Shown piece by piece: positions 1 through 37,271 of a stretch of 37,271 bases of DNA. The DNA lies in NCBI GenBank assembly GCA_025357875.1, contig JANYLK010000186.1:1-37271 (forward strand), given 5' to 3'. How positions within the stretch are numbered: the stretch's first letter is position 1; each line of letters starts with the position of its first letter. The translations under genes and the position numbers were made by a program. This DNA comes from Granulicella sp. Its GTDB lineage: Bacteria; Acidobacteriota; Terriglobia; Terriglobales; Acidobacteriaceae. The notes beneath the pieces are model-generated. The model was given only the letters and a program-made list of their open reading frames with translations. It made no database searches and was not told the DNA's origin.

Positions 1-1301
1 GACAGATCATTGAAGCCGAAGATGCTCGGACTGTTCAAGCTCGTGTCGCTAAAATTCCAGCGGCCACTCACGTTGTTCTTGTTGCCGAACTGCTTCTGCA
101 TGGATAGGCCGACGTTATCGCTGGTGGTGCCGCTGGCCAGCGGAAGCTGATAATTAAATCCCGCAGCATTGCCCGCAACGTTCGGTGTTTGCGGATAGAG
201 GCCCAGCAGCACGGTTGCGGAAGGGCTCACGCATTGCGTGGGAATAATGTTGCCGGCAAACTGCGCAGTGCCCGAAGAGATCATCGCCGGCGTCATTCCC
301 ATGCTCAGCAGATACGAGTTGCACGCAGGAGATACGGTCGCCAGATCCGCCGGAACATAGACTGCCGTCACGTTCTGTGAAGTCAGATTCCAGTTGCCCG
401 ATGCATCTTTCCCAACCGGAATCGTCGCCGCCTGGGTATTGTCCGAGGTGTTCTGTGTATGCGAATAGTTGATGCCGAAATACGGCCCGCGAGGCATCAG
501 GTGCGGGATCTTCAAAGGCCCGCCATAGCTCAGACCCAGCGTGTAGTTGTTAAACTGCGGCCTGGGCGATGCGAATCCGGTCACCGAGAATGGTGCCGCA
601 TTAAGCGCCGAGTTTTCCAGCCTCAGCAGAACATTGCCGTTATAGAGTGACCGCCCGCCATTGCGGTTGTTGCCAAACGCCTGGTTCATCGAGAACTGCG
701 ACGTCGCCGCATTGTTCACACTGCCGTTAATAAGGAAGCCATCATTGGCCTGCTGCGAGGTGGCATCCTGCGCTGGCGCCGCCGAAGCAACTTCAGAAGT
801 TGTGGCCTTCGCGTCTCCGGGCTTCGCCGCCGCGCCCTTTGCCGCCGTGCCGCCCTTGCCGGAAACAGCCGCTACTGCGGGAGGCGCTATCGTCGACGTC
901 GCAGCGGTTGCGATAGCAACCTGCGTGGGGTCAACCTTGACCGGCTTATTCTCCGCACGAATCTGGTCGATCGACATCAGCTTCAACTCGAACGCGCCCG
1001 CCGCCGCACTCGGCGCAACCGTCACCTCCTGCTTCACCGGCGCGAAGCCCGTCATCACGATCTCCAGGTTCCATGTGCCGTCAGCCAGATCCGCAAACGA
1101 AAAGACTCCCTGGCCGTCGGAGATCGCAACCACCTTCTTATCCCCCTGCGTCGCTGTCGCCGTCACCGTGGACCCGGGAACCGGAAGACCGCCAAACGTT
1201 ACCTGCCCGTGATACTCCGCAGCCATCGCCGCGCCCGACAGGGCTACCCACGCCAACGCGCTACCCAGCAGAAGACGATTTACAACGCGTCCCAACAACA
1301 T
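1..1301 (-). CDS. TonB-dependent-receptor-like outer-membrane protein with carboxypeptidase-regulatory domain (3' end outside window)
   Basis: The first 433 codons of a large surface protein are visible; the frame stays open to the window edge, so the C-terminus is missing. The ATG at 1301 starts a signal peptide (MLLGRVVNRLLLGSALAWVA, then ALSGAAMAAE), with likely cleavage after AMA. Residues of about 25-100 form a carboxypeptidase-regulatory-like (Ig-fold) domain (VTFGGLPVPGSTVTATATQG; VFSFADLADGTW). A low-complexity Ala/Pro/Lys/Thr linker follows. After that come features typical of acidobacterial Oar/TonB-receptor-like proteins: FLINGSVNNAATSQFSMNQ, a NNRNGG motif, LYNGNV and LSYGGPLKIP. 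Family knowledge suggests an outer-membrane barrel for uptake or adhesion. The substrate cannot be read from the sequence. The upstream 475 bases are filled by interspersed repeats. Confidence 0.8.
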   Translation of the reverse strand, partial: MLLGRVVNRLLLGSALAWVALSGAAMAAEYHGQVTFGGLPVPGSTVTATATQGDKKVVAISDGQGVFSFADLADGTWNLEIVMTGFAPVKQEVTVAPSAAAGAFELKLMSIDQIRAENKPVKVDPTQVAIATAATSTIAPPAVAAVSGKGGTAAKGAAAKPGDAKATTSEVASAAPAQDATSQQANDGFLINGSVNNAATSQFSMNQAFGNNRNGGRSLYNGNVLLRLENSALNAAPFSVTGFASPRPQFNNYTLGLSYGGPLKIPHLMPRGPYFGINYSHTQNTSDNTQAATIPVGKDASGNWNLTSQNVTAVYVPADLATVSPACNSYLLSMGMTPAMISSGTAQFAGNIIPTQCVSPSATVLLGLYPQTPNVAGNAAGFNYQLPLASGTTSDNVGLSMQKQFGNKNNVSGRWNFSDTSLNSPSIFGFNDL

Positions 1302-1356
1302 TGCCCCTCCACAACCTGCCCGCTAAAGCGCTTCGTCTCAACTGCTGAGAATCTTC

Positions 1357-1443
1357 GGGTGCCCCATCCAATCTTCGGGTGCCATCCAACCCTCGGGTGC
1401 CCCATCCTTGGCGCGTACTCTGCGCAAAGGGTGGGAGTCTCAA
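1357..1443 (+). repeat. Family A hairpin repeat, with two truncated heads
   Basis: Three GGGTGCC(CC)AT heads occur in a row at 1357, 1377 and 1395; only the last has a full hairpin. Its inner arms CCTTGGCGC and GCGCAAAGG differ from the common version but are still mostly complementary, and GTGGGAG closes the element. Confidence 0.7.
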
Positions 1444-1463
1444 ACTCTGCCCGACTTCGCCTT

Positions 1464-1533
1464 TCGGAGTAGCAGCGGGCTTCAGCCCGCGGTACTCCGG
1501 GGGAGAAAAGAAAGGGGCTTTAGCCCCGGGGAT
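1464..1533 (+). repeat. Family B repeat (GCGGGCTTCAGCCCGC / GGGGCTTTAGCCCC)
   Basis: Two hairpins lie in tandem: CGGGCTTCAGCCCG inside a GGAGTAGCAG...CGGTACTCC frame, then GGGGCTTTAGCCCC after a short A/G-rich spacer. The same arrangement recurs at 17346 and 21187. The stretch from 1534 to 1776 shows no gene; it contains a 10-base palindrome TAGTATACTA at 1736-1745. Confidence 0.75.
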
Positions 1534-1776
1534 CTTCACAACGGCTAATCGCGCTCAGTCCGATGGATTGCATACCCTTAACTACGGACGCAAAGGCCTA
1601 CGGGTTCCAAAAGAATCAAAGGACGAATAATTTGGCTTAAGAGACGTTTGACGAACCAGGATTGTTCAAGGCATCTCAATCATTTAATACAACAACGTCT
1701 CCCCCACCCTCGTCGGATCGAGCCCGTTACCTATGTAGTATACTATCCCACCCGTCCATCCCACGCAAGCGAGCCA

Positions 1777-2385
1777 TTATCGAATCCGAAACACAAGTCC
1801 CGCGCCCAGGCGAACGTTGTTCTGCCGATCACCCGCAGCATTCGGAAGCTGCGTGTAGAGGTAATCCGCCTGCAATATCCGCGCAGAAATATGATCCGAG
1901 AGAGCCACATCCACGCCTCCTCCAGTCGAGAAAGCAAACGAGTTCCCGGTAGTGGAGAAGGTTGCCGCCGTCGGAAAATAGCCATCGAACCCATGCGCTG
2001 CTCCGACGAGCGCTTGCCCGAAGCCCGAGAACCTGCGACCGTACCGGCGAGTGACGCGGGGCCCGACGAGGTACGTCATGCGGCCGACTGAATCCCCGTG
2101 CGAATTGATCTTGTCCGCGTGCGCACCGCCCACCTCGGCAACCGCGCTGAGCCAGTGATGCAGCCGCAGATCAACCTCCGCACGAGCGCCCTGCATGTAG
2201 AAGCAGCCGCAGCCCCCCGGAGGTGCGTTCGCCCGAATAGCGTTGTAGCCCACAGCAAACTCCAGCGCTCCGGCTGTCTGCTGACTCTGTGCGCTTGCCT
2301 TGACCGCGACTCCGTTCGCAACCAGAAGTAGCATGGCAAGAGTCAGGTACTGAATCAATACTCTGGTTCCAGGATATTTGTGCAT
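1777..2385 (-). CDS. Outer-membrane beta-barrel protein
   Basis: This 202-residue protein has an N-terminal signal peptide (hydrophobic stretch LTLAMLLLVANGVAVKASAQ). The mature part has alternating hydrophobic and polar strands with Gly and aromatic residues (LEFAVGYNAI, RAEVDLRLHHWLSAVAEVGG, GFGQALVGAAHGFDGYFP) and ends in a strand closing on FRIR. This is the pattern of small OmpA-like or OMP_b-brl barrels. The start at 2385 is preferred over longer upstream readings because GGAGAG sits 3 bases before the ATG and overlaps the stop of the preceding gene. It lies 8 bases downstream of the NHL/anchor-D gene, so the two are very likely co-transcribed and translationally coupled. The barrel's ligand is unknown. 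Confidence 0.75.
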   Translation of the reverse strand: MHKYPGTRVLIQYLTLAMLLLVANGVAVKASAQSQQTAGALEFAVGYNAIRANAPPGGCGCFYMQGARAEVDLRLHHWLSAVAEVGGAHADKINSHGDSVGRMTYLVGPRVTRRYGRRFSGFGQALVGAAHGFDGYFPTAATFSTTGNSFAFSTGGGVDVALSDHISARILQADYLYTQLPNAAGDRQNNVRLGAGLVFRIR

Positions 2386-2393
2386 GCGCTCTC

Positions 2394-5300
2394 CTATTGC
2401 AAGATCAAAGTCACCGTCGTGGAATGCTGGATCGAGCCGCTGGTGCCCGTCACGGTAAGAACGTAAGTCTGCTGCGAATGCCCTGCGAATCCTCCAGCAC
2501 CGCATCCCCAGAGACACGTCAGGCCCGCGAATAGAACGAGGGCACTCAGCAACCGAGCCGTCGATTGGCGCATCCGCTTCACCCTGATCCACGGCAGCAG
2601 GAGAATTCCCAGCGCAATCATTGCGCCTCGTCCCCCGATTTGCGACTCGCCCAGGTGGGGCACGCTAAGCGCTGCGACATTAGTCGTTCCCACTGTCAGT
2701 GTCGAAGTAGCCGCACTGCCGACCGGGGTGACCGACGCCGGGGAGAAGGACGACGTCGCCCCCACCGGCAGTCCGGAGATAGAAAGAGTGATGCCGTTCG
2801 AAAGTGCACCATTCAGAGGCGTCACTGTGATCGGATAGACCGCGTTCGTGCCTCGAGAAACAGTCTGCGGACTGTTCGACGCGGCAATCGAGAAGTCGGC
2901 CACCACAGGAGCTACCCCGGCGCCCGCAAGTTGCGCGGTTTGCGGCGATCCGGTCACATTGTCCGCGACCGAGATCGCTGCGGAGTAATTCGCAGCGGCA
3001 GCAGGCGTAAAGGTCACCACGATATTGCAGCTCGCACCCACCGCCAAACTCGCACCGCAAGTAGTCGTCTGCGCGAATTGCGCAGTATTCGCTCCGGTAA
3101 TAGTGATGCCGGTAATGCTGAGCGCAGCCGTGCCCGGATTGGACAGCGTCACTGTCTGCGCCGCACTGGTGGTGCCGGTCGTAACGTTGCCGAACGCGAG
3201 ACTAGCCGGACTCAACACCGCCTGCGGCACAGCCGGAGCCACGCCCGTCCCGGCCAGAGTGACCGACTGCGGAGAGCCGGTCGCATTGTCCGCAACAGAA
3301 ATCGAAGCCGCAAAGCCCGCCGCCGCATTCGGCGCGAACGTTACCGAGATACTGCAGCTAGCCCCAGCAGCGAGCGTCGTACCGCAGCTATTCGTCTGCG
3401 CAAATACGCTAGAGCCCGTCCCCGTAACGCTGATGCCGGTGATGCTCAACGCGGCCGTGCCCGGATTAGAGAGCGTCACCGTCTGCGCAGCGCTCGTCAA
3501 ACCGGTTGTAAGGCTCCCGAAAGCCAGACTTGCCGGACTCAACACCGCCTGTGGAGCCGCCGGAGCTACACCTGCGCCAGCCAGAGTGACCGACTGCGGA
3601 GAACCAGTCGCATTGTCCGCGACCGAGACGGCAGCGGAATAACTGGCGACCGCAGAGGGTGTGAACGTCACCGAGATGGTGCAACTCGCACCCGCAGCCA
3701 GGCTCTCACCACAACCACTCGTCTGGGCGAACTGCGCAGTATTCGCTCCCGTAACACCGATGCTTATAATGCTCAGCGCGGCCGTGCCCGGATTGGATAG
3801 GGTAATCGTCTGCGCAGCGCTGGTCGTCCCGGTCGTCAGGTTTCCGAACGCCAGACTAGCCGGACTCAACACCGCCTGCGGAGTGGTCGTAGTTGCAATA
3901 CCCGTTCCATTCAGCAGGATCGTTTGGGTCGTGGACGCGGTCACATTCAGCGCATCGTCGGTCAGCACCAGCGTTCCATGAATCAGCCCCGCGACCGTCG
4001 GCGAGAAGCTCAACAACAGCGTGCAACTGTTCCCCGGCGCCAGCGTCCCCGCACTGGATGAGGTTCCTAACTGCGGGCAAGTCCCGGTGCCGCCCAACGT
4101 AAAGCCGGCAGAAATACTCGGATTGCGTCCCGAGGAAGGAACCGGAAATGTCAGGTTCGCATTACCGATATTTTGCACCGTCGCAGTCTGTGGACTATCC
4201 GTGCTGGTCGCTCCCACATTGGTATTCGCAAAGTTCAGAGTCGGCGGATCGCCTAGATCCAGCTTCGAGACCGTGCTCTTGTCATAGTCGCTGAAATAGA
4301 GATTGCCGCTCCCATCGACCGCGATTCCCCAGGAAGCTACGAAGGCGGCCATTACTGTCTCCGTGTAAGCGGCCCCGGCTGGCGCTTCCTTCAACACGCG
4401 AAGGTTGCCGCGGTCAGCGATGTAGACGTTGCCCTTTCCGTCCACGGTCACGCCATTAGGATGGTTCAAACCGGTGCCGATTGTCGTCTGCGTGTATGTA
4501 CTTCCCGACAGCGTCTCTTTCCACACCTTACCAATATCGGTATCGGCGATATAGACGTTCCCGGCCCCATCGACGGCCACGCCAAAGGGGTTGTCCAACC
4601 CAGTCGATAGATCGGCTACCGTACTGTCCGTATAGGTCCCGCCGGACAGAGTCTTCTTAATGACGCGTTGCACACCGAGACTGCCGCTGTTGCTCGGAGT
4701 ATCGGCATAGTAGACATTGCCGCTTCCATCAACCGCCACGCCAGTGGGGGAATGCAGGTTCGTGCCCACCAACACCGTCTCTGTATAGCCGCTCGCGGAC
4801 ACTGTCTCTTTCAGCACCCGCCGATTCAGGGCATCGACGACATACAGGTTTCCCGCGCCATCCACCGCGATCCCGAAGGGAGAGGCCAGGCCAACGCTTA
4901 CCACGACCGACTCGGTATAACTGGCTCCCGACGGCGCCTCCTTCAACACGCGATTATTCTGGGTGTCGTTGACGAAGACATTGCCGCTGCCATCGACCGC
5001 CACGCCGATGGGATGATTCAGACCGGTGCTTGCAATCGTCGTCAACACTCCAGGCGGAAAGGCCACTTGAGACCCAATGCCGATTCCGTAGATATAGCCG
5101 GAAGCAATCGCGTTGCCGGCTGAATCCTTCAGCACCGCCGCTCCGTAGCGTGTTCCCGCAAATTTCGGACTCAACGTAACATTCAACGTGCAGGTGTCGC
5201 CAGGATTATAGGTATGTGCGAACCCATTGGTCGTGCAGGTGCCGGTTCCCGCATCCGCGAAGTCCATTCCAATTGCGCCCTGCGTCAAGACCGCCGTGCT

Positions 5301-5579
5301 CCCCAGCTTGCCACCGGTGTCGAACGTGAACGAGAGCGAACTGACAGCACTCGTGTTCTTCACGTTGACGCTGCCGAAACTGACACCCGTCGCCGGTCCG
5401 AAGTGCGCGGTCTGCGCATCGATCTGCACGCACCAGAAGCCTGTCGCCGCGAACGCGCATGCCAAAAGTACGACCAGATGTCGAATTCGCAAAGCTGAAC
5501 GGTTCAAAGCAGTGGAGATTGAACCAACAAAAAGGCAGCCAAACGGCACAATCTTCATAGAAGGAGCCCCCGGGGTCAT
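2394..5579 (-). CDS. NHL-repeat / choice-of-anchor-D surface protein
   Basis: A secreted or surface protein of about 1060 residues. The start is ATG at 5579; a second in-frame ATG at 5558 (MKIVPFGCLF) is equally possible because neither has a strong ribosome-binding site. After a hydrophobic leader comes an anchor-D-like segment (about 60-170). Six NHL blades follow (about 180-450), each with the core GVAVDGSGNVY and ending RVLKE, which should form a six-bladed propeller. Then come one divergent and three near-identical 109-residue Ig-like choice-of-anchor-D (ASPM/SPD2/Hydin-type) modules, each starting PQAVLSPASLAFG and containing a Cys pair. The C-terminus has a hydrophobic segment (MIALGILLLPWIRV), a second one with GCGAG, and an ALTVTGTSG-like tail. 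The TAG stop at 2394-2396 merges with the next gene's ribosome-binding site. Likely role is adhesion or a cell-surface scaffold; no catalytic site is visible. Confidence 0.75.
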   Translation of the reverse strand: MTPGAPSMKIVPFGCLFVGSISTALNRSALRIRHLVVLLACAFAATGFWCVQIDAQTAHFGPATGVSFGSVNVKNTSAVSSLSFTFDTGGKLGSTAVLTQGAIGMDFADAGTGTCTTNGFAHTYNPGDTCTLNVTLSPKFAGTRYGAAVLKDSAGNAIASGYIYGIGIGSQVAFPPGVLTTIASTGLNHPIGVAVDGSGNVFVNDTQNNRVLKEAPSGASYTESVVVSVGLASPFGIAVDGAGNLYVVDALNRRVLKETVSASGYTETVLVGTNLHSPTGVAVDGSGNVYYADTPSNSGSLGVQRVIKKTLSGGTYTDSTVADLSTGLDNPFGVAVDGAGNVYIADTDIGKVWKETLSGSTYTQTTIGTGLNHPNGVTVDGKGNVYIADRGNLRVLKEAPAGAAYTETVMAAFVASWGIAVDGSGNLYFSDYDKSTVSKLDLGDPPTLNFANTNVGATSTDSPQTATVQNIGNANLTFPVPSSGRNPSISAGFTLGGTGTCPQLGTSSSAGTLAPGNSCTLLLSFSPTVAGLIHGTLVLTDDALNVTASTTQTILLNGTGIATTTTPQAVLSPASLAFGNLTTGTTSAAQTITLSNPGTAALSIISIGVTGANTAQFAQTSGCGESLAAGASCTISVTFTPSAVASYSAAVSVADNATGSPQSVTLAGAGVAPAAPQAVLSPASLAFGSLTTGLTSAAQTVTLSNPGTAALSITGISVTGTGSSVFAQTNSCGTTLAAGASCSISVTFAPNAAAGFAASISVADNATGSPQSVTLAGTGVAPAVPQAVLSPASLAFGNVTTGTTSAAQTVTLSNPGTAALSITGITITGANTAQFAQTTTCGASLAVGASCNIVVTFTPAAAANYSAAISVADNVTGSPQTAQLAGAGVAPVVADFSIAASNSPQTVSRGTNAVYPITVTPLNGALSNGITLSISGLPVGATSSFSPASVTPVGSAATSTLTVGTTNVAALSVPHLGESQIGGRGAMIALGILLLPWIRVKRMRQSTARLLSALVLFAGLTCLWGCGAGGFAGHSQQTYVLTVTGTSGSIQHSTTVTLILQ
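2901..3881 (-). repeat. Three tandem 327-base coding repeats (anchor-D modules)
   Basis: The marker CTCAACACCG recurs at 3211, 3538 and 3865, exactly 327 bases (109 codons) apart. The three units are highly similar at DNA level, which points to recent tandem duplication or ongoing conversion inside the surface-protein gene. Confidence 0.9.
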
Positions 5580-5691
5580 CAATAAATGAAACGTGGGTGG
5601 AGTATACAGGTCGCCAAAGACTCGGTCATCCGCCGCGCACCTTCCCAGTTATGCAGCCCCGTCTGTCATCCCGCAGCACCCGTCGAACCTG

Positions 5692-5720
5692 TTACACTAT
5701 ATTCGTACTATCGCATATAC
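5692..5720 (+). promoter_or_regulatory. Possible sigma-70-type promoter of the arsR-like gene
   Basis: TTACAC (5692-5697), a 17-base spacer and ATATAC (5715-5720) lie 20 bases before the ATG at 5740. The spacer and -10 contain TATAT...ATATA (5698-5719), a small inverted repeat that could serve as an operator. This is pattern matching only. Confidence 0.4.
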
Positions 5721-5739
5721 TTATGTACTTGGAGCGTTG

Positions 5740-6087
5740 ATGCAAGACTCCCTGCGCCGTTTCAAAGCCGACATCTTCCAGGCACTCGCCCACCCCACCC
5801 GCATCGCCATCATCGAACAACTTGAGCACGGCGAGCTCTCTGCCGGCGAGTTGATGGAGAAACTCAAGATCGAGCAGGCCAACCTCTCGCAGCATCTCGC
5901 CGTCCTCCGCGCCAAGCAGCTCGTCGTCAATCGCAAGGCCGGCAACCAGGTCTTCTATTCCGTCCGCGACCCCATCCTCATCGAGGTCCTCGCCCTGATG
6001 CGCCGCTACTTTTACTCCCATCTGCAGGAAGCCATGGACCTGCTCGGCAAGATGGACAAGAAGGCCAAATCCGAGGCCAGTTCTTGA
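5740..6087 (+). CDS. ArsR/SmtB-family winged-helix transcriptional regulator
   Basis: This 115-residue regulator begins MQDSLRRFKADIFQALAHP. ATG 5740 is preferred to upstream starts because GGAG lies 5 bases before it and the protein then starts exactly at the family's first helix. Helix-turn-helix: ELSAGELMEKLKIEQANLSQ followed by HLAVLRAKQLV (about 38-68), then the wing NRKAGNQVFYSVRDP. It contains no cysteine, so the classical ArsR metal site (ELCVCDL) is absent; the signal may be non-metal or sensed by protein interaction. The C-terminal helix is rich in Lys. It lies 180 bases upstream of the Hyf-like operon in the same direction and may control it, but the link is only positional. Confidence 0.85.
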   Translation: MQDSLRRFKADIFQALAHPTRIAIIEQLEHGELSAGELMEKLKIEQANLSQHLAVLRAKQLVVNRKAGNQVFYSVRDPILIEVLALMRRYFYSHLQEAMDLLGKMDKKAKSEASS

Positions 6088-6120
6088 CCCTCCTCAACCA
6101 TCGGGCACCCTACACCCTCC

Positions 6121-6186
6121 GGGTGCCCCATCCTCGCCACTGTTCCATCGTGGCAGGGTGGGGTATCACGCCGCGCGCGACCGCTT
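6121..6186 (+). repeat. Family A hairpin repeat
   Basis: GGGTGCCCCAT, arms CCTCGCCAC and GTGGCAGGG around the loop TGTTCCATC, then GTGGGGTATC and the tail CGCGCGACCGC. It fills the gap between the regulator and the first Hyf-like gene. Confidence 0.85.
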
Positions 6187-6268
6187 TGCGCCGGGTGCTT
6201 CCTGTTCGACGCAGCCCTTTCTCGCCAACCGTGGGGTCACTCACTCCCGCCGCCGGGATCACCGTCAA

Positions 6269-8287
6269 ATGACCCTCCCCCTCATCGCCGAGCACCCACT
6301 CCGCCTCCTCCTCTACCTCATCACAACGTGGCTGGCCCTTGGCCTCGCCGGCCTGCCAACTCCACGCGGCGGTCGCCTCGTAGCGCGCGTACTCTTCCCG
6401 CTCGGCGCGATGATCTGCCTGGCCGTCGCGACGATCGCCGCAATCTTCCTCCTCACCGGCCACGCACCGCAGACCGCAATCCTCCCATTCGGCCTTCCCG
6501 ACCTGCCCTTCCACATTCGTCTCGACGCCCTCTCCGCGTTCTTCCTGCTGATACTCGGGCTAGCAGGCGCCGGCATCTCCATCTTTTCCGCAGGCTATTT
6601 CCGCGCCGGAGAAGGCACAGCGCCTGGCCTGATGGGTCTGCAGTATCACGTCTTCCTCGCCAGCATGGCCCTCGTCCTGCTCGCCGACGACGCCTACCTC
6701 TTCATGGTTGCGTGGGAGACGATGGCGCTCAGCTCCTACTTCCTCGTCACCTCGCAGCACCGCATTCCCGAGATTCGCCGCGCCGGATTCCTCTATCTCC
6801 TGATGGCGCACGTCGGCGCAATCTGCATCCTGCTCAGCTTCGGAGTGCTGCAAGGCGGAAGCTGGCAGTTCACCTTCGACGCCATGCGCCACGCGACCTC
6901 GACGCTCACGCCCTTCCTCGCGACCACCGCGTTCCTGCTAGCCCTCCTCGGTTTCGGAATGAAGGCCGGACTGGTCCCGCTGCACGTCTGGCTGCCCGAA
7001 GCGCATCCCGCCGCACCCTCACCCGTCTCCGCCATGATGAGCGGCATCATGCTCAAGACCGCCGTCTACGGCTTCCTCCGCATCAGCTTCGATCTGCTCC
7101 ACGTCCGCTTCTGGCAGTGGGGTGTGCTCGTGCTCGCCGTCGGACTCTTCTCCGCCATCTACGGAGCCATCTTCGCGGCAGTGCAGTCGGACATGAAGCG
7201 CCTGCTGGCCTATTCCTCGATCGAGAACATCGGCATCATCTTCACCGGCATCGGCCTCGCAATCCTCTTCGAAACCTCCAACCTGCATCTCTACGCCGCG
7301 CTCGCTCTCTGCGCCGCACTGGTCCACGCACTCAACCACTCGCTCTTCAAGAGCCTGCTCTTCCTCACCACCGGCTCCGTCCTGCACGCCACGGGACATC
7401 GCAATCTGGGCAAGCTCGGCGGCCTCATCCGACGCATGCCCTGGGTCGCAACCATCGCGCTCGTCGGCACGCTCGCCATCGCCGGCCTGCCTCCGCTCAA
7501 CGGCTTCGTATCCGAGTGGCTTCTCCTCCAATCCTTCCTCTTCACTCCGCAGATCCCTCACGCCTTCGTCAACATGTTCGTACCTCTCGGCGCAGCCGTA
7601 CTCGCACTCACCGCAGCCTTGGCCGCTTACGTCATGGTGAAGTTCTACGGCGTCGTCTTCCTCGGTCAACCCCGCGAAGCATCGCTCTCCGAAGCCCGCG
7701 ACCCTAGCTGGCTCGAACGCATCGGCCTGCTCTGGCTCGCAATCGGATGCATAGCCATTGGCATCGTCCCGCAACTCGCCATGCGCCCCGCCGCCGGCGT
7801 TACCGGCATGTTGCTAGGCCAGACCGTAGCCACCTCATCGCTCTGGTGGATCGCGCCCATCGCCCCGCAGCAAGCCTCCTACAGCGGAGTCATTCTGCTA
7901 GCCGGGATCCTCGGCACAATCGGCATCACGTTCTTACTGGTCCGCCTGCTAGCCCACGGCCGCCTCCGCCGAGTGCCCGCGTGGGATTGTGGCTACCCGC
8001 ACCAAACCGCGCGCATGCAGGATACCGCCGAAGGTTTCGGCCAACCCATCCGCCACATGTTCGGCGCCTTCTTTCGCATCGAGCGCGACCTGCCCACGCC
8101 CGACGACATCGCTCCCCGCTACCGCATGCGCCTCGAAGACCGCATCTGGCGTACCCTTTACCTTCCCATCGCGCGCGCCACGCAGAAGATCGCCGACATG
8201 GTCAGCATCCTGCAAAGCGGAAGCCTATCTATATATCTCCTCTGCAGCTTCCTCACGCTGATCGTCCTACTGGTGTTCGTCCTATGA
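6269..8287 (+). CDS. hyfB: Hydrogenase-4 component B-like proton-translocating subunit (NuoL/MrpA-type antiporter family)
   Basis: A 672-residue polytopic membrane protein, the same length class as HyfB. Start: ATG 6269 (MTLPLIAEHPLRLLLYLITT), which puts the first membrane helix near the N-terminus; upstream in-frame codons are repeat DNA. It carries the proton-conducting Proton_antipo_M core: FMVAWETMALSSYFLV with the key Glu, GFGMKAGLVPLHVWLPEAHP with the key Lys, SPVSAMMSGIMLKTAVYG, and the His-containing ALVHALNHSLFKSLLFLTTG. The C-terminal soluble stretch WDCGYPHQTARMQDTAEGF is typical of HyfB/HycC. It should be the ion-pumping subunit of a membrane complex with the next five genes. No strong ribosome-binding site is visible before the start. 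Confidence 0.9.
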   Translation: MTLPLIAEHPLRLLLYLITTWLALGLAGLPTPRGGRLVARVLFPLGAMICLAVATIAAIFLLTGHAPQTAILPFGLPDLPFHIRLDALSAFFLLILGLAGAGISIFSAGYFRAGEGTAPGLMGLQYHVFLASMALVLLADDAYLFMVAWETMALSSYFLVTSQHRIPEIRRAGFLYLLMAHVGAICILLSFGVLQGGSWQFTFDAMRHATSTLTPFLATTAFLLALLGFGMKAGLVPLHVWLPEAHPAAPSPVSAMMSGIMLKTAVYGFLRISFDLLHVRFWQWGVLVLAVGLFSAIYGAIFAAVQSDMKRLLAYSSIENIGIIFTGIGLAILFETSNLHLYAALALCAALVHALNHSLFKSLLFLTTGSVLHATGHRNLGKLGGLIRRMPWVATIALVGTLAIAGLPPLNGFVSEWLLLQSFLFTPQIPHAFVNMFVPLGAAVLALTAALAAYVMVKFYGVVFLGQPREASLSEARDPSWLERIGLLWLAIGCIAIGIVPQLAMRPAAGVTGMLLGQTVATSSLWWIAPIAPQQASYSGVILLAGILGTIGITFLLVRLLAHGRLRRVPAWDCGYPHQTARMQDTAEGFGQPIRHMFGAFFRIERDLPTPDDIAPRYRMRLEDRIWRTLYLPIARATQKIADMVSILQSGSLSIYLLCSFLTLIVLLVFVL

Positions 8288-8332
8288 CCCGGCACGCGCT
8301 CTTCGTTGTTCATTCATCGTTCTCCGTTGGCC

Positions 8333-8518
8333 GGGTGCCCCATCCTCGCCACAGTTTCATCGTGGCAGGGTGGGGTATCGCGCCCCGCGCGACCGCCTTA
8401 GGCCGGGTGCCCCATCCTCGCCACGGTTCCATCGTGGCAGGGTGGGGTATCGCGCCCCGCGCGACCACCTTAGGCCGGGTGCCCCATTCATCGTGGCTTT
8501 ATCGCGATGAGTGGGGTC
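8333..8518 (+). repeat. Three family A repeats in tandem
   Basis: Copies at 8333, 8404 and 8477 fill most of the 298-base gap between hyfB and hyfC. The first two have CCTCGCCAC/GTGGCAGGG arms. The third has different arms, TCATCG and CGATGA, inside the same CCCCAT...GTGGGG frame. Confidence 0.85.
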
Positions 8519-8550
8519 TATCTCGACACACATCACCACAGCGACCCTCA

Positions 8551-8583
8551 CCGCGAACCCCGAACCTCGAACCGCAAACCACC
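8551..8583 (+). repeat. Family E CGAACCTCGAA tract directly before hyfC
   Basis: A short run of CGAACC(C/T)CGAACCTCGAACC ends 2 bases before the hyfC start codon. No Shine-Dalgarno sequence is visible in or after it. Confidence 0.5.
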
Positions 8584-8585
8584 CT

Positions 8586-9548
8586 ATGAAATCCATCACG
8601 GTATTCCGCCAGTTCGGAGAGATGCTGGTCGCCATCGCCATCGCTCCGCTCTTCGCCGGATGGATCGCCCAATGCCGTGCCTGGATGCAGAACCGTTCCG
8701 CCCCACCCCTCATCCAGCCCTACCGCATGCTGCGCAAGCTCTTCGATAAGGATGTAGCCCTCGCAGAAACCGCATCCCCACTCTTCCGCATCACGCCCTA
8801 CATTCTCTTCGGCACGATGGTCCTGGCCGCCGCAATCATCCCCTCGCTCGCCACTGATCTCCCGTTCGCTCGCGCAGCCGACGCCATCGCCCTCATCGGC
8901 CTCTTCGCCACCGCGCGCGTCTTCCTCTCGCTCGCCGCCATGGACATCGGCACCGCCTTTGGCACCATGGGCGCACGCCGCGAGATGATGATTGGCTTCC
9001 TCGCCGAACCCGCACTCCTGATGATCCTCTTCAATGCGTTTCTCCTCTTCGGCAGCACGGCTTTACCGTCGCTGGTCGACGGATACCGCGCCCATCCTTC
9101 CCTCATGGATCCCAGCATCATCTTCGCCGCCGTCGCCTTCGTCATGGTGCTGCTGGCCGAAAACGCACGCCTCCCCATCGACAATCCCACCACGCATCTC
9201 GAGCTCACCATGATTCACGAAGCCATGCTGCTCGAATACTCCGCCCGCCATCTCGCGCTGGTCGAATGGGCCTCCAACCTCAAGCTCTTCAACTACGCCT
9301 GCATCGGCTTCGCCCTCTTCATCCCCTGGGGAATCGCAACCCACAGCGCAGACGGTGTCGTCGCCATGCTCATCTCCGATGCCGCGCTCGCCATCAAGCT
9401 AATCGTCGCCGGTGCCGCGCTGGCACTGATCGAATCCCTCTCCGCCAAAGTCCGCATCTTCCGCGCCCCCGAATACCTCGCCATGTCATTCCTGCTCGCC
9501 GTCCTGGGCCTGCTAGTCCATCTACTCCTGGGAGCAAAACAAGCATGA
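8586..9548 (+). CDS. hyfC: Hydrogenase-4 component C-like membrane subunit (NuoH family)
   Basis: A 320-residue polytopic membrane protein of the NuoH/HyfC/HycD family, which links the hydrophilic module to the antiporter-like subunits. Seen: an N-terminal helix then GWIAQCRAWMQNRSAPP and PYRMLRKLFDKDVALAE, the conserved cytoplasmic-side loop; later LAENARLPIDNPTTHLELTM and IHEAMLLEYS, the family's signature acidic loop; and a C-terminal VRIFRAPEYL before the last helices. The ATG at 8586 is chosen because it starts directly before the first family-conserved residues. There is no clear ribosome-binding site; a CGAACCTCGAA tract precedes it. Confidence 0.9.
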   Translation: MKSITVFRQFGEMLVAIAIAPLFAGWIAQCRAWMQNRSAPPLIQPYRMLRKLFDKDVALAETASPLFRITPYILFGTMVLAAAIIPSLATDLPFARAADAIALIGLFATARVFLSLAAMDIGTAFGTMGARREMMIGFLAEPALLMILFNAFLLFGSTALPSLVDGYRAHPSLMDPSIIFAAVAFVMVLLAENARLPIDNPTTHLELTMIHEAMLLEYSARHLALVEWASNLKLFNYACIGFALFIPWGIATHSADGVVAMLISDAALAIKLIVAGAALALIESLSAKVRIFRAPEYLAMSFLLAVLGLLVHLLLGAKQA

Positions 9549-9579
9549 CCACCCACACTTTCATCCTCCACTACTCTCC

Positions 9580-9705
9580 GGGTGCCCCATCCTTCGCGCA
9601 CCTGCGAAGGGTGGGAGGTACACCTTCCGCACGTACCGGGTGCCCCATCCTCGCCACGGCTTTATCGTGGCAGGGTGGGGTATCGCGCCACGCGCGACCG
9701 CCTTT
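9580..9705 (+). repeat. Two family A repeats with different hairpin arms
   Basis: The copy at 9580 has perfect 7-base arms CCTTCGC/GCGAAGG. The copy at 9638 has the common CCTCGCCAC/GTGGCAGGG arms and the full GTATCGCGCC tail. Both lie between hyfC and hyfE. Confidence 0.85.
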
Positions 9706-9732
9706 GGCTCGTCATCCCCACCCGCCAACGGT

Positions 9733-9771
9733 CGTCATTCTGACTCGCAGAGTCAGAATCTCCGTCGTTGC
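9733..9771 (+). repeat. Family C repeat (CGTCATTCTGAC...GTCAGAATCTCCGTCG)
   Basis: TTCTGACTC and GAGTCAGAA form a perfect hairpin, followed by TCTCCGTCGTTGC. It lies in the hyfC-hyfE gap. Confidence 0.8.
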
Positions 9772-9779
9772 TTTTCTCT

Positions 9780-9810
9780 CTCGAACCTCGTATCCGAAAT
9801 CTCGAACCTA
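9780..9810 (+). repeat. Family E CGAACCTCG tract directly before hyfE
   Basis: CTCGAACCTCG ... CTCGAACCTA runs right up to the hyfE ATG at 9811, in the place where a ribosome-binding site would be expected. Confidence 0.5.
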
Positions 9811-10467
9811 ATGCCCTACACCGTCCCCATCCTCAACCTCCTCGCCGCGTGTCTCCTGCTCATCTCCTTCGCGATGCTCTCGCGTCGCCGCACCCAGCGT
9901 CTGGTCAACCTCTTCGCCTGGCAAGGCGCAATCCTCTTCCTATCCACCTGCCTGGTCGCACACAGCTCCGGCCTGCACGAACTCTACTACTCCGCCGCCC
10001 TCACCCTACTGCTGAAAGTCATCGCTCTGCCGCTGATCCTGCACCGCCTTATTAATCGCCTCGGCGCACAGTGGGACTCGGAAACAGTAGTCAACATTCC
10101 GCTCACCATGCTGGCGGGTCTAGTGCTCGTCATCTTCGCGTTCGGCCTCGCCCAACCCATCAGCATGATGGCCACCACCATCACGCGCAACATGCTCGGC
10201 ATCGCGCTCGCCGTCATCCTGCTCTCGTTCCTGATGATGATCACGCGCCGCAAAGCCGTCACCCAGGTCATCGGATTCCTTGCTATGGAAAACGGTCTCT
10301 TCTTCGCCGCCACCAGCGCAACCTACGGCATGCCCATGGTGGTGGAACTCGGCATAGCGCTCGACGTGCTGGTCGGCGTCTTCATCCTCGGCCTCTTCTT
10401 CTTCCAGATCCGCGAACAATTCGAAAGCCTTGACCTGCGCAACATGGAAAACCTCAAGGAGGACTGA
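9811..10467 (+). CDS. hyfE: Hydrogenase-4 component E-like membrane subunit (NuoK-related)
   Basis: A 218-residue membrane protein, the usual HyfE length. Several hydrophobic helices are visible from the N-terminus (ILNLLAACLLLISFAML) through LTLLLKVIALPLILHRLI, TMLAGLVLVIFAFGL, MLGIALAVILLSFLMMITRR and VELGIALDVLVGVFILGLFF. The segment RRKAVTQVIGFLAMENGLFF with its Glu is the family's conserved NuoK-like core. The tail QIREQFESLDLRNMENLKED is typical of HyfE. It is expected to sit between the HyfC-like anchor and the antiporter-like subunits. The start at 9811 lacks a Shine-Dalgarno sequence and is preceded by a repeat tract. Confidence 0.88.
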   Translation: MPYTVPILNLLAACLLLISFAMLSRRRTQRLVNLFAWQGAILFLSTCLVAHSSGLHELYYSAALTLLLKVIALPLILHRLINRLGAQWDSETVVNIPLTMLAGLVLVIFAFGLAQPISMMATTITRNMLGIALAVILLSFLMMITRRKAVTQVIGFLAMENGLFFAATSATYGMPMVVELGIALDVLVGVFILGLFFFQIREQFESLDLRNMENLKED

Positions 10468-10490
10468 AGTGCAACGACTCGCCAAAAATC

Positions 10491-10556
10491 GGGTGCCCCA
10501 TCCTCGCCACAGCTTCATCGTGGCAGGGTGGGGTATCGAGCCCCGCTCGACCGCCT
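10491..10556 (+). repeat. Family A hairpin repeat
   Basis: CCTCGCCAC/GTGGCAGGG arms with the loop AGCTTCATC, then GTATCGAGCCCCGCTCGACCG. The tail itself contains an inverted TCGAGC...GCTCGA, where the copies in the hyfB-hyfC and hyfC-hyfE gaps have CGCGCC..GCGCG. It lies in the hyfE-hyfF gap. Confidence 0.85.
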
Positions 10557-10580
10557 CCCCTAGCACCGCCCACAAAGTCC

Positions 10581-10630
10581 GGGTGCCCCATGATCAACGA
10601 GCCGACCTTGGTCGCTCGTTGATCGTGGGG
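10581..10630 (+). repeat. Family A frame with an unrelated perfect inner stem
   Basis: The outer GGGTGCCCCAT...GTGGGG is kept but the inner arms are GATCAACGAGC (10592-10602) and GCTCGTTGATC (10614-10624), an 11-base perfect stem that continues through CCCCAT/GTGGGG with one wobble pair. Confidence 0.85.
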
Positions 10631-10742
10631 TTACTCACCTCCTCCATCCACCCCCGCAGCACCGTGCTACCGGCACAATCATCCGAAGCCCTCATTCCCA
10701 ACCAGCCCCTCGAAACCGCCCCTGTTACCCCGCCCCTCGATG

Positions 10743-10872
10743 CCGTCATTCTGACGCAGTCAGAATCTCCGTCGTGGCCCTTCCGCCGAGCGAAGCTCGG
10801 CCCCGGATTAGCAGGGGCCTTCAGGCCCCTGAATATCCGCCAAAAAGAAAGAGGGGCTTTAGCCCCGGGCCT
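10743..10872 (+). repeat. Composite C+B repeat, copy 1
   Basis: Family C (arms CTGAC/GTCAG) runs directly into a CCGAGC/GCTCGG hairpin, CCCCGGATTAGCA, a GGGGCC/GGCCCC hairpin and finally GGGGCTTTAGCCCCGGGCC. The same composite recurs at 12401. It ends 28 bases before hyfF. Confidence 0.85.
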
Positions 10873-10899
10873 TCCCACACCCACCCAGGAAGGCCACCC

Positions 10900-12351
10900 A
10901 TGCAACTCCTAGCCGTCCTAACCCTCCCTGTCCTTGGCTTCCTCCTCCTAGCCCTCTTCGGAGCAAAACGCAACGCTCCCGAACTCAATTGCACCATCAG
11001 CTTCGCCACGCTAATCGCCGCGTCACTCCTGGCCGTCCGCGTAGCCCGCCACGGCTCCATCCTCGTCTTCCACGACCAATTCTTCGTTGACTCCTTCAAC
11101 GTATTCCTGGTCGCGCTCACCGCTTTCGTAGGCTTCACCACCGCGCTCTTCTCGCGCCCTTACATGCGCATCGAGGAGCTTCACGGCCGCCTCACACCAC
11201 GCCGCCTCCGCCTCTATCACGCCATGTATCAACTCTTCATGGCCGCAATGTTCCTCGCGCTGCTCACCAACAACATGGGCCTGCTCTGGGTCGCGATGGA
11301 AGCCGCCACGCTCTCGACCGTCCTGCTCGTCTCGCTCTATCGCACAAGAGCGAGCCTCGAAGCAGCGTGGAAATACTTCATCCTCTGCGGTGTAGGAATC
11401 GCGCAAGCGCTCTTCGGCACCATCCTCTTATACTTCGCCGCAGAAAAAACGCTAGGCCACGAAGGCATGACCGCCCTACTCTGGACCCACCTCAACGCAG
11501 TCAAAGGTCAACTCGAACCCCGCGTCCTCGGCCTCGCCTTCGTCTTCTTACTAGTCGGATACGGCACCAAAGTCGGGCTCGCGCCTCTGCACAATTGGCT
11601 GCCCGACGCACACGCCGAGGGCCCCACGCCAGTCTCCGCAGTCCTCTCCGGCCTCTTGCTGAACGTTGCCCTCTACGCAGTCATTCGCTGCAAGGTCCTG
11701 GTCGAAGGTTCCATCGGAGTAGCACTCCCGAGCCGCATGTTGATGGGCTTTGGCCTGCTCTCCGCCGTGCTCGCCGCATTTTTCCTCTGGCGTCAGAAGG
11801 ACATCAAGCGCCTCTTCGGCTACTCCTCCATCGAACACATGGGCATCATCACCTTCGCCTTCGGGCTCGGCGGGCCAATCGCAAACTTCGCCGGCCTACT
11901 CCACATGACCGTCCACTCGCTCACGAAATCATCGATCTTCTTCACCGCCGGCCACGCCACGCAGTCCTCCGGCACGCAGCAGATGGATGGCATACGCGGC
12001 CTGATCGACACGCACCCCGCCATCGGCTGGGGCCTGATGCTGGGTTCGCTTGCCATCCTCGGAATGCCGCCCTTCGGAGTCTTCGCCAGCGAATTCCTCA
12101 TCCTCACCACCGCCATGCGCGAGCACCCGGCCACCACGCCATTCCTATTGATCGCACTCGCAGTGGCCTTCGCCGCCATCTTCAGCCGCGTTCAACCCAT
12201 GGTCTTCGGCGACAGCGAATCGCAGCCCCTGCCGCGCTCTCCGGCAATGTTGCCCGTCTTCGTCCACCTCGCGCTGGTCCTGATGCTCGGCGTCTACATG
12301 CCCCCCGCGCTAGCCGACTGGTACCGCGCTGCCGCCCGCCTCATCGGATAA
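10900..12351 (+). CDS. hyfF: Hydrogenase-4 component F-like proton-translocating subunit (NuoN/NuoM-type)
   Basis: A 483-residue second antiporter-like membrane protein. ATG 10900 is supported by CAGGAAGG 7 bases upstream. Motifs: LLWVAMEAATLSTVLLVSLY with the key Glu, GYGTKVGLAPLHNWLPDAHA with the key Lys, GPTPVSAVLSGLLLNVALYA, DIKRLFGYSSIEHMGII, and HSLTKSSIFFTAGHATQSSG. These are hallmarks of HyfF within the Proton_antipo_M family. Together with the HyfB-like protein this gives the complex two candidate ion-pumping subunits. A separate HyfD-like subunit, present in E. coli hydrogenase 4, is not found. Confidence 0.9.
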   Translation: MQLLAVLTLPVLGFLLLALFGAKRNAPELNCTISFATLIAASLLAVRVARHGSILVFHDQFFVDSFNVFLVALTAFVGFTTALFSRPYMRIEELHGRLTPRRLRLYHAMYQLFMAAMFLALLTNNMGLLWVAMEAATLSTVLLVSLYRTRASLEAAWKYFILCGVGIAQALFGTILLYFAAEKTLGHEGMTALLWTHLNAVKGQLEPRVLGLAFVFLLVGYGTKVGLAPLHNWLPDAHAEGPTPVSAVLSGLLLNVALYAVIRCKVLVEGSIGVALPSRMLMGFGLLSAVLAAFFLWRQKDIKRLFGYSSIEHMGIITFAFGLGGPIANFAGLLHMTVHSLTKSSIFFTAGHATQSSGTQQMDGIRGLIDTHPAIGWGLMLGSLAILGMPPFGVFASEFLILTTAMREHPATTPFLLIALAVAFAAIFSRVQPMVFGDSESQPLPRSPAMLPVFVHLALVLMLGVYMPPALADWYRAAARLIG

Positions 12352-12400
12352 CCCATAATGACCGTGAAGTACAAAATCCGCATTGACGAACTACAAAGCG

Positions 12401-12527
12401 CCGTCATTCTGGCGAAGCCAGAATCTCCGTCGTGGCTCTTCCGCCGAGCAATGCTCGGCCCCGGATTAGCAGGTGCCTTCAGGCCCCTGAACACCCTCCA
12501 CCAAGATAGAGGGGCTTTAGCCCCGGG
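12401..12527 (+). repeat. Composite C+B repeat, copy 2
   Basis: Same order as the copy at 10743. The C arms here are CTGGC/GCCAG where copy 1 has CTGAC/GTCAG, a paired change that preserves the hairpin. The CCGAGC/GCTCGG hairpin differs only in its 3-base loop. Confidence 0.85.
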
Positions 12528-12614
12528 CCATCTTCCCGATAGCCCAAACATTCGTGTTTGGACCGCCCGTCCTCAATCCACAACACGAGTCTTACCTCTT
12601 GGAGCATGCCTCCG

Positions 12615-14198
12615 ATGACCCTTGATTTCCCCACCATCCCGCTCCCCGCAAACATCGCCTGCACCCAGACGACCGTCGACGCCGCCGAGTGGCAGCGCGC
12701 CATTGAACAGCTAAAAATCACCGGCGCAGCATTTGTAACCTTATGGGGTACAGATGATCGCGACCTCAACAATCGTTTCCAAATGCACGCAGTGTTCCTA
12801 ACTCCAACCGGCCTCATAGTCCTCCACCATCCCCTCGAACCTGGCACCGCGAACCTCGAACCCACATACCCCACCCTCGCCCAACTCTTCCCCACCGCCG
12901 CCCGCATGGAACGAGCCACCCGCGACCTCCTCGGAATCGCAAGCACCGCCGCCGACCAGCGCCCCTGGCTCCTCCACAGCGCCGCACCCACCTATCCCCT
13001 CCGCCACGACCCCGCCGTTTGTCATTCTGAGCGCAGCGAAGAATCCCCGCATTTTGCCCGCGCCGCCACAACCCCCTACCCCTTCCTCCAGGTCGAAGGA
13101 GACGGTGTCCACGAGATCGCCGTAGGCCCAGTCCACGCAAGCATCATCGAACCCGGCCACTTCCGTTTCTCCGTCGTCGGAGAAAAAGTCATCCGCCTCG
13201 AAGCACGTCTCGGCTACACCCACCGCGGCATCGCCAAGCTCTTCGAATCCCAGCAGCAGCAAGAGGCCCACCGCCTGGCCGCACGCGTCTCCGGAGACTC
13301 TGCCATAGCCTTCGCCTGGGCCTATTGCGCCGCCCTCGAAGCCCTCACCGCCACCGCTTGCCCCCTCCGCGCGTCCCGCCTTCGAGCCCTCGCACTCGAA
13401 CACGAACGCATCGCCAATCATCTCGGCGACCTCGGCGCATTAGGCAACGACGCCGGCTTTGCCTTCGGCCTCACCCAGTTCTCACGCCTCAAAGAAGATT
13501 TCCTCCGCGCCAATCAAGCCGCCTTCGGAGCCCGCTACCTACTCGACTACATCATCCCCGGCGGCGTAGCCGTCGATCTCCCGCAAGAAGCCTACGCCCA
13601 CCTCATCCATCTCTACCGCACCACGGATCGCGAAGTCGCAGACCTCCGCACCATCTATGACGAGCACGGCGGCCTGCAAGACCGTTTCCGCGAAGCCGGC
13701 CATCTTTCACTCAATCAGGCCGAAGAACTTGGAGCCATCGGCCTGGTCGCCCGCGCCTCCGGCATCGCGCAAGACCTCCGCGTTGACCACCCATCCGCAC
13801 CCTACGACACATTAGCAACACAAATGGTTACAGAAACAACCGGTGATGTTGCCGCCCGCGTCCAAGTCCGCTTCCGCGAAGTTTTTGAGTCGCTTCGCCT
13901 CTGTCGCGCACTGCTCGCAGACCTCTCCCACACCTCCGTCGAGACCGCACCCATTGCAATTCCCATCTCCATCGCCGAACCCAACCGCCTCGGCATCGGC
14001 ATCATCGAAGGCTGGCGCGGCCCAGTCCTCATCGCCCTCGAAACCGGTCCCAACGGCACCATCCGCCGCTGCCACGCGCACGACCCTTCCTGGCAAAACT
14101 GGCCGCTGATCGAATACGCAATCCGCGGCAACATCGTCCCCGACTTCCCACTCATCAACAAATCCTTCAACCTGTCCTACAGCGGCCCCGATGGCTAG
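12615..14198 (+). CDS. HyfG-like large subunit (NuoC-NuoD fusion type) lacking the [NiFe] ligands
   Basis: A 527-residue soluble subunit. Start ATG 12615 is chosen over ATG 12606 because GGAG at 12601 is 10 bases away and only 1 base from the earlier ATG. Residues 1-115 form a NuoC/30-kDa-like domain. Residues of about 150-527 form the NuoD/hydrogenase-large domain (FLQVEGDGVHEIAVGPVHAS, IIEPGHFRFSV, YTHRGIAKLFE, LEHERIANHLGDLG). The N-terminal CxxC of [NiFe] enzymes (RVCGIC) is replaced by RVSGDS, with Ser at 226 and 229. The C-terminal DPCxxC is NLSYSG (519-524), so all four metal-ligand cysteines are gone. It is therefore an Ehr-type subunit, closer in logic to complex I than to a hydrogenase. 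A repeat-derived peptide, CHSERSEESPHFA (136-148), lies between the two domains. It ends only 11 codons beyond VPDFPLINK. Confidence 0.88.
   Translation: MTLDFPTIPLPANIACTQTTVDAAEWQRAIEQLKITGAAFVTLWGTDDRDLNNRFQMHAVFLTPTGLIVLHHPLEPGTANLEPTYPTLAQLFPTAARMERATRDLLGIASTAADQRPWLLHSAAPTYPLRHDPAVCHSERSEESPHFARAATTPYPFLQVEGDGVHEIAVGPVHASIIEPGHFRFSVVGEKVIRLEARLGYTHRGIAKLFESQQQQEAHRLAARVSGDSAIAFAWAYCAALEALTATACPLRASRLRALALEHERIANHLGDLGALGNDAGFAFGLTQFSRLKEDFLRANQAAFGARYLLDYIIPGGVAVDLPQEAYAHLIHLYRTTDREVADLRTIYDEHGGLQDRFREAGHLSLNQAEELGAIGLVARASGIAQDLRVDHPSAPYDTLATQMVTETTGDVAARVQVRFREVFESLRLCRALLADLSHTSVETAPIAIPISIAEPNRLGIGIIEGWRGPVLIALETGPNGTIRRCHAHDPSWQNWPLIEYAIRGNIVPDFPLINKSFNLSYSGPDG
13021..13057 (+). 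repeat. Family C repeat in frame inside the hyfG-like gene
   Basis: GTCATTCTGAGCGCAGCGAA then GAATCCCCGCATTTT is read as VCHSERSEESPHF, located in the linker between the NuoC-like and NuoD-like domains. Confidence 0.85.
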
Positions 14199-14312
14199 AC
14201 CACACCCGACCAATCATCCGTACGCGATAGTTAGCCCACACCCGACCGATAAACCGCACCCGGTGGTTAGCGAAGTGACGCAATGAATCGTCAACCATCA
14301 CACGTCGTTGCA

Positions 14313-14470
14313 TTGAGGGCCGAAGGCCCGACACATACCAGCCTTGTATCTTCCATTCGAGGCATCGCCAAGGGTCCAAGGGCCGAAGGCCCGACACATA
14401 CCAACCTAGGCCGAGGGCCTAGGTACGCAATAGCCACAAGTCCGAGGGCTGTAAGCCCGACACATATCCG
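14313..14470 (+). repeat. Family D repeats, three copies (GGCCGAAGGCCCGACACATACC)
   Basis: Copies start near 14313, 14377 and 14440. Each has a small hairpin (GGGCCGAAGGCCC, or GGGCTGTAAGCCC in the third) followed by GACACATA. A CCTAGGCCGAGGGCCTAGG hairpin sits between the second and third. They fill most of the 341-base gap between the HyfG- and HyfI-like genes. The preceding 14199-14280 has repeated CACACCCGACC segments and no gene. Confidence 0.75.
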
Positions 14471-14514
14471 TCGCCAGTCGCAATCCACCGCGCCTGAGCT
14501 AACGCCAAAATCAT

Positions 14515-14534
14515 AGGGGCTTCAACCCCGGAGG
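14515..14534 (+). promoter_or_regulatory. Half family B hairpin that supplies the hyfI ribosome-binding site
   Basis: GGGGCTTCAACCCC is followed at once by GGAGG (14530-14534), which lies 5 bases before the hyfI ATG. The hairpin would sit immediately 5' of the Shine-Dalgarno sequence in the mRNA. Confidence 0.55.
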
Positions 14535-14539
14535 TCGTC

Positions 14540-15064
14540 ATGATCAACACCCTATCCCGCATGATCCGCACCGGCATCCTCACCCAGCCCCTACCGCCCA
14601 TCGCTCACGCCACGCCCACAGTCGAATCCCTCCAACACGACCTCTGGAAGATCCTCGGTCGCGCCCTCTCGATCCGCCACGTCGACGCCGGCTCCTGCAA
14701 CGCCTGCGAACTTGAAATCCACGCGCTCAACAATCCGTATTACAACTTGGAAGGCATCGGCATAAAATTCGTCGCCAGCCCGCGCCACGCCGACCTGCTG
14801 TTGGTGACCGGGCCGGTCTTCATCAACATGGAAGAGGCCCTCCGCCGCACCTACGACGCCATCCCCAACCCCAAAATTGTCGTCGCCATCGGAGACTGCG
14901 CCACCTGCGGAGGCATCAGCGCCCACGGCAAAATCATCGGCATCACCTACGCCACGCGCGGCCCCATCGCCAGCATAATCCCCGTCAACCACACCATCGC
15001 CGGATGCCCACCCACACCCACCGCAATCATGGCCGGCATCCTCGAAGCCATCGCCACCGCCTAA
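14540..15064 (+). CDS. hyfI: HyfI/NuoB-like [4Fe-4S] small subunit
   Basis: A 174-residue small subunit of the NuoB/HycG/HyfI family. It carries one proximal [4Fe-4S] cluster, equivalent to N2 of complex I. All four expected cysteines are present: C53 and C56 (GSCNACELEI), C120 (GDCATCGG) and C156 (AGCPPTP). The flanking family motifs DLLLVTGPVFINMEEAL and IPNPKIVVAIGDCA are intact. The start ATG 14540 has GGAGG at 5 bases. It is the last gene of the operon. Cluster binding is retained although the partner large subunit has lost its [NiFe] ligands, so an electron-transfer role remains likely. No HyfH- or HyfA-like ferredoxin subunit follows. Confidence 0.92.
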   Translation: MINTLSRMIRTGILTQPLPPIAHATPTVESLQHDLWKILGRALSIRHVDAGSCNACELEIHALNNPYYNLEGIGIKFVASPRHADLLLVTGPVFINMEEALRRTYDAIPNPKIVVAIGDCATCGGISAHGKIIGITYATRGPIASIIPVNHTIAGCPPTPTAIMAGILEAIATA

Positions 15065-15080
15065 GCGGTAGCGCAATATC

Positions 15081-15304
15081 GGGTGCCCCATCCTCGACAC
15101 AGTTTCATCGTGGCAGGGTGGGGTATCGAGCCCCGCTCGACCGCCTTCCCTCGCACCGCCCACACGTCGGGTGCCCCATCCTCGACACAGTTTCATCGTG
15201 GCAGGGTGGGGTATCGAGCCCCGCTCGACCGCCGTCCTTCGCACCGCCCACACGTCGGGAGCCTCAGGTTCGACGCAGCAACATCGCGCCGACCATGGGA
15301 ATAC
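15081..15304 (+). repeat. Two family A repeats plus one degenerate copy
   Basis: Near-identical copies at 15081 and 15169 (88 bases apart) have CCTCGACAC against GTGGCAGGG, i.e. one arm has mutated. A third, degraded copy (about 15257-15304) ends in GACCATGGGAATAC. They fill the gap between convergent hyfI and the SRPBCC gene. Confidence 0.8.
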
Positions 15305-15311
15305 AACCCGT

Positions 15312-15779
15312 TCACCCAGGCAGATACTCCCGCCACTCCTCCGACTCAGCAATCCGCTTCAGCAACTGAAACCTTCTCTGCAGCAGTCCGCGAATGTGCG
15401 GGATCATCACGTACTTCCCCACCAGCCGACCCGCCACTCCAAACGGCAGCGAGAAACGCACCGTATCCTTCAGCAGCACCTGCCCACCAATCTCCGTAAA
15501 TTCATGGTCGTGCTGAAACACGCGAAAACGACCACTAGCCATGCAATCCTGGAAAAACGAAGGCCGCGCATATTTCGTAATCAACGTCTCGTGCCGTTGC
15601 GGCAGCCCGAACTTCCACCCACGCCACTCCAGCCGATCGTCAGCCGTCACCAGTCCGCGCATCTTTCCCGCGACCGGCCTCATCCCAATCGTCTGCGCAA
15701 CAACCTCAATACTCGTCGACAGCAGAAAACAGCGCTCAATCGGCGCGCTGATGTGGACGCTATCCTTGACCATATACAT
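15312..15779 (-). CDS. SRPBCC-superfamily (START/Bet v1-like) protein
   Basis: A 155-residue soluble protein. It starts MYMVKDSVHISAPIERCFLL, the typical first strand and helix of the SRPBCC fold (polyketide-cyclase/dehydrase or coenzyme-Q-binding-like). The second Met (15773) is an alternative start. Later segments fit the curved sheet and long C-terminal helix: RLEWRGWKFGLPQRHETLI, FFQDCMASGRFRVFQHDHEF, LLKDTVRFSLPFG and RRFQLLKRIAESEEW. Proteins of this group bind hydrophobic ligands; many act as uncharacterised cell-division-inhibitor-like SRPBCC proteins. The ligand and role cannot be inferred. It is convergent with the Hyf-like operon and 105 bases downstream of the alpha-galactosidase. 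Confidence 0.7.
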   Translation of the reverse strand: MYMVKDSVHISAPIERCFLLSTSIEVVAQTIGMRPVAGKMRGLVTADDRLEWRGWKFGLPQRHETLITKYARPSFFQDCMASGRFRVFQHDHEFTEIGGQVLLKDTVRFSLPFGVAGRLVGKYVMIPHIRGLLQRRFQLLKRIAESEEWREYLPG

Positions 15780-15884
15780 GCTGAATTCCGCCTACATTAT
15801 TAAAATGACCATCATTCCGAGCGCAGCTCAGAACAACAGTAGTTCGTTTGAAGTACGATGCTCCAAACCATCCGCAAAGTCAGA

Positions 15885-17246
15885 CTACTTGCCCGCATCA
15901 CCAACCGGAGTCACTAGGTACAGCACACTTCCGTGCGACGGAATCTCAGTAATTAGTTTTTGCGCGGCGCCAACGTCACTTCGCCTCCACAGATCACGCA
16001 CGGAGGCCTTCGCCACCGTCACGCCCACATCCGCAAACGCCAGATCGACCTTTTCCGACGCAGCGCCGATATTAAACACCGCGACATATTTTCCCGCACC
16101 GCCCGGCTTGTCCGCGACCCACGCAATCGTGTTCTCCTTGCGATAGACCTCGTGTCCGCCCACGCTATGCTGATCGACAGCGAGAACCTCGGGATTGCTG
16201 ATCAGCGCCAGCGTAGCCGCATCGTTTGAAGGCAGATCCCCGCCAAACATCAGCGGCGATCGGAAGATCGACCACAGCGTCATCATCGTCCGCTGCTCGT
16301 CCGGCGTAAAGTTCGTCTTCCTCGGATCGCCCACCTCGGCGCGCAGCCCGATCATCCCCATCGGCAGCATGTCCGCATCCGGCCAGTGGCCCGGCCCGCT
16401 GTACTTTCCCCACGCGTGCGTCAGATCGAACTGCTTCCGCAACTTCGCCCAGTCATCCCAGAAGTCACCGGAGATGCGCCACATCTGCGCATTCGCCGCG
16501 AGGTCTTCATGTTGCGCCAGCGGTGCGCCACCCGGCGACAGACTCAGCACAAGAGGCCGCCCCGTCTTCTTGCCCGCCTTCGCCAGTGCCACCGACAGCG
16601 CATGAATCTCCGGCCCGCGATACGGCGCGCTCATGTCGTCGGCCTTAATGTAGTCCAGCCCCCACGACGCATACAGCCGCGCAATCGAGTCGTAATAATC
16701 CTGTGCGCCCGGCTTCTTCATATCGACGCCGTAGGTATCCTCCATCCCGCGCCATGGACAAACGTTTACCTTGTCGGCCACATCAGCAGCATGATACTGG
16801 CTCCCTTCAATCGGCAGATTCCTCTCCACCGCCTCCCGCGGAATCCCGCGCATAATATGCACGCCCATCTTCAAACCCTTGCTATGGATATAATCCGCGA
16901 GCGCCTTGAATCCCTTACCATCCGCAGCCGTAGGAAAGCGTCCCGGAGCCGGCACAAACCGCCCATACTCATCCATCGCCACTTTGCCGCCGGGAATATA
17001 TCCATGCGTCTTCGGCGCAGTCGCGTACCACTCGATATCGACGACGACATACTGCCACCCCACGGCCTTCAGATTCTTCGCCATGTAGTCCGCATTCGCG
17101 CGAACCTCACTCTCCTGCACCGTCGTCCCATACGCGTCCCAACTATTCCACCCCATCGGCGGAGTAGCCGCCAACATCTGCCCCCACACCACACCACCCA
17201 TCCCCACAGCCGCCACCACCGCACCCAACATCCACTTCATCCGCAT
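15885..17246 (-). CDS. Secreted GH27 alpha-galactosidase
   Basis: A 453-residue glycoside hydrolase family 27 enzyme, which removes terminal alpha-galactosyl residues from oligosaccharides or polysaccharides. ATG 17246 has GGAGAGG 7 bases upstream. A signal peptide covers residues 1-22 (GAVVAAVGMGGVVWG, cut before Q). The TIM barrel begins TPPMGWNSWDAYG. Predicted nucleophile: D203 in LDYIKADD; predicted acid/base: D261 in RISGDFWDDW. Other family marks are YVVVDIEWY, PGRFP, GLKMGVHIMRGIP and GPGHWPDADML. The C-terminal beta-sandwich is present (VAVFNIGAASEKVDLAF), so the protein is full length. IEWY replaces the commoner DDCW in the substrate pocket, so activity on related beta-L-arabinopyranosides is also possible. 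Confidence 0.88.
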   Translation of the reverse strand: MRMKWMLGAVVAAVGMGGVVWGQMLAATPPMGWNSWDAYGTTVQESEVRANADYMAKNLKAVGWQYVVVDIEWYATAPKTHGYIPGGKVAMDEYGRFVPAPGRFPTAADGKGFKALADYIHSKGLKMGVHIMRGIPREAVERNLPIEGSQYHAADVADKVNVCPWRGMEDTYGVDMKKPGAQDYYDSIARLYASWGLDYIKADDMSAPYRGPEIHALSVALAKAGKKTGRPLVLSLSPGGAPLAQHEDLAANAQMWRISGDFWDDWAKLRKQFDLTHAWGKYSGPGHWPDADMLPMGMIGLRAEVGDPRKTNFTPDEQRTMMTLWSIFRSPLMFGGDLPSNDAATLALISNPEVLAVDQHSVGGHEVYRKENTIAWVADKPGGAGKYVAVFNIGAASEKVDLAFADVGVTVAKASVRDLWRRSDVGAAQKLITEIPSHGSVLYLVTPVGDAGK

Positions 17247-17345
17247 CGCAAAACCTCTCCTCGGAATCCCAGCGCCGCACTCCGTCGCCTATGATTCAGC
17301 GACTGAAATCATACACAAATCATTTAGTGTTGCGATTTTGCAGTT

Positions 17346-17412
17346 TCGGAGTAGCAGCGGGCTTCAGCCCGCGGTAAGTGGCATATCAACCGACGGGCTT
17401 TAGCCCCGGGCG
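17346..17412 (+). repeat. Family B repeat
   Basis: CGGAGTAGCAGCGGGCTTCA then GCCCGCGGTAAG, followed by GGGCTTTAGCCCCGGG. It sits between two minus-strand genes but keeps the plus orientation shown by all copies left of 25 kb. Confidence 0.85.
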
Positions 17413-17488
17413 GTGATGGAGTTCAATCGTGCTGAAGACCTTAGGTACGACGACAAACCGTCTTGCTCGAATTGTGCAAGATCCATTC

Positions 17489-19669
17489 CTACAACTCCAT
17501 CGCGTGCTCAACCATCAGCCCCTTCGCGCGCGCCACAAAGTCCTCGATAGTCGCACCGCCCTGATCGCCTTTGCCTCGTGTTCTCACACTCACACTATTC
17601 GTAGCCGATTCCTTATCGCCCAAAATCAAAATGAACGGAACCTTCTGCAACCCAAAGTCGCGAATCTTCGCATTCATCTTTTCATTCCGCCCATCGAGTT
17701 CCACCCGCAACCCCGCAGCCTCCAGCTTCGCCTTCACCTCTTCGGCATACGCGACATGTTTGTCGCTCGAGATCGGCACCAGCCCAACCTGCACCGGCGC
17801 CAGCCACAGCGGAAAGGCCCCCGCATAGTGCTCGATCAGCACTCCGAAGAATCGCTCCACCGACCCGAAGAGGGCCCGATGCACCATCACCGGCCGATGC
17901 ATCTCGCCATCCTCGCCTTTATATTCCAGCTCAAACCGCGCAGGCAGATTGAAGTCGAACTGCACCGTAGATAGCTGCCACATCCGGCCCAGCACATCCA
18001 CCAGCTTGATATCGATCTTCGGCCCATAGAACGCCGCCTCGCCCGGAATCACGCGATACGGAATCTGCCGCCGCGACAGCGCATGTTTCAGCGAGTCGGT
18101 AGCCTGGTTCCAATGCTCCGCCGATCCGGTGTAATCCGCAGGCTTCGCCGGATCCCACGTCGAAAGCTCCACCTTGAATTCCTTGAACCCGAACGTCTCC
18201 AGCACCGCCTGCGCGAAATCGATGCAAGCCACCACCTCGTCCTCAATCTGTCCCGGCGTGCAGAAAATATGCGCATCGTCTTGGGTAAATCCACGCACCC
18301 GCAGCAGCCCGTGCATAGTCCCCGATCTTTCGTAACGATAAACGTTACCTAATTCCGCATACCGAATCGGCAGATCACGATAGCTCCGCGGATTGCTCTT
18401 ATAAATCAAAATATGTCCCGGGCAATTCATCGGCTTCAGCCGATACTCGGCATCGTCAAGCTCCATCGGCGGGTACATATTCTCGTTGTAATAACCCTCA
18501 TGCCCACTGATCTTCCACAGCTCGCGGCGCATGATGTGCGGCGTGAAAACCATATCGTAACCACGACGGATACATTCTTCGCGCATCCAGTCTTCCATGG
18601 TCTTGCGGATCAGCCCGCCCTTGGGATGCCAGAAGATCAGCCCCGCGCCGGCCACCTCTTGTATCGAAAAAAGATCAAGCTGCTTGCCCAGCACGCGATG
18701 GTCACGCGCCTTGATCTCCTCCAGCCGCTTGAAGTGCGCATCCAGATCCTTCGCCGAGAAAAACGCCGTCCCATAGATCCGCTGCAACTGCGGATTCTTC
18801 TCATCGCCCAGCCAGTACGCACCCGCGATCGATGTAATCTTGTATGCCTTCACCCGCCCCGTCGAAGGAATATGCGGACCCCGGCAGAAGTCCGTAAACC
18901 CGCCATTCTTGTACAGCGAAATCTCCTCACCCGGCTTGGTGAACTTCTCAATAAAGTGGACCTTCATGAACTCGCCGTGTTCCGCGTAGTCCTTCAACCC
19001 AATTTCCCGCGGCTCTTCCACGCGCACAAACTTCTCGTCGCGTGCCACCACCTCGGCCATGCGCGCCTCGATCGCCGCCAGGTCCGCCTCTGTAAATGGC
19101 GTCGCGCGATATACATCGTAGAAAAATCCGTTGTCGGTCGCCGGCCCGTGCCCCAGCTTGGTCTCAGGAAACAGTTCAAGAATCGCCGTCGCCATAACGT
19201 GCGCAGTCGAATGCCGCAGCACCTTCAGCGAAGCCTCATCCGCTTCTTTCAGCAGCCAAAGCTCCACATCATCCTCAAGCGGAGCCGCCAAATCCACCAG
19301 CCGCGTCCCATCCTCAGCAGCCCCGGCCCCACCATACATCGCATCTTCTGAAGTCGTCTCAGCCTGAACTGTTGCGGCGTCATTCTGACCAGACCCAACT
19401 CCTGAAGCGTCATTCTGACTCGCAGAGTCAGAATCTCCGTCGTTGCCTTGGCCTTTGCCGGCCGCCCCCTGAAGCCCGGGTGCACCATCCTTAGCAGTCG
19501 TATCGCTAAGGGTGGGATCCACAAGAGTCAGCGGCCGTACGCGCGCCACGACAACAGCCGCAGCAAGCCGCGGCGAAATGCTATTTGCAACATCAAAAGG
19601 AGTAGTCCCGCGCGCAACTTCACGCACCGACCCATCAGGAAGCTGGACTCGAATCTGCTCTAGGCTCAC
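17489..19669 (-). CDS. thrS: Threonyl-tRNA synthetase with a repeat-derived insertion in its TGS domain
   Basis: A 726-residue class II synthetase that charges tRNA-Thr. Start is GTG 19669. The TGS domain (1-44, IRVQLPDGSVREVARGTTPF) is interrupted by about 76 residues (45-121) and resumes at TRLVDLAAPLEDD. Editing domain: HSTAH at 153-157 and FCRGPH near 261. Catalytic core: MNCPGH 414-419, RYERSGTMHGLLRVRGFTQD, and FYGPKID. Zinc ligands C416, H467 and H597 are all present. C-terminal anticodon-binding domain: LAPVQVGLVPIS, RNEKMNAKIRDF, VPFILILGDKE. E. coli ThrS is 642 residues with C334 and H73; here the offset is +80 to +82, so essentially all extra length lies in the TGS insertion. The insertion corresponds to DNA 19307-19537 and contains family A and C repeats. 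Confidence 0.95.
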   Translation of the reverse strand: MSLEQIRVQLPDGSVREVARGTTPFDVANSISPRLAAAVVVARVRPLTLVDPTLSDTTAKDGAPGLQGAAGKGQGNDGDSDSASQNDASGVGSGQNDAATVQAETTSEDAMYGGAGAAEDGTRLVDLAAPLEDDVELWLLKEADEASLKVLRHSTAHVMATAILELFPETKLGHGPATDNGFFYDVYRATPFTEADLAAIEARMAEVVARDEKFVRVEEPREIGLKDYAEHGEFMKVHFIEKFTKPGEEISLYKNGGFTDFCRGPHIPSTGRVKAYKITSIAGAYWLGDEKNPQLQRIYGTAFFSAKDLDAHFKRLEEIKARDHRVLGKQLDLFSIQEVAGAGLIFWHPKGGLIRKTMEDWMREECIRRGYDMVFTPHIMRRELWKISGHEGYYNENMYPPMELDDAEYRLKPMNCPGHILIYKSNPRSYRDLPIRYAELGNVYRYERSGTMHGLLRVRGFTQDDAHIFCTPGQIEDEVVACIDFAQAVLETFGFKEFKVELSTWDPAKPADYTGSAEHWNQATDSLKHALSRRQIPYRVIPGEAAFYGPKIDIKLVDVLGRMWQLSTVQFDFNLPARFELEYKGEDGEMHRPVMVHRALFGSVERFFGVLIEHYAGAFPLWLAPVQVGLVPISSDKHVAYAEEVKAKLEAAGLRVELDGRNEKMNAKIRDFGLQKVPFILILGDKESATNSVSVRTRGKGDQGGATIEDFVARAKGLMVEHAMEL
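19408..19521 (+). repeat. Family C and family A repeats inside thrS
   Basis: A family C copy (19408-19447: CGTCATTCTGACTCGCAGAG then TCAGAATCTCCGTCG) is followed by a family A copy (19478-19521) with perfect arms CCTTAGC/GCTAAGG. A truncated C head also occurs at 19378-19388. All are read in frame on the minus strand as part of thrS. Confidence 0.85.
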
Positions 19670-19810
19670 GCTCTATAGAATAGCGCTTCCGCCAGTTTCT
19701 TCGTCATCACCCGGAAGCCCAACTTAGCTTGATCACCATTCCACATGGCTACACCAAGCATCTGTTTATCATTCACAGCGCAGTCTATTGGTCATCCGCT
19801 GTGCAACAGG

Positions 19811-19850
19811 TTTGTCATTCCGCAGCGCAGCGGAGGAATCTGCTTGTGCT
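19811..19850 (+). repeat. Family C-like repeat
   Basis: TTTGTCATTCCGCAGCGCAG then CGGAGGAATCTGCTTGTGC, a variant with CCGCAGCG...CGGAGG. It lies in the 245 bases between thrS and the 47-residue ORF; nothing else is recognised there. Confidence 0.65.
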
Positions 19851-19914
19851 TTCAGCCTGCCGAGCTTCAGCTAATCGAACGATGGCCACCCGCAGCACGC
19901 CCGCAGAAGCCCGT

Positions 19915-20058
19915 TTACGCAGTTTGATTCTGATTCTGTTCCGCCGCTGTCGCCCGCAGAACCTTGCCGTTAGCCTTCGCCCACACATGTCCGCGCCAGA
20001 TGCCGATAAGAGGAGCACCCGCAACGACGACAAACGCATAGATCAGTACATATTCCAT
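19915..20058 (-). CDS. Small single-span membrane protein, 47 residues
   Basis: ATG 20058 is preceded by AAGGAGAAAT, one of the best ribosome-binding sites in the window, 6 bases upstream. The protein begins MEYVLIYAFVVVAGAPLIGI, a single membrane helix with the N-terminus short and outside or inside undefined. It continues WRGHVWAKANGKVLRATAAE and ends in a Gln/Asn-rich tail QNQNQTA. I do not recognise a family. It lies 245 bases upstream of thrS in the same direction and divergent from folC. It is easily missed because a longer, poorer reading frame covers it. Confidence 0.6.
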   Translation of the reverse strand: MEYVLIYAFVVVAGAPLIGIWRGHVWAKANGKVLRATAAEQNQNQTA

Positions 20059-20347
20059 ATAGATTTCTCCTTGTTGTAATCGGCAGTGTAAAAATGCCGA
20101 GCCGGACAACAGACTTCCATAAGACGTGTGACTCATCGCCCCGGTTGCTTCCCGTGTGCTCCCTAAACTATCGGCTCGGTGAACCTCATCCACCAATCCC
20201 ACCTTCGTCATCCTCTCGAACTTTCGCAGCAGGCGCATACCACTTTGGTGGGACCCACCCCGCATGGAACGCGAATTGCAGATTGCCGTCCAACGATCGA
20301 ACCCGCAGAAAGCAACCTTCACTGCCAAACCACTCTAAAATAGCGGC

Positions 20348-22072
20348 ATGTCTTTCGCTGCAGCGGTCGACCACCTCCACGCGCTCGGACTTGAACTAGC
20401 TCCGGCCGATAACTCGCCACGCCGCAAGTTCGACCTCGAACATATGCGCATCCTCGCCACCGCACTCGGCGATCCGCAGAAGCATTTCCCCGCAATCCTC
20501 ATCGCCGGAACCAACGGCAAAGGAAGCACAGCCGCCACCCTCGCCAGCATTCTCGCCGCCGCCGGCTACCACACTGGCCTCTACACCTCGCCACACCTCT
20601 CCCGAGTAACCGAACGCATCCGCACCTCGGACCCACTCAACTTTTTGCCTTTCCGCACCCTGAGCAATCAAAGCGAGTCAAAGGAATCTGCTTTTCCGCA
20701 TCCCAACCAACCCGCTCCCTTCACCGAAATCCCGGAAGACACCTTCGCCCGCCTCTATTTTCAGGTCGACAGCGCCGCCCGCGAACTCGTCTCCACCGGT
20801 CAGCTCCCTCACCACCCCAGCTTCTTCGAATCGCTCACCGCACTCGCCTTCCTCTACTTCGCCGAGCAAAAACTCGACATAGCCATCCTCGAAGTAGGCC
20901 TTGGCGGCCGTCTCGATGCCACCAACATCGTCGACCCCATCCTCTCCGTCATCACCGACATCGCGCTCGACCATCAGGAATATCTCGGTAACACGATCAC
21001 CGAAATAGCCCGCGAAAAGGCCGGAATCCTCCGCCTTAACGGCACTCTTATAACCCTTCCTCAACATCCAGAGGCCAACCAGGCCATCGGCGAGACCGCC
21101 ATCGCCCTCAACGTCCGCGGCATCAACGCCGCCGACTACCTGCCCACCCGCACTGCTCCACCTGACCGCAGTGAAAAGTCCGCCCTTCGGAGTAGCAGCG
21201 GGCTTCAGCCCGCGGTAGACCAGGCAGGGACGTGGGGGGCTTTAGCCCCGGAGCTTACTCGGCCCACCACCCCCCTCACCCCAAACCACTACGACCTGAT
21301 CCTCAACAACGAGCTCCTCCAGGTCCGTTCCCCCCTCGCCGGCCAGCACCAGCAACGCAACATAGCTCTAGCCATAGCCGCCGCAGTCGAGTTACGCAAC
21401 AGCCCCCCTCCCGTTGTCATTCTCAGCGCAGCGGAGAACCCCCGCATTTTGGCAACGGCGCCTTCCCCCGGATCAAGTAACCAAACAAGTTACATATCTC
21501 CCCCCACACCCTACAACATCCCCAACTCCGCCATTGAAGCCGGAATCGCCAACACATCCTGGCCCGGCCGTCTCGAATTCCTCCCTCCAAACCTGATCCT
21601 CGACGTCGCCCACAATCCCGCCGGCGCTTGGACACTCCGAGCCGCCATTGCCACCCTCCCCGAAGACCAGCCGCGAACCTTGATCTTCAGTTGCCTCCGC
21701 GACAAGGACCTTACGGAGATGGCGCAGATCCTCTTCCCCCTCTTCGACTCCAGTGTTCCACCGCTATCGTCATCCCGCAGCGCAGCGCAGGGATCCGCTT
21801 CTCCCTCAAACCTCAAACCTCAAACCTTGCACCCGATCCACCACATCGTCCTCGCGCCCATCAACAACCCGCGCGCCGCCTCGCTCGACGACCTGCTCGC
21901 CGCGGCCCGCGCCCTCGACGTTCCCGCCCACGCCGCGCACGATCCAACCGAAGCTCTTGCCTTGGCCCGTTCTCTCACTCCCGCCAACGGCCTTATCCTC
22001 GCCACCGGCTCCATCTACCTCATCGGCGCCCTCCGCGAAGCCGCCGTTGCCCCTGAATCCGGTTGCACATAG
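20348..22072 (+). CDS. folC: Dihydrofolate synthase/folylpolyglutamate synthase expanded by repeats
   Basis: A 574-residue Mur-ligase-family enzyme that adds glutamate to dihydropteroate or folates. Start ATG 20348; only a weak ribosome-binding site. Motifs: FDLEHMRILATALGDPQ, P-loop GTNGKGST (54-61), YTSPHLSRVTERIR, ILEVGLGGRLDATNIV, ITDIALDHQEYLGNTI and EKAGI, then NPAGAWTL and GSIYLIGALR at the C-terminus. Usual length is about 420-450, so roughly 130 residues are extra. They sit in four places: about 98-122 (SNQSESKESAFPHP), 275-302 (SALRSSSGLQPAV, family B), 354-390 (VILSAAENPRILA, family C) and 468-495 (SSSRSAAQGSASPSNLKPQT, families C and E). All conserved motifs flank, rather than contain, these insertions, so the enzyme is probably active. 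Confidence 0.92.
   Translation: MSFAAAVDHLHALGLELAPADNSPRRKFDLEHMRILATALGDPQKHFPAILIAGTNGKGSTAATLASILAAAGYHTGLYTSPHLSRVTERIRTSDPLNFLPFRTLSNQSESKESAFPHPNQPAPFTEIPEDTFARLYFQVDSAARELVSTGQLPHHPSFFESLTALAFLYFAEQKLDIAILEVGLGGRLDATNIVDPILSVITDIALDHQEYLGNTITEIAREKAGILRLNGTLITLPQHPEANQAIGETAIALNVRGINAADYLPTRTAPPDRSEKSALRSSSGLQPAVDQAGTWGALAPELTRPTTPLTPNHYDLILNNELLQVRSPLAGQHQQRNIALAIAAAVELRNSPPPVVILSAAENPRILATAPSPGSSNQTSYISPPTPYNIPNSAIEAGIANTSWPGRLEFLPPNLILDVAHNPAGAWTLRAAIATLPEDQPRTLIFSCLRDKDLTEMAQILFPLFDSSVPPLSSSRSAAQGSASPSNLKPQTLHPIHHIVLAPINNPRAASLDDLLAAARALDVPAHAAHDPTEALALARSLTPANGLILATGSIYLIGALREAAVAPESGCT
21187..21254 (+). repeat. Family B repeat in frame inside folC
   Basis: CGGAGTAGCAGCGGGCTTCA then GCCCGCGGTAGAC, followed by GGGGGCTTTAGCCCCGGAG, the same two-hairpin order as at 1464 and 17346. 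It encodes about residues 281-302. Confidence 0.85.
21415..21450 (+). repeat. Family C repeat in frame inside folC
   Basis: TTGTCATTCTCAGCGCAGCG then GAGAACCCCCGCATTTTGG, read as VVILSAAENPRIL. The same family is read in another frame as CHSERSEESPHF in the hyfG-like gene. Confidence 0.85.
21769..21832 (+). repeat. Family C and E repeats in frame inside folC
   Basis: CGTCATCCCGCAGCGCAGCG then CAGGGATCCGC is followed by CTCAAACCTCAAACCTCAAA, a relative of the CGAACCTCGAA tract. Confidence 0.7.
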
Positions 22073-22098
22073 CCCGCGCTGGGCTGGTCGAAGGGTTC

Positions 22099-22131
22099 AA
22101 CGCGCGCTTCTTCGCGTTGACCACGGGATCA
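22099..22131 (+). repeat. Family A core without its GTGCCCCAT head
   Basis: TTCAACGCG ... CGCGTTGACCACGGGA matches the inner hairpin of the copy at 23012. It starts a segment upstream of plsC that is partly repeated downstream of plsC. Confidence 0.55.
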
Positions 22132-22163
22132 CCACGCATTGCTAAGGTCCCACAACCGTGCCC

Positions 22164-22169
22164 TACAAT
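22164..22169 (+). promoter_or_regulatory. Possible -10 element of plsC
   Basis: TACAAT lies 20 bases before the plsC ATG, with TTGCTA (22139-22144) as a poor -35 at 19-base spacing. Pattern match only. Confidence 0.3.
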
Positions 22170-22189
22170 ACCTCTACCCGTCCGCGTTC

Positions 22190-22981
22190 ATGACCACCAT
22201 CTCCCAAACCGCCCCACCTACGAACCTCGAACCTCGAAACTCGAACCCCATTCCCCCACGCCTTCGCTACCTCACCAAATTCATCTGCATTCCGCTAATG
22301 GCGTTGGCCACTGCGTTTTTCGGCTGCATCTCCCTGGTTTGCGGACTTTGGGACCGCTCCGGCCGTCAGCAACATTACGTCGCCCGCGCTTGGGCCGTGA
22401 CCATGCTCCGCCTCGCCCTGTCGCCGGTCGAAATCGTCGGGGCGGACAAATTAAATATCTGCCAAGTCGCCGTATATGCCTCAAACCACTTGAGTTACAT
22501 GGATACACCAGTCCTCTTCGCAAAGCTTCCATTCCAATTTCGGATCCTCGCAAAACAGGCTTTATGGAAGATCCCATTCGTAGGCTGGTACCTCAAACGC
22601 TCCGGCCAGGTTCCCATCGATTCGCACAGTCCCCGTTCAGCCGTCGCCGGCCTGCTGCGCGGAGTAAAAGTGCTGAAAGCCGGAACCCCACTGTTCCTTT
22701 TTCCCGAAGGCGCGCGAAGTCCGGACGGAACGATGCACTCTCCTGCCTCAGGCTGCGCGTTCATGGCCATCCGCGCCGGCGTTCCACTCATCCCACTCGC
22801 GCTGATCGGCACCTACGAACTGCTGCCCATCCACGTCTACGCCCTGCGTCCGCGCCTACTCAAAATCATCGTCGGCGACGCCCTCCCAACCGAAGGCCTC
22901 ACCACCAAGGACGCCGACGCCCTAACCGCCCGCCTCTACCAGGCGATCAGCACCATGTACCTTCAACATTCCGATCGTTAG
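22190..22981 (+). CDS. plsC: 1-acyl-sn-glycerol-3-phosphate acyltransferase
   Basis: A 263-residue membrane-associated acyltransferase that makes phosphatidic acid from lysophosphatidate. Motif I NHLSYMD (H100, D105), motif II near FRILAKQALWKIPFVGWYLK, motif III FPEGARSPDG (171-180), motif IV VPLIPLAL. One N-terminal membrane helix, IPLMALATAFFGCISLVCGL, precedes the catalytic domain. Residues of about 11-23 (TNLEPRNSNPIPP) are encoded by a family E CGAACCTCGAA tract, so the true conserved protein starts near RLRYLTKF. ATG 22190 is the only Met before that. No clear ribosome-binding site. Close homologues of its leader sequence lie at 23082-23115. Confidence 0.88.
   Translation: MTTISQTAPPTNLEPRNSNPIPPRLRYLTKFICIPLMALATAFFGCISLVCGLWDRSGRQQHYVARAWAVTMLRLALSPVEIVGADKLNICQVAVYASNHLSYMDTPVLFAKLPFQFRILAKQALWKIPFVGWYLKRSGQVPIDSHSPRSAVAGLLRGVKVLKAGTPLFLFPEGARSPDGTMHSPASGCAFMAIRAGVPLIPLALIGTYELLPIHVYALRPRLLKIIVGDALPTEGLTTKDADALTARLYQAISTMYLQHSDR
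22216..22247 (+). repeat. Family E tract in the 5' coding region of plsC
   Basis: ACGAACCTCGAACCTCGAAA then CTCGAACCCC, read as TNLEPRNSNP. The same tract precedes hyfC and hyfE as non-coding sequence. Confidence 0.7.
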
Positions 22982-23011
22982 TCACTGCGAACGCCGTTGC
23001 CCCGTCATATC

Positions 23012-23056
23012 GGGTGCCCCATGTTCAACGCGGTTCCTCGCGTTGACCATGGGAAT
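23012..23056 (+). repeat. Family A frame with TTCAACGC/GCGTTGA arms
   Basis: GGGTGCCCCATGTTCAACGC, the loop GGTTCCTC, then GCGTTGACCATGGGAATAC. The outer head is conserved; the arms differ from the common version yet pair. Confidence 0.8.
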
Positions 23057-23081
23057 ACTCCCGCGATCGGCCTATAACAGG

Positions 23082-23115
23082 CTACCCGAGTCCGCGTTCC
23101 TCACCACCATCCCCT
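23082..23115 (+). repeat. Partial copy of the plsC leader and start region
   Basis: CTACCCGAGTCCGCGTTC then CTCACCACCATCCCC matches 22173-22205 (CTACCCGTCCGCGTTC then ATGACCACCATCTCCC). The start codon position reads CTC here. Confidence 0.6.
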
Positions 23116-23121
23116 CCCAGC

Positions 23122-23158
23122 CCGTCATTCTGGCGCAGCCAGAATCCCCGCATTGGCT
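23122..23158 (+). repeat. Family C repeat
   Basis: CGTCATTCTGGCGCAGCCAG then AATCCCCGCATTGG, with arms CTGGC/GCCAG. Confidence 0.8.
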
Positions 23159-23177
23159 CTCGTCTCCCGCACCCGGT

Positions 23178-23183
23178 TACAAT
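23178..23183 (+). promoter_or_regulatory. Possible -10 element of the glutamine-amidotransferase-like gene
   Basis: TACAAT is 34 bases before the ATG at 23218. TTGGCT (23153-23158) is a poor -35 at 19-base spacing and belongs to the preceding repeat. Confidence 0.3.
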
Positions 23184-23217
23184 CGCTGAAAATCAGTATC
23201 ATCGGTGCTAAGCATCC

Positions 23218-24015
23218 ATGCCAATGACCAAGCCGCGTATCGCCATTCCCGTTCCAACCAGCACCGACCTCGAGTACAACCGCCGCTCGTGGGCGCAATA
23301 CGCCAGCGCGATCGAGCGCAGTGGTGCAGAAGCCGTCGAAGTGCCGCTAAATCAACCACCTGCGGCAACCGCCAAGCTTATCGCCGACTGCCAGGGCATT
23401 CTGCTTCCAGGCAGCGGAGCCGACGTCAACCCGCAGAAGTATGGCCAGGAACCCGATCCCGAGTGCGCCCCGGCCGATCCCGCCCGCGAGAATGTAGACG
23501 AACTCCTGCTTCAGGACGCGCACAATATGGGCAAGCCGATCTTTACCATCTGCTTCGGTACCCAGATGCTGAACGTCTGGCGCGGCGGAACGCTCGTCCA
23601 GCACCTCACAGGAATGCCGGTCAACCACAAAGCCGGCAAAGCCGTCGGAGTCGCTCACATAGCTGCGGTCGCACCGCACTCGCTGCTGGGCGAATTGGCC
23701 ACGCCCGAAGAGGCGCCCGAACGGGACGGTTTCCTTCGCCTCCCCATAAATTCCAGCCATCACCAGGCCATTGGCATCGCCGGAGACGGCCTGCGCATCT
23801 CCGCACGCAGCCCCGAAGACGGCGTCGTCGAAGCCATCGAACAGGCCACTGATGGTTCAGGCACGCCCGAAGGCGTGGGCGGCAACTTCATCCTCGGCGT
23901 GCAATGGCATCCCGAACGCACCTTCGACAACAGCGCCGCTTCCCGCGCCCTCTTCAGCCGTTTCGTCGCCGAAGCCGCCGCCTGGACACCCCGTGCTCCT
24001 CAACCCGCCGTTTAG
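23218..24015 (+). CDS. Class-I glutamine-amidotransferase-like hydrolase (peptidase C26, gamma-glutamyl-GABA hydrolase family)
   Basis: A 265-residue protein of the PuuD-like family, which hydrolyses gamma-glutamyl bonds. Seen: an N-terminal strand RIAIPVPTS, LLPGSGADVNPQKYG (the family's oxyanion-side loop), the nucleophile C112 in FTICFGTQMLNVW, INSSHHQAI, and the catalytic His/Glu pair in VQWHPE (H231, E233). The nucleophile elbow reads ICFG rather than the usual ICRG. There are no other polyamine-catabolism genes nearby, so the substrate need not be gamma-glutamyl-GABA. ATG 23218 is used; a second in-frame ATG follows two codons later. The gap to rsmG contains a family C repeat. Confidence 0.85.
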   Translation: MPMTKPRIAIPVPTSTDLEYNRRSWAQYASAIERSGAEAVEVPLNQPPAATAKLIADCQGILLPGSGADVNPQKYGQEPDPECAPADPARENVDELLLQDAHNMGKPIFTICFGTQMLNVWRGGTLVQHLTGMPVNHKAGKAVGVAHIAAVAPHSLLGELATPEEAPERDGFLRLPINSSHHQAIGIAGDGLRISARSPEDGVVEAIEQATDGSGTPEGVGGNFILGVQWHPERTFDNSAASRALFSRFVAEAAAWTPRAPQPAV

Positions 24016-24055
24016 TTTGTCATTCTGCGCGACGCGAGCAGAATGCCATTCGGAG
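24016..24055 (+). repeat. Family C repeat
   Basis: TTTGTCATTCTGCGCGACGC then GAGCAGAATGCCATTC, with arms TTCTGC/GCAGAA. Confidence 0.65.
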
Positions 24056-24135
24056 CGTAAACGGAGTGATTGTCACTCTGACGTGCGCTTTCCAAAGGGA
24101 AATCCCCGTATATCGCACTTTTGCCGAGGCTTTAG

Positions 24136-24756
24136 TTGACTCCCGATGCCATCGCCAATCTGCTCCTGCAATATGTCGCCGCAGCGCCCGAACCGGCGTG
24201 CGGCTGGCCTGAAATCAACGCACAACTCGCTATTTATCTTGAACTTATGCGGAAATGGAGCGGTTTCACCAATCTTACCGCGATTCGAACGCCAGAGGAC
24301 ATCGTTCGTCGGCATTTCGGCGAAAGTCTGTTCGTCGGCACCTTTTTAGGGCCGTGTCCCACTTTGCTCGATTTCGGCTCCGGAGCAGGCTTTCCCGGCG
24401 TGCCTATTCAATTGTTGCGCTCTGACATCCAGGTCACACTCGCCGAGTCACAAGGGAAAAAGGCGTCGTTCCTACGCGAAGTTGCGCGCACTCTTCTGCT
24501 TCCTACGGAGGTTTGGGCCGCTCGCGTGGAGACAATGCCCCAAACTCGACGGTTCCACACCGTTACCCTTAGGGCAGTTGACGATATGGAAGCAGCAATC
24601 CACGAGGCAGCATGCCGCGCAACACACCGCGTCATGATCCTTGGAACCTCGAAACAGGCCGAATCTCCCGCCCTCTCCATACAATTCAACAAGGCTAAGG
24701 TCATCCCTATCCCCAACTCGACGGACAGGGTGCTTCTAATAGCTAACCGAATTTGA
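24136..24756 (+). CDS. rsmG: 16S rRNA (guanine-527-N7) methyltransferase
   Basis: A 206-residue SAM-dependent methyltransferase that modifies G527 of 16S rRNA. The start is TTG 24136, with GAGG 7 bases upstream; no in-frame ATG or GTG exists before the family core. Conserved features: INAQLAIYLELMRKWSGFTN, LTAIRTPEDIVRRHFGESLF, the SAM motif TLLDFGSGAGFPGVP (about 76-90), and LAESQGKKASFLREVAR. The C-terminal part (VTLRAVDDMEAAI) matches the usual RAVA segment. It is followed within 5 bases by a parS site and then parA-parB, the classical gidB-parA-parB origin-proximal order. Confidence 0.9.
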   Translation: MTPDAIANLLLQYVAAAPEPACGWPEINAQLAIYLELMRKWSGFTNLTAIRTPEDIVRRHFGESLFVGTFLGPCPTLLDFGSGAGFPGVPIQLLRSDIQVTLAESQGKKASFLREVARTLLLPTEVWAARVETMPQTRRFHTVTLRAVDDMEAAIHEAACRATHRVMILGTSKQAESPALSIQFNKAKVIPIPNSTDRVLLIANRI

Positions 24757-24760
24757 GCGG

Positions 24761-24776
24761 TGTTCCACGTGGAACA
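24761..24776. promoter_or_regulatory. parS site 1 (perfect 16-base palindrome)
   Basis: TGTTCCACGTGGAACA is a perfect palindrome matching the chromosomal parS consensus TGTTTCACGTGAAACA with one symmetric change (T to C and A to G). It is placed right after rsmG and before parA-parB. Confidence 0.9.
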
Positions 24777-24839
24777 TTCCTGATACCTCATTGAATTTGC
24801 CCCCGGACTTCGTGCTTCCGAGGCTCAAATCTCCCAAAA

Positions 24840-24855
24840 CGTTCCACGTGGAACA
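24840..24855. promoter_or_regulatory. parS site 2
   Basis: CGTTCCACGTGGAACA differs from site 1 only in the first base. It lies 79 bases from site 1. Confidence 0.85.
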
Positions 24856-24883
24856 ATCCCTTGCCCGGTCTTCCCGAAGAAAG

Positions 24884-25048
24884 TTTTCCACATCAGCTCA
24901 GACCAATCCGCCTCTCCCATCGCCCCGTCCAGAGCCTCTCCGCAAGCTTTCTCCACAGGGCAACACCCTTCTGCACAGCCTTCCAACCTTGCCATCTCAC
25001 GATTTGCGACCTAAGCTTCGTGTACATCGTGTCCACGCTATCTGCACA
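24884..25048 (+). other. Candidate oriC segment with DnaA-box-like 9-mers
   Basis: Four same-strand 9-mers resemble the DnaA box TTATNCACA: TTTTCCACA (24884-24892), TTCTCCACA (24949-24957), TTCTGCACA (24969-24977), each with one mismatch, and ATCTGCACA (25040-25048) with two. They lie between parS and the ParA core, near where the plus strand changes from C-rich to G-rich. An AT-rich unwinding element is not obvious. This is an inference, and part of the segment may be parA coding sequence. Confidence 0.45.
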
Positions 25049-25928
25049 ATCGAACGCATACTCCGACCCGCCAAGCGCAGGCCAATCCAATCCCCAGTCC
25101 AAAGTCCTCGCCGTCGTCAATCAAAAAGGCGGCGTCGGTAAGACTACGACCGCAATCAATCTCGCAGCCGGACTGGCACTTGAAGGGCTGCCTACGCTGC
25201 TGATCGATTGCGATCCGCAGGCAAATGCTACCGGAGGCCTTGGCGTCGCGCGCGACGAGACACGGCTCAGTGTGTACGACGTTCTGATGGGCAACGCGAG
25301 CCTCGACGAAACCCTGATGAACACTGGTGTTTCGAATCTTATACTCTTGCCTGGAAGCAAGAATATGGTGGGCGCGAACCTCGAACTTGTCGGCCAAGAA
25401 CGACGCGAATTTCGCCTGCGTGAGGCCATTGAGCCAATCCGGCACAAGTATCCATTTATCGTTCTTGACTGCCCGCCGGCCCTTGACTTGCTGACTCTAA
25501 ACGCTTTAGTGGCTTCGGATGGGCTTCTAGTCCCGATGCAGGCTGAGTATTTCGCGCTGGAAGGGATTACTGAGTTGATGCAGACGCTGGATCGCGTTTC
25601 GCAGGCGTTCAATCCCACGCTCGCGCTGGAAGGCGTTCTGCTGACTATGTACGACGACCGCACCAATCTGTCGCAACAGGTCACTGACAATTTGCGAGGT
25701 TTTTTCGGCGAAAAGTTGCTGAAGGCCACTATTCCGCGCAACATCCGTTTGGCCGAAGCGCCAAGCCACGGCAAACCGGTGCAGCTCTACGATCCGAGGT
25801 CGAAGGGAGCCGAAGCGTATACAGCGCTGGCGCTGGAGCTGCTGCGCCGCAACGGCATTGCGAGCCGAAAAGCCAAGGCGCAGCCGGCCACAGGATCGGA
25901 CGGCCCAAAATTCTGGCCTTATAGATGA
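25029..25928 (+). CDS. parA: Chromosome-partitioning ATPase ParA/Soj
   Basis: A ParA-type Walker ATPase that drives segregation of the origin with ParB. The deviant Walker A motif KGGVGKTT (in [20 protein letters not shown]), the ATPase motif [14 protein letters not shown], and [20 protein letters not shown] are all present, as is AEYFALEGI. The end [20 protein letters not shown] is typical of chromosomal Soj. The start is uncertain: no in-frame ATG precedes the Walker motif. GTG 25029 (chosen), GTG 25020 and TTG 24861 are possible, and none has a good ribosome-binding site. The longer readings would run through the second half of the parS/DnaA-box-like region. The stop overlaps ATGA with a possible parB start. 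Confidence 0.93.
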
Positions 25929-25975
25929 ACGCAAAACCGGCTCTGAAATCCTGTAATCTGCAGAAAAGAGGCAAC

Positions 25976-26872
25976 ATGGAAACAACGAATTACATTGACC
26001 CGAAGCGCCGTTCCGCGCTGGGCAAGGGTATTGAATCGCTGCTCGGTCCGCGTCCGCAGGCTGCAGCTGCGCCTGATTCGACCGGGAAACCGCTGGAGAT
26101 CGCGCTTGATCGCATCGATCGCAATCCGAACCAAACTCGGACCGCATTCGATGAGGAGAAGCTCTCGGAACTTGCTCAATCCATTGCGGCTACGGGTGTT
26201 GTGCAGCCGATCGTGGTGCGCGAATTGCCGGGAGGACGCTATCAGTTGATCATGGGTGAGCGACGCTGGAGAGCCTCGCAGATCGCGGGCAAGGCGACCA
26301 TTCCGGCGATTGTGCGGCAAGTTTCGGATGAGCAGGCGATGGAGATGACCATTGTCGAGAACCTGCAGCGGGCCGATTTGAACCCGATGGAGCAGGCGCG
26401 CGCCTACGAACGGTTGAGCCGCGACTTCCACCTGACCCAGGAGCAGATCGCGAAGCGCACCGGCAAAGATCGGGCCAGCATTGGTAACTTCATTCGTTTG
26501 TTGAAGCTGCCTGGCGGCATCCAGTCTCTGGTCGAGAAGGGCGATCTGACATTCGGCCATGCCCGGGCGTTGCTGGCGCTGGAATCGTCGAAGAATTTTA
26601 CGGACGTGGTCGAGGCTATTCTCGATCAGAATCTGTCTGTCCGACAGACCGAAGCCATGGTTTCGGCAATGCTGAATCCGGAACAGAAGCCTAAGAAGAA
26701 GGTCGCTGAGGTGCAAGCGCAGGATGCGAACGTGCGCGAAGCGCAGGACCAGCTACAGCGGCGTCTGGGACTGAAGGTGCGTATTGAAGATAAGAAAGGC
26801 AAGGGCCGGGTAATTATCGAATACGCGGGGGTAGACGATTTCGACGCGATTCTGAGCGCGTTGGGTGGGTAA
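25976..26872 (+). CDS. parB: Chromosome-partitioning protein ParB/Spo0J
   Basis: A 298-residue CTP-dependent DNA clamp that loads at parS. ATG 25976 (METTNYIDPKRRSALGKGIE) has GAGG 6 bases upstream and starts at the family's conserved RxALGKG; the upstream ATG 25925 overlaps the parA stop but has no ribosome-binding site. Domains: N-terminal CTP-binding with GERRWRA and TIVENLQRADLNPMEQARAY; a central helix-turn-helix (TQEQIAKRTGKDRASIGNFI, RLLKLP) that reads parS; and a C-terminal dimerisation domain after a Lys-rich linker (KPKKKVAEVQ). Its target sites are visible at 24761 and 24840. Co-transcribed with parA. Confidence 0.95.
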   Translation: METTNYIDPKRRSALGKGIESLLGPRPQAAAAPDSTGKPLEIALDRIDRNPNQTRTAFDEEKLSELAQSIAATGVVQPIVVRELPGGRYQLIMGERRWRASQIAGKATIPAIVRQVSDEQAMEMTIVENLQRADLNPMEQARAYERLSRDFHLTQEQIAKRTGKDRASIGNFIRLLKLPGGIQSLVEKGDLTFGHARALLALESSKNFTDVVEAILDQNLSVRQTEAMVSAMLNPEQKPKKKVAEVQAQDANVREAQDQLQRRLGLKVRIEDKKGKGRVIIEYAGVDDFDAILSALGG

Positions 26873-27186
26873 GCGGTGTCAGGCATCAGAAATCCGTAAA
26901 AGCAACTGATGTGGTTACGAATTGTCGTGTCTTCGTGGGGTTAAAATCGCAAGCTGATCCCGGCACGATCGGCCGCCGTTGCCAATCTGCAGCGGCGCAA
27001 GTTCCTGGCCCAGCCGCTTGATCAATCGTGTCGCTGGAGCCATGTACTTCGCATCGCTGGTATGCCCTTCGGATTGCTTCCGGCTACATCGCTTTTTCAG
27101 CAGCCTCGCCGTCCCGCGATCAATGGGATAGCAGCAATGACATCGAGTGAATATAGAAAAGCGCGTCTGGGGACTACGCTTCTCTC

Positions 27187-28695
27187 TTGGTCTCCGTTGA
27201 TTCGAGGGCATTTGAAGCTGCACTACATCTATACTCGAAACGACGAGGTCCGGAAGAATTGAATTATCGGCAAGGAATCGCTAGTGTTTGGCCGCGCTTT
27301 TTGGCGTGGCTGATTCGGCGTTTGCCGAACGAACAGAAGCGCCTTCTGGCGATTACTATTTTTGCCGGCGGCCTGTGCGGATTAGCGGCAGTATCTTTCC
27401 ATCTCAGCATTGGGTGGCTAGAGAGACTGCTGATCAATCGAGCCAACACGGCGACGGGACATAGCTGGATCGTTTGGACAATCCTCACACCGGGCGTGGG
27501 CGGGCTGGTAGCGGGTCTGGGATTGACTTACTGGGCTCCTGCCGCCGCCGGCAGCGGCATTCCACAGGTCAAGGTGGCGTACGTGCTGCGCTCGGGGCTG
27601 GTGTCGATAAGAGAAACCATCGGCAAGTTTGTTCTTTGCGCTCTTCAAATCGGTTCGGGCGCTTCGCTGGGGTTGGAGGGGCCGACGGTTCAGATTTGCG
27701 CAGGCGTCAGTAGCATGATGGCGCGGGCGGCGCGGCTCAGCCCGGAATCCAGTCGGCGAATGACTTCGGTGGGTATGGCTGCAGGGATTGCTGCGGCTTT
27801 CAATGCCCCTATCGCTGCCATCACTTTCACGTTGGAAGAATTAATGGGCGACCTCAACCAGACCATGCTCTCGGGTGTGATCGTGGCTGCGGCTTTGGCA
27901 GCCGTAGTCGAGCACATCATTCTGGGGACGAAACCTGTGTTCCACGTATCTCGGCAGTACGTGCTCACAAACGCATCGTCGCTGATCTGGTACGCACTCC
28001 TAGGCGTGTTGGCGGCCGTAGTTTCAGTCACGTTTACGGACTCCCTGTTGTGGCTGCGGGCGCGATTCAAAGAGTTCACCGCCTTCCCCAGATGGGCGCA
28101 TCCGGCGCTGGGCGGACTGGCAACCGGCGCCCTGGCGGTGGTTGGGCTCGAGTTATTTCACCTAAACGGGATTGCCGGCGATCCCTACAAGACGCTGGAA
28201 CTGGCACTCACCGGGACGATGCCGGTGGTTTTCATGGCCGTGTTCTGTGTGCTTAAGCTCCTGGCTACGGTTTGCTCGTATTCAAGTGGAGGCTCGGGAG
28301 GCATCTTCGCGCCTGCCTTATTTATGGGGGCAATGTTGGGCGGCTCCATAGGGTATCTTGACGTGACCGTATTCCATCACTCGACAGATGCAATAGGTGC
28401 CTTTGCGGTAGTGGGCATGGGGGCGGTGTTTGCTGGTATTGTCCGCGCGCCCATAACATCCGTCCTGATTGTATTCGAAATGACCGGAGGCTACGGACTG
28501 GTGCTGCCGCTGATGATCGCCAACATGACCGCCTTCGCGTTGGCCCGCTACTGGCGTGAGGTGCCGGTGTACGACGCTTTGCTCGCGCAGGATGGCATCT
28601 ATTTGCCGCACCGGACCACACCTGTCTATCCACCCGAGGATGCGCCACGTTCGCCCAGACTGCACGAAGGCGAAACGGAAGATGCGACGGCTTGA
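27187..28695 (+). CDS. ClC-family chloride channel/antiporter
   Basis: A polytopic ClC protein of about 500 residues without CBS domains. Selectivity motifs: GSGIP (122-126), GLEGP (162-166, gating E164) and GGIFAPALFMGAMLGG. The internal Glu pair in ITFTLEELM (E217/E218) is the position that passes protons in bacterial exchangers, so Cl-/H+ exchange is more likely than a channel; whether the pair aligns with E203 of ClC-ec1 needs alignment. C-terminal residues from about 475 are a soluble tail (PVYPPEDAPRSPRLHEGE). The start is uncertain: TTG 27187 is used; TTG 27259 is a shorter alternative. The 314 bases before it (26873-27186) hold no gene I can support and no repeat. Confidence 0.88.
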   Translation: MVSVDSRAFEAALHLYSKRRGPEELNYRQGIASVWPRFLAWLIRRLPNEQKRLLAITIFAGGLCGLAAVSFHLSIGWLERLLINRANTATGHSWIVWTILTPGVGGLVAGLGLTYWAPAAAGSGIPQVKVAYVLRSGLVSIRETIGKFVLCALQIGSGASLGLEGPTVQICAGVSSMMARAARLSPESSRRMTSVGMAAGIAAAFNAPIAAITFTLEELMGDLNQTMLSGVIVAAALAAVVEHIILGTKPVFHVSRQYVLTNASSLIWYALLGVLAAVVSVTFTDSLLWLRARFKEFTAFPRWAHPALGGLATGALAVVGLELFHLNGIAGDPYKTLELALTGTMPVVFMAVFCVLKLLATVCSYSSGGSGGIFAPALFMGAMLGGSIGYLDVTVFHHSTDAIGAFAVVGMGAVFAGIVRAPITSVLIVFEMTGGYGLVLPLMIANMTAFALARYWREVPVYDALLAQDGIYLPHRTTPVYPPEDAPRSPRLHEGETEDATA

Positions 28696-28754
28696 TACTA
28701 CGAGAAGCTGATGCAAGCCGTTTGCGGCCGAGGGGAAGATTCAAGAGCATCAGC

Positions 28755-28880
28755 ATAGAACATTCCCGAGGCTGGTCGGCCTGTCGGTTCGCGAGGAAGC
28801 GACGTATCGGCGTTGCAGGCCAGCGACCACGGCGTCGATATCTTCGACGGCGAATGCGATATGGCGGATGCCCGGGGCTA
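28755..28880 (-). pseudogene. Remnant of a VOC (glyoxalase/bleomycin-resistance) family gene
   Basis: On the minus strand the segment reads IRHIAFAVEDIDAVVAGLQR, which is the second-half motif of many VOC-family enzymes. It then loses family similarity (YVASSRTDRPTSLG) and stops at a TGA near 28756. Its upstream side is replaced by a family B repeat. No complete domain can be assembled. Confidence 0.55.
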
Positions 28881-28950
28881 AAGCCCGGTGATTCCAGGGG
28901 TTTTATTCGTGGGGTTGAAACCCCACGCTCCCTCCGTAACGTGGGGCCCG
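28868..28950 (-). repeat. Family B-type repeat, inverted orientation
   Basis: CCCGGGGCTAAAGCCCGG, then GGGGTTGAAACCCC, then ACGTGGGG, with the arms reversed relative to all copies left of 25 kb. It separates two gene remnants. Confidence 0.75.
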
Positions 28951-29160
28951 CGTAGCTTCTCAACCGGTGGTATTGGATGGTGTTCAGGGGCGAGATCGCC
29001 GGATCGTTCCAGCCGTGATACAGGATCAGCTTGCCGCTGCGCAGCGGCTCAGATCGGGATCGGTTGCGTTCAGTGCCTCCGCGGTCTTGGCGTCGGCTGC
29101 ACGGACAGCCGCATCCGTGGCGGTCAAAGCGTTCCAGTTCAGATCGTCAAATACCATGCA
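28940..29160 (-). pseudogene. Remnant of a tannase/feruloyl-esterase family gene, frameshifted
   Basis: On the minus strand one frame reads MVFDDLNWNALTATDAAVRA, and NATDPDLS, then runs into a stop. The next frame continues RSGKLILYHGWNDPAISPLN and TIQYH, which are the catalytic-Asp-region motifs of tannase/feruloyl esterase proteins. The frame break is near 29040-29050 and the 3' side is cut by a family B repeat. Only a fragment of about 70 residues of a normally 500-residue enzyme is left. Confidence 0.6.
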
Positions 29161-29227
29161 GTGTGGTGTCTCAGAAGTTCTCATCGTGGATGGAACGAGA
29201 GGACGGCAATAACAGAGGCTAAATACG

Positions 29228-29258
29228 GGGATTCTTCGCTACGCTCAGAATGACAAAC
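29228..29258 (-). repeat. Family C repeat, inverted orientation
   Basis: GGGGATTCTTCGCTACGCTC then AGAATGACAAA is the reverse complement of the GTCATTCTGAGCG...CGAAGAATCCCC form seen at 13021. Confidence 0.8.
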
Positions 29259-29395
29259 TTAAAACAATGGTGCGCGAAATTGTGGGACAGCACAGTAGCG
29301 AAAGTAATTCTGCAGGGGATTCAAGTAGGCGGCGGTCTGGCGTAGACTCAAACTGCCAACCTCAATTCCCCTTTTTCGAAAAGGATATGCAGCTT

Positions 29396-30721
29396 ATGAC
29401 ATCTTCTACAATTCGCCGCAGCCCGTATTTGTTACTCAGAATGTTACACATTGTTTTGGCTGCGATTGTCTTGCTCAACGTCGGCGGTTACGCGAACGAT
29501 GCGCAGGCGCAGACCGTAGGGCGAACGCTGATTCGCACTGGGCATCTGCTGGATGTGAGCACGGGCGCGGAGCCGGCGGGGCAGACGATTATTGTTACTG
29601 GCGACCGCATCACGGCGATTGCGCCGACTGCGTCTACGCCCGCGGGTGCTGGCGATTCCGTTGTCGATCTGTCGAATATGTATGTGCTGCCGGGGTTGAT
29701 TGACGTGCATACGCACCTGACCATGGCGACTAATTTCGATCCGTATTTTGAGCTGTCGATGACGCCGGCGAAGGAGGCGATTATTGGCGTTGAGAATGCC
29801 AAGGTGACGCTCGAGGCGGGCTTTACGTCGGTGCGCAATGTTGGCGCGGGGAGCTTTACCGATGTGGCACTGCGCGACGAGATTAATGCAGGACATATTC
29901 CGGGGCCGCATATGCAGGTGTCCGGACCGGCGCTTGGCATCACGGGCGGACATATGGACGACAACCTGCTGCCGTACGACTACCACGACGTTGGGCAGGG
30001 CGTGGCGGATGGGATTCCGGCGGTGCAGCACATGGTTCGGCAGAATATTAAGTACGGTGCGGACCTGATCAAGATTGGCGCAACCGGCGGCGTGTTGTCG
30101 AAGGGCGATGACCCGCAGGCGAGCCAGTACACGCGCGAAGAGATGCAGGCGATTGTGGCGGACGCGCATCGGCTTGGGCGCAAGGTCGCCGCGCATGCGC
30201 ATGGAGCGCAGGGAATTCTGTGGGCGACGGAGGCAGGCGTCGATTCGATTGAGCATGGATCGTACCTGGACGACGCGGGCATTGCGGCGATGAAGCAGCA
30301 TGGGACTTATCTCGTGCCGACTGCGTACCTAATCGACTGGATGCAGACGAATGGGAATCTGCCGGCGATCTATCAGCAGAAGATGAAGGACGTCAGCGCA
30401 GTCGAGAAGACGAATGCGATGAAGGCGATCAAGGCTGGAGTGAAGGTTGCGCTGGGTACCGATGCGGCCGTGTATCCGCATGGGTTGAATGCGCATGAGA
30501 TCGATGTGTACGTGAACCAGTTCGGGATGACGCCGCTGCAGGGAATCCAGACGGGTACGGTGAACGCGGCCGACCTGATGGGATGGACGGATCGCGCCGG
30601 ATCGATTGCGCCCGGTAAGTGGGCCGATATTATCGCCGTCGATGGTGATCCTCTGAAAGATGTGCGCGTGCTGCAGCATGTCAGCTTCGTGATGAAGAGC
30701 GGGGTTGTTTATAAACAATAG
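29396..30721 (+). CDS. Secreted metal-dependent amidohydrolase (imidazolonepropionase-like)
   Basis: A 441-residue amidohydrolase-superfamily enzyme with an N-terminal signal peptide (LLLRMLHIVLAAIVLLNVGG, cleavage near AQAQ). ATG 29396 is preferred to ATG 29387 because AAGGA lies 10 bases from the former and 1 from the latter. Metal ligands: HxH in VLPGLIDVHTHL (H105, H107), a Lys likely carboxylated in DLIKIGATGG (K226), AAHAHG (H267/H269), SIEHGSYLDD (H287) and LGTDAAV (D356). That is the binuclear pattern of Sgx9260/Xaa-Pro-dipeptidase-like members, which often hydrolyse N-acyl or dipeptide substrates. The end PGKWADIIAVDGDPLKDV is typical. The periplasmic substrate is unknown. Confidence 0.88.
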   Translation: MTSSTIRRSPYLLLRMLHIVLAAIVLLNVGGYANDAQAQTVGRTLIRTGHLLDVSTGAEPAGQTIIVTGDRITAIAPTASTPAGAGDSVVDLSNMYVLPGLIDVHTHLTMATNFDPYFELSMTPAKEAIIGVENAKVTLEAGFTSVRNVGAGSFTDVALRDEINAGHIPGPHMQVSGPALGITGGHMDDNLLPYDYHDVGQGVADGIPAVQHMVRQNIKYGADLIKIGATGGVLSKGDDPQASQYTREEMQAIVADAHRLGRKVAAHAHGAQGILWATEAGVDSIEHGSYLDDAGIAAMKQHGTYLVPTAYLIDWMQTNGNLPAIYQQKMKDVSAVEKTNAMKAIKAGVKVALGTDAAVYPHGLNAHEIDVYVNQFGMTPLQGIQTGTVNAADLMGWTDRAGSIAPGKWADIIAVDGDPLKDVRVLQHVSFVMKSGVVYKQ

Positions 30722-30775
30722 GGGCTGGGCGGTGCGTCACGCATTCGCGTCTGAACAGGAGCAGAGGTAAGCAGG

Positions 30776-30843
30776 AGCCGGGGCTAAAGCCCGCCGATTT
30801 GTAGGCCACTTACCGCGGGCTGAAGCCCGCCGCTACTCCGAGA
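30776..30843 (-). repeat. Family B repeat, inverted orientation
   Basis: GGGGCTAAAGCCC, GCCGATTTG spacer, CCACTTACCGCGGGCTGAAG then CCCGCCGCTACTCCG. This is the reverse complement of the copy at 17346. Confidence 0.85.
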
Positions 30844-30860
30844 ACGATGATCTCGGGCCG

Positions 30861-30961
30861 CTCTATGTCATTCCTCTCACCTCTCATGCCTCTCTGTCAT
30901 TCCTCTCGACTCTCATGCCTCTATGTCATTCCTCTTACCTCTCATACCTCTCTGTCATTTC
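30861..30961 (+). repeat. Tandem 29-base repeat, 3.5 copies
   Basis: Units begin at 30861, 30890, 30919 and 30948 with CTCT(A/C)TGTCATTCCTCT and end CTCATGC or CTCATAC. It is non-coding and lies about 50 bases before the next start codon. Confidence 0.85.
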
Positions 30962-31012
30962 GTCAGGGCTAAAGGGACGCACTACACTTTACCTAGCAAC
31001 TAGTGACCTCCT

Positions 31013-31762
31013 ATGAAAGCTACTGCGTTCGAATTCCGACTCCGACTCTGGATTTTCATCGTTATCTACGTGCTTGGATTTGTCGCGCCTTGGGACTTCG
31101 CGCTGCATCTCGATGGCACGGGTCCGAACGCCCATGTATGGGCTCGGCTTGCGGTGTTGCTGTCGCGGAATGGGGCGATGACGATTGCCGCGGCGTTCAA
31201 CGCAGTGCTGATTGCGGGCATTGTGTGCGCGGGCCTGGGCGCGTGGATGCGGACGTGGGGATCGGCGTATCTGGGCGTCGGTGTGATGCGCGACGGGCAG
31301 ATGCGCGGCGACGGCGTGGTCGCGGATGGGCCCTACCGCTATGTGCGGAATCCGCTGTACCTGGGCAACTGGATCGACACGCTGGCACTGGCGCTGCTGA
31401 TGCCGGCGAGTGGAGCGATCTTCACGCTTGTGTTCATCACCGTATTTCAGGTGCGGCTGATTCTTGGCGAAGAGGCGTTCCTTCGCGAGAAGCTTGGCGA
31501 GGCGTATGTGGAGTATTGCGCGAAGGTGCCACGGATTCTTCCTGCACTGCGAGCGCGTGTGGCGGGATCGGGCGCGCGTCCTCACTGGATGCATGCGGGA
31601 ATGGCGGAGATTTTCATGTGGGGTGTGACTGCTTCGTTCGCGGTGCTTGGCTGGCGATACGATGCGGAGTTGCTGATTCAGTGCGTGCTGGTGTGGCTGG
31701 GCGTGTCGATGGTGGTGCGTGCATTTGCGAAGCCCGCGGGTCAGGCCGTTGCGACGAATTGA
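31013..31762 (+). CDS. Isoprenylcysteine carboxyl methyltransferase (ICMT)-like membrane protein
   Basis: A 249-residue membrane protein with about five helices. The signature GPYRYVRNPLYLGNWIDTLA (the SAM-binding region of the ICMT/PEMT methyltransferase group) and EEAFLREKLGEAYVEYCAKV near the end of the core domain are clear. ATG 31013 follows TGACCTCCT, with no strong ribosome-binding site. The bacterial family methylates varied lipids or small molecules, so the substrate is open. A further hydrophobic extension of about 60 residues after the core (AEIFMWGVTASFAVLGWRY, LLIQCVLVWLGVSMVV) is unlike the shortest family members. It is convergent with the HU gene. Confidence 0.8.
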   Translation: MKATAFEFRLRLWIFIVIYVLGFVAPWDFALHLDGTGPNAHVWARLAVLLSRNGAMTIAAAFNAVLIAGIVCAGLGAWMRTWGSAYLGVGVMRDGQMRGDGVVADGPYRYVRNPLYLGNWIDTLALALLMPASGAIFTLVFITVFQVRLILGEEAFLREKLGEAYVEYCAKVPRILPALRARVAGSGARPHWMHAGMAEIFMWGVTASFAVLGWRYDAELLIQCVLVWLGVSMVVRAFAKPAGQAVATN

Positions 31763-31785
31763 TGAAGAATGGGGCTGGGCGGGGT

Positions 31786-31890
31786 GGGTATGTGTCGGGC
31801 CTTCAGCCCTCTGGTTTATTGGCGGCCGGAACCTAGACCTTCGGCCTAGATTACAAGGCTGGTATATGCCGGCCCTTCATCCCTTAGACC
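31786..31890 (-). repeat. Family D repeats, inverted orientation
   Basis: GGTATGTGTCGGGCCTTCAG then CCCTC, followed by CCTAGACCTTCGGCCTAG and GGCTGGTATATGCCGGCCC. These are reverse complements of the copies at 14313-14470. Confidence 0.75.
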
Positions 31891-31910
31891 TGTGCCCTGA
31901 TGCGGAGAGG

Positions 31911-31948
31911 CCCCATGGTCGACGCGAAGATGCTGCGTTGACCATGGG
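31911..31948 (-). terminator. Long hairpin of family A type between convergent genes
   Basis: CCCCATGGTCGACGC ... GCGTTGACCATGGGG forms a stem of about 15 pairs with one mismatch. It lies between the convergent ICMT-like and HU genes and could end transcription from both sides, although no U-tract follows. Its flanks fit an inverted copy of the repeat at 23012. Confidence 0.45.
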
Positions 31949-31971
31949 GCTCTCGGCGGTCCAGGGGAGAG

Positions 31972-32268
31972 CTACTTCTTTGGCGGAGCGATCGTGTCCT
32001 TCGCAACCTTCGCGACGCGGAACTTGACCACGGTCTTCGCTTTGATCTTGATCGGCTCGCCGGTCTGTGGGTTACGGCCCATGCGCGCCTTGCGCTCTGC
32101 CTTCACCAGTTTCCCGATGCCGGGAATGGTGAACTCACCGTTTTTCTTGGTCTCCTTGACGGCGGTATCGGCCAGCAGTTCGAGGCTTGCTGCTGCGTCT
32201 TTGTTGGTGATTCCCAGCTTCTCCGCCATGTGGCGAACCAGCGCGGTCTTGGTCATTCCCTTTGCCAT
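31972..32268 (-). CDS. HU-family DNA-binding protein
   Basis: A 98-residue histone-like protein that bends and compacts DNA as a dimer. ATG 32268 is preceded by GGAG 8 bases upstream; longer readings to 32343 lack a ribosome-binding site. The sequence starts MAKGMTKTALVRHMAEKLGI and has LVKAERKARMGRNPQTGEPI, the DNA-binding arm with the GRNPxTGE signature, and KIKAKTVVKFRVAK. The C-terminal Lys/Pro tail is short. Its upstream 460 bases, shared with the divergent DUF3857 gene, contain no other gene; a small ACAGG...CCTGT inverted repeat occurs near 32468-32485. Confidence 0.92.
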   Translation of the reverse strand: MAKGMTKTALVRHMAEKLGITNKDAAASLELLADTAVKETKKNGEFTIPGIGKLVKAERKARMGRNPQTGEPIKIKAKTVVKFRVAKVAKDTIAPPKK

Positions 32269-32728
32269 ATCTGTTGCTCCTTCGATCCAGGTTTGGGTTA
32301 CATGCTGCGTTGTGTTGCTGTGGGTTGGTTCAACTGTCCGCATCGACCTAATTTGAAAACCATATCCATGCTGTGAAATAGCCGGTGTTTATGCGGGTGC
32401 TGAGAAACCTACCGCAATTTACGATCAGCCTTTCGGGAACCATTGTCAATGGGTTTTATGGGGTTTCCACAGGTATTTTGCCTGTTTCTTCGGTTTTTGT
32501 CCGATTCAGGGCACAAATTACGAAGATTGCGGAAAATATTGGCGCTTGTTGAGTAGAAATGCGCTTTCGCAGACACAGGTCGAGCGCGTCATGTGCGACC
32601 TGATTTTGCTCCTCCGCTTCCCCAATCCAGGCAGCGTGCGCAAGCTGTGCCCTTCACGCGCTCCAGGCTCTCCGATTCCCGCAATTCTCTAGACTCCCGG
32701 CAATCGCTCTGCTATACCGGGGACACCT

Positions 32729-35700
32729 ATGCGTTGCTCTGCAGTGAAGTTCTGCACACTTGCGGCTGTGATGGTTGCTGCGATTGGCTACTGCCCCTCT
32801 CCCTTGATACTGGCGCAAACGACGGGTGCTGCTACGGCATCCGCGGCCGCCAACGCGAAGGCATCGACCTACGCGGATGAGTCGATCGTGATCGAGCGCA
32901 GTGACTCCATCTACACCTTTGCCGCCGACGGCACCGGCTTTCAGGATCGGACCATCGTGGCGCGCGTGCAGACCGATGCGGCCGTCCGCACGCTGGGCGT
33001 CATCTCGGTTGCCTACGCGGGCAACTCGCAGCATGTGGAGTTCCTGTACGCTCGCGTGCGTCATCCCGACGGAACGGTTGGGGAAAGCGTTCCCACAGAA
33101 GCCATCGAAATGCCTGCGCCGGTTACACGCGAAGCTCCGTTCTACAGCGATCTCAAGGAGAAACAGCTTCCCATTCGCAGTCTTCGCGTTGGCGACACAC
33201 TGGAGTGGAAGGCCCGCATCACCACGACCAAGTCGGAGGCGCCTGGGCAGATCTGGGGTCAGGAGAGTTTTGTCGACGGCGCCGTCGTCCTCGACCAGAC
33301 CATTGAACTTCGCATCCCTGTTGGCATCTCGTTCAAAGTCTGGAGTCCAACCGCCAAGCCGGTCGAGTCGGATGTACCCGCCACAAAAGCCACGCCTGCT
33401 CTGCACGTCTACCGCTGGACTTCGTCGCAGCTCAAACCAACTGCCGGTAAAGAGGCTGAGGCCGCCGCGGAGGCGAAGAAGAAAGCAGTGTGGACGGCCG
33501 ATGAGGAGCTCGACGCCGAACAGGGCAAGCTGCCAACCATTGCGTGGACAACTTTCAAATCGTGGGAAGAGGTAGGCGGCTGGTATCGCACCGTGGCAGG
33601 CGACCGAGCCGTGCCCAGCGCCGAGATCAAATCTAAAGTCGCGGAGTTGATTGCCGGTAAGTCAACGGACGAGGAAAAAATTCGCGTGCTTTACGGCTAT
33701 GTTGCAACGCAGATTCGCTACATCGGTGTGGCGTTTGGGATTGGTCGCTACCAGCCGCACACCGCCACAGAGATTCTCGGCAACCAGTATGGCGACTGCA
33801 AGGACAAGCACACGCTGCTGGCCGCGATGCTGTCGGCTGCAGGCATTCAGTCGGACGCAGTGCTGATCGGCGCGGGTGTCCGCTTCAATGCTGACGTGCC
33901 TTCACCGTCGGCGTTCAATCACCTCATCACACACCTCACTGTTGCGGGCCAGCCGGTCTGGCTCGACACTACGGCTGAGATAGCGCCGTATCGAATGCTG
34001 GTGTCGGTGATCCGCGACAAGCATGCGCTTATTGTTCCCACAGTCTCTACTAAGGCTGCATATATAGACCGCACTCCAAACGATCCTCCGTTCGCTTCGA
34101 TGAGTTCGTGGAAGGCGGTTGGCTCTCTTGATAAAGATGGAGTCTCCACGTCGCGGATCACCTACTCGACGCGCGGGGATGAAGAGCTTCTGTATCGAGC
34201 TGCGTTGCGCCAGATCGCGCCGGCGCAGTACAGCGAGGCCATCCAGCGGGTCTCTGAATCGATGGGGTACCAGGGCACGGCAAATCATCCCGAGTTCAGC
34301 AGTCCTGAACAAACGGTCGATCCACTGAAGTGGAGCTATGACTATCGTCGCGAACAGGGAGGCGATTGGGAGCACTACAAGATTATTCCCCAGACCAGAT
34401 ACAACTCGCTGCCGTTAGTGGACGAGAAGAATTCTCCGATCCAATCGATCGAGTTGGGCTGGCCGCGCACCGAAACCAGTACAGCCGAGATGAAGCTGCC
34501 TGACGGCTGGGGCGTCGTGCTTCCGGAAGCGACGCACGCCAAGTCGGACTTCGCGACTCTCGATGAGACCTACCACTTCGACAAAGGGATCGTCTATGCC
34601 AACCTCCGTGTTGTGGTCCTCAAGGAAAAAGTCCCGGCCACGCAATGGAAGGCTTACAAGAAGTGGACTGACGACGCGGGGCTGAACAATCAGGTGTATA
34701 TCCAGCTTGTCCGCCACGATGCGGGGGCGAAGATCCTGCCGGGCGCGACTGCAAAGTCCGCTGCCACTGCTGCAATAACTTCGGCCACGGATGACATGCC
34801 ATCTGCGGCGGCTGCGAAGTTGATCAAACAGGCATACGACGACATCGAGAAGAGTGATCTTATTAGCGCGAAGGACTTGCTCGATAAGGCGGGCAAGCTC
34901 AGCCCTGACCAGGAATATTTCTGGAACACCAGCGGCTACCTTCGTTTCCGCAGCGGTGAAGCGACCGAGGCTCTCGCCGATTACAAGAAGGAGCTTGACC
35001 TCCATCCGGCGGCGTACCAGCGCATGTACCCGGTCATCATTAACCTGCAGTTTGCACTGGACCAGCGCAAGGATGCTGCGGACTCACTGCGCGCCTGGTC
35101 GAAGGCCGATCCGGTCGAGCCGACGCCGGTGGTGCAGCTACTGGGCATGCTGATTGCAGATAACGACGCTAAAACAGCTGTCGCCGAGGGAGAGGCTGCG
35201 CTGACGCGGCTGCCCGGGGACGGCAAGAACGACAACGTCCACGTATTGCTGGGCCAGGCGTACCTGATGGCCGGCGACAAGCCAAAGGGTGCAGCGATGC
35301 TGCGCGCAGTCCTGGAGAGATCGCAGGATGGGGGCGTGCTGAACAATGCCGCCTACAGTCTGGCCGACGCCTCGCTGGAGCTGGCGCTGGCCGAAAGCTC
35401 CACTCGCGCTGCGCTGGACAAACTCACCGAGGAGAGCTCTTCGTGGACGCTCGACGAAGATCCGCAGCTTCTGTTTGTTAAGAGTCATCTCATCACCGCC
35501 GCCTGGGATACGCTCGGCTGGACGCTCTTCCGCGAAGGCAAGCTGGACGAGGCGTTTACTTATCTGCAGGCCGGCTGGAGTAACACGCAGAGCCTCGACA
35601 CTGGCAAGCATATGGGCGATATCCTGGTTGCGCGGGGCGACAAGTCTGGTGCGCTCGCCGCCTACGAACTGGCCATCGCTGCGGAACCTGGATACAACGC

Positions 35701-36064
35701 CATGGGCGTCCGCATCGAACCCAGCGACAAGCAAAAGACGGTCCAGGCCCTGGCCGACGCGCTCCGCACCAGAGGCGTCAAGTCACCCTCCAAAACACCA
35801 CATGACCGGCTGCTCGAATTGCGCACTATCTCGCTTGGCCCTGCCACCGGAGGCAGCAGCGATGGCTCGTACCGAATTCTGGTCAAGGAGGGTAAGGCCA
35901 TGCGCTCCGAACCGGCCGGAGATAAGTCTGTCCCGGGAGCCGAAGCCATGCTCGCTGCAGCCAATTTCGCCCGATTCATTCCAGCCGGATCGTACGCCAC
36001 GCTGGTTCGCACGGTCTACGTTAGTTGCCTCGTCAAAGCATGCGAACTGTTCCTCGAACCGTGA
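32729..36064 (+). CDS. Secreted DUF3857 / transglutaminase-like / TPR protein
   Basis: A 1111-residue exported protein. ATG 32729 has GGGGA 6 bases upstream; residues 1-29 are a signal peptide. A DUF3857 domain covers about 45-240 (IVIERSDSIYTFAADGTGFQ, RTIVARVQTDAAVRTLG). A transglutaminase-like domain covers about 290-420 with the full triad: C357 (YGDCKDKHTLLAAML), H398 (FNHLITHL) and D413 (WLDTTA). DUF3858-like strands follow, then several TPR-like helices from about 690 to 985 (GEATEALADYKKELDLHP, VHVLLGQAYLMAGDKPKGA, DTLGWTLFREGKLDEAFTYL). The last 60 residues resemble a TonB-C-like cap (ARFIPAGSYATLVR). Genes of this architecture are common in Acidobacteria and Bacteroidetes; the cross-linked or cleaved substrate is unknown. 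Confidence 0.85.
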   Translation: MRCSAVKFCTLAAVMVAAIGYCPSPLILAQTTGAATASAAANAKASTYADESIVIERSDSIYTFAADGTGFQDRTIVARVQTDAAVRTLGVISVAYAGNSQHVEFLYARVRHPDGTVGESVPTEAIEMPAPVTREAPFYSDLKEKQLPIRSLRVGDTLEWKARITTTKSEAPGQIWGQESFVDGAVVLDQTIELRIPVGISFKVWSPTAKPVESDVPATKATPALHVYRWTSSQLKPTAGKEAEAAAEAKKKAVWTADEELDAEQGKLPTIAWTTFKSWEEVGGWYRTVAGDRAVPSAEIKSKVAELIAGKSTDEEKIRVLYGYVATQIRYIGVAFGIGRYQPHTATEILGNQYGDCKDKHTLLAAMLSAAGIQSDAVLIGAGVRFNADVPSPSAFNHLITHLTVAGQPVWLDTTAEIAPYRMLVSVIRDKHALIVPTVSTKAAYIDRTPNDPPFASMSSWKAVGSLDKDGVSTSRITYSTRGDEELLYRAALRQIAPAQYSEAIQRVSESMGYQGTANHPEFSSPEQTVDPLKWSYDYRREQGGDWEHYKIIPQTRYNSLPLVDEKNSPIQSIELGWPRTETSTAEMKLPDGWGVVLPEATHAKSDFATLDETYHFDKGIVYANLRVVVLKEKVPATQWKAYKKWTDDAGLNNQVYIQLVRHDAGAKILPGATAKSAATAAITSATDDMPSAAAAKLIKQAYDDIEKSDLISAKDLLDKAGKLSPDQEYFWNTSGYLRFRSGEATEALADYKKELDLHPAAYQRMYPVIINLQFALDQRKDAADSLRAWSKADPVEPTPVVQLLGMLIADNDAKTAVAEGEAALTRLPGDGKNDNVHVLLGQAYLMAGDKPKGAAMLRAVLERSQDGGVLNNAAYSLADASLELALAESSTRAALDKLTEESSSWTLDEDPQLLFVKSHLITAAWDTLGWTLFREGKLDEAFTYLQAGWSNTQSLDTGKHMGDILVARGDKSGALAAYELAIAAEPGYNAMGVRIEPSDKQKTVQALADALRTRGVKSPSKTPHDRLLELRTISLGPATGGSSDGSYRILVKEGKAMRSEPAGDKSVPGAEAMLAAANFARFIPAGSYATLVRTVYVSCLVKACELFLEP

Positions 36065-36170
36065 GACTCTGGTGTGTTTGGAACTGTTCCGGGCGGGTCA
36101 ATCGATATAGCATTAGCGTAGACTTTGAGTTGCCGACGCATCCACAACGCATCCTTGGAGCGAACGTTGG

Positions 36171-37271
36171 ATGACGGATATTTGCATCGAGCGCGTGCTA
36201 GACAGGCCGGACCTCGCCACGACCATTCTCGTTCCATCTCGATTTGACGAGTCAACCCCGGCCGAACTACTTCAAGCGGGGTTCGCCCAATTTGCGTCGG
36301 AGAATCTGTTTCATTTGTCGCCTGACGGCATCCTTGTCACCGACGGTAAAGGCATCATCCGCGCTGCGAATGTGCGCACCGCTGAATTGTTTGGATATGC
36401 GCCTGATGAACTGATTGGGCTGCCGGTGGACAGCCTGGTTCCCGTTCGGCTGCGGGGACGGCATCCTGCGCATCGCGAGAACTACTCGGCGCATCCGCGT
36501 ACTCGGCAGATGGGTGCGGCGATGAATCTGTGCGCATTGCGCAAGGATGGCACGGAGTTCCCTGTCGACATCATGCTGAAGCCGGTGGACACTACGTTCG
36601 GCCCGGTGGTGATCAGCTTTGTGCGCGATGTGACCGAGCAGCGCGCTGCGCTTGAAGCGCTGCGCATCAACGATCAGCAACTTCGCTCCGTCATTGAAAG
36701 CATCGGCGACTACGCCATCTATCTGCTCGATCCGGACGGCCACATTATCACGTGGAATCCTGGCGGCGAGCGGATCAAGGGCTATACCTCGGACGAGATT
36801 CTGGGCAAGCATTTCTCGCGCTTCTTCACCCAGGCAGAGCTGGATCGCGGCCGTCCCGCTGAACTTTTGCGCCTGGCCGCAGCGCGTGGACGCATCGAGG
36901 AAGAAGGCTGGCGCATTCGCAAGGATGGCTCGCACTTCTGGAGCAACAGCATTATGACGGTGATCCGCGACTCGGACGGCAAGGTCTCCGGCTACTCCAA
37001 GGTGACGCGCGACTTCACCGACCGCAAGCGCGCCGAAGAGGCGATCATGCTGCAGCTCTCGACTGCGCTGCTGGCGAATCTCGATGCAAGCACGCTGCTG
37101 GACGCTATCTCGGCGAGCATTCGCGAGGTGATTCCCTATGATGCCGCCGGCCTGGCGCTCTACGATCCGGTCGAAGGCGATCTGGCCATGCAGATTCTCG
37201 GCGAACACGATCACGGAAACTTCCCGCGCGAGATTCGGCTGCCGCTTGAGGGCACCGCAGCGGGGCTCGCC
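36171..37271 (+). CDS. PAS-PAS-GAF sensory protein (3' end outside window)
   Basis: The first 367 codons of a signalling protein. ATG 36171 has GGAG 10 bases upstream. PAS 1 covers about 40-150 (FHLSPDGILVTDGKGIIRAA then NVRTAELFGYAPDELIG, RKDGTEFPVDIML, SFVRDVTEQ). PAS 2 covers about 165-285 (YAIYLLDPDGHIITWNPGGE, GYTSDEILGKHFSRFF, RIRKDGSHFWSNSIM, KVTRDFTDRKRAEE). A GAF domain begins near 295 (LLANLDASTLLDAISASIRE) and is cut at LPLEGTAAGLA. The output domain is unseen: a histidine kinase or a sigma-54 (FhlA-type) activator are both common with this front end. There are no membrane helices in the visible part. Confidence 0.8.
   Translation, partial: MTDICIERVLDRPDLATTILVPSRFDESTPAELLQAGFAQFASENLFHLSPDGILVTDGKGIIRAANVRTAELFGYAPDELIGLPVDSLVPVRLRGRHPAHRENYSAHPRTRQMGAAMNLCALRKDGTEFPVDIMLKPVDTTFGPVVISFVRDVTEQRAALEALRINDQQLRSVIESIGDYAIYLLDPDGHIITWNPGGERIKGYTSDEILGKHFSRFFTQAELDRGRPAELLRLAAARGRIEEEGWRIRKDGSHFWSNSIMTVIRDSDGKVSGYSKVTRDFTDRKRAEEAIMLQLSTALLANLDASTLLDAISASIREVIPYDAAGLALYDPVEGDLAMQILGEHDHGNFPREIRLPLEGTAAGLA

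Follow-up and report, generated by a model that had tools for sequence, protein, structure and literature searches.

The orientation of four families of short and probably mobile repeats (A to D) found in Acidobacteriaceae genomes follows the sign of the local GC skew. Among copies lying where the absolute skew was at least 0.1, orientation agreed with skew sign in 500 out of 531. Repeat orientation is truly correlated with local strand asymmetry, with few exceptions, and in the relatives mapped the boundaries of the asymmetric domains fall at many places besides the oriC-like site at which the pattern is seen here.

The window is the whole stretch of Granulicella DNA that was analysed, 37,271 nucleotides in length. 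Explicit motifs for the four families were searched on both strands (Table 1). All 35 copies left of position 25,000 are in the plus orientation (A 14, B 8, C 10, D 3) and all five to the right are in the minus orientation (B 3, C 1, D 1), which confirms the flip near 25 kb proposed in the initial annotation. The left/right contrast gives a Fisher P of 1.5e-6 for copies that are not fully independent, some being in tandem. The counts exclude three hits to the second half of A with 3 mismatches each (12865 minus, 28917 minus and 29158 plus), a 4-mismatch match to D (31079 minus) and both-strand matches to the near-palindromic core of B. The first-half motif of family A, allowing up to 3 mismatches on both strands, has zero minus matches across the window. 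The right-hand copies cited earlier for B (28868 and 30776), C (29228) and D (31786) were found, at 28875, 30781/30817, 29230 and 31791 respectively, but a probable A at 31911 does not stand as an oriented copy: it is not picked up by the A motif even with 3 mismatches allowed, and it is near-palindromic.

Table 1. Coordinates of the repeat families and of the features around the skew switch in the window.
Feature	Position	Strand	Details
Family A (CGGGTGCCCCATCCT...hairpin...GCAGGGTGGGGTATC)	1356..23040	+	14 copies, first-half motif, up to 3 mismatches: 1356, 1394, 6120, 8332, 8404, 8476, 9579, 9637, 10490, 10580, 15080, 15168, 19477, 23011
Family B (GTAG-CA-GCGGGCTTCAGCCCGC-GGTA and GGGCTTTAGCCC)	1477..21248	+	8 copies left of 25 kb, motif search: 1477, 1515, 10854, 12512, 17359, 17395, 21200, 21237
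Family B, reversed copies	28875..30828	-	28875, 30781, 30817; motif search
Family C (GTCATTCTGAGCG-CAGCGAAGAATC and variants)	7889..24027	+	10 copies, motif search: 7889, 9734, 10745, 12403, 13021, 19379, 19409, 21416, 23124, 24019
Family C, reversed copy	29230..29254	-	motif search
Family D (GGCCGAAGGCCCGACACA)	14318..14464	+	14318, 14381, 14447; motif search
Family D, reversed copy	31791..31808	-	motif search
rsmG (gidB)	24136..24756	+	Pfam PF02527, E 3.5e-32
parS-like site TGTTCCACGTGGAACA	24761..24776	+	0 mismatches
Second parS-like site	24840..24855	+	1 mismatch
Three DnaA-box-like 9-mers, same orientation	24884..24977	+	24884, 24949, 24969
parA	25020..25928	+	Pfam AAA_31 / CbiA; start from home-made gene finder
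parB	25925..26872	+	Pfam ParB_N, HTH_ParB, ParB_C
Cumulative GC-skew minimum; switch of skew and repeat orientation	25169..25169	.	

REP elements are imperfect palindromes or hairpins with a conserved 5' tetranucleotide. Hairpin folding is found for families A and D and for the GTAG form of B, in which GTAG is the 5' foot; family A shows no clear tetranucleotide of this kind. The family A hairpin at 8331-8402 has a folding z of -3.9 on the plus strand and -2.5 on the complement, that at 15079-15148 has -2.9 and -0.8, and the GTAG form of B gives about -2 to -2.7. The short B form (z -1.1) and a C copy (z 0.41) fold no better than shuffles. The genome to which the window belongs has six Y1_Tnp matches. 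Three of these proteins were tested; all pass the NCBIfam model NF047646 (97.8, 97.4 and 109.1 bits, cut-off 80) and fail the IS200 model NF033573 (20.5, 34.2 and 27.4 bits, cut-off 55). Resemblance of the REP-associated tyrosine transposase (RAYT) to TnpA-REP (PDB 4er8) has an E-value of 1.6e-8.

Both A and B belong to the REP-type elements, since each family flanks an intact RAYT gene. One intact RAYT (P0002, L028:1632-2096) has family A copies on both sides, a second (L005) has family B copies on both sides and a third RAYT gene (L004) is flanked by A on one side only, so that the Y1/HUH transposase gene flanked by the same repeats that had been anticipated was found for these two families. 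The motif scan of loci gave these three genes only, with three of the six Y1 matches not fitting the motif; it gave none in the G047 or G119 stretches, and no RAYT adjoining family C or D among the loci scanned. Families C and D are probably similar REP-type elements. By our own gene finder 82% of 716 copies are intergenic. Pattern searches of the window's own genome with up to 1 mismatch gave 54 hits for A and 95 for C, against 0 and 3 for reversed-pattern controls. In favour of mobility, a candidate empty site in another locus was obtained for 40 of 448 queried copies, and two of the six displayed look clean.

Agreement with skew was measured with the repeat copies masked, which rejects the C-rich repeats themselves as the source of the skew. 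Most stretches were picked because repeats are present in them. At the main threshold (absolute skew of at least 0.1) agreement is 189/208 for A, 102/102 for B, 196/207 for C and 13/14 for D, and by genome it is 178/186 in the window's own genome, 74/91 in G130, 9/11 in G034, 84/85 in G047, 110/110 in G119 and 45/48 at named loci. With no skew threshold 625 of all 716 copies agree. In the window's own genome agreement climbs with skew, from 16/25 below 0.05 to 121/123 at 0.2 or above. Some observations count against the rule. The 31 disagreeing copies include 17 in G130 and 19 of family A, and G130 contains 10 close plus/minus pairs past 143 kb (2 before it); in two of its middle skew bins agreement is just 9/15 and 34/46. 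Twenty G047 stretches added irrespective of repeats contain 11 copies only, with none in the 11 windows of absolute skew 0.10-0.15.

Short-range duplication that keeps orientation, with strand and replication irrelevant, would produce tandem copies such as those of family A at 8332/8404/8476 and 15080/15168. We regard it as very improbable, and as a sole cause it is refuted by agreement between families: four families without common sequence agree mutually and with skew in unlinked domains, and 356 of 385 clusters still agree when copies of the same family and orientation within 1.5 kb are collapsed.

Gene direction does not set the orientation either, as the initial annotation had stated. In the window the copies at 17359 and 17395 lie between the minus-strand alpha-galactosidase and thrS ORFs, and those at 19379, 19409 and 19477 lie within the predicted thrS ORF. 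Copies are on the strand of the nearest gene in 344 of 531 cases. Where skew and nearest-gene strand are in conflict, orientation sides with skew in 172 of 188, which rejects gene direction as the cause even though skew and gene strand are weakly linked (r -0.18, -0.19 and -0.29 in three genomes, -0.65 in G119). The skew is common to genes of both directions; GC3 skews of plus and minus genes, read on the top strand, correlate with r of 0.86, 0.85, 0.94 and 0.90 in four genomes.

The repeat flip in the window is bracketed by the last plus copy at 24019 and the first minus copy at 28875, and across the switch GC skew goes from about -0.2/-0.35 to about +0.1/+0.2. A DnaA-box cluster, parS, the rsmG-parAB neighbourhood and the skew minimum come together at 24.76-25.17 kb, and this oriC-like segment between rsmG and parA is a putative oriC on the basis of its sequence features. 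For the parS-like sites, 0.24 matches with 3 or fewer mismatches would be expected by chance in the window. DnaA-box-like 9-mers show no excess window-wide (25 vs 24.3 expected), and only the cluster listed in Table 1 is unusual. The gene dnaA is on a separate contig (C136) in this genome; its distance from parB is about 21 kb in G130, 60 kb in G047 and 81 kb in G119. Beyond 32 kb on the right there is almost no skew, and over the first 5 kb it is weaker, at about -0.04 to -0.18; what the window shows is therefore a local domain pair and not two whole arms.

If one oriC and one terminus fixed orientation, a flip at an oriC-like site would be expected, and the congener G130 has the same flip at parB (19 plus and 1 minus on the left vs 2 plus and 16 minus on the right); skew also switches at parAB in the congeners G098 and G034. 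Two complete genomes contradict the arm model. In G119, which is a single contig, the 46 clusters show 24 changes of orientation sign, and the best single-origin fit accounts for 32/46, no better than permuted signs (P=0.19). Fixing the origin at dnaA leaves a weak trend (31/46 clusters, P=0.026; 62/100 copies), but within 1 Mb of dnaA both sides are mostly plus (14 plus and 3 minus on the left, 10 plus and 2 minus on the right). In G047 only 6/18 clusters fit with dnaA as origin, and absolute skew is below 0.05 in 44 of 80 five-kb windows of the added stretches. A negative-to-positive skew switch occurs at parAB in 5 of 54 named relatives, which rejects parAB as a family-wide conserved switch. 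The single-origin replichore model is an unlikely explanation. Whole-arm orientation, as claimed in the initial annotation, is rejected as a genome-wide rule for G119 and G047. The flip at an oriC-like site holds in the window and in G130, and the accompanying expectation of only two flips per complete genome fails in G119 and G047; what survives of the earlier reading is the independence from genes, the oriC-like switch and the Y1/HUH link.

Strong asymmetry is arranged in domains of roughly 15-60 kb. In G119 orientation is the same in 45/45 cases at separations of less than 2 kb, in 45/46 between 2 and 10 kb, in 36/41 between 10 and 30 kb, in 29/41 between 30 and 60 kb and in 30/61 between 60 and 100 kb. 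The skew consists mainly of an exchange between G and C, with AT skew being slight. Polarised substitutions in four named-locus sets gave no clear sign of the mutation behind the skew, only the A/C exchange being asymmetric, about twofold, over all aligned sites. The hit rate of core genes is clearly higher in strongly skewed stretches only in G047, with a slight rise in G000 (0.08 to 0.12) and none in G130 or G119, and the idea of skewed islands as core-gene regions was dropped. The parAB locus has parS in 73 of 74 cases and a DnaA-box cluster in 41 of 74, compared with 20 of 171 controls.

Near-perfect orientation within strongly skewed domains would also be expected of selected polar signals (FtsK/KOPS-like or Chi-like) requiring one orientation. 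However, orientation does not follow the arms as FtsK guidance would require, C-rich words or fragments of the repeats make up most of the 7-8-mers with the strongest skew in domains, no separate polar motif being evident in the top lists, and copy numbers are very unequal between congeners (146 family A copies in G130, 2 in G098). There is little probability in this explanation.

One origin with frequent inversions is a real possibility, towards which we remain sceptical. Replication would set both skew and repeat orientation, inverted segments would keep their old polarity until re-equilibrated, and near-zero stretches would be re-equilibrating or newly acquired. Skew and repeats flip jointly, and the weak arm trend in G119 is also in keeping with it. 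Between genera, orthologues show hardly any correlation in coding-strand skew (r 0.01 for G000-G047, n=38; 0.10 for G130-G047, n=15; 0.27 for G000-G119, n=32; -0.19 for G130-G119, n=17; -0.16 for G047-G119, n=15), and within the genus, away from parAB, only a weak one (0.24 for G000-G130, n=39); skew sign at parAB is stable in 72 of 73 locus pairs of at least 76% nucleotide identity (both absolute skews above 0.08). Against this, inversion would have to proceed at nearly the rate of compositional change, and the many near-zero windows added in G047 fit poorly. Upward and downward skew jumps should also be equally frequent, and we counted 16 up and 6 down (P=0.05), or 21 and 12 at another window size (P=0.16), a difference that is suggestive only.

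Several sharp negative-to-positive switches in one genome would suit several replication start sites, each such switch being a start site with skew decaying between them. Cyanobacteria with irregular skew and multiple origins offer a precedent (PMC7198777). A first scan of the window's own genome gave 7 up and 2 down, a second method gave 10 up and 6 down or 6 up and 4 down depending on window size, and in G119 divergent switches tend to have shorter gaps than convergent switches do (P 0.07 and 0.08). Yet no jump test is clearly significant, no gene arrangement shared by the switch centres was seen by eye, several of them lying between convergent genes, and dnaA and a parS region are conserved. 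We consider this explanation doubtful.

We think it probable that single-strand-specific insertion of REP-type repeats records a local, long-lived strand polarity. Strand-specific insertion is suggested by analogy with IS608/ISDra2 and E. coli TnpA-REP (PMC6006769). Repeats inserting as single strands would take one orientation relative to the strand that is single-stranded at the time. In the domains one strand is much C-richer, across genes of both directions and intergenic DNA, and given such insertion, skew and repeat orientation would be two records of the polarity of one strand-asymmetric DNA process. Most simply this process may be replication, the polarity then being the direction of local fork movement. 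In the window the domain boundary coincides with the oriC-like segment lying between rsmG and parA, and repeat orientation is accordingly opposite on either side of it.

The closest known systems share parts of this pattern. As in REP/REPIN-RAYT systems, the repeats are short, dispersed and mostly intergenic, several are hairpins, and NF047646 Y1 HUH genes are flanked by A and B; REPIN-like inverted pairs occur in G130 away from parB. Unlike those systems, single copies dominate in the window and in G130 near parB, oriented by the local strand-asymmetry domain. The nearest published parallel that we found to the orientation rule is in Pseudomonas fluorescens, where tandem REP arrays are described as forward near 2 Mbp but reverse near 4 Mbp (PMC3116915). 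The IS200/IS605 elements IS608 and ISDra2 use the same Y1 HUH chemistry on single-stranded DNA, but the proteins here fall below the IS200 cut-off and above the RAYT cut-off. If 25.2 kb is an origin, the strand with better A folding and the B GTAG would be the leading-strand template, opposite to the lagging-strand template preferred by IS608, and this conflicts with a literal IS608 model. Replication-linked GC skew likewise has G-rich and C-rich strands and affects genes of both directions. Here, however, it reaches about 15-35% in strong domains, compared with the roughly 2.5% given as typical of bacterial chromosomes in SkewDB (PMC8941118), and it alternates along one chromosome with little AT component. 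The irregular-skew cyanobacteria also have no single clear skew switch (PMC7198777), but the domains described here are strong and not just irregular, and a parS region and, at many loci, DnaA-box clusters are retained.

No report of a link between REP orientation and local skew was found in the open-access literature as far as it was searched, and the matches listed for the family C motif were, by title, unrelated to bacterial repeats. A bolder and rather unlikely proposal is that tens of domains of alternating strand polarity, each about 15-60 kb long, tile the chromosomes of Acidobacteriaceae. They would arise from numerous sites at which DNA synthesis starts bidirectionally, or from other recurrent bidirectional centres of single-strand exposure, with rsmG-parAB as only one of them and RAYT-spread REP elements as polarity fossils readable from sequence. 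Local skew can switch many times along a chromosome, beyond the replication origin, and neither GC skew nor repeat orientation is on its own a safe basis for origin prediction in these genomes. That extreme skew alternates between domains in one bacterial family also challenges the textbook view, in which each origin has a single skew switch. The repeats may record the strand exposed during DNA copying, and a near-perfect, composition-matched rule of REP orientation would offer a sequence-only record of the exposed strand over evolutionary time, perhaps of local fork direction.

Short repeats of four families, A to D, hold one orientation to the left of about 25 kb in the window and the other to the right, as the initial annotation had claimed. 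Explicit motifs searched on both strands find 35 copies to the left of position 25,000, every one '+' (14 of A, eight of B, ten of C and three of D), and five to the right, all '-' (three of B, one of C and one of D). The count excludes four weak matches, of which three (three mismatches each) are to the second half of A and one (four mismatches) is to D. The Fisher P value for this contrast (1.5e-6) is optimistic because some copies are tandem, but the pattern is real despite these copies. A further family A copy suggested at 31911 misses the motif of that family, is nearly palindromic and stays unconfirmed. Some copies fall between the alpha-galactosidase and thrS open reading frames, both on the minus strand, and others within the predicted thrS frame. 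The window is dense in copies, with nine of the 54 family A matches of its own genome in 37 kb, which is 0.8% of that genome.

Other repeats are also present. Between an amidohydrolase gene and a PEMT/ICMT-type methyltransferase gene, positions 30861-30959 contain three direct-repeat copies of the CTCTATGTCATTCCTCTCACCTCTCATGC type at 29-base spacing, within which GTCATTCC resembles family C. A 1062-aa open reading frame at 2394-5582 (minus strand) contains NHL-propeller repeats together with several Ig domains of the ASH/Cep192/HYDIN type, and its DNA includes three repeats of about 300 bases at 327-base spacing.

The switch does coincide with a putative origin, falling between rsmG and parA-parB with parS-like sites and a skew minimum. 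GC skew is about -0.2 to -0.35 at 6-23 kb, about +0.06 to +0.2 at 26-32 kb and close to zero at the right-hand end. Over the window as a whole, no excess of DnaA-box-like 9-mers was found.

Features of the origin-like site in the window and of the REP-associated tyrosine transposase (RAYT) genes elsewhere in the same genome
Feature	Position	Details
rsmG, parA, parB		flank the orientation switch; Pfam
parS-like sites, two	24,761 and 24,840	
DnaA-box-like 9-mers	origin-like site	three within 94 bases
Cumulative GC-skew minimum	25,169	
Intact RAYT gene (protein P0002)	L028:1632-2096	motifs THVHLL, YIHKNP; family A copies directly adjacent on each side
Second RAYT gene	L005	motifs NHIHVL, YIHRNP; family B copies on both sides
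Third RAYT gene	L004	family A copy on one side

The nearest named relatives of the ParB protein are from Granulicella MAGs. Skew also switches near parB in the congeners G098 and G034, and does so weakly at parB of G047; at parB of G119 the 20 kb analysed contain no switch. G047 and G119 are complete, single-contig genomes from other genera of the family. Of the best 80 of 442 parB loci of named relatives from one scan, 54 extend 5 kb or more to either side of the start of parA. Skew passes from negative to positive there in five of these and the reverse way in one; 48 have a single sign across the parA start, some negative and some positive, with the same gene direction. Of 74 loci whose upstream DNA was long enough (71 named loci, the window, G098 and a third congener, G130), 73 have a parS site and 41 have three clustered DnaA-box-like sites; such clusters occur in 20 of 171 random stretches of named loci. 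An origin-like region is thus conserved, unlike its skew switch. The distance from dnaA to parB is about 21 kb in G130, 60 kb in G047 and 81 kb in G119. The DnaA ATPase profile weakly matches, with equal scores, three 287-aa open frames at 3019146, 3748935 and 3771629 of G047 contig C1 (L242-L244), which may be a repeated IstB-like transposition protein instead of DnaA.

The claim that orientation follows the replication arm holds near the origin-like site in the genus of the window but fails as a whole-chromosome rule. On contig C6 of G130, among 100 listed of 146 family A places, 19 '+' and one '-' lie left of a flip at 82.8 kb, and two '+' and 16 '-' lie from there to 143 kb. Beyond 143 kb close +/- pairs occur and orientation is even (14 '+', 16 '-'). 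The members of these inverted pairs (L086, L087) are about 120-280 bases apart, in contrast to the mostly single oriented copies near parB, and are paired like REPINs; copies in single and in paired form may be of different age or mobility. The 100 copies from G119 (89 of A, 11 of C) form 48 clusters, 46 of them signed, with 24 sign changes. The best single-origin split, which fits 32 of the 46, does not outperform permuted signs (P=0.19). With the origin placed at dnaA the trend is weak: 31 of 46 clusters fit (P=0.026), and copies within 1 Mb of dnaA are mostly '+' on both sides. For the 33 copies of G047 the arm model, again with dnaA as origin, fits six of 18 clusters.

Orientation instead follows local GC skew. 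The stretches compared were mostly selected by repeats. The window's own genome is fragmented (4.56 Mb in 229 contigs) and is represented by 60 stretches, 20 chosen partly by repeat or dnaA match and otherwise by contig number and 40 by A or C matches; three contain only N and 50 have at least one copy. Of 207 copies, 173 have the orientation given by the sign of stretch skew; with |skew| at or above 0.1 the figure is 124 of 133. At that threshold the match is 80/98 in G130, 80/80 in G047 and 87/88 in G119; over all stretches it is 99/125, 93/105 and 124/130, and 22/31 in G034. The two G098 stretches have no copy. Measured per copy, with copies masked and those with too little flank dropped, the pooled match at |skew| of at least 0.1 is 500 of 531, including all 102 family B copies; 17 of the 31 exceptions are in G130 and 19 belong to family A. 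Collapsing same-family neighbours gives 356 of 385, and the parB loci of named relatives give 45 of 48. The match falls towards chance where skew is weak (16/25 in the own genome, 11/18 in selected G047 stretches) and is nearly total where it is strong (121/123 and 25/25). Where skew conflicts with the strand of the nearest gene, called by a simple home-made finder, skew predicts orientation in 172 of 188 cases. One dense array, at 3341-4468 of contig C178 (L059) in the own genome, packs seven copies of family C into about 1.1 kb, with six reading '+' and one reading '-'.

The skew is a property of the strand. Read on the top strand, third-position skews of plus- and minus-strand genes within one stretch correlate in four genomes (r of 0.86, 0.85, 0.94 and 0.90), and intergenic skew follows total skew (r of 0.86 to 0.96). 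The share of plus-strand genes correlates weakly with skew in three genomes (-0.18, -0.19 and -0.29), while the G119 sample gives -0.65. Where stretches were chosen for their strong skew, four-fold sites on the C-rich strand have C at 0.52-0.64 and G at 0.17-0.25, whichever strand has the gene; in weak stretches the two are roughly equal. This asymmetry consists mainly of G exchanged for C, and A/T skew is small, unlike the expectation from plain cytosine deamination. It comes with slightly higher GC content in the strongly skewed stretches of the own genome (C about 0.59 and G about 0.17 at four-fold sites), G130, G047 and G119.

Nearly contiguous DNA of G047, about 0.46 Mb, contains skew islands 15-50 kb long against a background close to zero. 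Twenty stretches of that genome added regardless of repeats have |skew| below 0.05 in 44 of 80 five-kb windows, and only 11 copies. Neighbouring copies in G119 share orientation out to 30-60 kb and lose it beyond. Domains of alternating sign could, on a conservative reading, arise by inversion of replication-polarised DNA. A bolder reading is that each chromosome has several bidirectional start sites, for which PMC7198777 gives a precedent in cyanobacteria. An excess of sharp up-jumps over down-jumps in skew, the one such asymmetry, would favour start sites; the counts are no more than suggestive (16 and 6, P=0.05, at one window size; 21 and 12, P=0.16, at another).

The own genome has six Y1-transposase matches. 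The three proteins tested (P0002 and those of L005 and L004) score above the cut-off of the NCBI model for REP-associated tyrosine transposases and fail the IS200 model. Among solved structures, the top relative of P0002 is TnpA-REP (4er8). No RAYT gene was seen beside C or D copies among these three of the six matches, and none in the G047 and G119 stretches. Family A and family D form hairpins, as does the GTAG version of B; the short version of B and one C copy fold no better than shuffles. A candidate empty site in another locus was found for 40 of 448 queried copies. Two of six pairs inspected look clean, both with family C copies: 104 bases in L182 compared with 18 unrelated bases in L198, and 292 bases in L193 that are absent from L203.

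Y1 enzymes of this kind act on single-stranded DNA, as PMC6006769 describes for IS608, ISDra2 and E. coli TnpA-REP. If one strand of a region were habitually exposed, insertions there would keep facing one way; that asymmetry in exposure or synthesis would also bias mutation and produce skew. Such a model accounts for the agreement of unrelated families, the greater weight of skew than of gene strand and the loss of agreement as skew weakens. A literal analogy to IS608 is disfavoured, as both the better-folding strand of family A and the GTAG-bearing strand of family B would be the leading-strand template if 25.2 kb is the origin. Single-strand exposure is what most likely sets both insertion orientation and skew. 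Where both members of a pair of parAB loci have |skew| above 0.08, the skew sign is the same in 72 of 73 pairs with at least 76% nucleotide identity, in 88 of 92 at 74-76% and in 142 of 221 at 70-74%. The polarity of these regions is therefore long-lived but not permanent.
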